A stretch of 64,000 bases of DNA from Tachypleus tridentatus. Its lineage: Eukaryota; Arthropoda; Merostomata; Xiphosura; Limulidae. The translations under genes were made by a program, and so were the position numbers. The DNA is taken from assembly GCF_004210375.1 (NCBI RefSeq), contig NC_134830.1, forward strand, positions 60,817,576 to 60,881,575, given 5' to 3'. The notes beneath the pieces are model-generated. The model was given only the letters and a program-made list of their open reading frames with translations, was not told the DNA's origin and searched no databases. Shown here piece after piece: positions 1 to 64,000 of the stretch (position 1 is the first letter of the stretch; every line of letters begins with the position of its first letter).

Positions 1-723
1 TTTTTGCCTTTCCAGTTTCTCACACAAGATTAACCAAGTTTTTGTGTGTTTTATATTTTTAAGTACATCTGTTATCTTGTTACTGTCATTTTAGACTCAT
101 TTAGTTTTGGTAAACTTTTTTTTTTATTTATCAATACTTGATACAACTGTTTTATAGGATGCTAATAAATAACATCTTTTGGAAATTATTCAGTTCCTTA
201 TCTAGGTTACTAAAATTTTCCAGCATAACAAGTTCTTGGTTTTGTGGGCAGGATTTGGTTATTTCAGATGTAATAATTTGTCAGTCTTGTGATACCAATC
301 CTAAACATTTTCGAATGTGGAATATATTTCACTTGAGAAGGATTTATAAGTCAGTAGGCATTTTACAGTTGTTTTTTTATCTATGAAAAACTTCTATTAC
401 AGAAAGTGCCAGGACTTAGGTCAGTCGTACTAAGTTAGCCATTGTGAGTGTGGCTTAAGGTATGAATTACTGTTCTAAGTAAAGAACTACTTTTATAGGG
501 ATGATAATCAGATTAAGGTAATAAACCAAATGACATTTGTGTGGTAGAAAGAAACTAGTCAAACCACTTTCTATTTTTGGTGGTATGATAATCATTGGAC
601 TGGTTTTATTTAAGTTGGATTATCCCTTTTCTCATCAAGAGAGAGTCTGGTTAAAAAGAAACCTTTTGTTTGAAAATGCTTGATTCTTTTTATTATTATT
701 TTAATGTTAACAACTTTCTTCAG
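1..723 (+). other. intron sequence of the plus-strand 5' gene
   Basis: AT-rich sequence without a credible exon. It ends in a pyrimidine-rich stretch and an AG at 722-723 that serves as the acceptor for the exon at 724. A 82-codon open frame at 138-386 has no splice context and no recognisable motif, so I treat it as chance. Confidence 0.6.
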
Positions 724-852
724 GTGAGGTAACCAAGGATTTCCAGAAATCTGGTTTGAGTTCTGTGGTTAATGTACAACTTCAACAAGACAGACTTTCT
801 TCGGAAACTCTTCAGAATATGTTAACCCTTGTTGCCTCTGTTGTTTCTGCAG
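724..852 (+). CDS. penultimate coding exon, unidentified helical protein
   Basis: The exon lies between an acceptor AG (722-723) and a donor GT (853-854). Only one frame is open: two bases finish a codon, then 42 codons run to a single leftover base at 852. The peptide starts EVTKDFQKSG and ends with the amphipathic run LSSETLQNMLTLVASVVSA. The leftover base joins the next exon in the same frame, and the join gives a Glu codon. The alternating hydrophobic pattern suggests helices of the Armadillo/HEAT kind, but I do not recognise the protein. Upstream exons lie outside the window, so the rest of the gene cannot be judged. Confidence 0.7.
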
Positions 853-1216
853 GTTAGAAAGCTTTATAAGTTTCTTCTTCTTTGTTTGTTAAGCACTAAT
901 TCAGTAATAATTATCTTTAGTTTTTATACAGTTTATAACTTGTTTAAAAATATAAATTTATCTGTATTTTACCACAGAACATATTTATTTCACATTAATG
1001 TATTAATGAAATATATAATGCATTACTATGGTCTTCCATCTACAGACTCGCAGTGAAAGCTGAAAAAAAATTTTGTTTTTTTAAACACTTTTTAAATTGT
1101 CATCTGTATGCATTCTAGAGAAATAACAAGATAATTTAAACAAATACATTTGAATACTTCTGATATGTATGAGTGTAATGTTATTAATCTGTATTAAAAT
1201 TTTATTTTGTCATTAG
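853..1216 (+). other. last intron of the plus-strand gene
   Basis: A 364-bp phase-1 intron with GT at 853-854 and AG at 1215-1216, preceded by a T-rich tract. Short open frames inside it (for example 829-1056) simply read through the splice donor. Confidence 0.7.
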
Positions 1217-1344
1217 AGACATTAAAACCAGAATTCCAGGAGCTGGGGATAAAAAGCGAATTGTCTCGTCTAAGTGAAAGCACTGATAAAGAAGTGTGTG
1301 AAAGAGCCAAAATTTGCCTCAACCTTCTCTATCCTACACCTTGA
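1217..1344 (+). CDS. terminal coding exon, unidentified Armadillo/HEAT-like protein
   Basis: This exon completes a Glu codon with the upstream leftover base and then encodes TLKPEFQELGIKSEL, a Ser/Glu-rich turn, and the closing helix EVCERAKICLNLLYPTP, with a TGA stop at 1342-1344. Hydrophobic-polar spacing followed by a charged loop and a CERAxxCLxxL-type helix is typical of the last repeat of Armadillo/HEAT folds. That is a fold-level guess, not a family assignment. Codon use and splice phase agree with the exon at 724-852. A protein-database search with the joined 85-residue peptide would settle identity. Confidence 0.75.
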
Positions 1345-2500
1345 CTTTTAAAACAGATATGGTTAATGATAAAATTGGGAAAAAAAATTTTAAAGTGTGA
1401 ATCGCTGAGTGAGAATTTTGCACTTTCCATTTGACAATTGTGCTATATATATATAGACACACACACATGTACAGTAGTATAATCAGACATGACAATGTTT
1501 GACAATAGTATAACGTGACAAGAACTACTTAATTTCAATCATTCATTATGTATGGAAACATGTTTTCTATCCAGAATTAAAAAAAAATATCTGGCACAAT
1601 ATTATTATTCATTTGAAACCTTTTAAGAAATATAGTTAAATTTCTTTTCATATTGTAATCTTGGGTATTTTCTTTTTTCTTGAGTACAATGTAAATTGTT
1701 GTAAAAATGTTTCTTATTCCATGTAGGTGTAAAGGTAATAAAACTCCCCTTTCTATGTGATGACACACAAAAAGCAAAGCTTTCTTATTTCATGTATGTA
1801 AACCTTCAGAAATATAAAATAAAGACAGCTTGAAACAACAGCAGATTTAGCAAACCACTGATCACATCTGGACAAAATACCAAATATTTTGAAATCTTGT
1901 AGTACAAGGTACTTCCAACAGATATGTTGTACATTAACAAAATCTGTTTAAAAAACTTTATGCCAATTAAGTAAACAGTTGTGTTCTTTCAGTGATTTAT
2001 TATTTTTATTTCTGAAAGAGTTAACTTGTTTTATGAACATTATGAATATGCATATTACTCTGCACCAGTACTATATAAACAAAGGACAGAAAACTTAGTG
2101 TGGGTGTGTATATATACGTAATGTATTTCCCATTATTACATCAAACGAATGCAACATATGGAGCTGTATATACATTGGTGTTAGCTTAAAACCTTTCCTT
2201 TTAACCAAATACACAGGAACTTTATAATTGTACTTTTATTGTATCACTGCAGCTTTACTGATACAAGTGAACAGATATCCCAGTTTCTGTTGGAATGAAA
2301 ATGTGTGGAATCAGTTAAAAAATCTATCAATTCTTTTACACTGTTGTTTTTCTGCTAAAATTTTTAAGATCTGGGGGCACTGTTAATTAGAACTACTCAG
2401 TAATTTCTAATGAATATTCTGTAAGGATATTTTTCATATTCTGGCTAGAAAAAGGATAAAATTGCTGATTTTGTGTCTTTCACTGTTATTTTTACACTAA

Positions 2501-2506
2501 AATAAA
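2501..2506 (+). terminator. probable proximal polyadenylation signal
   Basis: AATAAA with a T/G-rich downstream element (tgttgtagtttt) about 20 bases on. It would give a 3' UTR of roughly 1.2 kb. Confidence 0.4.
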
Positions 2507-4467
2507 AGTTATTTTATATGTAAATAGTGTTGTAGTTTTCATTCCTGGAATCCTGTAGTTTCAAAGCAGCCTTTAAGGTATTGTATACAATATACTTTTA
2601 TTTATGTTTTAAGGAGACATTATAGAGAAGAATGGTTCAGAGGTATATGAGAAAAGTAATTCAATGTGACAACATTTCATGAAATAATTGCACATTGTTA
2701 TCACATCAATTTTCTAAGTTCTACTAGTAATTTTGGGTTAAGTTTTTGTATGTATAGTTTTATCTTTGAAACATCCCTTTGATGGGGTTGTGCAAGATTG
2801 AAGAGGTCACAAATAGTTTTTCCTTGAATTAAAAATCAGCACATTGTATGTTATTTGATAGATTATTTACACACAGTATTTATGATGACTGAACTGAATT
2901 GGTGGTAAATACCTGTAGTAAAAACACAAGTGTATAGGACGACTTACACTTCAAGACAGAAGACGTTTGAAATGTTGTCCTCTGTGCTTATCATCATTTG
3001 GTCATTAGTACGTCGTGTTTTTAAAAGTAATTGTTAACAAGTAGATTATGTTGGATTACACTTTACTTTTTAGTGTACTGTAATGAGAGAGATTAAAAGT
3101 GTTTCATTATATGCATTACTTATCTTGATATGAGCTTGATTTTGAAACTGAAACCTTCATAGGTTTCAACATTTCTCTGTGTAATGAAAAACTGTTTTAG
3201 GCTTATGCTGGATAAGCTGTAATAATGGTGTTTCATGGACTATAATAAACTATTTACACAATGTTATTTACATGTAAGTTAGCTGCATGTGCACTCTTAA
3301 ACTAAATTATTTTATACATAGTAAAAATTAGGAGTATGTGTTATAAAAAGCTGTATTGGTCTTTGCACTTCCTAAAGTTTTCAATTTGTTTATAAAATAG
3401 TGTGGTGTGTTTGAGAATATTTTCACTTTTCATAGCAATTTGTCTCAGTACAAGAAAAATTGTTGAAAACCTGAAATCTCTGTCCTTCAAAAACAGACAG
3501 ATGATAGGTATTTACAAAATATATAATTACTGTGAAATGTTTCTATTCAGTCTTTGAACTGTATGTGTATTAAAGATGAACCAGCTACAGAAAATTTGTA
3601 AATTAGTAGTGTTTTATTAATAGTTTACAAGTGTTTACTAAGATTCTTAGCTAAAATACAACATAAATTAGTGGATAGTGGAAGAGAATGAAAAAGTACA
3701 ATGAATCAATACAGTTCTCTGCCTAAAATACTCAATAAGCAATATTGGAAGATTTGGTTTGTTGATGCTATTAAGCCATATTTTTTAATATTACATTCCT
3801 TGGAAATGGGTTTCGTTTATTACATTTAAGTATTTTAAAACTTAATAAAGGTAAATATAGGAATGGTTTTCCATTTATTCCTGTATTCTATATATATTGT
3901 TTTGCATAAAGCCAAAAAAACAAACAGTTCTTTAGTATTGGTAGTTTGATAGAAGCTAATACTGTTGAATTGTGAACTTTTCACTTTTTACTTATTAACA
4001 TGATGTAAGATATAACTGCAGCTGTATTGTATATATTTAACCCCCAAGAGCTATGACTAATGTTTTAACTTGTTTCAATATAGAAGTGGCATCACATAAT
4101 TCAGGGTAACATTTAGAAGCTTTGACATTCTCTGGCAACTAGGAAATGATTGAGTTGTATCAACAGAATATGTAGTTATAGTTGTTCATGTATTGTCACA
4201 TGTTATAAGCATATTATTACATTGTATGTCTTAATATTGTAAAATTATTATTTTTCTCTAGAGATTTTCTATGCACCTCAGGAAAGTTGTTGAATATAAT
4301 AGAATAACTCACGTTTTGCTTCTGTGATTTTTTATTTCTGACTTTCGTGTTTTGGGAATTGCACTTTTTTTTTTACAAACCTGTCATGGGTGTGTTAATA
4401 CTTGTATTAAATCCAACATTCTATCAGTGTTTATTTTTACATGGTGTTGTGTGTATTTATTTCAATG

Positions 4468-4473
4468 AATAAA
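4468..4473 (+). terminator. probable distal polyadenylation signal
   Basis: AATAAA followed within 20 bases by a T/G-rich stretch (gtgcaatattttttgtttg). It is the last strong signal before repeat-containing intergenic DNA begins, so I favour it as the distal end of the plus-strand gene. Confidence 0.45.
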
Positions 4474-5366
4474 GTGCAATATTTTTTGTTTGAAAATAAG
4501 GCAGTTTAAATAATATTAACTTTAAAAGCTAACTGCATAAAACTAAAAAATATACTCACTGAAAAACATAGCTGGATAATCAGATATACTGTTTTCAACT
4601 GTGTTCATTTAATTATTTCATGATATGGGCAACCTCACTGTTAACGATATTTATAGCATACATCTAATAACGGCCAGCCCAGGAAAATTAGATTAACCCT
4701 AAATCCATATACTAAGCTATGAGTCATTATGTTAAAATTAATATTAGTAAATGTAGAATAATCCGTATGATAAAATAATAAATGAAAGTAGATACATTAC
4801 ATATTATCCCCCACAGTTACCCTGTGGTCAAGTATGTGATAAAGTTATGCTTGGCACGGTCATCTTAGATTTATGGTCCAAATCCATAAATTAACAATGT
4901 GAAATAATTTTATATCAAAGATGAAAATTAGTTAACGTTATTAACAAGTTATGTATTCTACTCGAGATTACTGATGTCTAAAATGCACTGCATAACAGAA
5001 AAAAAAAATGCATCTATTAGATTTTCTACGTTTTTAAATATAGGCTAACTTCTCCATCTTTTTTTTATCATGTACACTCTCGCTCAAGCTACATTACTTA
5101 CAATATCACACCAGACGCGCACTAAACTGGAAAGTTGTCGGTTAGTGTGTCGCTACCAGTAGTTTTATGGTGGTTGTAACACACTAGAAATAATACAGAG
5201 GCGCACAACTGTTCTTTGAATTTAAAGCAAACTCTTTCAGGCAGTTAAAATGCTTTAAATAAACAATTATGGCTTGCTGATATATACTGGGAATAGGTAT
5301 TTTATTGAGTGTTTTGATATTTGCTTATTTTACACGAGTCGCCATTAAATCTAACTTTTGTTTTAT

Positions 5367-5578
5367 GGGTTGAATTTTCTACAAAGCTATTCGAGGGCGA
5401 CACGTGTTAGGCATCCTAAATTGTGCAAGTGACAGACCAGAGGGAAGGCAAATGGACACCGCTACACTCCGTTAACTTTTAGCTGCTCTTTATCAATGAA
5501 TAATGGGATTAGGCATAACAGTATATCGCACTCAAGGCTGATAGAGCAAGCATATTCGATGACAGGATTCGGTACATA
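5367..5578 (-). repeat. old, degraded tRNA-SINE (main family)
   Basis: Recognisable in order are the tail-side word acaaagctattcgaggg, gagggaaggc, a diverged cttttagctgctc and gaataatgggatt core, and a remnant of gatgacaggattcg near the head. Many substitutions and indels mark it as one of the oldest copies here. Confidence 0.6.
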
Positions 5579-6299
5579 AATTGCGGGTCCAATTTCTATC
5601 ATAGAATAAGACTAAATAGTTTAGATACAATAATACCTACCACCATTTACTAACACTGTTATAGGGGATGTTTTTATTTTGGCTAGCTTTTATGACATTA
5701 TTAGTTGGACATTGCATTGATCATTGAAGTTAATACTGGAAAGAGTTTTGTTGCGATAAAGTATACTGGGTATAAACCTTTGAAATTGCATGTTAAAAAT
5801 AGCATTGCTTTTAGTGGAATTCATAAAGAACTGCAACTTTAAATACAAACTTCAACACGAAATATTTACGTATCTTATTAACTGTGTATTTTTCTTATTT
5901 TAATGATTGAGAATGATTTGCCTTGGCTTCTTATTGGATGGATAAGTGAAACGTTAGATATTGGTCTTAAATATATGACGTATACTAAGGCCCGGTCATT
6001 GTTCCTCTAGCCTGTTAACTTTTTTTTTTTACTTTCTTTGATGATGGCCTTTCGTTATATAAACTGCTTTCGTAACACTGTACATACTTGTGGAGATAGC
6101 ATTTTCATATTTAGAGAAAACTTACTAGAAATGTTAATAAAGTAACCAATACATTCTCAGGATTTTTTTTTCATTCCTGAACACTAAAGTTACCCCATTT
6201 TGTACCAAAATCATCCATCTTCCACCCACTTCCAGACCTGGCTACGGGTTTGGTATATCGTAGACGAATGTTATGTAATGAATTTCGTTTAGTTTGTCC

Positions 6300-6404
6300 C
6301 TCCCCCCTAGTACAGCAATACGTCTACGGATTTATATCGCTAAAATCAGGAGTTCGATTAGCAGATAGCCTGATGTGGCTTTGCTATAAGAAAAGCACAC
6401 ACTC
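6300..6404 (+). repeat. SINE family 2 copy
   Basis: Begins with a C-rich run and ctagtacagcaatacgtc, then cggatttatatcgctaaaatc, a tRNA B-box-like gttcgatt, and the tail gcagatagcctgatgtggctttgctataagaaaa. The part between the B box and the tail is deleted relative to the copy at 8958. Confidence 0.7.
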
Positions 6405-6806
6405 GTTCAATTTCTTTTTGTGAGCAAGTCTATCACGTAATGAAAACAACTGACTTGAGAATGTCAATTATCTAGAGTTATAATGAAAGCTATTTAACAC
6501 TCGTATTTCCTAGTCAACACAAGTTATTAAAAACTTAGTGGTGTGCTTCTATATGTTATTTCCACGCAATTTTAGGTTTGGCTCATAAAAACTGTCGAAT
6601 AAGAATTTATTTCTCTAAATAGTGTTCCAGAAGCTTGCAAAACGATTTGTTTTTGTAAATCTCGGATCAATAACTAGACCTATACCTGAAAGATAACTAC
6701 CAGTCGTGTATGGATCATTGGGTATTATATACATAGATACATACTGTTGTTAGTTTAAAATAGTGGAATGTTCTAGATAGAAAGTAATTTTGTAAAACTG
6801 TAGCAA

Positions 6807-7079
6807 GTTTCGTGTGAATTTCGCGCAAAGCTACACGAGGGTTATCTGCGCTAGCCGTCCCTAATTTAGCAATGTCAGACAAGAGGGAAGGCAGCTAGCT
6901 AGTCATCACCACCTACTGCCAACTCTTGGGCTACTGTTTTGTGAACGAATAGTGGGAGTGACCGAAACATTATAACGCCCCACGGTTGGAAGAACGAGCG
7001 CGTTTGGTGCGACGAGGATTCGAAACCGCGACCCTCAGATTACGAATCGAGTGCCTTAACCAGCTGGTTGTGCAGGGCC
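6807..7079 (-). repeat. tRNA-derived SINE (main family)
   Basis: A near full-length copy in reverse orientation. From left to right it shows the tail side (tttcgcgcaaagctacacga), the conserved core (cctaatttagca, gagggaaggcagc, ccaactcttgggctact, cgaatagtgggag), then the tRNA-like head with the inverted B box (attcgaaaccgcg) and the A-box side ending gcagggcc. It accounts for the C-terminal half of a 118-codon minus-strand open frame at this place, which is therefore not a gene. Confidence 0.9.
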
Positions 7080-7466
7080 TATATAGCAAGTTAACAACGA
7101 TACAAAACATCGTTGTAAAATATGAGAGCAGTATCAGAACAAACTCGTTTGAAAAGGAGTAGTCGAATGTTTGAATATACATTTGAGTGGGTTTACGCAG
7201 TACAAAAAAATTCACAGAAGCATTGAGAAATGAAACCAACCACTCAGGCGTAAAATAAATAAGAAATTGAAAACATATCTTGTGGTTAACAGATAACGAA
7301 AACATACACACAGCACTTGCTGGCATAAATTGCCTAATATACAGACTAAATAGAATTATATGTATACATATTCAAAATAAAAATGACGAGAAAAGAATTA
7401 CAAGCTCAATTTATCAATGACTGCTACAGCAGTTGGTTGAAGGTTAACAAATGCACCTTAGTAATG

Positions 7467-7736
7467 TCTGTTTTGAATTTCACGCAAAGCTACACGAGGG
7501 CTCTCTGCACTAGTTGTCCCTAATTTAGCAGTGTAAGAATAGAAGAAAGGTAACTAGTCGTCACTATTCACCACCAACTCTTGGGCTACTCTTTTACCAA
7601 CGAACAGTGGGATGGACCGTCACATTATAACACCCCCACGGCTGAAAGGACGAGCATGTTTGGTACGACGGGGATTCGAATCTGCGACCCTCAGACTACG
7701 AGTCGAACGCCTTAACCCACCTGGCTATGTCAGACC
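7467..7736 (-). repeat. tRNA-derived SINE (main family)
   Basis: A full-length copy in reverse orientation, with all core blocks and a tRNA-like head that includes ggattcgaatctgcgac. It is about 390 bp from the previous copy, in the same orientation. The short plus-strand open frame at 7612-7812 is a by-product of this SINE. Confidence 0.9.
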
Positions 7737-8234
7737 TATTAATAACGAAAAATACGAGATAGAATATATTCTAGTTTGGTTTCACAATAAACCAACATGC
7801 ATCTATTGTTGAAATTCCGTAAAAAGTGAAAAATTGTGATATTTCGTGTTGTCTTTATTTTCATTTTTAAATAATAGAATTGCAGTAGTTTTTTTTATTT
7901 GTTAATCTTTGTATGCGCTACATGAAGTGTAACGAATGTATATTGAATACTTTGTTAAAACTAAAAAAACTCTCATAGAGAGAGAAGTATATTTTTAATA
8001 TTGAGTATTGTTTACTTATTTTTTAAAACTTGAATAGAAACGAGAAATTGAATAAAAGATTGGTATGAAAAAAAGTTACCCGGTTCTCACACGTTTCGTG
8101 ATAAAATTGAGGCCTGCTTACCGTTGCGATTGAAATGTCAGGTTCGAAGTAGTTTTATTCTTTCTTCATGAAATGGAAATATTTTATATTTATGGCAAAA
8201 TTCCTAAAGCTACCGTCCCATTGAGGCAAATATA

Positions 8235-8466
8235 TGGGTCGCGAGTTCGAATCCCCGTCACAACAAACATGATCGCCCTTTCAGCCTTGAAGACGTTGTA
8301 ATGTGATGGTCAATCCCACTATTCGTTGGTAAAAGAGTAGCCCAATAGTAAGCGGTGAGTGGTGATGACTAGCTGCCTTCCCTCTAGTGTCTCACTGCTA
8401 AATTAGGAACGGCTAGCACAGATAACCCTTGTGTATCTTTGCGCGACATTTAAGTCAAACCAAACC
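8235..8466 (+). repeat. tRNA-derived SINE, 5'-truncated
   Basis: Starts within the head at gggtcgcgagttcgaatccc and continues through the core to a degenerate tail (gcgcgacatttaagtcaaac). A-box sequence is missing. Confidence 0.85.
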
Positions 8467-8471
8467 CTTTT

Positions 8472-8640
8472 AAGCTATGGTTGCGTTATAAGAGTGACAG
8501 TCAAATTCCACTATTTGATTTGAGTAATACAAGAGCTGGCAGTGGATACTGTTAACTAGTTGCCTTCCCTCTAGTCTATCAGTTTAATATTTGGGACAAC
8601 TGAAACAAATAAGTAACCTTTATGTAACTTTGACCATAAC
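8472..8640 (+). repeat. divergent SINE-body fragment
   Basis: Shares the core order (gcgttataagagtgacagtcaaattccactat, gagctggcagtgg, ttgccttccctctag) with the neighbouring SINE but at much lower identity, and it lacks a head. It resembles the body at 19465-19735, so it may belong to an older subfamily. Confidence 0.55.
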
Positions 8641-8957
8641 TACAAAGAAACATTACACTGATTATTATAAAATCAAAAAAGATGTACAAGAAAATCTATT
8701 TAATTATTTTATAATAACATTTTTAATGAAGTTTTATTTATCTAGCTGTATGTGTCTGTGAAGGAAATTCATATCAGATAAACAAAAATAATATTTCATA
8801 CTTAGTGTAAGTAAAACACTAAAAGTATCAGGACAGAATCTTTCTCACAGTAAAGTGGACTCTTATTCCTTTATAAGCATAGAACTATTTCTAATAATAA
8901 TACAATAAATTTATTTTATTTTAGCATAATGCTAATTATTTGTACGTGTGACACGAG

Positions 8958-9078
8958 ACCCCCCTAGTATGGCGGTAAGTCAACGGATTTACAACGCTAA
9001 AATCAGGGATTCGATTACTTTCGGTGGGCTCAGCAGATAGCCCGATGTAGCTTTGCTATAAGAAAATACGCACACACG
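8958..9078 (+). repeat. SINE family 2 copy
   Basis: A well preserved copy: ccccctagtatggcggtaag, ggatttacaacgctaaaatc, a B-box-like gggattcgatt, then ggtgggctcagcagatagcc, atgtagctttgctataagaaaa and a CA-rich end. Confidence 0.8.
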
Positions 9079-11143
9079 AGAAATAGTGAGGCGACCTCAT
9101 TTTTTTATTTTCATAGAAAATATTTTGTAGTGATATATATGTTTAAAAGTATGCCGGTGATTAACCTGTCTTCTAGCTAGTTACTTGGGTTTTACTTACT
9201 GTTAGAGTTCTCGCTAGTAAAATGAGTCTAACTGGAAGAAAAAAAAACGCGACAGCTGGCGTTGGTGTTCTTGATTATGTCTTGAATGGGAGGGGGGGGA
9301 ATAACATCGACTGAAGCAGAACAAAGTTATTCAGAGAAAGTGAAGAGAAAGATGTGTGTATACCCCTTAATTACCACAAAAGTGACACATGTTCTACACA
9401 AGCGACTTTATTAGAATGCCTGTAAGTGAACCTCCTTGTCCATCTGCATATCCCCTGTACAACGCCATACCTCGTTGCACCCTGCTTATGCCACTGCTAA
9501 GAAAAATTCTGTTCGACGTCAGTGGAGCGCAACAACACCTGAAGTCCCTGGATGGCGGGAAGGTGCACGAGCCAGATGGTCAGCAGAGAACAATCCACGT
9601 GCCGTTAGCTTCTTAATGACGAAGCACGTGGCCCGACAACCTTGGTTGCCCATTGCTACCGCATGGATAGCGTGCGTGTGACTGATGTAATTACCAATAT
9701 CAAAATTCAACTAGGCGGAAAGGGGAGATGTTTGAAAAACAAGTGGCCAAAACTTGTAATGGGCACGTGCCCTGTACAATCAATAATAATACCACTATTC
9801 AACTGGCAAAGAGGAATAAGTATTGGAGTAATCGGACGCTAATGAGGAGCAGCCCCGAGCAACGCCGGCACGGTTAAGATATCTGGTTACTCCAATCGAT
9901 CAAATTTAATTATTTTCTAAACTTCTACGTGGTGCAAACACACGTGGGTGAAGTAAAGGCGTTAAAAGTATTTTATTTTTTATTCAGCAACGCGTTAATA
10001 AGATATTTGTAGATACAGGGATATTCGAAGAAAAGTAAGACTACTGATTTGTAATAAAGAAATGGGGCATCTAAATCTAAAGCCCTGTCGGAAAATTTTT
10101 CCTTCCAGTCTTATTCAAAAGAATTCAACTGGTGATTATAAATACATTAGGTAGAACGAATTTCATAATGATGACGTGTATCGAACGTTTTATTGGACAG
10201 CAAATGTGTAGCTCTCAACCAAGATAACATTATACAGTTATTCCTATCATTTTTATACTCATATTTAGAATAATTGTTGTTTTTTTAAGAGGGGTGAACT
10301 CCCAAGTTCATGGTTAAGCTGGTGATATCCAATGCAGAAAGTAAAGTAATTATTACAATCACGTACCGTTTAGAACAACGTACTAAGTAATTATGGTATC
10401 ATCATACTTAATTAAAGGCAGACAAACTACGACATATCATACAAGACCTGGAAATTATTATAACACTTTCACAATATCGACTACAGAAGGTAGTTATCAC
10501 AGTGTCACAACATGTAGTACACATTTAGCAACTGTTACTATCGTACAACAGACTGTATAGTAATAGGTTATTTTTAAATATTTATTGCTTCAACATTTTC
10601 TATTAGTGCATATTTTTATTCTTAAGAATTTCTATCTTAGTTGCTAGATTTTATTAGTTTATTTTTGTAGGAAACAGAAGTATCTTAAATGTAATTTACA
10701 TCTATTTATTTATGACTGTTCTCTAGAAAAAAAGGTTAGACTAGATTAACGAATCAGTGTTCAACGAGGGACAAAACGACATGTAAGGGAGACAGAGAAA
10801 ATTGAACTAATATCATGGTGCCTGCTCGTGACGTCATCATCTTCTTTCAGGTGACTCAGACCTTGCTGTAGTACTCTTAAATCCTAGCTGAGACACGTGA
10901 CCGATTATATGTTATAGTATAACATTACAATTGGCCAATTAAACCTTTAATCCCTTACATGCTCCCATCATTGACCTCTGGCCTTAAACATAACCCTTGT
11001 ATCCACTAATAAAATACTACTATTTTTATTTGTTCCCAAACCGCAGAGAAATAGTCCTTCTAATTTAATTCTGTATTCCAAGACGAATAACAATGTAAAA
11101 CCTCATTCTGTGAAAGTTAATAACTAAACATACTGTTATCGTT

Positions 11144-11402
11144 GTTGTTAAGGCGTTCGACTCTTAGTTCGAGGGTCGCGGGTTCGAATCCCAGTCGCAC
11201 CAAACATGCTCTCCCTTTCAGCCGTGGGAGCGTTATAATGTGACGGTCAATCCCACTATTCGTTGGTAAAAGAGTAGCTCAAGAGTTGGTGGTGGGTGGT
11301 GATGACTAGCTGCCTTCCCTCTAGTCTTACGCTTCTAAATTAGGGACGGCTAGCGTAGATAGCCCTCGAGTAGCTTTGCGCGAAATTCAAAAACAAACAA
11401 AT
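11144..11402 (+). repeat. tRNA-derived SINE, slightly 5'-truncated
   Basis: Starts at gttgttaaggcgttcgactc, keeps the B box (gggttcgaatccc), the whole core, and the tail gcgcgaaattcaaaaacaaa. Confidence 0.9.
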
Positions 11403-12757
11403 CGTTGTTGTTTTTTATTGCACAAAGTTTTTGTTTGCATAATTAATATGACCCTTTGCTATTTCTCAGTAAATCCTACTGGACATGTGAGATCAAATAG
11501 CTTACCATTGGATAACACAGAACAGCGCTCTGTTAATTTGTGTAACTTTTAACTCGTGTAAAATAATGATTCGTAAGTCAGCTACAAAAGAAACAAGATA
11601 ACACTTTCTGAAGCACAAGAGTATTTAGAAGCCTTACACGAAAAACGTTTTAGAGGTAACTGCCATCTATACATAAATTTAGAAACTAATATTTATATAT
11701 AACAATTTAATAAATTATCATACAAAGTTAAGTTAGTTTATACTTTCTCAAAACAGCTTTAAAGTATCTATACATTGAAATGATTAAAATATGTAAGATA
11801 ATATGGTTATATGACCAACATTTCTGCTAACTGACCTTCACTGATGCCTGTGAAAACCACAACTATAGCTACATAAATATTTTCTCTTTTAGATCTCAGT
11901 TGAATATTTTATACCAAGAGATTACACGTTTTAACTGGTTTTTTTTTACTTAGAAACTTTATTACGCGGTATTTTCTTTTGGTTGTTCATCTTGTTACTT
12001 TTTAACGGACGCATAGAATTTACTTCATAAGCTTTCCTTCTATTCAACAACTACGTAAACCTATAGTGTTTTATATAGTTATTCGCTCTATAAATTAACA
12101 TGATAATGATAGCTTAAGTTATTCAAAAATAAACATTATTGTTTAAAACGAACGCATCGAAAAACTAACCACTAACGTCTTTTCCTGTTTGTTATATGGA
12201 AAACAAACAAAAGACCAAAGCACCATTATTCTTCAAAGTGTTTCATTTATGATAAACAAAAGCATAACAATAGTCCCAAAATTCTTCCTAGTTAAAAGAG
12301 CGTGTTTGGTCAGTAGTCATTAAGCATGAATGCGTGAAAAAAACTGAAGCTTAGGGGTGACTGTCTCACTCACGTGTTTCGCAGAAGAACGAGTAGCTTG
12401 GTCCATTAATGATTGGATTATGGTATGTCAAGCCGAGTGAGTAAGAAATGAATGTCCAATGATCGACCTAATCCTCGACAGTATTAGTTTGTAGCTTACT
12501 CTTTGTGGTTGAAAGTGAGGGACCTTCATGATACTGATGTATATATGCTACAGCATGAAAGAGTTATGGTTGAAGTTGGTAACATCAGTATGTAAATGAT
12601 AAACGATGAGGTATAATATTACAAAACTGGCTGGAGTACCCGTCCTTTGGGTGGAAGTTATGTAAATTCATGGTTAATTAAAGGTTATCTTGGGATATGA
12701 ACAGGTGCTTCCTTTATACCTAATTGCAAAAAAAAAAAAAAAAAAACACTAAAAACA

Positions 12758-12995
12758 CCCATAGAAACAGAAATACAGAATGTGAAACCGCAAATTTGCG
12801 TGTATCTTCGCATGGACCCAACAAACCTCCAGGCCACATTTGGTGAAGATCCGTCAAGCAGTGATGAAGTAATAATAGAAAAAAAAATCGCCCATAAAAA
12901 CTGCAAGACGCAAACTGTAAAACTAAAAAATTGTATGCATCTCCCCATGGACCCAGGGAACCTCCATGCCAAATTTGGTGCAGATCCATCTACAC
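12758..12995. repeat. 133-bp unit in two diverged tandem copies
   Basis: Two units begin cccatagaaac (12758) and cccataaaaac (12891). Each contains a block of about 45 bases running catggaccca ... aacctcca.gcca.atttggtg.agatcc, at 12811-12853 and 12947-12989. The block is better conserved between copies than the DNA around it. Open frames across it on both strands reflect the repeat, not a demonstrated gene. An A18 run (12728-12746) lies just upstream. Confidence 0.65.
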
Positions 12996-13559
12996 TGTGC
13001 TAAGAGACATACAACAGACAGTACTATTGTATTTATACAGCTATGACATAATACTTGGAATCCTTCACTTTATTCACCATGTACTTGTTGGGGAAGAGTT
13101 AAGATAGTTCAACGTTGAGTGAAGAACAATGCTCCTGAAGATAACGGGAAGAGAAGGAGCCAATTTTTCTGAAGTAACCATTTTACTTGCAGTTACTTCA
13201 TTTCACAGTTTTGTTTAACTTATTTCACAAGTTCTGAATGTCGGACAGTTAACCAGTGTCTTATTTTGACAACTGTTGACTGACTATGATGACATGATAA
13301 TTGTGATGTAATCACTGTTAACTATAAATGATCAGTGCTTTTTTTAACTTCTTGCCAACTGTGCATGAGTGGAAAACATACAAATATAAATTCATTTATT
13401 CACTTAATTCTGCCCAGACGAAGTGAAACAAATACAATATGAAATTTTCTACAAGGGTTGTACTTTAATGTATACGACGGACCTTGTAAGTAAGAGTTAA
13501 CGCGCAAGTTGTCGCGAGCTGTCCTGTATGTAACGTTCCTGTATGATATAAAAATAAAA

Positions 13560-14500
13560 ACTCAACGATATCTTCCTTTGCATAACTTTCTTGAACAATA
13601 TAAATAAAAAAATACTCGACAATTAATTCCTATACATAATTTTCCTACACGATAACAATTCAGTTATCACGTTATGTATATAACTTTCCCATGATGTATA
13701 AAAGACTCAACAACCACATTCCATGTATAAATTTCCTCTACGATATCAACAATGACTCAATAATTAAATACCACACATAACCTTTCTGTATAATAATAAC
13801 AACTCAACAATCATATTCCATGTATAAATTTCCTTTACGATATCAACAATGACTCAATAATTAAATACCACACATAACCTTTCTGTATAATAATAACAAC
13901 TCAACAATCACATTCCATGTATAAATTTCCTTTACGATATCAACAATGACTCAATTAATTAAATCAACAATCACACATAACCTACGATATCTGTATGATA
14001 ATCAACAACTCAATAATTACATCCCATGACTCAATAATTAAATAATCTTTCTGATAATAACAACTCAATAATTACATCCCATGTCTAATCTTTCTGTATA
14101 ATAATAACAACTCAACAATTACATTCCGTGTATAACTTCCTCTACGGTATCAACAATGACTCAATAATTACATCCCATATCTAACCTTCATGTGTGATGT
14201 AACAGCGACTCGACATTTACATACCATACATAATTTTTCTTTATGAAAACAACAAAAACTCAATAATTACATTGAATGTTTAATTTTCTTGTATGATGTA
14301 ATAACGACTTAACAATTACATCACATACATAACGTTTTTATATTATCACAACAAATACTCAACAGTTACGTCTCGTATTTAATATATATAATTCCCTTGT
14401 GTGATATACCAACGAATCATCTAGAGAATTGCACTCATAATTTTCTTGTATGATGTAACAACGACTTATTTATGACATCCCATACTAAGTAATCCATCCC
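13560..14500. repeat. degenerate AT-rich minisatellite, about 97-bp period
   Basis: The phrase tatcaacaatgactcaat recurs at 13744, 13841 and 13938, exactly 97 bp apart. Each unit alternates two related halves: one with actcaataattaaatac and cacataacctttctgtat, the other with actcaacaatca and ccatgtataaatttcc. Copies decay towards both ends and the period becomes irregular after 13980. Confidence 0.75.
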
Positions 14501-15559
14501 ATATATATCTATACATAGCTTTTTTGTTCTTTAACATAAAAAACTCAACAATTTTCTATATTCTGACAAAAAATCCACATATATACACACACATACAGGT
14601 ATAATGTAAATGATGAACATTTCGGGCACATGATTAAATATTTTTCAGCCCAATAGATAGCGCTACGTATCAATGGTCGACAGTTTCTAAAGGTAAAGTA
14701 TATACTTTATACACTATAACATAAAAAGGTAAAAAAACAAGAGTGTTCACAAATTATTAATTTTAAAATGAAGTAGGAATTCATCTATTATGAATAACAG
14801 AACAAGAAATAAAAACAACCATCACAGATTTATAAAATTTAATCCCTTCTTTGGCAGCTTTATATACTTATCTTATAAATTTGTGATTATGGTTTTATTT
14901 CTTCTTTGGTTACTTTTTATAGCAGGATCTCTACTTTATTTTAAAATTCATAATTTTGTGATACTCTCGTATTATCTGCTAACACACTCAATATGTTTTT
15001 TTTTGTGTATAAATATCCATTAAATAATTTTTTCTCACAACCATAATTATCATAGGAAACATTTCGATGAGCCCTCACCAGCATACTGTGTAAATAATAA
15101 AAAAATATTAAATTTGATGAACCTAATAGTTTCTAAGATATGTTTCTAGATATTTATGTTATTAATGTTTGTATCACCATAGAGGCTACCAAAAGAAACT
15201 ACAGACTTAAAAACCTCTCATATTTAAATTTATTGTAATTTCAAATGTGTAAGACATAGAACACTTTCCATCATGCCATCGTGTGTTGGTGTGTTTAAAA
15301 ATCGAATGAAAGAGTGTCCTTTCACACAATGCCGGTAAAAAGAAGAGTGACCCAGTTTTCGGGTTATCGCCCACATAATGTTTCTGATGATTCTAATTGC
15401 TTTACGAGGGAAAAGTATAAGGTAGACTTGAAAAGAAAAATTCCTTTATGCTAGTTGGTTCATATATTGGTTTTCTTTTAGTTATTTAATAGAAAACCTT
15501 AAAATATTGGAAGAATTCAATACGTTAACATGTTGTTAAACGTGTATTATGTTGGAATT

Positions 15560-15810
15560 ATATTACGTTTTCGGCCCGGCACTGTCAAGTGGTTTGGGCG
15601 CTCGATTCGCTTCGCTTCTTCTTTATTGGTATTTGGGTATGTTGAATTTTTAAATATCCAGGAGGGTCAGGTGCACGAGACCTCTTCCTCCATCTCTAGC
15701 TTTTATGTCGACTACTATTAAGAATATGTTGTTGTTGTAGTGCTTTTGGACCAGAGTATCCCACAGTACTCCGGCCCTTTTCAGGGCAATGTTCATGTAT
15801 TGTCTTGATT
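15560..15810. repeat. unclassified repeat-like segment with tRNA-like start
   Basis: Begins cggcccggcactgtcaagtg and gggcgctcgattcgc, which resemble the SINE head. What follows is unlike the SINE core: a ggagggtcaggtgcacgaga block, then a ttgttgttgtag and ccagagtatcccacagtact block. It may be a chimeric or unrelated retroelement piece. There is no other copy in the window to compare. Confidence 0.3.
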
Positions 15811-16186
15811 TGCCCCCTTTTTTTTCCTTTATCCATTTTTTTCCTCTTTTATTCAAGTTTTATTTTTTCACTTTTATTCGTATATATTTTTTCCACATAT
15901 ATATATATATCCTTTTTCCATATATATTTATCAGAAAAATAGAATAATAATAATAAAAATAAATAATATAAAAATAAAAAAGAAAGGAAAAAATAAAACA
16001 TAAAAAAGAAATAATACTAGTTTTAAGCGTCTAGTGCGTAATGCCCAGTTTGATTTATATTTCTTAAATATATATTTATAGGAGAGAGGTACTTAAGACT
16101 ATGTTCATCATGCACGTAGTATCTGTTTAGATCACACATTAAGTCATTTTTATGCCAATTCTTATTAAAATAGTTTAGTGCATTAT

Positions 16187-16225
16187 GCAAGAGTCTTACA
16201 GATACAATATCTGTAAGACTCTTGC
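16187..16225. repeat. perfect 18-bp inverted repeat with 3-base loop
   Basis: Arms at 16187-16204 and 16208-16225 are exact reverse complements around the loop caa. The right arm abuts the start of the SINE at 16222. The SINE lacks its first ~25 head bases, and the hairpin sits exactly where they should be. Confidence 0.85.
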
Positions 16226-16472
16226 GCTCGACTCGTAATCTGAGGAACACGAGTTCGAATTCCCGTCACACCAAACATGCTCGCCATTTCAGTCGTGGGG
16301 GCATTATAATGTGATGGTAAATTCCACTATTCGTTGGTAAAAGAGTAGCCCAAGGGTTGGCGGTGGGTGGTGATGACTAGCTGCCTTTCCTCTAGTCTTA
16401 CACTGCTAAATTAGGGACGGTTAGCACAGATAGCTCTCGTGTAGCTTTGCGCGAAATGAAATACAAACAAAG
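16222..16472 (+). repeat. tRNA-derived SINE, 5'-truncated
   Basis: Starts gcgctcgactcgtaatctga, keeps the B box (gagttcgaattcc), the core and the tail gcgcgaaatgaaatacaaac. The 5' end is replaced by the inverted repeat at 16187-16225. Confidence 0.9.
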
Positions 16473-16537
16473 AATAAATAAATTTAAAAGCTGTTTTTTT
16501 TTTTTTCCAGTTTGTATATACCTTATTTATTTATATG

Positions 16538-16661
16538 CCTGTCAGTGGCAGAACAGTAAGCATCTATACTTATTGTACTAAAAACGTGGTTTCAAAACCC
16601 GTGGCGGTCACATCACAAATAATCTATTCTATATCTTTGTGCTTAACAACAAACAAACATA
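16538..16661 (+). repeat. SINE family 3 copy, diverged
   Basis: Shows cagtggcagaacagtaagca, then gtttcaaaacccgtggcggtc and the tail ctttgtgcttaacaacaaac. Confidence 0.6.
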
Positions 16662-16770
16662 TTATGTATATATGTGTGTGTACAGCTAACAAACAAACAA
16701 ATAATTTATATATGCATATCTATGTATCTATCTATCTATGTATATAATAAACAAATATATATATATATAT
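16655..16770. repeat. microsatellite-rich stretch
   Basis: Mixed (AAAC)n, (TATC)n and (AT)n runs. These create the short open frames seen on the plus strand here. Confidence 0.7.
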
Positions 16771-17894
16771 GTATGGTTGTATACAGATTTTACATAATTA
16801 CTGTGTTTAGAATGATGAAATTTAATGTTTCTTTTCAGTACTACATAACAATACATTTGTTCAAAGATTCATGGAAAAATTCCACTGACCTACCTCTGTA
16901 CTCGTAACAAATGATGTAATGCAAAGTTTAACGACATTATTCATTCGGAACGGAGGTTCAAGCTGTTTAAAATGAAGGCTACTTCCGGCTGTAACCATGT
17001 CAAAGTGAGTCCAAATCTACGAAGTGCGGGTCTGAAGTTGAATGACATCAATAGAGAGCGCTGTTCACGTTGGCTGTCTAATATTAAATAAATCGTTATT
17101 TACACGACCTTTGTCAAAAACGGGAGTAATCACAATTATTTAATGTATTTTAGAGAACGTCTCAATAAGTGTTATACTGTGTTGTGATTAACCTCAATAG
17201 AAATGGAACTAAAAAATTGGTTCTACGAGGCCACATTTAACACCGAAACTTGGTTCTCTCGAATCACACTAAACAGTAGTGTTTAAAAAAAAAAAGATGT
17301 GACCTTGAGAGATGAAGGGGTACCAGGGGATACGTGTATTTATAGTTTGGTCACATGGTGCGTAAAATGAGTATTTTCCGTTTTTTCGTTTAACTTATCC
17401 GTTAATTTAGGCGTTTTCTTTGACGTATATCAGAATTGACGCGAACAAGTACTATTCCACCACCCATGTACCCGCGCCATTTATAATCACTTAATTGGAT
17501 TGTCTCAAGACCTTTTTCTATATTTCTCTCTTACCCAGTGAAATTTTGAGCCACGCCTGTCTACTTTGAAAGAGATAAACTATGACTAGCAGAGAAAGAA
17601 TGTTGGCAGTTTGTTTTTACGCTATCTCTTTCAATAGCCCGAGATCATACATGTCATAGCCAGCTATTTAAACCTGCTCTTAGCGTTCACATTCAACTAA
17701 CGTACAGTCTTGTACGCTGATAGAGAAAGATTAACATTTCTTTTTTATTAGGATTTTCTAAATCACGTTACTTATTATAGAAGACTGAACTCTCACTAGT
17801 GGCTAGTTCTTTTCTCTCAGTTTGTTAAATATTTTTTTATAATTATCAATCCAGCAACTTGTTTTTGTTTTGTTTTTCATATGTTTTTTAGAGC

Positions 17895-18141
17895 AGTGAT
17901 TTCTAAATTCTTTTTGTCTGAGGCTCCTTTAATGGGAAGAAAAAGTTAGATGGCCTCCGACCTATAACTTTAGTGATTGCAAAACAGTGCCGTAGTAAAA
18001 CGATAACCTCCTTTCGACATACTGTATCATTCAAACAAACAAACAATAAAAATAATAGAAATTAATTCAGCTTATTTGTTTTCAGCTTTTTTTTTTTTTT
18101 GGCAGCCCTCCAGAGGGCCGCAGCTCACACTTAGGGAAACA
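17895..18141. mobile_element. possible hAT-type non-autonomous element
   Basis: The left end (cagtgatttctaaattc) and the right end read on the other strand (cactgaaactgtttccctaa) both resemble the CAGTGGTTC-type termini seen in hAT transposons. The interior has no transposase frame. It contains an A/C-rich run (caaacaaacaaac) and an oligo-T. Target duplications are not clear, so this is tentative. Confidence 0.35.
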
Positions 18142-19236
18142 GTTTCAGTGGATGAGTTTACAAAGCGGCGATAGAAGGAACGTAGTCCAAGAACTTGTGT
18201 GGTGTTGTGTAATTTGGGACATTACTGGCAACAATTGTAGACCAGATGGATTATTCTACGCCATACTGTGTAGTTAATGATATCGAGGTTAAAAATTTTC
18301 AGCACTCACAGAGGTAGGTATAGCTGTTTTAAGCCTTGCATCCTTTGTCCGTTGTTTCATCATTTAAACCAAACTTTTGACCCTTTGTCAAGTGAATCTT
18401 ATTCTCTTAAACAGAAGTGTCGCTCAGTATTTAAAAGATTTGGGGCTCGGGCCCTTTGGTGTGGACATTTTCGGCATTTCACTATTATATCGATCATGGT
18501 TTTCTATTTGTTTTTTACTAACGATGGATTCGGAGCACGGTTTTGTGCACCAGTGCCCAGATTCGTCTCTGCTCTTACTTTCTTCTTACCAAAGTAATTC
18601 TGCTTCGATATTAATTATTTTAACAGTTTACGTTATTGAGCAAATATGAAGATGCTAAGTACAATACACATAATGAAAATTTTTATACTTTGGAAGTCAA
18701 AATCTACAAATTAGCTTTATTAGTGTTGATAGGCTTAAGTTTGCAACGAACACTAACACAATTTAACTTATCGTTGTCACTCCACAAAACGAACAACTTA
18801 TCTTCGTCGGAATAACCTCGTTAATTACAGAACTCAATTAACTAACTTATTAGAAAACTCAATTAAGTAATATCGTTACTTTAGACTCAGTAATGAATAA
18901 TAACATATTTTAGCTTAACTCGTATTTTATGCTCTTTAAATCGTTTCTTAATATATCAAGAAGCATCTAGAGTCTAGACAATAAGCTAAGCCTGTCATGC
19001 TGCATAGAACGTCATTTGACCAAAAAACAGTTTAAACGTCTGAATTGAAAATAACCCAAACGAAAACAACCGACAATAGTATCATGAATATCTTACAACA
19101 TAGAACGATTATAATTTCTAAGGCATTTGTTTTATTTCGAATTATAAAATTATTTGCCGTTGCAATACTTCCGATGCTCATGTCGAAAATGTGGTCAAAA
19201 TTGTCAAACGAACTGAAAATTATTCTGGAGTGAAGT

Positions 19237-19345
19237 TGTTTGTTTGGAATTAAGCACAAAGCTACACAGTTGGCTATCTGTGCTCTGCCCACCACGAGTA
19301 TCGAAACCCAGTTTCTAGCAGTGTGAGTATGAAGTGAGAATCCCA
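19237..19345 (-). repeat. SINE family 3 copy
   Basis: In reverse: ttaagcacaaagctacacag, ggctatctgtgctctgccca, then cgagtatcgaaacccagttt with the inverted B-box-like core. Confidence 0.75.
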
Positions 19346-19464
19346 CTAGGCAAATAAAAGAAACATAACACATACACGTGTAGTAGCCATGTATGGTTTC
19401 AATGACAAATAACAATTGATGAGATAGATCATCGTTTGGTTATACGTTATCTAACTGGTTACGA

Positions 19465-19735
19465 CTGCCCGGCCTGGTTCTTTTGTTAGCGAGCTTGGAT
19501 CCTGAATCCTTGTGTACGTAGTTCGCAAACAGTTGCCTTAAAAACGCGCTCCGCACTTCAGAACGAGGGTGCATTATAGCAGTGACAGTTAAATTTCTCT
19601 ATTCAGTTATATAAGAGTTGTCGAAAAGTTGGTAGTGATTACAGTTGTCTAATTGCCTTCCATAAGATCTATCAATTCGAAACTAAGGACCGGTATGTGC
19701 GAACAGTTCTTTGAAGCTTTACAATTAGAACAACA
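19465..19735 (+). repeat. divergent SINE, older subfamily
   Basis: The head reads cccggcctggttcttttgtt and agcgagcttggatcctgaat. The body keeps only a loose version of the main-family core (gcattatagcagtgacagtt, ttgccttcca) and the tail gaagctttacaattagaaca. Confidence 0.5.
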
Positions 19736-20663
19736 TAATTTCTTCCAGTAATACTTATTTTTTATGACTGGGTTGTAACGTTGTTGTGTAAATTTTGTTT
19801 ATAAAAAATTGGCTTTTAGAAAGTTGCTTATTACATTTTGCATTGTACAATCAGAGATATTTAGAGAAAGTGAACGGATGTAGTTACGGTTCTGAGTTCT
19901 TTATATCGTTCAACACTCAAGTAGTTTGTCATAGCTTTTGAGTAAAAGCAACTTATTAAAAAAATATATTTTTGTCTAGTTTTCTAACGAAATCAAAATG
20001 TACGTTTTGTTTGCACAACTAAGGAAGCTTTTCTTGTTCCAAAGTGTAATTATTATACGATAATTTAACCTGATGAAAGTGTTCTATTAAATCTAATATA
20101 TATAATATTGTGATGCATAGTGGCCCCTTGTATCATCCTATACCTACTTGATATCACTTTGTACATATTTGTTCTCGTGTAATCTAATATAAAGCGTAGC
20201 TTTTAGCTTAGTTTTAGGGCTGCACTTGTACATGATTGGGCCAAGTGAATTTGACAAAGCATGCTGTAATGTATTTTCGAAACCTTATTCTATTATTTCT
20301 GTTTATTCATTTTGACTGTCTTTGTAACAACATTTGTTCTAATTTTTTCAGCTTTTTTACCTTTTTTTTTACGATTTACAGCCGACAAGAGTGACTCCTA
20401 CACTGACTTAAATAAATTATTATTAGAAATATGTTAACGAAAAACAATCAAGTTGAAGCTTTCTCAGTGTATAAAATAAAACTGAAGATTAAATTCAGGT
20501 TTACGTAGTATATTTTTTTAAAGGAGTATGTCACACCAAGATTTTCGACAATTTAAAACAGTTATAGAAAAACTAAATCAAATTATTTAAAAATTTTTAG
20601 CTGAAGCTAAATATCATTTAACAAGCTTTTCTTCTAAGTTTCGCGCATTTAATTAAGGATGTA

Positions 20664-20765
20664 GTTGTTTTGGATTAAGCACAAAGCTACACAATGAGCT
20701 ATCTGTGCTCTGCCCACCACGGGTGTCGAAACCCGGTTTTTAGCATTGTAAGTCCGCAGACAATT
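20664..20765 (-). repeat. SINE family 3 copy
   Basis: In reverse: ttaagcacaaagctacacaa, tgagctatctgtgctctgcc, gggtgtcgaaacccggtttt, taagtccgcagac. Only about 90 bp separate it from the main-family SINE at 20857. Confidence 0.8.
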
Positions 20766-20856
20766 CGATTAAGTATATCTACTATGAGAAGGAACAAATC
20801 AGCGGAGCGGGTGTCAAATGTTTTAACTGCAATAAATGCTTTCTACATAGAAAAAG

Positions 20857-21132
20857 GCCTGGCATGGCCAAGCGTGTTAAGGCTTGCGACTCGTAATCTG
20901 AGGGTCGCGGGTTCGCATTCCCGTCGCGCCAAACATGCTCGCCCTTTCAGCTGTGGGTGCGTTATAATGTGACGGTCAATCCCATTATTCGTTGGTAAAA
21001 GAGTAGCCCAAGAGTTGGCGGTGGGTGGTGAAGACTAGCTGCCTTCCCTCTAGTCTTACATTGCTGAGTTAGGGACGGCTAGCGCAGATATTCCTCGTGT
21101 AGCTTTGCGCGAAATTTAAAACAAACAAACAA
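20857..21132 (+). repeat. tRNA-derived SINE, full length
   Basis: Starts ggcctggcatggccaagcgt (A-box side), with the B box gggttcgcattcc, complete core and the tail gcgcgaaatttaaaacaaac. The variant reading agcgtgttaagg followed by cgcgcc after the B box is shared with the copies at 39641 and 57185, which suggests a young subfamily. Confidence 0.93.
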
Positions 21133-21944
21133 TGACCTGTTTAACAATATCCGTTTTATACTAGCTAAATTCAACGCGATGAAATTAAATGAATAATGTT
21201 AGATTTGAGTGATAAACAAGCAATATTATGCGAACGAACATCATATATTTTATCACATACATTATGGCGTAACATCACCTGTTTCGGTTCAGTTAAGCAC
21301 TAAACAATGTTTTATTTGACGCCTGACCCTATATTAATTTAGTTTATAATTTAACATACTCCGTTTTATCTCACATAGCAATATCATTCATTTTATGTGG
21401 TCCACCTACACAACTATTTTAGTTATATTAATGTGTACCTATTTCATTTCAATTAACTACATAGCGTAATTTTCCATTTACACATTAACACCGACTATCA
21501 TGCAACACGGCTTGTCGATCCTCTGTATATTACCCATCACCAAACATCAATTTTATCTTTGAATTGTCTTAAATAATAACCACAATCTATACTTGTCGTT
21601 GATTATCTGTTGTCACCGCTTTTTGTCTCATCTATAACCACCAATTATGATATATATACTTCACTTAATTTTACAGTCTGACATAATCCATTTAGGCCAA
21701 GTGACACTGGTCACTTGACACTTTCATTTGATGATAGTTATTATATCGGCATTTGAAAGTGTTCAGTGATGAATATTCCCAAATAACAATAGTGTTTGAA
21801 TATATCATGCACGTTTCTTAATTATTGAGTTTTGCAACGAGGATGAAGGAGTCTGAAATACTGCAAGGAATCCGATTGTATAAGCAAGCTGTGAGGTAAT
21901 TTAAAGTATTTAGTACGTGTATATACATTAAAGTGGTTTGTTTG

Positions 21945-21972
21945 TTCTGCATTTCGCGCAAAGCTACACATG
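21945..21972 (-). repeat. SINE tail fragment
   Basis: Only the tail of the main family (tttgttctgcatttcgcgca and aagctacaca) is present; the rest is absent. Confidence 0.5.
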
Positions 21973-22144
21973 AAAAGGAAGATGAAAATATTTATTCTGT
22001 TTACATAGCGGTATACAGTTTACACATGGACATCACAACAAATATTTTGCGGTTTCTGTTGTATTAGTTGAAAATATTAACCTTTTCCTCGAATCTCATA
22101 AGCGAAAGAAGTGGGAGCAAATAATTATTATATTTTTCATTAGT

Positions 22145-22416
22145 TTGGTTTGTTTTAAATTTCGTGCAAAGCTGCATGAGGGCTGTCTGCTCTAGCCATC
22201 CCTAATTTAGCAGTGTAAGACCAATGGGAAGGCAGCTAGTCATCACCACCCACCGCCAACTCTTGGGCTACTCTTTTACCAACGAATAGTGGGATTGACC
22301 GTCACATTATAACGTTCCCACGGCTGAAAGGACGAGCATATTTGGTTGACGGGGATTCGAACCCGCGACCCTTGGATTACGAGTCGAGCGTCTTAACCAC
22401 CTGGCCATGTCGGACC
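22145..22416 (-). repeat. tRNA-derived SINE, full length
   Basis: Reverse-oriented copy with all core blocks and a head ending ccacctggccatgtcggacc. The ggattcgaacccgcgac B-box side is intact. Confidence 0.92.
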
Positions 22417-22479
22417 AAACAGGTCGTATGTCATCGAATGACATATAACAAATGATGTTAGGTCGTTAGCTAAACTATA

Positions 22480-22516
22480 CGAGTCGAGTACTTTAATCAC
22501 CTGGCCATGCCGGGCC
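22480..22516 (-). repeat. isolated SINE head fragment
   Basis: Reads cgagtcgagtactttaatca and cctggccatgccgggcc, the 5' end of a head, 64 bp beyond the end of the previous SINE and in the same orientation. It may be the remnant of a second head (compare 62117-62196). Confidence 0.6.
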
Positions 22517-25500
22517 GTTTCTTTAGTTAAAATAAAACAAATAATAGTGATTTTTTCTTTATAGAGGTAGCCAATAAACCGTAGCTGACCGGATACTTTG
22601 CGCACTACTTTCAATGGTTTTCCATTATTATCAACAATGTAAAAAATAATTTTTTTCTGAACCCGGCAAAAACCTTTCGCATATATTTTGATATTATACA
22701 TTATCAAGACAACTATTTTCCAAAATGGCAGGTTTATTCTAAATAATCCCACCCAAAGTTAAATATGAGCATAACTCGTGCATTTTGTTTTGTACAAACA
22801 TATATATTTTCCATGGTTGTGTGAGAGTTTTGTCGTTGCTTCCGGTAATATATTTCTCTTTGTTGTACCAACCGGAAAAACCTAACCATTCTTTAAAGCA
22901 GACACATTTCCTGTATACAGATATATATAAGGTTTTATATCTTTGTAGTATTCTGAATTGCATTGTATAATTAAACCTATTCTCTGTGCATATTTACATG
23001 TTTTGTGTATTATTTGTAAAATATTCAAATATTTTAGATATAACCTTGTTGAAATGTCGAATTATCTTAAAGCCAGTTCACTTACATTTTTGTATCATAA
23101 TGAGAAATGTGTTTAGAATGAAAATTTGCTTTAAAAATGGTTCACATTCGCGTATGCAACTCATGTTGCGCTTCAAACACTTGTCCTTTGAAACTGTTTG
23201 ACTATCAGTGAAATAAAGAAATCACGTATTTATACATTATAGAGATTAAATTATGCTAATATGCCTACAGTAAAACATTTTTCATACAGTTCCATTTTGG
23301 GTCCAATAAATTTATTTAATCATGTTTAAAATTTTGAAATAATTGTATTTGAATAGTAACAGCAATATTTAGCAAAAATAATTACATTTATAGCCTAAAA
23401 CAATTTAAAGTTTAACTTTGTATATAATCCCTTGTCTTTACGGTTTTATCAGTTAGTTATCTTTCTCAATGAAAACATTATATTTATACTTACAAATGCT
23501 TTAGGTAAAATCTTGATGAAATTTTGGATTCTATTTTCTTTACCGCTGTTAAAGTTTGTTTTTTTTAAACAGTGTTTACATTGGTTGCAAGAAGAAGTTG
23601 TTCTTATTATGGCACAACAATCGAACCTTCGTTCATTAATTGTGTGATGCAAGTTCTCATATTCCAAAAGTTATGCTTGCAAAAATAGGCTTAACGTGAA
23701 AAATACAACATATTAAGCCTAAATTGAATGTCTCTACAGATAAAGAAGACTTACCTTATTATGATACAATTGTACAAAATTTATTCCAAGTTAGTTAAGC
23801 CAGATATAAAATTATTTTAAATAAGTTACTAAAATATGGTTGACACTTAGCAGATATTATTTGAAGTCAATCGTCATATAATTCAACTGTTTTTTGTTTT
23901 GTTTTTAATGAAAGTATTACTTTAATCAAAGCTTTGCGAGAATGTTAGACCACAACTTATAATATTAAGCGTTATATTGAAATATTATGATTATTCTTCG
24001 AGTAATTAAAACTGAAAATAGTGATTCTTAAATCTTGGAACAGTTGGTTAGAAAGCTAGTAAAACAAACAAACAAACATTATCTCCAATTTCAAAATGCA
24101 CAGTTATTGATTATTCAATTTTAAAATGGACAAACATATTATCCAGTGTAAATTTCATTTCGATTTAGGAAAGTAGTATTATTGAAATTCATACATTTAA
24201 GAGGAAATGTGTGATTATTTAATATCCGTCGGCCTACAATAAGTACTTATTAGGCTAAAACACAGACATAGGTTTTGACGGTCAGTAGAATTATTAACAT
24301 ATGATCCAAATACAGGAATCGCAGGGAATAGAAGTCGCATTTGTGAAGAAATTAAAAAGGGCAATACTCGAACCCGTAACTTTGCTTTTTAGTTCTTTAG
24401 GTAAATTATAATGTTGGTTTGAATAGACGTATACGATTCTAAGGCATGTGATTGGCGGTCAACATTGGCATGGGAATCAATACAAATGAATTAGGCACAC
24501 TGAAAGATTATGAAAAAATTGAATAGTGTAAGCATAGTCAAGATCACATAAGTAAATAAGGCTTGACAATAAACCATATACAATATTTGTTGGTCTTTAT
24601 TGGAATAAGCGATTTTGATTCTCGTACACTTATTGATATGGGTGTAGACGAATAATCAAACACTAAAAAATAATCCAGTTGATAAATATTATAACACAGA
24701 CTGTAAAACACTTGCAGAAAACTTATTGTTTGTCAGGATCAAAATGCCCTTCTGAAATAAACATCAGAACAGATACATAGCAGAGGTAATGAGAGAATCA
24801 TAACTTCTACAACGACTAGACTTGTTTCCTTTAACAAACATGATAAACGAACCCTTGTTCTACAACTAGTTATAAGAAGCAAACATTCATACGGGAAATT
24901 CTTTTACGAAATAAAATGCCAGTCATTTATATAAATTTAAGATGTTCAAATTTTCAAGCCTTTTGAAAGGCTGTGCAATGAAAAACTCGCACTATAAAAT
25001 AAGTCGAATCTGTTATATCTCGCTACAGCCAACAGTAAGTAAAACATTAACTAAATCCAACTTAGTTACAATCATTTAATTAAAAGAACTAGATACTTTT
25101 GTTTGTTGGCAGAGAAATAAAAAAAAACACAAAATAGCATTATTTTACAAACAACGAACTAAAAACGTGCGGCATATAGACAATCATAATAATCAATAAT
25201 TCACATCATGGCCAACAGACGGTGTTAAAATGTGTTTTGACAGTCTACATTTGTATTGACTGTTTTAGGAGTCAGGTCCTAACAACAGGTCGTAGAACGA
25301 GCCATAAGCTCTTTAATTTGGGTGACTGCATCATAATCAAGTTCAAAATTTAAATTCTAGACAGAAACATTAGCTGTTTTGTTAACATTATAATAAGTTG
25401 TAGTTATATGTTGAAAAAAATACCATTTAAAGCATCAGGTGGCGACTCTATTTTGTTTCTTTGGTTTGAAAATATTGGTTTATCGAAGCAATTCAACGAC

Positions 25501-25539
25501 TTGTTTATACACTATATTAATTTTGCAGCACATACACAC

Positions 25540-25566
25540 ACACGCGCGCGCTCACGCACACACACA
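25540..25566. repeat. (AC/GC)n microsatellite
   Basis: Alternating purine-pyrimidine run acacacac, gcgcgcgc, then cacacac. It is a potential Z-DNA former. Confidence 0.8.
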
Positions 25567-27333
25567 TACAAAAACAATGGTCTTTGTACAATCTTTGGAA
25601 GTTTACTGGCAATGACTATTTTTCCCTAACAGCATTTTTCCCGTGCCAGTAAACAGTCTGTGCTACCTGTACCAAAATACAGGTGAAGACAGCAGTTTGT
25701 CAATAGAAGAAATAAAAAAAAAGGTTGTGGTTCGTTTCTACAACAATGAAACACAGTACAATTTATCTTTCAACAGATGAATATCACGTACAATACTCAT
25801 TATTATACATAAAGTCACGAATTCGTTATTTAAATAGGAACTCTCAAATCCTCGTGAAACTTGTATCCTTCTTCCACGTGCAAGTAGCATGCTATAAACT
25901 GAGCCCTTCAATGAAAATAGCGATTATTTCTACTTAAGCTGAACCTCTTTTAGGTAGTGACATTGGTCTTCTAAACTACATTATTGGAATCTACATGGCC
26001 TAAGGAATGTCGCTGTAGCGACTGACATGTAAGTTTACTAAACTACTTGGTAAGTCACTTATCCCTCGTGAAAGTTTCCCCCTTCCCATTTTATTAGCAA
26101 ATCATACATTATCTTCCAGCTATACAATTTCTATGATATCTAATATTTACATATCTACAATTCCACTTCTCCCTTGGAGTGAAAACAGTTTTTGGTTTAA
26201 TAGTGTACATCATTCATTCAGTGGTTTTTATTATATAACAGCGCCATCTGCTAGTACAAAGTAATTACATCAGAAGAAAGGAATTTAATTGTCGCGTATT
26301 TGTCGTTTTAAACGACAGAAACAGTGCGGTATTCATGACAAACCTTCTCCACTATCGAAAAAAGAATTTCTTTTAAAATTTCTTACTGTGATATTTTGTA
26401 TATTCAAACACGTGCTGTGTTCAACAGAGAAAAATATCAGCAAATATATAAAAAAAGTGTTCTATTGAAGATATTTGATATTTCTTTTCGAAAGTTGCAA
26501 ATTAGAATCCAAATAAAAAGGTTATACTGACAAAAAAAAAGTCGCAGGTTATCTTCATGGTTTCACATTGTGCTGCAATGTTGTAGTGAGAAATATTCTT
26601 GTATTTCTACACTCACATGGAGTAAAGATACACGGAAGAGTAGTTATTTTGTTACGTATACTATCTGAAGATGAGTCTTCCATATAAACCTTTTTTCTTA
26701 TTCTCCTTTTTTAAGATTAACTATTACAACTGACAAACGGTATCTGTTGAATGTCTAACTCATGCAGTTAATTCGAGTTTACAACCAGTAATCCGTAATC
26801 GTATTATAAAATGTCATTACTAATTTTGCATCTGTGTCCTTTTACAAAAATATTGAATGTAACGTTTGTTTGGACTTAAAAGCTATAGAAAGCAAGCTTA
26901 ATGTCAAGAAAGAGATTTTTCTCTTGTAAACTAGTTTAGCAAAAAAAAATTACTTCTAAGATATATAATTAAGTTTTCTGGGGTATACACTTAACTTTAA
27001 GAGGTAAAATTGATATTATATATATTCTATAACAGCACACACTGTTTATTGTCCATGAATATTTTCTGTACGGATATATATGTATATATAGCATACATTG
27101 CAAGAAATTTGCTGATTAAGTACGACGTTGTAAAAATTAATACTTATTTAATACAAATAACATAATAAGTTGTATTTAATTATCGTGGACCGTAATGTGT
27201 GTAACTTAATGCTGTGTGGTTACTTGTGTCCTAGAACAGTTAGTTCTTGTAACCCAAACAGATCCCAAAGTTACGTAAACATAGAGGTCATTTTCTACAA
27301 AATGTAATGGTTCCACTTCCTGTGACAGACTTT

Positions 27334-27339
27334 TTTATT
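27334..27339 (-). terminator. spi: candidate polyadenylation signal of the EGF-ligand gene
   Basis: On the minus strand an AATAAA lies about 545 bases past the stop codon and is followed by gtctgtcacaggaagtgg. It is the first such hexamer after the stop. A second, at 27045-27050, is followed closely by gtgtgtgctgtt. Either could end the message; I cannot choose without transcripts. Confidence 0.4.
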
Positions 27340-27882
27340 ATTGTCGTAGTTAGTCCTAACTTAGGTTATTGACGTTCGTATGTCAAGTATAAAGTCGAAC
27401 CAGTTTCCGTGTTCACGAGAAATGGTTTCCAAATATATTTAACACCAGTTCTTTCAGAGACCAAAGATGAACAGACATTTCTATGAACTATTAATTATGC
27501 AATTGCGCCAACATTTGCTACAACAAACTGATTTATACATAAATATTGTCGCACATGTAAATAGTGAGACACAGACAGTAGTACTGATGAAAACTGTCCG
27601 TTACTTTTTCCCTCGGGGGAAAAAATAAAACATAACAGTATTGCTCTATGAATATTAAGAATGGCTGACAAGATTTTGCTAAATTTCTTGAAATGAAGCA
27701 ATGTTTAGCTCTATATATGCAAGCACATAAGGAAACACGAAGCTACTTTAACTCTATTGTCGTTGTTTTAAACGAACAAAATAACTATCACAGTATCCAC
27801 CTTCAACAATGTTCACCAAGTTTAGAGGCCCAGATATGAAGACCTGTGTGCTCTTATAAATTAATTATTTTCATGAAGTTCA
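27340..27882 (-). other. spi: 3' UTR of the EGF-ligand gene (proposed)
   Basis: AT-rich sequence after the TAA, without repeats. A minus-strand open frame at 27495-27701 has no supporting splice sites or motifs. Confidence 0.45.
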
Positions 27883-27987
27883 TTAATTGGAAAATCCGTT
27901 ATCTTTGGATGCCGATTGTTGCTCCGTTGCCAATGGTAATAACGTGCATGGTGGATGTACATAATTAGGATTTTTCAAATCGACATT
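27883..27987 (-). CDS. spi: terminal exon, cytoplasmic tail of the Spitz-like ligand
   Basis: The acceptor is a strong pyrimidine tract ending cag (intron side 27988-27990), and the exon opens in phase 0. It encodes 34 residues (200-233), beginning NVDLKNPNYVHPP and ending QQSASKDNGFSN, then TAA at 27883-27885. The phase fits the CAG|GT donor of the 29067-29211 exon exactly. The sequence is polar, with an NPNY turn and a Ser/Lys-rich end. I see no similarity to the acidic cytoplasmic tail of Drosophila Spitz, but tails diverge fast in this family. The next frames stop at once, so this reading is the only long one. Skipping the previous exon would put a stop after three residues here. Confidence 0.68.
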   Translation of the reverse strand, partial: NVDLKNPNYVHPPCTLLPLATEQQSASKDNGFSN

Positions 27988-29066
27988 CTGTAATTGAGAA
28001 AAAAAAGATAGTTACTGTTTTTTTTTAATTAATTTCAAAGAGATTTTAATGTGTAATTACTAGCAAAAATAAAAAGCAATTATAGATTAAAATAAAGTTT
28101 GACAGTAGATAGTCTTAATGTAAAAACAAGGGTTGAAGAACACATATTTTGTAACGTAATTCTGAATATTTTTTAGAGTAACCAGTAATTTTAACTCTTT
28201 TTAAAAGTATTGCATTGTGTAGGAAAATTAAGCATTTTGTATCTTAAACAACATTAAAATATATATTTTTTAATATTGTACTCCTAATGAACACTGTGGG
28301 TCCATCTTTCGAAATCGCCAAGTTTCATCTTTTTTTAAAAAATGTTATTTGCGTATTAACAATTTAGTATTTGTTAAAATAATACATTATTTCCTAAAAT
28401 AAACGCTCCCTGAAGTTTTACAAATACACTAATATTATTTTATAGAAACTATTTCGAAATATAAAAAGTTTCGTCATTGTTACTCTCGATCAGATATATA
28501 ATTTTACCATGGCAACTTAATGCAAATGTTAACAAAAATTAATTCTATGTTTAAATGTTAATGGGGAAAAGTTAAAAATCATGCGCAGTTATCCACTTCA
28601 TCAGTATACTGATGCTCAGGAATAAAATTAGTTATTTTTTTAATAGTGCGATTTTTAAAAAGTGACGTAAATTAATAAATCGTCGCATTTGTTCTCCATT
28701 CCTAATTTAGCGGTGTAAGACTAGAGGGAAGGCAGCTAGTCATCATCACCTACCGCCAATTCTTGGGCTACTCTTTTACCAACGAATAGTGGGATTGACC
28801 GTCACATTATAACGCCCCCTCGGCTGAAAAGGCAAGCATGTTTGGTACGATCGGGATTCGAACCCGTGACCCTCGGATTACGAGTCGAACGCCTTAACCA
28901 GGTGGCTGTTGAGAGTTGGATGTACCATTTCTGAATTGCATATCAGTTCGTCATTAAATGCAACACACATGATCGAGATAAACCAGAAAAGGAAATAATA
29001 TATAGCATTTTCATTTGCAAAAAATAAAAATAAGGATAAAAATAAAAAAACTACTAAAAAAAGTAC
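27988..29066 (-). other. spi: intron between the two tail exons
   Basis: A 1.08-kb phase-0 intron. It contains the SINE at 28690-28910 and otherwise AT-rich DNA. Confidence 0.6.
28690..28910 (-). repeat. tRNA-derived SINE lacking its tail
   Basis: Begins in the core at cctaatttagcggtgtaaga and runs to the head (gattcgaacccgtgaccctc, gccttaaccaggtggctg). The 3' tail and the last bases of the 5' end are missing. It lies in an intron of the ligand gene, in sense with it. Confidence 0.88.
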
Positions 29067-29211
29067 CTGTAGACAATACAATATTTCAATACACGCACTA
29101 TCAGTATTACGTACTTCAGATATGGAACGTTGTGGGAGTGTTTGGTGTAATACAGGAATAACCAATGACCTCAGCACGTATTTTTCCATCATCTTCCTCT
29201 TTTGACGCCTC
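29067..29211 (-). CDS. spi: juxtamembrane/cytoplasmic exon of the Spitz-like ligand
   Basis: The acceptor is a T-rich tract ending aacag (29212-29213 AG). The first base completes the Arg codon left by the transmembrane exon, then 48 codons run without a stop to CAG and donor GTACTT (29066-29065 GT). It encodes residues 152-199. A strongly basic stop-transfer start (RRQKRKMMEKYVLR) directly follows the membrane helix, as expected for a type I protein. A neutral stretch with two Cys follows and ends IEILYCLQ. No known motif is recognised. The exon was found by searching the intron for a matching phase. Both phases and the basic start support it, but there is no family conservation to confirm it. 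Confidence 0.7.
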
Positions 29212-30581
29212 CTGTTAGAAAACTAGATTCGTTAACACGCACAGATGAACAGACTCACATTGTTAAATAGCATCACATTAAAAAAAAGCAAAAATGAAAA
29301 ACAAAAAGCCAATTCTGTAGTTAAAGTTATACTAAAATTTTTTTGCGGTATGAAACTAGGTGGGTGGAATTGGGATTTTCAACATGCGTACGTGTGAGTA
29401 ACAGGCAGGTCAGAAACCCCTAGGGCTCAGGTATGGCAGTCCATAATTTTGAACTCCTAACCAAAGGGAAGGTATACAGCACCACTAAAAATGTGAACGA
29501 AATCGAGCCATCTACTGATTTGTACAGAGTAAGACGTGTGTTTCAAACTTGTAGAGGTCGTTGCTGATTGAGGTACTAACAGTTTTAAACAATGGACTAA
29601 AGGTACATTAAAATTCAAGTGTACGCAGCGCACCGTGCGTATCACAGCACAAAGGTTCCGACAGACCACCCAGCCCGTGTGAATGAAGCCAAGAATGGAT
29701 ATTACGGCGATCAATCACGTTCAAGCCATGCCTGTTACAGCATACAAAGGCTTGCTACCTAAACCGCTAACTGCCCGATTTCACAAGTTAACTTGTAGAA
29801 GCACATTTTCGACCCCTATCGTCAGTTTAGGTGCCGTTCTTTAATAAAACTAGTGCTTTCTGCCACCGTAGATGGTACGTGAGGTAAAATGTTGAACTGC
29901 ATAATTTCGAGTGTTAATTATGTATATTCATCTGTTGAATGATTACATACCTGAAATAAAATGTGACGCCCGTATAGAATTCACTTTTCCCAAGTAAGAA
30001 TAACATACATATATAATGTTTACGTTACATTAAGAAGTCTGGTGCTAAGCAACTGTCCGATTCATATAACTGCAATATTTCAATTAATTATCAATAGACC
30101 TGTTTGTTTGTTTGTTTTTACCAATGGTGATTTTCGAAAAGTGTATTATACATATTTTTATCTGGAAATTTAACTGAGATTTTCGATCTCTGTGTGATTC
30201 GGAAAGGCGCAATGAAATATCTAGGATGTTCAGTAATTCAAATTTTGTTCAAATTCATGTTTTTTTAAAACAGTTATCTTAATGTTTTAGGAGGTTTAGG
30301 TTATTGTTTAACTGACAGTGTTATAAAACTTATATTTATTTGTTTAAAAACAAAATGTTTTCTTCAAAATTATATACACCGTGAAAACAAACAAAAACAA
30401 AAGAGTTAAATATTCTAAAGCTGTTATAATACTTGACTTTATTGAAAAACAAAACATTTCGTGAGCAGTTCTCTACCACCTTGAAATTTTGTATTTTGTC
30501 TATTAAATAATTTTAACTTTCACCATTCTAAATTTTATATATACAATGTTTATTAACAGAAATACTATGTGTAACACATAC
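29212..30581 (-). other. spi: intron 3' of the transmembrane exon
   Basis: A 1.37-kb phase-2 intron. A minus-strand open frame at 29457-29714 lies in it without usable splice phase. The stretch 29390-29760 is somewhat GC-richer than its surroundings, but I recognise nothing in it. Confidence 0.55.
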
Positions 30582-30687
30582 CTTAAACACATACAACATA
30601 CAATGCAGATGATAACAGTCACTATAGCCAGTGCTAGACCGCCTGCAATACTTGCTGTTTTACTCGTGATATCTCTGTCTTTGATGG
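30582..30687 (-). CDS. spi: transmembrane exon of the Spitz-like ligand
   Basis: The acceptor is ttgtttttctag (AG at 30689-30688) and the donor GTATGT begins at 30581. Two bases complete Ala116, then residues 117-150 follow, then AG of an Arg codon. The exon reads IKDRDITSKTASIAGG and then a 20-residue hydrophobic helix (133-150, rich in Ile/Val) ending CIVCCMCL. The KxASIAxG opening of the helix matches the luminal membrane entry of Drosophila Spitz (KASIASG). That segment is what makes it a Rhomboid-1 substrate. Four Cys at 143, 146, 147 and 149 near the cytosolic face are candidate S-acylation sites. This exon is one of the three that identify the gene. Confidence 0.93.
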
Positions 30688-31673
30688 CTAGAAAAACAAG
30701 AATAATATATAATCAGGCGCAATAAGATTATATTGTTGAACATTATATATTGAAATAACAACTTAAAACGTGCTTGAAGTTTCACATAATAAAACTAAAG
30801 AATAAACTGGAAATACGGATAACCACTACAATAGCTTTTCTAATTTAACTATTACGAGTTAAAATGTATTCAATAAAATAAGCTAAATTTTAACGTTGAT
30901 TTTTAATTAATAATGGTATTTTTAACTTGAAGGGTACCTTAGGCTAAACTTCCGTTAACGACGCTAAATCTCGACCAGAGCCATCTTTTATTTAGGCCTT
31001 TAAAATATATAGAAGGTAGCCAATCAGAAGCACCCGCTGCAATACTGACGATCACAGCTGTAACGCCACCATAGCTGAAAGAGCGAATCTTGTTCGTAAC
31101 ATATTACAGTTCGAACCTTGAGCCTTCTGAACTGCAGTACGTTACACACCTGGCTATGTCTAGCCCCATACTATTCAATGATAATAATATCTACAAATAT
31201 GCTCAGACATTCACTACATAAACAGACAACTAAGTTCTTATCGAGGAAGTAAACATTATCGGACGTGTGCATAAGTTTTTCAAGTAAACCCCTACAGAAA
31301 GACAAGCAAGAATCGGATAAGTCAGTTTTTCTAAATAAATAGGTATTGAACATCATCGGATAACACTGCACTGATAACATGTATTTGAGTAAGCCTTCCA
31401 CGCGCACACGTTGGGATGAGTCCTTACAAATACATAAACTAATAAATAATATGAACTTATAAAATACATAATTTTATAATATTAACGTACACTATCGCCA
31501 CAGACAGTTGCACTCAGATACGTTTCTACAAACTCACGAGCTTATGAATATTTTACTTCAAGTCTCGTGAAGACAGATGCCGTCAGAATTTCGCCCATTA
31601 TGTCTTGAGCATAATGCCAGTATTTAAAGAAAACCGATTTTACAAAGAAATTTAACTAAAGTAACATCCTTAC
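30688..31673 (-). other. spi: intron between EGF and transmembrane exons
   Basis: A 986-bp phase-1 intron. It contains a degenerate SINE head at about 31040-31168 and nothing else I can name. Confidence 0.7.
31040..31168 (-). repeat. degenerate SINE head and body fragment
   Basis: Shows ctgtaacgccaccatagctg, aaagagcgaatcttg, cagttcgaaccttgagcctt and acacacctggctatgtctag, corresponding to the head half of the main family in reverse. It is heavily mutated. Confidence 0.55.
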
Positions 31674-31732
31674 CATAAGACCCATCTAAGTCTTTAAACT
31701 CGCATCTTTGTCCCATATATCCATCTGCACAT
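31674..31732 (-). CDS. spi: EGF-domain exon 2 (third disulfide loop) of the Spitz-like ligand
   Basis: A 59-bp exon between a pyrimidine-tract acceptor (AG at 31734-31733) and donor GTAAGG (31673). One base completes Glu96, 19 codons give residues 97-115 (CADGYMGQRCEFKDLDGSY), and one base starts Ala116. It supplies the fifth and sixth Cys of the EGF fold and the GYMGQRCE signature. Drosophila Spitz reads GFMGQRCEYKEID at the same place. Gly103, Arg105 and the residue after Cys106 are positions that contact the EGF receptor in the family. Confidence 0.95.
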
Positions 31733-32134
31733 CTGCGAAAGAGAGAAAAACAACAAAAGTCAGTATTACGACCCGACGAGAACAGAGAATTTGTAAGGAG
31801 CTTTTACACTATTTACCTATACAAGCATGGAATGTAATACGTGTAAACCAGGTTATTTGAGTGAAAGTAAAACTTGTTATTATTATTTTTTGTTTTCCGT
31901 CGTGTGAACTGGAGTGGTGCACAATTTTAAAACAGTATAAAATTCTTTGGATAAAACTCCTGTTGCTTTGCACATCTCTTAAGTTTAAACACCATTTCTT
32001 AAGCAGAACGTCGGTACGGTGGTTTAAAAAAATACAACCACTATCTGGTTACTTAACCTGACAAAAGGAAGCAGTTATGAAAATCGTTTATTTAATCAAC
32101 AGGAAAGTTCGAAAACAGATATCTATCTACTTAC
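31733..32134 (-). other. spi: intron inside the EGF domain
   Basis: A 402-bp phase-2 intron between the fourth and fifth EGF cysteines. A plus-strand open frame (31861-32061) within it is a chance reading. Confidence 0.8.
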
Positions 32135-32309
32135 TCGCAGTTGTATAAAATAGATTCTCCTATTTTCACCGAGAAACATGTGGCTCCATTCAGACAGTAC
32201 CACTTAGCATAGGCTTCTGGACAAGCATAAGTTTGGAAGGTGATGTTTGGTCTTGAGGTGGTAGGCATAGTTGTCCTTGGCTTTGGTGTTGACCTGGACG
32301 AACAGGCTT
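32135..32309 (-). CDS. spi: EGF-domain exon 1 and linker of the Spitz-like ligand
   Basis: Acceptor AG at 32311-32310 and donor GTAAGT at 32134. Two bases complete Glu38, 57 codons give residues 39-95, and two bases start Glu96. It opens ACSSRSTPKPRTTMPTTS, then RPNITFQTY, then the first four EGF cysteines 67, 76, 82 and 95 with spacings 8, 5 and 12. Drosophila Spitz has the same order: EACSSR, a Pro/Thr linker, RPNITFPTYKCPE, and WYCLN before the third cysteine. Features: Cys40 would be the N-terminal residue after signal cleavage, and Asn59-Ile-Thr is a glycosylation sequon. The EGF cysteine spacing matches Spitz without a gap. Confidence 0.97.
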
Positions 32310-32527
32310 CTGTCTCGAAAATAAGATGGTGTAAAATTGATTAGATTCTTACATGAATGATTTCTTCAAAAGAAGTTTTAACGTAACTTTTTAAACATTT
32401 GTTTGTTTATTTAGATTAGATACAGTCATCGAAATTTGATAACTTTGAATACACTTTGACTTCATGTAAAAATCAGATCGGCAAAGTTACTTTGGTTATG
32501 CAATCATTGCAAAGTGTACCAAATGTG

Positions 32528-33246
32528 TTTGAACTACTTCTACCTCAAGATAAAACTAGAATAATAAATCTGTTCTGTAATGATAAAACTATACTGTCTG
32601 GTTTAGAACTACTTCTCTACCTCAAGATAAAAATAGAATAATAAATCTGTTCTGTAATGATAAAACTATACTGTCTGGTTTAGAACTACTTCTCTACCTC
32701 AAGATAAAAATAGAATAATAAATCTGTTCTGTAATGATAAAACTATACTGTCTGGTTTAGAACTACTTCTCTACCTCAAGATAAAAATAGAATAATAAAT
32801 CTGTTCTGTAATGATAAAACTATACTGTCTGGTTTAGAACTACTTCTCTACCTCAAGATAAAAATAGAATAATAAATCTGTTCTGTAATGATAAAACTAT
32901 ACTGTCTGGTTTAGAACTACTTCTCTACCTCAAGATAAAACTAGAATAATAAATCTGTTCTGTAATGATAAAACTATACTGTCTGGTTTAGAACTACTTC
33001 TTTACCTCAAGATAAAACTAGAATAATAAATCTGTTCTGTAATGATAAAACTATACTGTCTGGTTTAGAACTACTTCTCTACCTCAAGATAAAACTAGAA
33101 TAATAAATCTGTTCTGTAATGATAAAACTATACTGTCTGGTTTAGAACTACTTCTTTACCTCAAGATAAAACTAGAATAATAAATCTGTTCTGTAATGAT
33201 AAAACTAAACTGTCTGGTTTAGAACTACTTCTTTACCTCAAGATTA
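32528..33246. repeat. 77-bp tandem array, nine copies
   Basis: The word tgttctgtaatgataaaact recurs every 77 bp from 32571 to 33187 (nine occurrences, eight exact 77-bp steps). Copies are nearly identical. They differ at a few sites: an aaaa/aact variant in gataaaa.tagaata, a ctctac/ctttac variant, and one ataca to aaaca change in the last copy. The first copy lacks two bases. Such homogeneity implies recent expansion. It begins about 220 bp from the EGF exon, on the 5' side in gene terms. Confidence 0.95.
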
Positions 33247-33258
33247 CTTTGAAAACTA

Positions 33259-33506
33259 CAGGGTGTTTGGAAAGTCACTGTGCAGTTTGAAAGCAGCGAT
33301 AACAGCATTCATTCAGTCTATTTCAAGCCAGCAACTGATAGCGGTGTTTAGAAACAAAATAAGAAGGATCCAAGCCTGTATTGATGCCAACGGGGGTCAC
33401 TTTCAATATTGTTTATAATTGTCATTCATATCTACCTCTTGTATTCTATATTGAAACATGTCTGTTAATAAATATATAAGTGCACAGTGACTTTCCGAAC
33501 ACTCTA
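33259..33506. mobile_element. internally deleted Tc1/mariner-like element
   Basis: Terminal inverted repeats of about 26 bp (33259-33284 and 33481-33506) differ at three sites and are flanked by TA dinucleotides (33257-33258, 33507-33508), the target of the Tc1/mariner superfamily. Both ends read ggaaagtcactgtgca inside the repeat. The 248-bp copy keeps only the end of a transposase frame. It sits immediately beside the 77-bp array. Confidence 0.85.
33287..33418 (+). pseudogene. C-terminal remnant of a Tc1/mariner-type transposase
   Basis: An open frame of about 43 codons ends IQACIDANGGHFQYCL and a TAA at 33416-33418. A closing Cys-Ile-x-Ala-x-Gly-x-His-Phe motif just before the stop is characteristic of transposases of this superfamily. 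The catalytic DDE/D part is absent, so the copy cannot move on its own. Only the deleted remnant is present. Confidence 0.7.
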
Positions 33507-34264
33507 TAGAACAACACGTCTGTTTTGTAATGATAAAAACGAATTAGAAACTTTTTTTAGTTCCTCTAATATGCAATTTACTTCGCCATCTTTCTCCAAA
33601 AGGTGAATTTTATCAGTTAGAGCTGTCTCTTTTGTTACTTATTCAAATCAAAATTCTTGAATACTGTATAACGCTTGAATGGAAGTACTTTAGTACTGTG
33701 TACACCAGTGCACACTGAATGATCAGTTTCTTCGTACGTGTAATAGTGTGAATGAAACTACAGCTTCAACAAAGCAGTGGTACTGGAATTGTAAGTAACT
33801 GATCTTTCCCGTGTGTGACCATCATGCATGAAACTTTATTTTTTTTCAATATCCTGCAGATTAATTTTCTTACTCTGTTATTTAAACATCCGCTCTACCA
33901 CTCACACACGCGACTACCTCAAGGTAGAAAGGAAATAGCATGTGGAGCAGGCAGTATATTGCTTTAGCTGGCGCTTTGTTATGTTAAACTAACAATGCCC
34001 ATTAATGAAAATTAATAAATTTATCCAATGCTCAGAATCAAGGAGGAAGATGTCAATCGGATTTTATGGGAGGGACGAATATTCATCATAAATAATATAA
34101 CAATCAAATAAAACATTCCGTATACTATGATATAATCCATAAATTTACTGTCGACCATTTAAAGTATGAGGCTTCGGTGGGGTTCAGTATCCACTGTAGG
34201 GATTATGACAAGTGGATTAGACCAATATTAGCAAACAAAAAATAAAAGTGATTTGTTTGTTTTA

Positions 34265-34455
34265 TAATTTTTACGTACAATTACAAAGGGACTAGTTACG
34301 AATAGTAGTCCCTAATTCTGAACTGCCAGATTGGAGGTAAAAACAACTAGTCAAGAGCAAACATCGCCAATACATAGGATACTCTAGTCTGGCGAGATAG
34401 TGGGTGGATTTGGCCGCCATCATTATAACGTGTTCATTTCTCAAATGCGAAATAC
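34265..34455 (-). repeat. divergent SINE body
   Basis: Shows agtagtccctaattctgaac, ggaggtaaaaacaactagtc, atagtgggtggatttgg and cattataacgtg in the order of the main-family core, but strongly diverged. A tail-like tttgtttgttttataatttt precedes it. Confidence 0.5.
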
Positions 34456-34704
34456 AATTTTTTGCGGTAACAAAACGTTAAACCTCTAATACTTGAGTGC
34501 GATGAAGGTTTAATGCTTTGTCAATAAGCTACAAATCTTGTTGGATTAGCAGCGCAACGTCTTAACAAACATAGTTCAACTTTTCCTGTTGCTTCAGAAA
34601 AGACTCGTTTTCTTTCGAAACGTTCATTTTGGCAGTACATATGGAAATAATTAAAAACAAACAAACAATGCATTTGGAAATTCCCATGTAACAAAAACTG
34701 GCAT

Positions 34705-34800
34705 GTGTACAGCAGGTGAAAAGGCCAACCAGGGGTATCTAAACCCGGTTTCTTGCGTTATAAGTCTGTAGACATGCCGCTGTGCCACTACTGGGTGGGT
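34705..34800 (-). repeat. SINE family 3 fragment (head side)
   Basis: Reads caaccaggggtatctaaacc, cggtttcttgcgttataagt, ctgtagacatgccgctgtgc, cactactggg, which is the head of family 3 in reverse. Confidence 0.65.
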
Positions 34801-36000
34801 GGTTCATAGATGAAAAGCGTTAGTTACCTATAACCTAAAACAATTCGCACAGAATTGTTAAAAAGGCAGGACTATTTACTTTCTCGTAATAACATAATTC
34901 ATTCTTAACGATACTTTTGCCAAATTTGCTCATGTAAGCACTCTTGGATTTTAGTGGGGGGACTTAGTTGAGTGTATTTAATATAAGCATGGAAAATAAT
35001 ACATCTAATTGTACATTTACACATGTTTACAATTGTTTATGTACGTAAATTTTATTTTTTTTATATACCGAACGCAATGCTTGACGATATGATTTAGATC
35101 TAAAACTAAGACTGCGAAGTAGGCTGAACCTTGTGTGGTGTTTGTTACAATTCAGGTTGAAAATCACCATTTACAGCGGGGGTGCACAAATAACGACTGG
35201 ATGTAATTCTAGTGCCAAAGTTCTTTTTTTTTTGCTGTATATATGCATATAGAGAAATATTATTTCTTCAAGGATGTGTAATATATACGTGGATACGCGC
35301 GTATAACTGTAATGCATGTGGGTGTAAATGTATTTTGTATATTTCAAGTCTTTAGTGTTATCACGTGACTTCCTTTTTCTACCAGATATTTAATCAACAC
35401 TTTTCGCTGGAAACAGATCCAACGTAGTAAGATATGGAACTTATTTATTGGGTGAGTTTTGAACAACCCAGTCTTTTTTTCTCCGAATATCATAACGCTC
35501 CAAGAGTTATTTTTGTCATCAATAGAAGTTTGAGAATGTGTTTCTGTACAATCAGTTGTAAATCAGAGTCATATCAAAGCGAAAGATGACGTAACTCATT
35601 AATGTAAAAGAAGACAGTGAAACATGACGTATTCTGACTGAAAAAGGCTTGAATTAAAATGTAACTATTTAAAAACCTGAAGACTGGGGTGCTTGCTACC
35701 CACGGTCTCGGCATGTCACTGGGTGGGTTCTCTCGTCTGGGACTGCGTCAATAGCTCTTTTCACACTGTTTACGCCCTTGTCTGCTCATCACCACGGCAT
35801 GTAAAAAAGGTACACCCGCTTTCTAGATCCCACTCCAAATTTAGACACAAAGGTAAAATAATATGGTGCTCAAATAGACACAAATGTTTCTTGTATATTG
35901 ACCTGTTTTTCCCAATTCTTTAAACCCTAACTTCTGTTCACTAATGTAAAGAATGGGTGCTAACAATATTTATCTGTTAAAAAGACCATCTAATCACTCG

Positions 36001-36112
36001 CCCCATCGATGTGACAGCTTATGGATTTACAACACTAAAATCTGGGGTTCGATTCCCCAAGGTGGGCACAATAGATAGCCCAACGAGGCTTTATTTTAAA
36101 ACAAACAAATCT
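36001..36112 (+). repeat. SINE family 2 copy
   Basis: Shows gccccatcgatgtgacagct, ggatttacaacactaaaatc, ggggttcgattcccc, ggtgggcacaatagatagcc, gaggctttattttaaaacaa. The B box is intact. Its tail is (A/C)-rich like the main family rather than CA-rich. Confidence 0.75.
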
Positions 36113-36315
36113 AAACATTTAATTCTACCATTATATGAGAAGATTCTGAACCTCATATTAACAATCATCAACTTGACGAAATAAGATAGCTGATAATTTC
36201 AAATAGATTAACACAAGAGGTAATATAGAAATTAATTTCCACGTCCTCGACGAAAGGTAAAAATATTCCCTAAAACTTTTACACACCAACGCTTTCATTG
36301 TAAACTAGAATCACT

Positions 36316-36670
36316 GTATCTGAACTTTCAAAATGTGTTTGTTTATATATATGTATATACGAGTCGAGTGCCTTAACCACCTGGTCATGCGGGGCCGTGA
36401 AATATTAAGCAGTCAAATTATGAAACGTAGGATAAATTTTTAAACGAAATACTGAAATGTATATTCTAAAATCTAAAATAATATTTAAAAACGTATCTGA
36501 ACTTTTAAAATGTGTTTGTTTATATATATGTATATACGAGTCGAGTGCCTTAACCACCTGGCCATGCGGGGCCGTGAAATATTAAGCAGTCAAATTATGA
36601 AACGTAGGATAAATTTTTAAACGAAATACTGAAATGTATATTCTAAAATCTAAAATAATATTTAAAAACG
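36316..36670. repeat. 177-bp tandem duplication containing a SINE head
   Basis: The segment 36316-36492 is repeated at 36493-36670 with only a few differences (ctttcaaaatg/cttttaaaatg, ctggtcatg/ctggccatg). Each unit carries a 40-base SINE head fragment (cgagtcgagtgccttaacca, cctgg.catgcggggcc) at 36360-36396 and 36537-36573, preceded by an AT run. It is a recent local duplication. Confidence 0.93.
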
Positions 36671-37346
36671 TTTACCAGTAAAGTAAATATTAAAAATATT
36701 ATTTGTAGTATCTGTAATATTTTCAAAGGTAACATAAATCAAAAAGGGACTAGTATTCAGACGTGTATCCATGTTGTATGTTTCTGAAAGGAAAGTTGCA
36801 TAAACAGTGTTTTTATACCAGATTAACTGCCGTTCTATAAATCTTTAAGCACTTAGACTAAAAGTGCGAAAGACGCTCACCATCTAGTGGATACAATTGA
36901 AACTACTGCGCGAGAAGACGTATTGTTAAGTTTCCGTGACCAAATGTCTTTTAAACACCAATGAACGTGAAAACTGAATAAATTGTATTTTCTGTATTCA
37001 CTAGAGGGAGTTGGGAGGTCACGCTTGGGTAAGATTTGCCAGGTGACCACCACGTGCCTAGCAGGGTTCCCTCACCTGCTTAAGGCTAACAGTACTGACC
37101 AGTCAGAAAATTTGCCATCTGTTCTGTTATTCTCTACTGTTGATGTACTGTAAGTTTTCCCGGAATTGAATAAACAACATTCACTTTTAGCAGCTGCAGT
37201 AGCCAGTAGGCGTAGGAGAAAAGTAGCCCATAAAGATGTGTAATCGACTACCTGCATGGAAGAATTAACCAATCAAGTCTGTAAACACATCGCTGAAACG
37301 TGTAAACCACCATTCAGGGAGCGCGATAAATGAGCCAAGTAGATCA

Positions 37347-37615
37347 AGGATATGGCCAGGTGGGTTAAGGCGTTCGACTCGTAATCTGAGGGTCGCGGGT
37401 TCGAATCCCCGTCACACCAAATATGCTCGCCCTTTCAGCCGTGGGGGCGTTATAATGTTACGGTCAATCCCACTATTCGTTGGGAAAAGAGTAGCCCAAG
37501 AGTTGGCGGTGGCTGGTGATAAATAACTGTCTTCCCTTTAGTCTTACACTGCTAAATTAGGGACAGCTAGTGTAGCTAGTCCTTGTGTAGTTTTGCGCAA
37601 AGTTTAAAACAAACC
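37347..37615 (+). repeat. tRNA-derived SINE, nearly full length
   Basis: Starts aaggatatggccaggtgggt, with B box gggttcgaatccc, complete core and the tail gcgcaaagtttaaaacaaac. Confidence 0.92.
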
Positions 37616-38154
37616 CGAACCCAAGATCAAGGATCGTGAACTCCTCAGAAATCGAAATATTTGTGGGGGAGACACGATTGAAAGGACTGTTAATCTAACT
37701 GCAAAAAGCAATGCAGTAATTTAATTTTCCAAAGAAATCGTTGGCAAACAGCTCTAAGAAATACTTAAAAATAAAACGATTCAACCATTCTCAAGCGGTC
37801 CGCAGGTGCTTGGTACTGTGATGACCACACGTTTCGGTACATTACGAGGATCTAACACAGCATTTGTATTTCAGAATTATAAGCAGTTTGCGGTATTCAC
37901 TGAACAACCTCACTAAGGAAAGATATAATTTTTATTTTCGAATACATTTCTAACACAGACTCCGGAAGCAAAATATGCATACTGGTTCATGATGTGTGTG
38001 TATTGTTAGAGGTGAATCAAGTTTTACGGATGAGCCCCGATCTTGGACAGATAGAAACTAAGGGGTTCAGAAAGCTTGTTCCCTTAAAAAATAAGAGAAT
38101 GTTCTGATGCCTTGGGGTTCAAGATATAAAAATAATCAGGAGTCATTTCCCCAA

Positions 38155-38272
38155 CCCCGTGGCTCAGAGTCAAGTCTGATGGCTTATAACGCTAAAAATC
38201 GGCCCTCAATACCTGAGGGGGCAGAACACAGCTACGTAATTGTATAACTTTGCGCTTAACAAAGAAACAAAC
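38155..38272 (+). repeat. SINE family 3 copy, diverged
   Basis: Reads ccccgtggctcagagtcaag, gcttataacgctaaaaatcg, tcaatacctgagggggcaga, then ataactttgcgcttaacaaa. Confidence 0.65.
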
Positions 38273-38957
38273 AATGATTATCAAAAAATAAACAGAAGAG
38301 AAAAACGTATTTGATGGGAAGTTATTTAGTTTAATGAGAAGTCTGCATTACTTATTTTATTTTTCACTTTAACCTCTTTATTTTATCTTTTTGGACTCTA
38401 TCTGCATCTATCAGATTTATTTGAAAATGTTTATCTTTTTATATTGAATCATTCTTTTAATCAAAAACATAGTTGAAGTCATAAATGTATCGAAGTTCAT
38501 GGGGACTGAAATGAGTGCAACTCTTTGTACTGGAGATGGCAGCTCCCTCCCCAGTTCTGATGTCTATGCAACCCTTTTTTTTTAGCGAGAGAGAAAAAAT
38601 CGTCTGACGAGAAGAACGTGCCCGACAGCAAAAGCCTTTTGTCTCCACGGACGTATTTTTAGAAAGATTTTATTTTTGGATTATTACGAAAATTCTTATG
38701 GGTCTTAGGAAAGTATTTGGTAACGCCTCATATAAAACAGACATTTACTGTAAATAGTGTACAGGGTATAGTCGTGTAAAATGTATCTATTTCGTTAGAT
38801 GTTCTTCATTATTACAGATACGACTTACTTGTAAACACTTCGATCCCAGTTGCTTTATTTGCTTTTTTCTTTTGTTTTGAGATCGTATAAATTAAAAAGA
38901 ACACTGCTTACTTTAACCTTGCTAAACAGCTGAAAAGCAGCTTTCCTGCTAATCAGT

Positions 38958-39075
38958 GAAGCCCTCTAGTGACTCAGCGGTAAGTTTGAGAGCTTATGAT
39001 GCCGGAAATTTGTTTTCGATACCTGTGGTACATACGACACAGTAAGTTCTTTATGTAGGTTTGCGTTTAACAACA
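38958..39075 (+). repeat. SINE family 3 copy, diverged
   Basis: Reads ccctctagtgactcagcggt, gcttatgatgccggaaattt, tttcgatacctgtggtacat, then tgtaggtttgcgtttaacaa. Confidence 0.65.
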
Positions 39076-39137
39076 AGCAAGCAAGTCAATCAGTGAAAAC
39101 AGCTGTAATGTAGTTGTCATTGTTCCTCTGTAAGACA

Positions 39138-39192
39138 TCCTCAGTGGACTCAGCAGATAGCCCATGTGGCTTTGCTATTAGAAAACACACAC
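39138..39192 (+). repeat. SINE family 2 tail fragment
   Basis: Only the 3' half survives: tcagtggactcagcagatag, cccatgtggctttgctatta, gaaaacacacac. Confidence 0.65.
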
Positions 39193-39257
39193 AACACTGT
39201 AAGACGTATGATTATTAATGGCTAAATATTCATATTATATATCTTAAAAAAATCGTT

Positions 39258-39345
39258 TCGTTTGTAGCGCAAAGCTGCACAATGGGGTAAGTGCACTTGA
39301 CCAATGCCCACGGGGATCGAATCCGGAGTTCAAATGTTACAAGAT
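39258..39345 (-). repeat. SINE family 3 fragment
   Basis: Reads gtagcgcaaagctgcacaat, ggggtaagtgcacttgacca, cacggggatcgaatccggag: tail and B-box region in reverse. Confidence 0.6.
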
Positions 39346-39640
39346 CGCAGTCGGAAAAAGTTAGTTAAAGAAATAATCAAAACGCTATAACCGCACAGAA
39401 AAACAGATTACAAGATATATACATGGTCATAAAATATAACACACATGATTTTATAGGGATTGATTTTATGATTTTTTTATGGGAAGTAAAAGCTGTAGTA
39501 CAAAAATATTGTCGTCCTACTTGACTTGTTATCATAACATCTAACATGTGTATATACATATATATATGTATATGTTATTTTAAGAACTTAACCGTGTTTA
39601 TGTATTAAATAGCTGTTATGTACTAGTCCAATCGATCTAC

Positions 39641-39918
39641 GGCTCGGCATGGCCAAGCGTGTTAAGGCGTGCGACTCGTAATATGAGGGTCGCGGGTTCG
39701 TATCCACGTCGCGCCAAACATGCTCGCCCTTTCAGCCGTAGGGGCGTTATAATGTTACGGTCAATCCCACTATTCGTTGGTAAAAGAGTAGCCCAAGAGT
39801 TGGCGGTGGGTGGCGATGACTAGCTGCCTTCCCTCTAGTCTTACACTGCTAAATTAGGGACGGCTGGCACGGATAGCCCTCGAGTAGCTTTGTGCGAAAT
39901 TCAAAAAAACAAACAAAT
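39641..39918 (+). repeat. tRNA-derived SINE with exact target-site duplication
   Basis: A full-length copy starting ggctcggcatggccaagcgt and ending in a c(a)-rich tail. It is flanked by a 10-base direct repeat caatcgatct (39629-39638 and 39919-39928), which proves retroposition and fixes the element's ends to within a few bases. Confidence 0.96.
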
Positions 39919-41662
39919 CAATCGATCTTGTATTGGTCTACACTAGTAGCTTTTCCGCTTAACAACAACAATCCGCACTCAATAATAGAGAATCGAGTTC
40001 GGTCTCCCTGTAAGTAGTTCAAATACACAATTTCCTTAAACTAAACATATTTTGCAAACTATGATTTTGCGTTATATATACATTGATTTAAGTGTGTGAA
40101 AAACAATTAAATACGTATATACAATTAGGCGATGTAGAATATCATTCTTTCAGAACTATGTCATATTCTAAAAACAAAAACACATCATATTTCTTACAAG
40201 GGTTTGTTTTTGGCTTTCTACGGAACATCATGCCTGAAGGAAGAGAGGGTGGGTTAGCAGAGGTTGACAGGGCACGACGAACCACATAATTTCCTATTCA
40301 TAAGCAATGGTACGAATGCTTTGTGGGCTGAGTATTGTACTGGAACGCGCGCACCGGTATACTGAAGCCCACCTCCGCAGTCGCTAACAAAGGATACTGC
40401 AGGGCTTTTGACGGTGGCGGTGCACGCGCCACGAGGCACAAGCAGCATTTGTTGCGATTGAGCGCCGTCGCATGATGGGAACAAGAATAATGGATAAAAT
40501 CATCATTTCTTCTTTGTAACCGAGAGGTACTGGCGAAGTAAAACCCGATACCGTACAAAATATGACAACAATGAATACAATACGTCCCTTCCCTGGCGTA
40601 CACTGCCGTCGAACGACAACCTTACTGTCTCAACACTGTGTAAGCATTCAAGGATTTCAGCCCTGAGCATCATCGTGGTTTTTACCATTGGCTCATCCAC
40701 ACTAGGCCTAACTGTGAAATTAGCCATGTTATTTACTTTGCAAAATCAGATTTAAATGAATTTCACGCTTTACCAATATTTATTATTATTATTAATAGAA
40801 GCATATTAGCGTTATTTACTGCAGCTGATCAAACAATTCTAATAGTATACTGTGATTTCAAAATATTTTCCATACTTAGTGTCTTAAAAATGATAAACGA
40901 AAAAAATATCAAATGTTATCAATGATTTTTGAAAAGGTCTTCATAATAAATACACGTATTATAAATTATTTGAACACAGTGTTTAAATCCGTGCGAATTT
41001 TGTTCGTTTCGTGCACAGCTGTGAACCCCGAGTCTAATTTGATAAAAGAAAATTCATACATACGCCGTTTGTTTCTTAGATGTCTTCAACATATATTAAT
41101 TTAAATACCTAATAACCTTTTTTTTCTTCTTCTTGTGTACAACTTTTGGAAACTCGTTTCGAACGCCACCTACAAGTGACGCCTATTCTGGCTGTCTTCT
41201 ATTCTACCTAGACCGACTGACCGTAACAAAATTAAACGAATATCACACTATGAACTCTTTACGCTGTATAGAGCAAGATAAAAACAATCATTTCTTGCTC
41301 AATAGAATCTAAGAATCAAAGAAGCCTTCTCAAACTTTAATTAAGAGGTAAAAGTCTACGTTATAAGTAGATGTAAACTATAATAACAAATATGGAGCAA
41401 CTTATACACTTGTTACTCTAATTCAAGGAATTAAATTGTGGAAATAAATAATTAAAGAGCATGATGATGGTTCCTCTTTCGATTTATTCGTGTCTTAAAA
41501 ACAAATATCAGATATAACACGCAGATTAAAAACTAAGAGTTAAAATAGGCATCAGTAAGTGTATTTGATGTAAAATGAAGTGGGATAAATATGGCGCCTA
41601 TATTAAAATAAAATAGTGCTTAAAATATTGATCCGCGTGTGTGTATATGTGTGTGATGTGGT

Positions 41663-41762
41663 GTATTTTATCTTACAGCAAAGTCACATTAGGCTGCCTT
41701 CTATAAGCACTGAAGGGAATCGAACCTTTGATTTTAACGTTGTAAATCTCCTACTACGATAC
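41663..41762 (-). repeat. SINE family 2 copy
   Basis: Reads ttacagcaaagtcacattag, actgaagggaatcgaaccttt, attttaacgttgtaaatctc in reverse. A (GT)n stretch precedes the tail. Confidence 0.7.
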
Positions 41763-41845
41763 AAATATTGATGAACAGAGAAAGAACAATTACTTTGAAA
41801 CAGATAAAAAATAATAAATATCTAAGTGCAAATGTGTGTTTGTTT

Positions 41846-41953
41846 TTTATAGCAAAGTTACATCGGACTATCTGCTGAGACTACCGAGGGAAATCGAACC
41901 CCTGATTTTAGCGTTGTAAATCCGTAGGCTTACCGCTGTACTAACGGGGGACT
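41846..41953 (-). repeat. SINE family 2 copy
   Basis: Reads tatagcaaagttacatcgga, ctatctgctgagactaccga, gggaaatcgaacccctgatt, gtaaatccgtaggcttaccg, tgtactaacggggga. It lies 80 bp from the previous copy in the same orientation. Confidence 0.8.
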
Positions 41954-42354
41954 AAGTACAAATAGTTTGAATAATGTTTATTAATAATTAGATACAGATA
42001 TAAAATACAAAATACTAATTATATGATGTGTATATACATACATACATGTGAACAAGCCGAAGCGACTGCCTTTTTTTTTTCTTCTTAAATAAAAAAAGAA
42101 AGAAAAAAAGGATTGACTAACTCATTCACAAAGTCGAGACACCAAGTTATGCAGCATCCCGAAAGGGCTCCCAAAGTTCGTTCTATATTTAGTCTCTACT
42201 CTCACCGCTGCGGAGCCTATACTTAACAACAACAAATGGTTTGATAGGTTAGCTCCTTGTCCAGCGAAGAAAACCTATTATTGGTGTTTTAATAATACAA
42301 CAAATACGTACTGATTGCCATAATTTATACTACTAACGTGAAATAGGGCTACAT

Positions 42355-42655
42355 CATGCTAGTGGTGCACAACCTTTTTATGGTGTTTCCCCTTATAAAC
42401 ATGGGTTATGTTACGCTCCCCCCCTACATCCCGTAAAACCTACCTGTGTATATATCTATACCGTACATGTCATTTACTGATGTTAATTGTTGTTACTATA
42501 TTACTTAACATTGGTAATATCCGAATGATATCTTTTATAACTTTTTATTTTATTTTTAACTTTGTATTTTGATATAATTTTTATGCTCCTATAGTCAGGG
42601 TTACGCGCCTCCCTAGGGGGTGAGCCCACAGTTTGTGAGCCACAGCTTTATGCTA
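42355..42655. mobile_element. possible hAT-like non-autonomous element
   Basis: The left end (tagtggtgcacaacctttt) and the right end read in reverse (gctgtggctcacaaactgtg) look alike, in the style of hAT termini. The interior has gctcccccccctac on the left and gcctccctagggggtgagcc on the right. No coding capacity is visible and target duplications are unclear. Confidence 0.35.
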
Positions 42656-43679
42656 TGAAATATATGATCTTGGTTGCTGTGCTTTATAATGAATTCTTGC
42701 ATAAGTCAATCTCAACATAGGTACGACTAATACAAGAACTTGAAGAAAAACGTGCTAACGAATATATCTAATACATGTTGTTATTTCCATTATAACTTTC
42801 TTATTTAAAACAAACTATTATTAATTTAAAGCTCAGTTTTCATATTTTTAGTTTATAAAAAAATATTTTTAAAATATGGGCAAGCGATTACACAATATAC
42901 TTTATACAATATACCATATGGCCAGCTGTTAGCCATGAGGAAGTCCACGTGTATCCCACTGTTATTTCTTCGAAAGCAATAACCTATGAACTCTTCTCAT
43001 TAGTGATCAGAGCCGGAAATTGTAGGCATTCCAATGATAGTGTTATGGAAACATATCCTCTCTTCAGTATCACTGGCTACTTATCTGTGCCATACACGGT
43101 GTAAACATGATTAATGTGAATCGAACATGCTGTAGTTAGGATTAACGTGTTTTTTTTTTTTCCATCTTAAACACGACGATGTTTAAGTCCTCGTCGACAT
43201 ACGATACTATTTGTCATAGACTTAAAAATTTCTGGAATGTTTCTCGTGGCCTGCAGCACAGAAAACCTTTATTACATATCTTATAGGGTCCTGAGTTAAA
43301 CAGGAGCAGAGAAAGGCTGTGTTGTAGACTATTTATATATATTCCTGAGATGAACAAAAACAGACCTCTTATATAGATAAATTATTCTAATATTCCTCAG
43401 ACATTATTGAGACATGTATTTCAAGTTCACACATATCTATCATCTATAATAGAAGTTCCATTTTTCGTGTTCCGGACACTTTTGTTCTAAATTTCTCATC
43501 TTATGCATCGATCATCACCAATTTTCAATTATAACCTACGTCTCAGTAAACTACAAACATGGTGTTTCAGTTGTATAACTGCTGAAACCTTGCAAACTCC
43601 TAGAACAGTTTGGGAGCCTACGTATTTTAGGTACCTTGCCTTTTTATATATTTATGCGAAAACTAAAGTTTTAGTTCTC

Positions 43680-43787
43680 CACTGGTGCAGCGGTAAGTCT
43701 ATGGATTTTCAAAGCTAAATTTTGAGGCTCTATCCCTGTCGGTTGACTCAACAGATAGCCCGATGTGGTTTTGCTATGAGAAACACG
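43680..43787 (+). repeat. SINE family 2 copy
   Basis: Reads ccactggtgcagcggtaagt, ctatggattttcaaagctaa, ggttgactcaacagatagcc, cgatgtggttttgctatgag, aaac. Confidence 0.78.
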
Positions 43788-45004
43788 TGCGTATTAAAGT
43801 TTTAATTTTCAAAACATTTTACGAATAATCATTTATTTGATAATAATATTGAATAAAAACACAAAGAGACAATGCTTGATCGCATAAAACGAAGCATTGG
43901 ATATTAAAGAATCCAACCTCATTATTCGTACGTTTTCTGGAAACTAATATTTTTTTACTAGGCGGATGGATCATGGTTACCACAACAACACAGCGTAACG
44001 TGAGCGTATTTGTTGGTTAACAACCATTTTCCGAAGTAACAGCGTTAACTCCCTTTGTTTTCGGTATACATTTTGGAACCACCCAAGCAGTGTGCAAATC
44101 ATATTACTGTAACATACGCCATGTTTAAAACTGCAATATTTTTTTTAATACAAGGTTTAGTGGATATATTAAATACGTAAGAAATAAAGACAAGAAGATA
44201 AAAACAAGGCACGTTACAGCGAGCTTTTTGCAGTGTACGAAGGCCACGCGCTGCAAATCGCTAACGATCAAGTCATTTGAGCAGACGAGGTGAAGATGAG
44301 CGTGCGTTACCGTGGAGACACCGGATTAACCTTTTTTTTTTTTTTTTAAAGCACTTTTGATCTTCGCGATCTGATGTAGAAATTTTGATGTTGCTATGAG
44401 TTTGAACAACGAAATTCACTGCCGTGAATCACAGAGTCAGTGGCCAATCATTGTATTTCCGGCCCACGGTACGGTCTGTCGGTTTGTGTTCATGCAACAG
44501 ATGGGTGCTGTTCTTATTTCTAGCTCATAATTACCGACATTTTTAAATAGTTTACTGCACAAAGCTGTCGCGTTCACAAGATGAACTAATCTGTATTTTA
44601 TTTTTAGGGTTAAGCTTTTGCAAAATGTTTTACATTTTCTTGAATTATTCTCAGTGAGATAAATGATTTTCGAACAATATTTGTATAATTATGGTTATTT
44701 ATGAATACATACATTTTGTCATCATGTTGTGCAGAGTTTACTTTATAAAACCGTTTGTGAAGAAAACATACCACCAAATAGTAAAATATCTAACGTGTGA
44801 TCTTAACCGCTCTATGATGTAACATGCAAACAAAAGCGATGTTACTGAGGAATAGTGTTACGTACAGTAAGTACACTATCACAAGAAAACAATATATAGT
44901 TGTGTTACTAAAAGTAACTTTACGTGCAATACATTAGGGCAAGGAGAAAAAATAGCAGTGTCATTAGGGATAATGCTACGAACAGTACGTTGTTCAAAGA
45001 AAAT

Positions 45005-45275
45005 TGTTTGTTTGTTGAATTTCTCGCAAAGGTACACGAGGGCTATCTGCGCTAAACGTCCCCAATTTTGCAGCGTAATACTAGAGGGAAATCAGCTGAT
45101 CATCACAAGTCACCGCCAACTCTTGGGCTACTCTTTTACCAACGAATAAAGGGATAGATTGTAACATTATAGCGTCCTCACAGCTGAAGGGACGAGCATC
45201 TTTGGTGTGATCGAGATTCGAACCCGCGGCCCTTAGATTGCGAGTCGTGCGCCCTGACCACCTGGATATGTGGGA
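45005..45275 (-). repeat. tRNA-derived SINE with 9-base target-site duplication
   Basis: A full-length reverse copy (tail gtttgtttgttgaatttctc; head cacctggatatgtggga). The repeat aaagaaaat occurs at 44996-45004 and 45285-45293. The short plus-strand open frame here derives from the SINE. Confidence 0.92.
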
Positions 45276-46756
45276 ATCACGACAAAAGAAAATAATGCTG
45301 CATTGTTACTAAGGGTACCTTTACGTTCAGTACATGGTAGAAATAATGAAAAATACTAAAGGTAGTTAAGCGTAATTGCCTGAAGAAATGAGACAACATA
45401 ACATAGATATTGAAAGTAGTCATAACTGGTGTATATTTTAACAAAGAAGATAATGAAATTAAAACTGAATATCATCCCAAATTCCACATATTTTAGTTGT
45501 TTTATCTGTATTTGAATACCTGTACGAAATACCATTTATATACACAATGTTAACTACACACATTCGAACTGTTAGTTACACCAATTTATTGCCGTGATAA
45601 TTCAATAACATTATATGACTGACTAATCGCGAGTAATCGAAGTTCCAATTTTTACGGAAACTGACTTAAATCACACGCGAAAAAAAAAATATTACTATGG
45701 TGGCTCGACAGGTTTCGTAGAAGCAATCACAATACAGCACGTTACTCGATGGTGGTTCGGACCACCATCTTGACTTGTTATACGTGAAGTATTAAATGTG
45801 TGAATTAGGGTTTCAAGAAAGGCAGCTATTAACGATAAATCGAAAAACTGAAGTCGATGCCACTTAAAAATAACTTTTTCACAAAAATCACTGAGTGGTT
45901 GGAAGAGTTGTACTAATTTAACTAGATGGAAGAAACAATAATCTAAGCAGTTAGAACAGATGTACTAATCTAACCAGTTGGAATAGGTGTCTAAATCTAA
46001 CCGGTTGGCACAGATGTGTTCACCTGAGCAGGTATGTAGGCCTAGCCCATTGACAGTCAAGTTACATTTATTGTTTTGACAAAGTTTTCATATATTTTTA
46101 TTTGATATTATAAATATAACAAAGAGAAGGAAAGGGAGGAGCCATGACTATAATTTTTTAAAAGGAAGGTATGATAAGCAAAATTTGGGAAGCCCTGAAT
46201 TAGATCAAGGCAACAAAATGACACCTTTTTGATATAGTTCTGTTCTTCCTAGGTTTCTGAGTTTATATTTTAATTTTACTCTGAATGCTGTGAAAGTTTT
46301 AGCTGTGAAAATGTTGAACATTTTCAACTATGAAAGATCTACAAGATTTAAACCACAGAGAATAGGCTGAACATAGAATTTAAATCCTTAACAAACAAAC
46401 ACGATATTCAAATGGATAATATGAATAATGAATATAATATGAATGGATAATATGAATTCAATATGAATTAACGGGTGACGAAAGATTGAAAGACAAAAAT
46501 AATAAGAACTCCTGCGAGAAAGTAAAGAAAAGCAATAATATGTCAGCCGCTTTACATTTGTTAGAACCAGTGTCAACGAGGCCTTTCGTTGAAAACCAGA
46601 ACTCATCAGACCCGGCTGGGGATACGAGAGATGTGAAAGTAATTGAGATCCTCTTTATATACGTGAAAGGAATTTATATGCAAATATACATGTATATGTT
46701 AAATACGATTCCGATACTTCGTGTTTTTGTTGTAGCTGTTGTTGAGATAAAGCAGG

Positions 46757-47012
46757 CCCGGCATGGCCAGATGGTTAAGGCGTGCGACTAGTAGTCTGAG
46801 GGTCGCGAGTTCGCATCCCAGTCGCACCAAACATGCTTGCCTTTTCAGCCGTAGGGGCGTTATAATGTGACATCCAATCCCACTATTCGTTGGTAAAAGA
46901 GTAGCCCAAGTGATGACTAGCTGCCTTCTCTCTAGTTTTACATTGCTAAATTGGGGACGGCTAGCGCAGATAGCCCTCGAATAGCTTTGCGCGAAATAAA
47001 AACAAACAAACA
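46757..47012 (+). repeat. tRNA-derived SINE with core deletion
   Basis: Starts ggcccggcatggccagatgg. The core is missing about 17 bases between agtagcccaag and tgatgactagctg (the gttggcggtgggtgg block). The tail is gcgcgaaataaaaacaaaca. Confidence 0.93.
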
Positions 47013-47147
47013 GAATGCTGCATGCAGGATACTAAACGGTATTTTGTTTACAGGAATTGTAACTTGTGAATGACTACTTTGCTGTAAATGGGTATCACAG
47101 AAGCGACAATACGATCATTTTTCTCTCCCCTTCTGTTAAAAAAACCT

Positions 47148-47275
47148 TTCCAGTGGCATAGCGGAACGTCTGCAGCCTCACACCGCTAGAAACCGGGTTT
47201 AGATACCCGTGGTGGACGGAGCTTACATAGCCCTTTGTATTTGTGTAGCTTTGTGTTTAATTCCAAGACAATCAA
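47148..47275 (+). repeat. SINE family 3 copy
   Basis: A well preserved copy: ccagtggcatagcggaacgt, ctgcagcctcacaccgctag, aaaccgggtttagatacccg, tggtggacggagcttacata, then gtgtagctttgtgtttaatt. Confidence 0.82.
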
Positions 47276-48007
47276 AAGAACTGTTAAAAAGGAAAACAAA
47301 GCAAAACATTGGTTTATAAACTGCTTGGATATTCATTAATTTACTTCTATCTTCTGCATGTTTGGTCAGTTACTTACGATATGGCTTTGTTCAATGGTCA
47401 ACACACAGATACAGAAGGGTTTCACTTTTTTTTTTTTTTTGTAATATTAAACTAACAATGGGTTTAGATATACTAAAAGTGTTGTTTGATTGATGGACCG
47501 CACAACGTAATCCCCGAGCTGAGCGCCACAGTCGCTTTCCAGCTGTGACTGCCTGAAGGTGGAAACGAAAATCCGATAGAGGAACAGAAGACGATGGCGG
47601 GTGGAGAAGTAAAGGAGGGTTAACGGTAAGATACACATTGCTATACAGTTAAAAAAAAATCTGATAATGCTATGGAAGACCATCTGCCAGTCATATCAAT
47701 TTTCTCAAGCGCACGTGGCAAGCACGCGCAAAGAACTAAGGGCAGACTTACTATTGATTGTAACTAATCTCTCCCACCTGTGAATATTTCTAAGCTCAAA
47801 GCATTAGCCATGGAGACACACGAATGAGTGTACAGACAAATTATGGTCTGTTAAAAGTCACAATGAGCCATCAAATCATATATAAACACAAAATATGTAG
47901 TAGAAAACCCACGTATGGCAGTAATATGAAATATTAAATTTAGCCGAACATACTACCATATAAAATTAATAGAAAACTTGGAGATAAGTTTAGCTATTCC
48001 CATCCCA

Positions 48008-48105
48008 CACTCCCCAGTGGCTCATCGGAAAGTCTGAAGACTTCCAACACCTGGTTTTGATACCCATGGTAAGCACAGCCTTTGTGCTTGACACCAAACA
48101 AAGAA
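48008..48105 (+). repeat. SINE family 3 copy, internally deleted
   Basis: Reads tccccagtggctcatcggaa, agtctgaagacttccaacac, ctggttttgatacccatggt, aagcacagcctttgtgcttg. Part of the region before the tail is lost. Confidence 0.7.
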
Positions 48106-48194
48106 AGGAAAAACTCTTCAACTATATAATACTAGCCTAACATGTTGAAATTCGAGAATACGCATAGAGTTGTAGAATTTTAAGTCACGTAGAC

Positions 48195-48470
48195 TCTGGC
48201 ATGACCAGGTGGTTAGGGCGCTCGACTCGTAATCTGTGGGTCGCGGGTTCGAATCCCCGTCACACCAAACATGCTCGTCCTTTTAGTTGTGGGGGCGATA
48301 TAATGTTACAGTCAATCCCACCATTCATTGGTAAAAGAGTATTCCAAGAGTTGGAGGTAGGTGTTGATCACTAGCTGTCTTCCCGCTAGTCTTATACTGC
48401 TAAATTAGGGACGGCTAGTGCAGATAGCCCTCGTGTAGCTTTGCGCGAAATTAAAAACAAACAAACAAAT
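48195..48470 (+). repeat. tRNA-derived SINE, full length
   Basis: Starts actctggcatgaccaggtgg, with B box gggttcgaatccc, complete core and the tail gcgcgaaattaaaaacaaac. Confidence 0.93.
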
Positions 48471-49516
48471 AGTTTTAAGCGAGAATCTAAAACTAAGGGC
48501 TACCTAATTCATGTTGGAAAGTAGTTTACGAAATTTCCTTGCATACGACATTTTCGAAATTTTTGCCTTCAAGGACATAAATCTTTACCCGGTCAAGAGA
48601 CCTTATCCCGCATAGAGCTGAACATGGTAATAAATAGTATTAAAAATGTCTCATCAACCCCGACGGAGAAACATACGTTTACACGTATAAGATTTGTTGT
48701 AAAATTATATAATATTTTCGTAAGAAGTCGGAATAAGCTTAGTGTCTCAAAGTGATTTAAGTTCTAATTTCGTGTTCGTACCATCATTTTTTTTAATATT
48801 AAGTCGCTAATTTCAATATTTTAGCTCTTCGTAGCTGTGCATAACTGGGGATTTTACGACCAATTTGCACAAACGTATGTTTAAAATGCTCTATAACTAT
48901 TCTTTAACCTACCATCTAATCAAATAATCATTTTTAAAGCTAGAGACGTCATGAGTGCCTTAAGTGTGAACTTCTTTACAGTAAAAGAAAAACGTTATTA
49001 TTGACTGTTCCCTGATATAATCCGGGTAAGTTGAGATTTCTTTTATTTGTTTGATTATTATCTATAATGTGTCTTCTCGCATCAGCGACTCTAAATGTAG
49101 TTTGAAGTTTTTCTTTGGAAAGTGAAAATAAAAAAAAACTTTTGAGGAGAAAAGTGCTGCTGGCACTAATGTGTTTATATCGTCCTTTCTGGCTTTAACC
49201 CTTGTCAAACAGTACGCTGGTCGTTCTGACCTTGTACTGGGTTTGTTTCGTGGATATAATTCTCTGCCAGGGCCAACTCGAGTAGCCATGACAGAAGTTC
49301 TTCGGAACTACATAAATGCACGATCCACTGCTTTCAGTGCCCTGCCGTCAAAGTGCCAGGTCGTTCACTTCCTTGGGAATGGACTGTGACAGAACTTCAC
49401 CTGGCGGTTAGCTCGAGACAAAGCACGCGCTACGTTTTGGCACCTGGAAAAGCACGAAACCTTCACGGTCTGCTAATACGAGAATCTGGCCGCTCGCTCT
49501 GTTATACAGCTTATAT

Positions 49517-49548
49517 ATATGTGTGTGTGTTTGTGTGTGTGTGTGTAT
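49517..49548. repeat. (GT)n microsatellite
   Basis: A near-perfect GT run interrupted once by a TTT. It produces a Val/Cys-rich open frame that should not be read as a protein. Confidence 0.85.
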
Positions 49549-50096
49549 CTTTAACATGCCTTTTCCTTTATTCATTGAAAGCATAGAACAGGAAACTCAA
49601 GTTTTGCATCATAGCTCCACACTAAAAACGTCTGGAATACTAATAACACACATCGACGTAACAGGTGTTGACCATATTCCTAACGTAAAGAAAAACATTT
49701 TGTTAGCAGGATTTAAAGGAATGACGTCAAAACGCGCTAACACGTCACTAGTGTGACTGACCTGCCAATATAATAAATTACGTTTGCCAACATGGGTGGG
49801 GGTCAAAGAACATCCGAGTACGTGGAAAATAATGAACTTCCCTACTTCCATAACACATAACGATCTCAGAGATTTTTTTTATTGTTTTGCTAATGTAGTG
49901 TGTGCCAACGGCAAAGATATTCCAATCAACGTAAACCAATAAAACGTAGTTATAACTGATGTTGCAAAAAAAGGATTATTAATGAGCCAAATGACCAATG
50001 AAAAATATTTATCAAATCCAATATTTCGAAAACACGATAGTATGTGAAGTCGATATGTAGGAAGAAAAAAAAATCACAATAAACTTTACAAAAGGG

Positions 50097-50363
50097 TCTG
50101 TTTTGAATTTCGCGCAAAGCTACACGAGGGCTATCTGCGCTAGTCGTCCCTAATTTAGCAGTGTAAGACTAGAGAGAAGGCAGCTAGTCATCACCACCCA
50201 CCGCCAACTCTTGAGCTACTCTTTTACCAACGAATAGTGGGATTGACCGTCACATTATAACGCCTCTACGGCTGAAAGGGCGAACACGTTTGGTGACGAG
50301 GATTCGAACCCGCGACTCTCAGGTTACCAGTCAAGTGCCTTAACCACCTGGCCATGCCGGGCC
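50097..50363 (-). repeat. tRNA-derived SINE with exact 11-base target-site duplication
   Basis: A full-length reverse copy flanked by ttacaaaaggg (50086-50096 and 50364-50374). Low divergence and an intact duplication make it one of the youngest insertions in the window. Confidence 0.97.
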
Positions 50364-50894
50364 TTACAAAAGGGAAGACCATCCTATGTTTATATAACAG
50401 TATTACAATTATTTTGTGTAAGAGGTGTTACTGCATCACCCGATGCTCGCTGTTTTATGACATTTAGGTCAATATTTCCGGTAATGTTATTTACAGAAAT
50501 GCGTATTACAGAAACTCACAACTGTAGGTGATATTACTGACAGTCATAATAAGACGTCGCTTAAATTAATCCGACAATAGGAAAAATAGCGTTCCAAGAG
50601 TGAAAGCAATTGATCATTCGAATTTCGAAGTGCAAATTAAAAATGGAGCCAAGCTGTTATGAAATTATTAGAAGTCATAATTTAAAATAACCCTGCTTTG
50701 GTTCTGAATGTAGCAGATTTAGTAAAATATATATAAAACAGCGTGCCGAAAGACCAACGATTTTGACTACATAGACATCTAACAGTGTTATAATTCATTT
50801 TTTCGAAAGAAAGTATCGAGAACTTTCTTTGAAACTTTATTAAACTAATTAAAACATTATTTATGTATAAAAGTGGCACTTTTAATAAACTGTC

Positions 50895-51150
50895 TTTTTG
50901 TTTCGAATTTCGCGCAAGCTGCACGAGGGATGTCTCTGGAAGCTGTCACTAATTTAGCAGTGTAAACCTAGAGGGAAGGCGGCTTGTCGTCAACGCTCAC
51001 CACTAACGCTTGGGTTACTCTTACCAACGAACAGTGGGATTAATAGGGCTTTATAACACCCACACGCTTGAAAGGGCGCGCATTTTGGTGAGATGGGACT
51101 TCGAACTTGCGATCCTAAGATTGCGAGTCAAGGGCCCGAACCACCTGACC
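50895..51150 (-). repeat. diverged tRNA-derived SINE
   Basis: Reads gaatttcgcgcaagctgcac, ctaatttagcagtgtaaacc, gagggaaggcggc, then a head gatgggacttcgaacttgcg with many substitutions. It accounts for the open frame at 51010-51201. Confidence 0.85.
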
Positions 51151-51559
51151 AATAATACTGTTTTCTTACAAATAATTGTTATCGTTAACGTACGACAATA
51201 GCACTGCGACACTAGGAACGCTTTTGTTTATTAGGGTGTCAAAATAAATTCCACCCTTTGTAAGGGGCATGCTGTGAAAATTAAGTGTTGTGAAGAATTA
51301 CAACTTTTAAGTTTAATCTATCTCATCATTTTGTGTTCGAAATAACACATTTCCTTTTTATATATTATTTTATTATTACTTACCACATATATGTATTCGT
51401 TTATTTTAGCGGAATCGAAACCAGAATTTGGAAGTCCATAATTTTATCGTTTACCAACTTGGAGAACTCCATTTATTTGATTACTTTTTTCTTTTCTTTT
51501 TTCACTTAACAAATAGATGGTAAATGTTTACACAGATATAATACAAAGTGAGGACTTAC

Positions 51560-51661
51560 CGGCTATCCTGGTGAGTAAAGATACAATCACAACAACCGTT
51601 AATAGATAAGAACACCAAGAGCTAGAAATCCGACAACGACTTTTCTTCAGACACTTCTGGC
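51560..51661 (-). CDS. spi: signal-peptide exon of the Spitz-like ligand
   Basis: The acceptor is a long T-rich tract ending atctag (AG at 51663-51662) and the donor is GTAAGT at 51559. Two bases complete Gly4, 33 codons give residues 5-37, and one base starts Glu38. It reads QKCLKKSRCRISSSW, then a hydrophobic core from Tyr22 to Leu33 (YLLTVVVIVSLL), then TRIA. Joined to the next exon this gives RIAEA|CSS, an Ala-x-Ala signal-peptidase site before Cys40. Drosophila Spitz has the same junction context (EACSS). The exon has no Met, so translation must begin upstream. It lies about 19 kb from the EGF exon. Confidence 0.88.
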
Positions 51662-51769
51662 CTAGATAATGCAAAAATAAATAAATAAAGATAGTTGATA
51701 CAAGTTTTATATTTAATGTAATTAAACTTAAAACGTTCATTTGAAATAAAATATTTATTGTTTGGATAG

Positions 51770-51878
51770 AAACGCACAGGTACACAATGGGCTATCTGTG
51801 CTCTGTCCATTACGCGTATCGAAACCCGCTTTCTAGCTTTTGAAGTCCACAGACATGCCGCTGTGTCATCGGGGGAGG
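51770..51878 (-). repeat. SINE family 3 copy
   Basis: Reads caggtacacaatgggctatc, tgtgctctgtccattacgcg, tatcgaaacccgctttctag, tccacagacatgccgctgtg. It sits about 110 bp upstream (in gene terms) of the signal-peptide exon. Confidence 0.8.
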
Positions 51879-51959
51879 AAGTAAACTGTTTAATCCCGTG
51901 TGTACTGAGTAAAAGTAAAATCATATTTAAGATTATATATTCACTGAAGTGAACAGTTT

Positions 51960-52145
51960 GGGTTGATTTGAATTTCACGCACAAGAGGCTTATCTGATCC
52001 GCTCTGCGTCTCTAATTCAGCATTGCTACACTAGAGGGAAAGTAACACCACCAACCTGTATGCTACTTTTTTTTCTTTTAAAGAAACCAATAATGAGATT
52101 GACCATCACATTATAATGCCCCCCCCACAGCTGAAAGAGCGAGCA
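51960..52145 (-). repeat. old SINE (main family), head deleted
   Basis: Reads ttgatttgaatttcacgcac, gcgtctctaattcagcattg, actagagggaaagtaac, aatgagattgaccatcacat, ccacagctgaaagagcgagc; it breaks off before the B box. Confidence 0.75.
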
Positions 52146-52737
52146 GTGTGTATAAGGAATAGTCATGGTAGCGAATAGTCATTGTTAGCACTGGTAAATT
52201 AATGATGTCCTTTTACAACAAAATGAGGAAATAATTGTTTAAAGTTATCCACGTGATTGCCTTTCATATTTAAAACAGTCTAGTTGTTTTTAGTATTATT
52301 AATAATTATATTAGCATCTTCATTTACAAGTTTTCTAAAGTAGACTACTTTCGTATTACGCGCGTGGAATCACGTTGAAAGTCTTGAGAAATGTTTATTA
52401 GTTACGTGAGAAATATCCTCTTGCTGTGACAAATCTACGTGACATTATGACCTCTTGTATAAGAGGAGATATGATATAGTTAGGAATATATTCCCCTTAA
52501 GGAAATAAAACGTTATCAGTTTGAAAAATAAATCGATGTGCCTTCCAAATGCGTTTTACATAATAGCTAGAACAAAAATAAAAACAGAAGCTGTACTGTC
52601 GCTAGGCGGGTACAGAAGCCGACGTAGAAAGACAAATAAGGCACTATCAGCTTCGACAACACAGACACGAAAATCGAGAATCTGATTAGGTTGATCGGTT
52701 GTATTGTAACCAATTTTACGAGTCTTAAATAACAGGC

Positions 52738-53007
52738 CTGGCATGACCAGGTGGTTAAGACACTCGGCTCGTAATACGCGGGTTCGAAGCCCTGTCACAC
52801 CACACATTATCGCCCTTTCAGCTGTGGGGGCGTTATATGTGACAGTCAATCCCACTATTCGTTAGTAAAAGAGTAGCCCAAAAGTTGGCGGTGGGTGGTG
52901 ATGACTAGCTGCTTTCCCTTTAGTCTTACACTGCAAAATTAGGGACGGCTAGCGAGGATTGCCCTCGTGTAGCTTTGCGCGAAATTCAAAACAAAGAAAC
53001 AAACTAA
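52738..53007 (+). repeat. tRNA-derived SINE with probable target-site duplication
   Basis: Starts gcctggcatgaccaggtggt. The head has an 11-base deletion before the B box (ctcgtaatacgcgggttcga). The tail is gcgcgaaattcaaaacaaag. taaataaca is present on both sides (left ending 52736, right beginning near 53008). Confidence 0.92.
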
Positions 53008-53888
53008 ATAACACTTACCCTCCCCTTTTATTCAGTAGTTTATTAAACATTCTTAAAAATGGCAAGATGAAATAAAGATGAGTGGAGAAGGGAGGTCAGG
53101 GGAAAAGAAACAGACACTCGTGGATTTTTCAAAATTTTGTTCAGCGTATCAGCTAATTTAATACCAAATAATGAAAACGTTTATGTTTATTTTTACTATA
53201 TAAACTGGGTGGTTTATAAGGCTTCTTAAGAAACACTACAACGGGAGACCTTTTTATTGCTTATTTACTTATCAAAACGGAACTTCACTATTAAAATCAT
53301 TGACGATTTCGAAACAATAAACATAAACTGATATGTAAAGCCATTGATATGTGAAAAAATCTTATACGTTATGACAGCAAAGAGTGTTGTGTTTTCTATC
53401 ACATTTGTGATGGAACATGGATATTCTAATACCATTGAGCTAGAGATCAGCGTTACGTAAAGTGTAAAATGTAACTAAAAATAATAGGACACAATCATAC
53501 GATAATCAGAGAGGTTTGTTTCGTTCATGTACAACAAATAGTTCTGAAGATACCTTACAAACAAGTCTGTCTTCCCCTCCTACCATATTTGAAAAACTAG
53601 TTGAAAGCTGATGATTTAACAAGCCTTCTGGAAGTGTATTATTTAATCTTTGATATTTCTAGCACATACTTAAAGAAAACAACAGAACATGGCTTCAACC
53701 ACTAGAACAGTTGTATAAATGAACACTTTTTTTTTTATTATACTAATAGTCGTGTTTATAGGTATGGCCTTTAAGTTCCAGACAGAGTTTTTTAAGTGGC
53801 TAGATAAAACATAAAAGTATTACTGTGCAGTAACACAATCACAGACTGTCGGACATAGGGTTTTACGAATATGGGTTATTTTATAGTT

Positions 53889-53950
53889 TGGTTTTTGTTA
53901 ACTACCAAGCTACACAACGATCTATCTGTGCTGTATATCGAAACCATATA
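53889..53950 (-). repeat. SINE family 3 tail fragment
   Basis: Reads gttaactaccaagctacaca, acgatctatctgtgctgtat, atcgaaacc; truncated. Confidence 0.55.
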
Positions 53951-54786
53951 ACTTCCACAAACTTTCCTCTGAATCACTGGAAGGATTTTAAAAGTTGACA
54001 GGAAGTGTAACTATCATTAACTCTACAGAACTACCAATCAACTACTTTGATTTATGCATTAGATAAAATGATTTATGCATTAGAATGCTTGTAGGTCCAT
54101 AGATTTGTTGGTTACAGGGGTCATGTAGCAGTATAAGTCACACGATTATTTCAGAAACAAACATACTATAAATAAATATTAAACTTAGTTCTCTTACTTA
54201 ATGCTAAGGTTCCTGTATATTTACTTTATTAATTGCCGCTAGAGTCCCTGTGTATTTCATCCTGTTAATTGTTTATATGGTCCCTCTGTATTTGATCCTA
54301 TTAACTGCTGTGAGGATTCCTATGTAATTTACATATAAACTGTGTGATTTCACTCAGTATTGTTGGTAAGTTCTTGGCACAAAATTATTTAATAATGTGA
54401 AAGAGTAGGTGCACTTCACACGTTATAGAATTGTATAAAAACTAGTAGATAACTTGGAAGAATAATAATTAATTGCTTTAAAACATAACTTCACAAAATG
54501 TTATTTATTTGGACCTAACAAGATATACTGAAGTGTTAAAAGTTCTTTGAGGAATCTATAACTAAACTCTAAAGACATTTTTGGCAAAATGAGCTTTGAG
54601 TTTCAGACATAGCTGAAAAACTGGAGTTCGTTATACATGAAACCAACAAAGAGAGCATATTATAAGGATTAGATACACTTCTATCTATCGTTTATCATAA
54701 CGATTCACCTTATTTTAATCTTGATACTAAATAATATTACACATACAAAATCAGAATGGTATTATTTAACTCAAACTGTTACAGAT

Positions 54787-55052
54787 TTGTTTGTTTGTTT
54801 TGAATTTTGCGTAAAGCTACACAAGGGTTATCTGCGCTCGTAGTAGTGTAAGACTAGAAGGAAGGCAGCTAGTTATCACCACCCACCGCCAACTCTTGGG
54901 CTACTCTTTTATCAACGAATAGTGGGATTGACTGTCACATTATAATACCCCCGCGAATAAAAAGGCGAACATGTTTGGTGTGGCGGGTATTCGAACCCGC
55001 GACCCTCAGATTACAAGTCGAATGCTCCTAACCACGTGGCCATGCCGGACCA
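54787..55052 (-). repeat. tRNA-derived SINE with target-site duplication
   Basis: A full-length reverse copy with a small deletion in the tail-side core. Flanks tgttacagat (54777-54786) and tgttatagat (55053-55062) match at 9 of 10 bases. Confidence 0.94.
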
Positions 55053-55499
55053 TGTTATAGATATATCTTGTATACCTCGAATAAAAATTTCCTGCACAGT
55101 TGGTTCTTTTGGAAATACCAGAGGGTCTCTCCGGTACCCAATACAACGCTAAGCTACGAGTTTTGAAGTTTAGGGGTTCTGGCTCACTCTTTTTTTTTCT
55201 TTTTCTCTCGTATACTTTAATCTCAAGCATAACGTTAGTAAAAGTTATTTTAAAACCAATTTATATATAATTTCAATTTCGTTGCAATATTCCCAGTATA
55301 AAATTTGCACGTACACTTATTAATTAATTCTTTTCGATACAAAAGGTATAATAATTGTTTAATACTGTATAATGTTCGCTAGTGTCTAAGAGTGTCCACG
55401 TTGGTAAGATATAAAACACGCTCTTCAAGTCTAAAACAGTGTTTTTGAATTTCCTTATTACATGTTTCGTTTAATCAGGATGCAACACCGTAGTTCCCT

Positions 55500-55625
55500 T
55501 TCTCCCAGCCTCCCTACCAGCAGTAAGTCTATGGATTAATACTGCTAACAATCGGGTTTCAATACCCACTGTGGGCAGAGCACGCATAGCCCATTATGTA
55601 GCTTTGTACGTAACAACCAGCAATA
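55500..55625 (+). repeat. SINE family 3 copy
   Basis: Reads cctccctaccagcagtaagt, ctatggattaatactgctaa, caatcgggtttcaataccca, ctgtgggcagagcacgcata, gcccattatgtagctttgta. Confidence 0.8.
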
Positions 55626-55904
55626 AATTAGAGGCTATAGACAGCGACATGGCATACCTACGCACTTATTTTAGAAATGAACTAAATATAGTTCATATGT
55701 TTTACAATTTGTAAACAACTAACTTTTGTTTTATTTCTCATCAAAATACCATTTATTTCGTTTTTTTAGAAAGATCTTAATTGATATTTGAATATTAGAT
55801 AAGCGATTTCATAAGAATAATACATTCTGATGATTTTTGAAATAAAGAAATATTACGATATTCTACCAAAATAATATTGTATTGGTTTCATATGCACAGA
55901 TATC

Positions 55905-56012
55905 AACCGTAAGGTTTTACAAAGCGGTGTGTTTGTGGTTCGATATCCATGGTGGGTAGAGCACAGATAACCCATCTTAAATACAGCTTAACTACAAAAA
56001 ACAAAACAAAAA
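55905..56012 (+). repeat. SINE family 3 fragment
   Basis: Reads tgtggttcgatatccatggt, gggtagagcacagataaccc, then atacagcttaactacaaaaa. The first part of the head is lost. Confidence 0.65.
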
Positions 56013-56814
56013 CCTTCCTAGAAAAACAATAACTTAATTTTTCAGGTAGAAAATAATAACGACTGAACATTCCTCTAATTGTATTTCTACGTAGACTGCG
56101 CAGAAAGTATAAATTCCAATGAAATTCCATTTCCTATACCCACAGAATAATTTCACGTATGGTTTAACGCTGGTTTGGATTGTTTAAAGGGAAATCCCCT
56201 TACAAATACCATATAGGACTTATTAACGCAATTGGAAAACGTGTTCTTTCTGAAGATAATGAACAAACATGTTATCACTGAAGTTCCACAGTCCTCATTT
56301 TACTATAAACTCTGTAAAGCTCTTGAACTGTTTTCCACAAATATATCCTATCAAAAACGTTTACCAAAAATTAACAATTTTATTCATGTCATTGCCTGTC
56401 TTCCTTATATTCTTATCCTCACTCTGGCTTTTTCCATTTATTTAAAAGTAGGACTAGAAATGTGCAGAACAATTCTTTTTTTTTGCTCGAACTAGTCGAA
56501 GAGAAATTTTGGCTAATAAACGCATCTTCAAAGTTAATGAAGTTTATAGAAGTGAAAGATATAAACCTATAATCTAGACTTTGAAAAAACAATTAAATGC
56601 ATAACGTTCAGATCTGAACGTTCGAAAGCTTTTCGTGATCAATGAACTTATACAGAATCGTCTCAGCGACATGCGTGGATAAAGATCTTAGCGTTATGAA
56701 ACAAACGTACAGTTCGAGTCTGCGCAAATCAACAATGGAATGGATCAACCAGCCCTTGGGCGAAAGAAAAGAGCAAGCGTAAGCATAGAGGGACTCACAG
56801 GTTCATTCAAAGAG

Positions 56815-57075
56815 TTTGTTTGTTACATTTCGCACAAACATATTATAAGATTATCTGCCGTAGCCGTCCGTAATTTTGTACTGATAGACTAGATGATAGA
56901 AAGCTAGCGAACAGTATCTACTGTCAAGTCAACTCTTGGTATTTAACCAACGTAACCACAGTACTAGAAAACGGAGCGCGATTTCGTATTTTTTTTTTTT
57001 TCCGGCAATGGGACGCGAAAATTGAACCTACAGATTTATAGTCCGAAACGTTAGCCATTGGACAACTCACGGCTT
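56815..57075 (-). repeat. very old SINE (main family)
   Basis: Reads gtttgtttgttacatttcgc, gattatctgccgtagccgtc, cgtaattttgtactgataga, tcaactcttggtatttaacc, then gggacgcgaaaattgaacct. Core order is kept, but there are many changes and an oligo-T insert. Confidence 0.65.
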
Positions 57076-57184
57076 TGATACAAAAAAAATCTTCGATGGA
57101 ATGAATTTTTGATAGAATATACATAAGAATAAAGCATGATATTGTATCGCGAACAATTATTATGATGTTATGTCACAGACGAAC

Positions 57185-57456
57185 GGCCCGGCATGGCCAA
57201 GCGTGTTAAGGCGTGCGACTCGTAATCCGAGTGTCGCAGGTTTGCACCGTCGCACAAAACATGCTCGCCCTTTCAGCCGTGGGGGCGTTATAATGTGACG
57301 GTCAACCCCACTATTCGTTGGTAAAAGTGTAGCCCAAGAGTCGGCGGTGGGTGGTGATGACGAGCTGCCTTCCCTCTAGTCTTACATTGCTAAGTTAGGG
57401 ACGGCTAGCGCAGATATTCCTCGTGTAGCTTTGTGCGAAATTCAAAAATAAACAAA
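57185..57456 (+). repeat. tRNA-derived SINE with target-site duplication
   Basis: Starts ggcccggcatggccaagcgt. The B box is damaged (ggtttgcaccgtcg, a deletion). The rest is well preserved. Flanks cacagacgaac (57174-57184) and cacagacaaac (57457-57467) match at 10 of 11 bases. Confidence 0.94.
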
Positions 57457-57669
57457 CACAGACAAACAGGGAGTGTGAAGTGGAATATATTCAAAGAGTA
57501 ATTGACTATTGTTATTCAACTTTCAACTGAGCTCGAATATTTGTGTACAACATGTGCAGCGATATTTGACAGCGATAAAAGTGCTTTTCTTAATAATTTT
57601 CTTACAAATGTGTCATAATTAAAAAATACAGCATTCTAAAGAACCAACAGAAAAAGATTGCTGTTGTCT

Positions 57670-57780
57670 AAGCGCAAACTACGCATTGGGTTAACCGTGT
57701 TTTTTTTCTATCATCTGGAATTGATCCCTGCATTTTAGCGTGAAGTCCGTAAACTTATCGCCTATCCATCGGAGGGACCT
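57670..57780 (-). repeat. diverged SINE, family 2 or 3
   Basis: Reads ctaagcgcaaactacgcatt, catctggaattgatccctgc, attttagcgtgaagtccgta, aacttatcgcctatccatcg, gagggac. Head words fit family 2, tail words fit family 3. Confidence 0.55.
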
Positions 57781-58734
57781 AAAAAAAGAGAACTACCTGG
57801 TATGAAAATACAGAGACGGTGTTTTTTCAACACGCTAAGACTAGTTATACGACAAAGGTGTAAAAACTGTTTAACAATATTTTCACACAACATAAATTTT
57901 ATTTATATTTAATTTTTTCTTATAAGAAGTACAGTGGAACTATTTTCGCAGCAAACATAGGTAGGTCGCTGTGTTAGAGGTAACAGTCAGTGACAGTCTG
58001 TATATTTGTAGAAAATAATAGCATTACGTCACTGAACTCCCCCACCTGCGCCTGCAGAAAAAAAGGGATGTCAGTTTCTCATAGGGTTTCAAAACTAACG
58101 TGCGCTATTTATATTTAAATATAACTCACACAAAACTCGTAAGTACTCCAAATAAGCGTAATAAATTAAAAATTAACATCCCAATGTGTCCTAAGCCTTA
58201 TCCCGCTGACTAAAAGGAAGGTACTCTCCTAATTTGGAAATTGGGTCTCAGACAAAAACAATGAAACGATTTTGTGTTATTTTCTCAGATATATGAGTTT
58301 GTGTGAGAATGAAGGTAAGACGAACCTTTGTATGCACACAACACAGGATACGGTTTGGTGATTAAAACTTTCAGAGTTGAGCAGCTTCCAAAATTCACCC
58401 ATTCGTAAAGTACGGGTCTCATAATCTGCGTTCAGTGAGCGAATAATGCATTTTACCTCCATAACTGGGAAACCTTGTCAATGTAGTGTTAGGGATATTT
58501 CTTAGAACATTGCTCCCAATTAACGTGAGGTTACTATAGCTTGTATGGCATGCACCCTAAAAATTATCTTCATGCAGTGTGTGTGCGCGTGCGTATTTAC
58601 CTCTGGATGAACATTGTCTTTGCCAAAATATTAATGTTAACCTCTTTTCATACGCTCACATAGATAATTTTTGAATTTCTTTGTTTGATCAGAATCTTCT
58701 CGAGTTGAAACTTTTAAGCCTCTTGCAGCTTTCT

Positions 58735-58838
58735 GATGAGCTTAAGGACGTATAGCGCTAAAAATCGGAGGTTCGATCCGCACGGTGAGCACGACACAAG
58801 CATCTAATTGTGCATCTTTGGGCCTTAAAAACGTAAAA
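58735..58838 (+). repeat. diverged SINE, family 2 or 3
   Basis: Reads acgtatagcgctaaaaatcg, gaggttcgatccgcacggtg, agcacgacacaagcatctaa, ttgtgcatctttgggcctta. Confidence 0.6.
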
Positions 58839-59011
58839 CCTTTTTTTAAAACTCAAATGCATAACTTAATGTAAGTTTTCGACAAATTAGGAAGTGTAGA
58901 AATATATTTGGTCATTCTCACCGAAAATTACGATCGTTAGTTCGGAAGTTGACTCTCTTTAAGAAGATTATTGTTTTAGTCTTACCAAGCATGCATCTGC
59001 GTTCATTTCGA

Positions 59012-59298
59012 TAGAGGCCCAGTATGGCCAGGTGGTTAAGGCATTCGACTCGTAATCTGAGGGTCGCGAGTTCGAATTCCTTTCGCACCAAACATGCTCG
59101 CCTTTTCAACCGTGGGGGCGTTATACTGTTACGGCCAATCTCACTATTTGTTGATAAAAGAGTAGCCCAAGAGTTGGCGGTGGGTGGTGATGACTAGCTA
59201 TCTTCCCTCTTGTCTTAAACTGCAAAATTAAGGACGGTTAGCGCATATAATCCTCGTATAGTTTTGTGCGAAATTAAAAAAAAACATAACAAACAAAA
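59012..59298 (+). repeat. tRNA-derived SINE, full length
   Basis: Starts aggcccagtatggccaggtg, with a B box gagttcgaattcc, full core and tail gtgcgaaattaaaaaaaaac. It accounts for the minus-strand open frame at 58918-59109. Confidence 0.92.
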
Positions 59299-59299
59299 T

Positions 59300-60110
59300 A
59301 AACAGTTCGAAAGAAATTGGATAAAGAAGAAATGCACCCTGCAAAATTTAACAAGGTGACAAAAACCACAGAAGGCGCTTAAATTGGGTAAACGTCAACG
59401 TGATGAAGGACACGTTACTGTTTAGAAAAGTACTTAAAAACGGGAAAACAATGGGAATGTTTGTGTAACGTCTACATTAGACACCCGATTTAGGGTTTAA
59501 ATTAGTCATCTCGATGTGCCACTGCTTTGTACGTGAACAAATAGCACTAGGAACCACCCGTATAGCCCCAGGACAGTCTTTCAACGCTCCGTCCAAGTGA
59601 TTGACCTCCTTCCTAATGAACTAATACATATGGGGTGTTCTATGTGTATAAGCGAAGGATACAACTGTGTACCCAATAAGCTCTTGTAGGATAGAGATCT
59701 CAAAACTAAAGGCCATAGTCACTATAATGAGGCACGACAGGGTATCAGTCGAATTATCGTTCGATGAAAACTGTGTTTATCCTTCTACCTATGTCAGCTT
59801 TGCACGTACGAACGAGCTCCCCCCCTCATAAGGAATGCAGGTGAGAGTTAATACGTCCCAGAACCCACCGACCGCGGAGCGCGGTGTGTGTGTTCATGTA
59901 CTAAAATTCAGCTTGGTAGATTGTGAACGCAAACGACGGGCGGTCAGAATTAGTAGAGGGGTTTGTAATTCTGATGGAGAGATAGGAAGACGGTCACTGT
60001 GAAGCGAAATATACTTTAGGACGCACATACACCAGAGTGCAGATGAAGATATTCACTGACAGTTAGGCTTAACAATCAGAGTTAATAGACAAACGAACTA
60101 AGAGTAAGAT
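59300..60110. other. non-repetitive intron stretch, GC-richer
   Basis: About 800 bp without SINE or recognisable exon, distinctly richer in G and C than its surroundings at 59480-60060. No open frame longer than about 60 codons and no splice-framed exon was found. It may be an unlisted repeat or a regulatory region; I cannot tell. Confidence 0.35.
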
Positions 60111-60111
60111 A

Positions 60112-60545
60112 AGAGTAGCCCTAAAGGTGTACCATGTAGTTTTCCCAGAAGGAATATTTAGCGTGGTGGTCCTAAGCGTATCCTAGTTAGTTGTTACAGA
60201 GTATATACGAGGGGTGGTGCCAGACCCACTTTGGTTAGTGTTCTACAGAAGACAATTTTTGAATAGTGGTTCCAAGCCCAGTATGTTTATTAAAAAAAAA
60301 AAAAAAAAAACAAAGAAAGGTGGAACAAGGCCCACACTAGCTAATTTTCCAGTAAAGTTTTCCTTGTTTGTTTCGTTTTAACGTAAAGGTTCACAATGGA
60401 CTGTCTGTGCTTTGTTCATCATGGGGAATCAAACACTGTAGTTTGGCATTGTTAAAACCATAAACTCACTGGGACCCAATGGAGAACATCCAGTGGAGAA
60501 AATGCCATTATTGGCCCCAAAACTATACTAGTTAGTTTAAGTATT
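60112..60545. repeat. degenerate ~55-bp minisatellite interrupted by a SINE
   Basis: Related units recur: gtggtggtcctaagc (60161), ggtggtgccagacccac (60213), gtggttccaagcccag (60265), ggtggaacaaggcccac (60318), and a damaged ttattggccccaaaac after the SINE. Between them are variants of gttagttttccagaagaaaa. An A19 run (60292-60310) and a family 3 SINE are inserted. Divergence indicates an old array. Confidence 0.6.
60364..60485 (-). repeat. SINE family 3 copy inside a minisatellite
   Basis: Reads ttgtttgtttcgttttaacg, taaaggttcacaatggactg, tctgtgctttgttcatcatg, gggaatcaaacactgtagtt, ccataaactcactgggaccc. Confidence 0.7.
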
Positions 60546-61836
60546 TTGAAAGAAAAATTTAACGCGCTTTAATTAAACAGATTTGAAAAAAACAAAATCA
60601 CATCATGTTTGGAAAGTTTGTTTGTTTGTTTTTTAGAAAGTCTTCCACTTTATTATTATTAGCTTAAAATTAAAAAAATAAATTTCAAAACAGAAAGTCG
60701 TTTGAATATTACTAAACTTACCGTCCGACTGTTTTAAATGTTTTGAATAGTCAAGAAATGCAAATACATCAAGAAAGGAAATAATAACATTTTAGTATTC
60801 TTGTGTTTTATTCTATGGGTTGATATTGTTGTTAGAAGATACTAAACTGTGACAAACATTTACACGTTCAGTTATGAATTGTAAGAACAATATTAGTCTA
60901 TTCAAACCATTACTGTTTTTTATTATTTATGGTATTTTTGGTTAATTGCATGTAGACTTTGTATAACAATAGCATGTGAATTATGAAGATTCTTGTTTCA
61001 AGTACTTATCGAAAGGGGAAGTCACAAAGTTAAGAGCTTGACTGAGAAGGGTCCACCTTTCTTCGAATGTGACTGAGCAAAGACTTTACGCAGTTCTATA
61101 AACATATTTCTTTTCAGTTTCTGTACATTATTATAACAACAACATGCAATACTTAAGCTTGTAAGGGTCTTAAAGAGCTGTTCATATTTTTAATACTATG
61201 AAACCAGAATAATGTTCAACTGTACATACACTCTTTAAGATGTGGTTGAGTCGTGTTTGTCAAATGTTCTTCAGACTCTGTACATGGAATTTTAGACTTG
61301 TGCAACATGTAACGAGCAAACGGTAATTAAAAGACACTTCTAGATCACAGCAAAGAACACTTCAACGAGCAGACTATTATACAAAAGCTATTCTATGGCA
61401 TTACAAAGTGCAACTAAGATAAAAGCTCCAGAGAATAGTTTAACAAACAAGATACAACATACTGACACTTTTAGAACACTGCAAAGTATGTTAAAACAAT
61501 AACAACACATTTGCACTTTTAAAACACTACATAATACTAATTTAACAAGTAAATAAAGTTAACAAACAAAAACATCTTGAGCACTTCGCGAAAATAATAG
61601 TTTGAAACATGAGAAAGGATTGCAAGGAAAACTTAATATGTAATGTAAAGTAAACAAATATCGCGCAGAATTAATTATCTCAAATCGCTCAAACATCCCA
61701 CAAGTTAAGGAATAAAGACCATTTAAAAACTGCTGAACACTGCGTTTAGTAGAAACGGAATGTGAATAAATGGACAATTAATAAACAGATCGAAAGTACG
61801 ATTCTGAATGTTGTTACGTACATTTCTAAACTGTAG

Positions 61837-62194
61837 TTTTTTTTTTTTTTTTTAATTTCGCGCAAAACTACTCAAGGGCTATCTGCGCTAGTCGTCCCTA
61901 ATTTAGCAGTGTAAGACTAGAGGAGGGAAGGCAGCTAGTCATCACCACCCATCGCCAACTCTTGGGCTACTCTTTTATCAATGAATAGTGGGATTGACCG
62001 TCACATTATAACGCCCCCACGGCTGGGAGGGCGAGCATGTTTGGTGCGACGGGGATTCGAACCCACCACCCTCAGATTACGAGTCGAACGCCTTAACCCA
62101 CCTGGCCATGCCGGACCAAAAGGTAAACATGTTTGGTGTCACGGGGATTCGAATCCGCGACCCTCAGATTACGACTACCTGGCCATGCCGGGCC
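61837..62194 (-). repeat. tRNA-derived SINE with two tandem tRNA-like heads
   Basis: A reverse copy. After the oligo-T/tail side and complete core comes one head (61995-62116, B-box side ggattcgaacccaccaccct), then 2 bases later a second head (62118-62194) with its own attcgaatccgcgaccctca and ending ggccatgccgggcc. The second head lacks about 17 bases before the end. The whole composite is flanked by aaa(c/t)tgtag (61828-61836 and 62195-62203), so both heads inserted together. Confidence 0.88.
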
Positions 62195-62704
62195 AAATTG
62201 TAGTAATAAATATTTTATGAACCAATTCATTTACTATTGAAACTCAGCATTTAGAAAAACTTAGTTTTTCACGTTATTTATATATGTATGAAGATGGAGA
62301 GTATATAGAGATAAAATTCTCCATGTGGAAAGTATATATAGAAATACATAACCATCGAAATAAATAATAAGTCATACTTATAATGAGGAATGTTTTGTTT
62401 TTGTTGCAGTACAGTAAAAGGCTTAAGAGTACGCTATACTTTACACTTAGAAAGAACAAATAATAACTAATTGTTTGTAAGTTACTTCTGTACTAATAAT
62501 CAAAACATGCCATTTTCTAATAATGTATTTCATTTATTTCGTTAGGGATTAAACTGGAAAGAAGTTCACCTTTAGAAAATGTGTTTTATAATCCTTCTTT
62601 GTGTAACAGAAAAATTAGGTTTTCTATCGGCTTGCTAAGTCGTAAATCCAGTAAGTAGAAAACAATAACTTTCCGAAGGTTGTGATGTGAAACAATACAC
62701 TTAC

Positions 62705-62893
62705 CATTCAACATTATACAAATCTGATGATAAAACCTTTGAAGTAATATCCTAACGTCATGCAAGCACTTGCAGTTACTGTCCAAGAGTGTGCTTGTTT
62801 GAAGAGGGTGAGATGTCCCTTTCATTCTGCAGTACGTTTTGCAAGAGTCGTCGCAATAGGTCATTAGCTCACGAGCAGGTTCAGAGCACGTGG
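62705..62893 (-). CDS. spi: start-codon exon of the Spitz-like ligand, with open cysteine-rich 5' reading
   Basis: Acceptor gtgtatttcag (AG at 62895-62894) and donor GTAAGT at 62704. The frame that continues into the signal-peptide exon is open through all 62 codons. In-frame ATGs lie at 62864-62862, 62825-62823 and 62714-62712. Starting at the last gives MLN|G and a normal-length signal peptide, which best fits Spitz. Starting at the first adds 50 residues with Cys in the pattern CxxxCxxxC...CxC ahead of the hydrophobic core. A short out-of-frame ORF starting at 62750 ends in a TAA that overlaps the last ATG (TAATG). Phase match and splice sites support the exon; which ATG is used is open. 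Confidence 0.65.
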
Positions 62894-63174
62894 CTGAAAT
62901 ACACAACATAACTATGGAGAAGTAGTATACCACGTGGGAAAGAGCGGCAGCTATAAGTAGTAAAATTAACACTCGAGATCGTTCACAAACAGATACTTAT
63001 TTGGGCGTTTGCTTGTGATCATTTTATATACACACGTGGAAAAGCAGCTAAGCACACATTCCTAAACTTAGCTGGGTAGTAAAACCTCAAAAACCGGTGA
63101 ATTAGTAGGGCAGAATACAAACAGCATCACCGTCGGCTGCAGTACACAAACTCTCCGACAATCTGTCTTACTAC

Positions 63175-63288
63175 CTTGTGTCTAGCTACTGACTGTACAA
63201 GCGCTGGGACTCCCAGCAGACGAATATCTACCTCTGCCTGTATGGATGACTGAACAACTTCGACGGTGGCGGCACATAGCGATAGTGG
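63175..63288 (-). other. spi: candidate 5' UTR exon of the Spitz-like ligand
   Basis: A strong pyrimidine tract with acceptor (AG at 63290-63289) and a donor AAG|GTAGTA at 63174. It contains one small ORF, starting ATGTGCCGCCACC (ATG at 63277-63275) and ending at a TAG two codons before the donor. When spliced to 62893 this TAG is in frame with the ligand ORF and closes it upstream. Another frame is open throughout (PLSLCAATVEVVQ...), so a coding exon of something else cannot be excluded. The acceptor implies at least one more 5' exon beyond. Confidence 0.42.
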
Positions 63289-64000
63289 CTGAAACGTAAA
63301 AAAAAAAAAAAAAATAGAGAGAGAGAGAGAAAGCCATGAAAGCTATTGATTACAACATGTGTCACACAGAGACGTATATAGCTTCATGTTACTAACATGT
63401 AAAAACATGTTTGTCTAGCGGATTTATACATTTACGAATACCCGTACTTCTCAGTAAATTACGTTTCATTACATAATAGTGAATCTTTATTTCTTCTGGT
63501 ATAGAACATCCTAAACAGAGCAAACTGTCAAGGAAAGATTGTCAATTTATAATGTTTTCGAAGAAGGAATTGCATTAAATACATATTCTCGAAGACAGTG
63601 GAAACGCTTGTGATATCTGTATGAAATTAACACTGAAAAGAAAAACAAATCTCAAAATAAAGCATGTCTTTGCTTATATTAGAATAAATCCTAAGTATGT
63701 AATGTCAAACTAATTATTTATTTCCACAAATCACTGGGAATTATCGTTAAAGACAACTTATAAAACGCACGAGCACCGAATAAATCCCCTTTTATTCAAT
63801 CTACTATAAAATCAACGATATAATGTGCTAAATCGTGATAGAGATGTGTCTCTTATCCCTTTTAGGCGGGAAAATGCTGGCTCGTGCCGTGGGATGTTGG
63901 TTAACAGTACTGTTTGTTAAAACCACATATTCCTCTTTCTAAAACGTTCTCCCGTTAACCATGTGCTCCTGATAGCTGCAAGCAAGCAGGGGGGGTTCTA
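63289..64000. other. 5' flank or further intron, no gene seen
   Basis: AT-rich sequence with an A15 run and a (GA)n tract at 63300-63332. On the minus strand this reads as the polypyrimidine tract before the candidate exon. I find no TATA-type promoter or other exon up to the window end. Confidence 0.45.

What the first reader, a model, noticed from the sequence alone, without database searches (positions are those of the whole stretch)
27883..62893. Complete-looking Spitz/TGF-alpha-type EGFR ligand gene, exons spread over 35 kb
Seven coding exons on the minus strand join in phase into a 233-residue type I membrane precursor. The linker and EGF region align with Drosophila Spitz without gaps: EACSSR, RPNITF.TY.CPE, WYCLN, SCEC/NCEC, GYMGQRCE and KxASIA. 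Exons this small and scattered are easily missed: the EGF exons are 175 and 59 bp, and a 19-kb intron separates them from the signal peptide.
Basis: partly seen in the sequence, partly recalled or inferred. Interest (0 to 1): 0.75.

Follow-up and report, generated by a model that had tools for sequence, protein, structure and literature searches.

The report
One of four horseshoe-crab Spitz genes
[quoted passage not shown] three of the four, this one included, carry a changed residue at the site where the signal is likely cut free from the membrane.

Summary
Seven minus-strand exons with GT-AG introns join to a 282-residue protein, 100% identical to a public prediction, [quoted passage not shown]: already annotated, not named. 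The EGF domain matches Drosophila Spitz in the PDB (E = 2e-21; 33 of 56 identical, no gap).

New here: the genome holds four such loci. The EGF exons are held almost fixed (dN/dS 0.01-0.02 in the 4 of 6 pairs with finite dS). Three copies share a 60-70 residue leader that matches nothing else among 149 proteins compared. The same three (S, R, S) lack the hydrophobic P4 residue of the rhomboid cleavage motif, found in 135 of 135 scored other rows (8 of 143 not scored by the script) and in the fourth copy. Likely an intact Spitz ligand family in which three of four copies are processed differently. The gene is ordinary; the processing-site change is a testable lead.

The parts
62705..62909 (-). 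Exon 1, coding part (205 bp): ATG at 62909, 68-residue leader plus one base; donor GTAAGT
   Evidence: Open in frame, identical to P0001; homologous exon with Met at the same aligned place in the C6b and C12 copies
51560..51661 (-). Exon 2 (102 bp): internal signal sequence SYLLTVVVIVSLLTRIA
   Evidence: GT-AG, phase 1 on both sides; hydropathy peak at residues 78-107; corresponding exon in the C6b, C12 and C13 copies
32135..32309 (-). Exon 3 (175 bp): EACSSR, linker, first part of the EGF domain
   Evidence: PDB Spitz match; 87-92% aa identity to the exon at the three other loci
31674..31732 (-). Exon 4 (59 bp): second part of the EGF domain, CADGYMGQRCEFKDLDGSY
30582..30687 (-). Exon 5 (106 bp): juxtamembrane stretch and transmembrane helix, KTASIAGGLALAIVTVIICIVCC
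30653..30664 (-). Codons of residues 189-192 (S-K-T-A): P4 to P1 of the expected rhomboid site; P4 is Ser instead of Leu/Ile/Val/Phe
   Evidence: motif defined in PMC2941825 (passages read)
29115..29211 (-). Exon 6 (97 bp): basic cytoplasmic tail RRQKRKMMEKYVLRSLVIPVLHQT
   Evidence: Corresponding exon in the C6b and C12 copies
27883..27987 (-). Exon 7 (105 bp, incl. stop TAA): end of the tail
   Evidence: Identical to P0001; related exon candidate in C12 (28 residues at 39%, E = 0.008)
49309..49497 (-). Conserved non-coding element in intron 2 (189 bp), candidate enhancer
   Evidence: Whole-genome search reports four places: this one, C6b intron (79%, 189 bp), C12 intron and a second C12 place 62 kb upstream of C12 exon 1 (89% over 70 bp each)
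35647..35864 (-). Conserved non-coding element in intron 2 (218 bp), candidate enhancer
   Evidence: Whole-genome search reports two places: this one and the C12 spitz locus (80%)

Best explanation
This is an intact seven-exon gene, one of four paralogous loci found in the Tachypleus tridentatus genome, whose product is predicted to be a membrane-anchored Spitz-type ligand of the EGF receptor and is likely processed differently from the canonical fourth copy. Shown: exon structure, identity to a public predicted protein, EGF-domain homology to Spitz, strong purifying selection on the EGF exons, and a non-hydrophobic P4 residue at the expected rhomboid site in this copy and two others. Inferred steps: the ribosome starts at 62909; an internal signal sequence (residues about 85-104) takes the chain into the ER; signal peptidase cuts before Cys105 (EA|CSSR), which a Rasp-type acyltransferase would palmitoylate as in fly Spitz; the ligand waits as a type I membrane protein; it is released at the top of the TM helix and activates EGFR through the nearly unchanged EGF domain. 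In the C13 copy the release site has the full rhomboid motif (I at P4, A at P1, I at P2'). Here P4 is Ser, so rhomboid cleavage would be weaker or would shift to a second site deeper in the ASIAGG stretch, leaving this copy more membrane-bound or dependent on another protease.
For: Identity: P0001 100% over 282 aa on a contig of 169,746,934 bases, the length of C6. Homology: PDB Spitz 3ltf E = 2e-21, 3c9a 9e-20; Pfam EGF 25.5 bits, cut-off 21.5. Four loci: exon 3 at C6:60.85 Mb, C6:81.90 Mb, C12:119.52 Mb and C13:201.72 Mb with E from 9e-37 to 3e-29; the best match elsewhere is 0.0036. Selection: EGF exons dN/dS 0.01-0.02 in the 4 of 6 pairs where dS was finite, 93-97% aa identity in all 6, with dS 1.2-1.9 or saturated. 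Leader: open in three copies, all aligned bases in the same frame (201 of 201, 180 of 180, 180 of 180), dN/dS 0.25 and 0.31 in the two of three pairs with finite dS. P4: hydrophobic in 135 of 135 scored rows outside the six horseshoe-crab rows, S/R/S in C6a/C6b/C12, I in C13, L in Limulus P0004; of the 8 rows the script did not score, 6 have a hydrophobic P4 by eye and 2 lack the helix in their reading frame. The motif's importance (P4, P1, P2'; L135 and A138 in Spitz) is from PMC2941825, passages read.
Against: No expression data, no functional test. Third-position excess in the leader is significant in one of three pairs only (p = 0.008; others 0.13 and 0.18). The public C13 isoform X2 also begins well upstream of its signal sequence, so a long N-terminal stretch is not special to the three copies, only this sequence is. 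P1 Ala and P2' Ile/Val are kept in all four copies, and Gly follows, so cleavage may go on: in Spitz a P4 mutation (L135G) led the bacterial rhomboid AarA to use a second site; horseshoe-crab rhomboids were not examined. The EGFR copy-number search never got an answer.
Confidence: 0.8

Rival explanations
1. The gene is an ordinary Spitz and is cleaved normally: the P4 change is neutral because P1, P2' and the helix-breaking glycines suffice in these animals.
For: P1 Ala and P2' Ile/Val kept in all four copies; Spitz has a second usable site when P4 is mutated (PMC2941825, passages); TM exon dN/dS 0.24-0.27 in the 3 of 6 pairs with finite dS, so the exon is still under selection.
Against: P4 is hydrophobic in 135 of 135 scored other rows; three copies have lost it, with two different residues.
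Confidence: 0.4
2. Exon 1 upstream of 62714 is 5' untranslated sequence; translation starts at ATG 62714 and gives a 217-residue precursor with a normal short signal peptide.
For: ATG 62714 is in frame just before the donor. Third-position excess is not significant in two of three pairs. The C13 copy has a Met right before its signal sequence.
Against: C6b and C12 have no ATG at that place; the only in-frame ATG shared by all three copies aligns with 62909. The frame is open in all three; composition shuffles are open in 0.6-3% of trials for each. The public model starts at 62909.
Confidence: 0.2
3. The three divergent copies are decaying paralogues: still intact by chance, on the way to loss.
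For: Leader, signal, TM and tail exons evolve fast (28-59% aa identity between copies); P4 lost; a tail motif [RK][PM]F is absent in C6a, C6b and C12, though only 62 of 136 other rows have it.
Against: The EGF domain has dN/dS 0.01-0.02 after synonymous sites have nearly saturated; all splice sites and frames intact in three copies; intronic elements conserved between copies.
Confidence: 0.07
4. The four loci arose by separate local or segmental duplications, not by whole-genome duplication.
For: Two copies lie on one chromosome, C6, 21 Mb apart. I did not test flanking-gene synteny.
Against: Three chromosomes, full intron structure, shared intronic elements; the horseshoe-crab rows form one group (96/95) with C13 outside the rest; three rounds of genome duplication are reported for horseshoe crabs (PMC7815833, passages).
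Confidence: 0.15

Closest known systems
Drosophila Spitz (EGFR ligand; PDB 3ltf, 3c9a)
   Same: Six-Cys EGF domain, 33 of 56 residues identical without gap; Ala at P1 of the cleavage site; EACSSR after the signal sequence (fly residues recalled)
   Different: 60-70 residue leader before the signal sequence (fly N-terminus recalled); Ser instead of Leu at P4 of the cleavage site; fly tail not compared by any search
Tachypleus tridentatus LOC143252651 isoform X1 (P0001)
   Same: The same gene: 100% identical, 282 aa
   Different: Nothing; the record calls it 'uncharacterized protein'
Tachypleus tridentatus 'protein spitz-like' isoform X2 on C13 (P0005)
   Same: Nearly the same EGF domain and exon pattern in exons 3-5
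   Different: Another N-terminal stretch, with a Met (residue 55) right before the signal sequence; full rhomboid motif (I/A/I); tail with ERKPFSS as in scorpion and pseudoscorpion rows
Limulus polyphemus 'protein spitz-like' (P0004)
   Same: Tail 46% identical over 63 residues (E = 6e-13); groups with the C12 copy (92/97)
   Different: Keeps L at P4 and RPF in the tail; different annotated N-terminus

Membership tests
Spitz/TGF-alpha-type EGFR ligand | Single EGF domain, C-x8-C-x5-C-x12-C-x-C-x8-C, aligned to Spitz without gap | tested here: met
   (Cys at 132, 141, 147, 160, 162, 171)
Spitz/TGF-alpha-type EGFR ligand | Signal sequence followed at once by a Cys (EACSSR), the palmitoylation site in Spitz | tested here: met
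   Hydropathy peak 78-107 and Cys105; ACSSR invariant in all six horseshoe-crab rows. Cleavage and palmitoylation themselves not testable (PMC8060507 passages; that this Cys is the acylated residue is recalled)
Spitz/TGF-alpha-type EGFR ligand | Type I membrane precursor with one TM helix close after the EGF domain and a basic stop-transfer | tested here: met
   Hydropathy peak 187-219, with RRRQKRK at its end
Spitz/TGF-alpha-type EGFR ligand | Binds and activates EGFR | not testable with these tools
   Inferred from homology to Spitz
Canonical rhomboid substrate (P4/P1/P2' motif) | Small residue at P1, hydrophobic at P2' | tested here: met
   A192, I194
Canonical rhomboid substrate (P4/P1/P2' motif) | Hydrophobic, preferably large residue at P4 | tested here: not met
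   Ser189 here; Arg in C6b, Ser in C12; Ile in C13; L/I/V/F in 135 of 135 scored others. So it is not filed as a canonical rhomboid substrate
Whole-genome-duplication paralogue (ohnologue) | Conserved flanking genes at the paralogous loci | not tested
   No other gene seen by eye among the 72 stop-to-stop frames of 75 codons or more in the window (read without a domain search); wider flanks not fetched. Shared intronic elements only

The most novel reading that the evidence does not exclude
After genome duplication, horseshoe crabs kept one Spitz as the rhomboid-released signal and turned three copies into a second class of EGFR ligand: same EGF key, but a new leader, a changed tail and a disabled rhomboid site, so that they act as contact-dependent or differently released signals. 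This would be loss of the rhomboid switch in an arthropod Spitz lineage, probably more than once, since Limulus P0004 keeps the old residue.
Probability: 0.3. Interest if true: 0.7.

Novelty: new variant of a known kind. Interest (0 to 1): 0.4.

Why it matters
Rhomboid cleavage is a key control point of EGFR signalling in flies (PMC8060507, passages). A natural set of four paralogues with nearly the same EGF domain, where one keeps and three lose the P4 anchor of the cleavage site, would let one test by simple secretion assays whether animals have ever moved an EGFR ligand off the rhomboid pathway. It also gives a family name to an unnamed public gene and corrects its start as read by the first stage.

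Tried and rejected
Rejected: ATG 62761, which is out of frame with the donor. Considered: exon 1 as a separate small Cys-rich secreted gene. Rejected because two paralogues carry the same exon with the same donor and phase, and the public model joins it. Considered: the many DNA matches between the loci as synteny. Most are repeats (376 blastn rows of the window against C12, several positions hit many times); I filtered for matches unique on both sides (some repeats still pass) and tested two of them against the whole genome. Rfam at gathering scores: no RNA family in the window. AU test: neither the three Tachypleus copies without Limulus (p = 0.22) nor C6a+C6b as sisters (p = 0.50) is rejected, so the branching order inside the group of four is open. 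P0005 could not be threaded onto the fetched C13 stretch, although its exon 2 is there. Papers: searches touching Spitz or EGFR ligands with horseshoe crabs or chelicerates (20 of 33, 15 of 265 and 1 of 1 papers listed) showed no title on Spitz in horseshoe crabs; PMC7815833 has 0 occurrences of 'egf' and 'spitz' in its main text; PMC4132015 (passages) mentions a Spitz/Keren-like gene in a spider. No structure prediction was run.
Full report
What is there. The window is G000:C6:60817576-60881575 of a 2.17-Gb genome. It comes from a horseshoe crab: coagulogen exons pass Pfam's cut-off, which none of 14 control genomes does, and match PDB 1aoc. The best protein match to the gene is a Tachypleus tridentatus record on a contig of exactly C6's length. 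Seven exons on the minus strand, all with GT-AG introns, join in phase. Starting at ATG 62909 they give 282 residues, letter for letter the public protein P0001, 'uncharacterized protein LOC143252651 isoform X1'.

Family. Residues 126-181 match the Spitz EGF domain of PDB 3ltf with E = 2e-21, 33 of 56 identical, no gap; Pfam EGF is above its cut-off. A hydrophobic stretch at residues 78-107 covers EA|CSSR at its end, and a second at 187-219 runs into basic residues (RRRQKRK). In fly Spitz palmitoylation restricts diffusion and Rhomboid cleavage is needed for secretion (PMC8060507, passages); that the Cys after the signal peptide is the acylated residue is recalled.

Four copies. A search of the whole genome with 114 residues gave 21 matches at E <= 10; four places carry exon 3 with E from 9e-37 to 3e-29, and the best match outside these four loci is 0.0036. 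The loci are C6a (window), C6b (C6:81.87-81.90 Mb), C12 (119.50-119.53 Mb) and C13 (201.71-201.76 Mb). C6a, C6b and C12 have seven exons each, with exons 4, 5 and 6 of 59, 106 and 97 bp in all three, exon 2 of 102/102/99 bp and exon 3 of 175/175/184 bp. Of the two C13 isoforms, P0007 threads onto six exons and P0005 did not thread. In a tree of 25 chosen proteins (P0007 left out) the five horseshoe-crab rows group together (96/95), with C13 outside the other four (100/99); the root is a midpoint and the bootstrap had not settled. The order within the four is open. Three rounds of genome duplication are reported for horseshoe crabs (PMC7815833, passages), which fits; I did not test gene order.

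Selection. In the EGF exons (76-77 codons) aa identity is 93-97% in all six pairs, while dS is 1.2-1.9 in four and saturated in two; dN/dS is 0.01-0.02 in those four. Leader, signal, TM and tail exons evolve much faster (28-59% identity; leader, signal and tail compared among three copies only). The ligand is held, the rest of the precursor is not.

Leader. C6a, C6b and C12 share an open exon 1 ending at the same donor and phase, with a Met at the same aligned place. All aligned bases keep one frame. dN/dS is 0.25 and 0.31 in two pairs and undefined in the third. Third-position excess is significant in one pair of three (p = 0.008; 0.13, 0.18). Among 149 proteins the leader matches only the other two copies (E 3e-5 or better; all else 0.85 or worse). 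I take it as coding, not proven. Long stretches before the signal sequence also occur in the public C13 isoform and in many annotated insect and tick rows, with other sequences.

Cleavage site. Rhomboids need a small P1 and hydrophobic P4 and P2' (PMC2941825, passages). Two searches reported 336 and 279 proteins, of which the best 120 each were listed, 149 in all. Of the 8 unscored, 6 have a hydrophobic P4 by eye and 2 lack the helix. The horseshoe-crab rows read S (C6a), R (C6b), S (C12), I (C13, both isoforms) and L (Limulus P0004). Since P0004 groups with C12 (92/97; not conclusive), the loss probably happened more than once. The expected effect is weaker or shifted cleavage; in Spitz the L135G change sent AarA to a second site.

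Introns. Two elements in the 19-kb intron have few other matches in the genome: 49309-49497 at C6b, in the C12 intron and at a second C12 place 62 kb upstream of C12 exon 1, and 35647-35864 at C12 alone. The tool skips very common words, so these counts are what it reports, not proof of rarity. They are candidate enhancers; other unique matches were not tested for copy number.

Verdict. An ordinary gene correctly read by the first stage, with one point worth a bench test: three of four paralogues have lost a residue of the release site that every other scored row of the family keeps.

Noticed in passing
C12:119433559-119433630: A second, equally scoring copy of part of the 189-bp intron element lies 69 kb from the one in the C12 spitz intron, 62 kb upstream of C12 exon 1; a local duplication or an unpurged haplotype.
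   Followed up: no
window 32527-33244: 9.4 copies of a 77-bp tandem repeat, 98% matching, a little upstream of EGF exon 3 in gene direction.
   Followed up: no
window 36316-36671: A 177-bp unit repeated twice at 98%; dispersed repeats of about 270 bp recur across the window and the paralogous loci.
   Followed up: no
C12:119533449ff and 119533808-119533987: Two candidate last exons for the C12 copy: one resembles the end of Limulus P0004 (KFYRVSRNI), the other is used by the public isoform X2.
   Followed up: partly
tail, residues 230-240 (RSLVIPVLHQT), window exon 6: Resembles the tail of termite and cockroach rows (RSLAIPMIHQ; tail E = 0.001 for P0055, 0.045 for P0029), and Limulus has RPFVIPVL; an old tail motif may survive in part.
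   Followed up: partly
G000:C1:8591566, C1:9555009, C9:124949845, C10:143779352: Weaker EGF matches (E 0.004-0.02, 31-39% identity), possibly other EGF-domain proteins or EGFR ligands.
   Followed up: no
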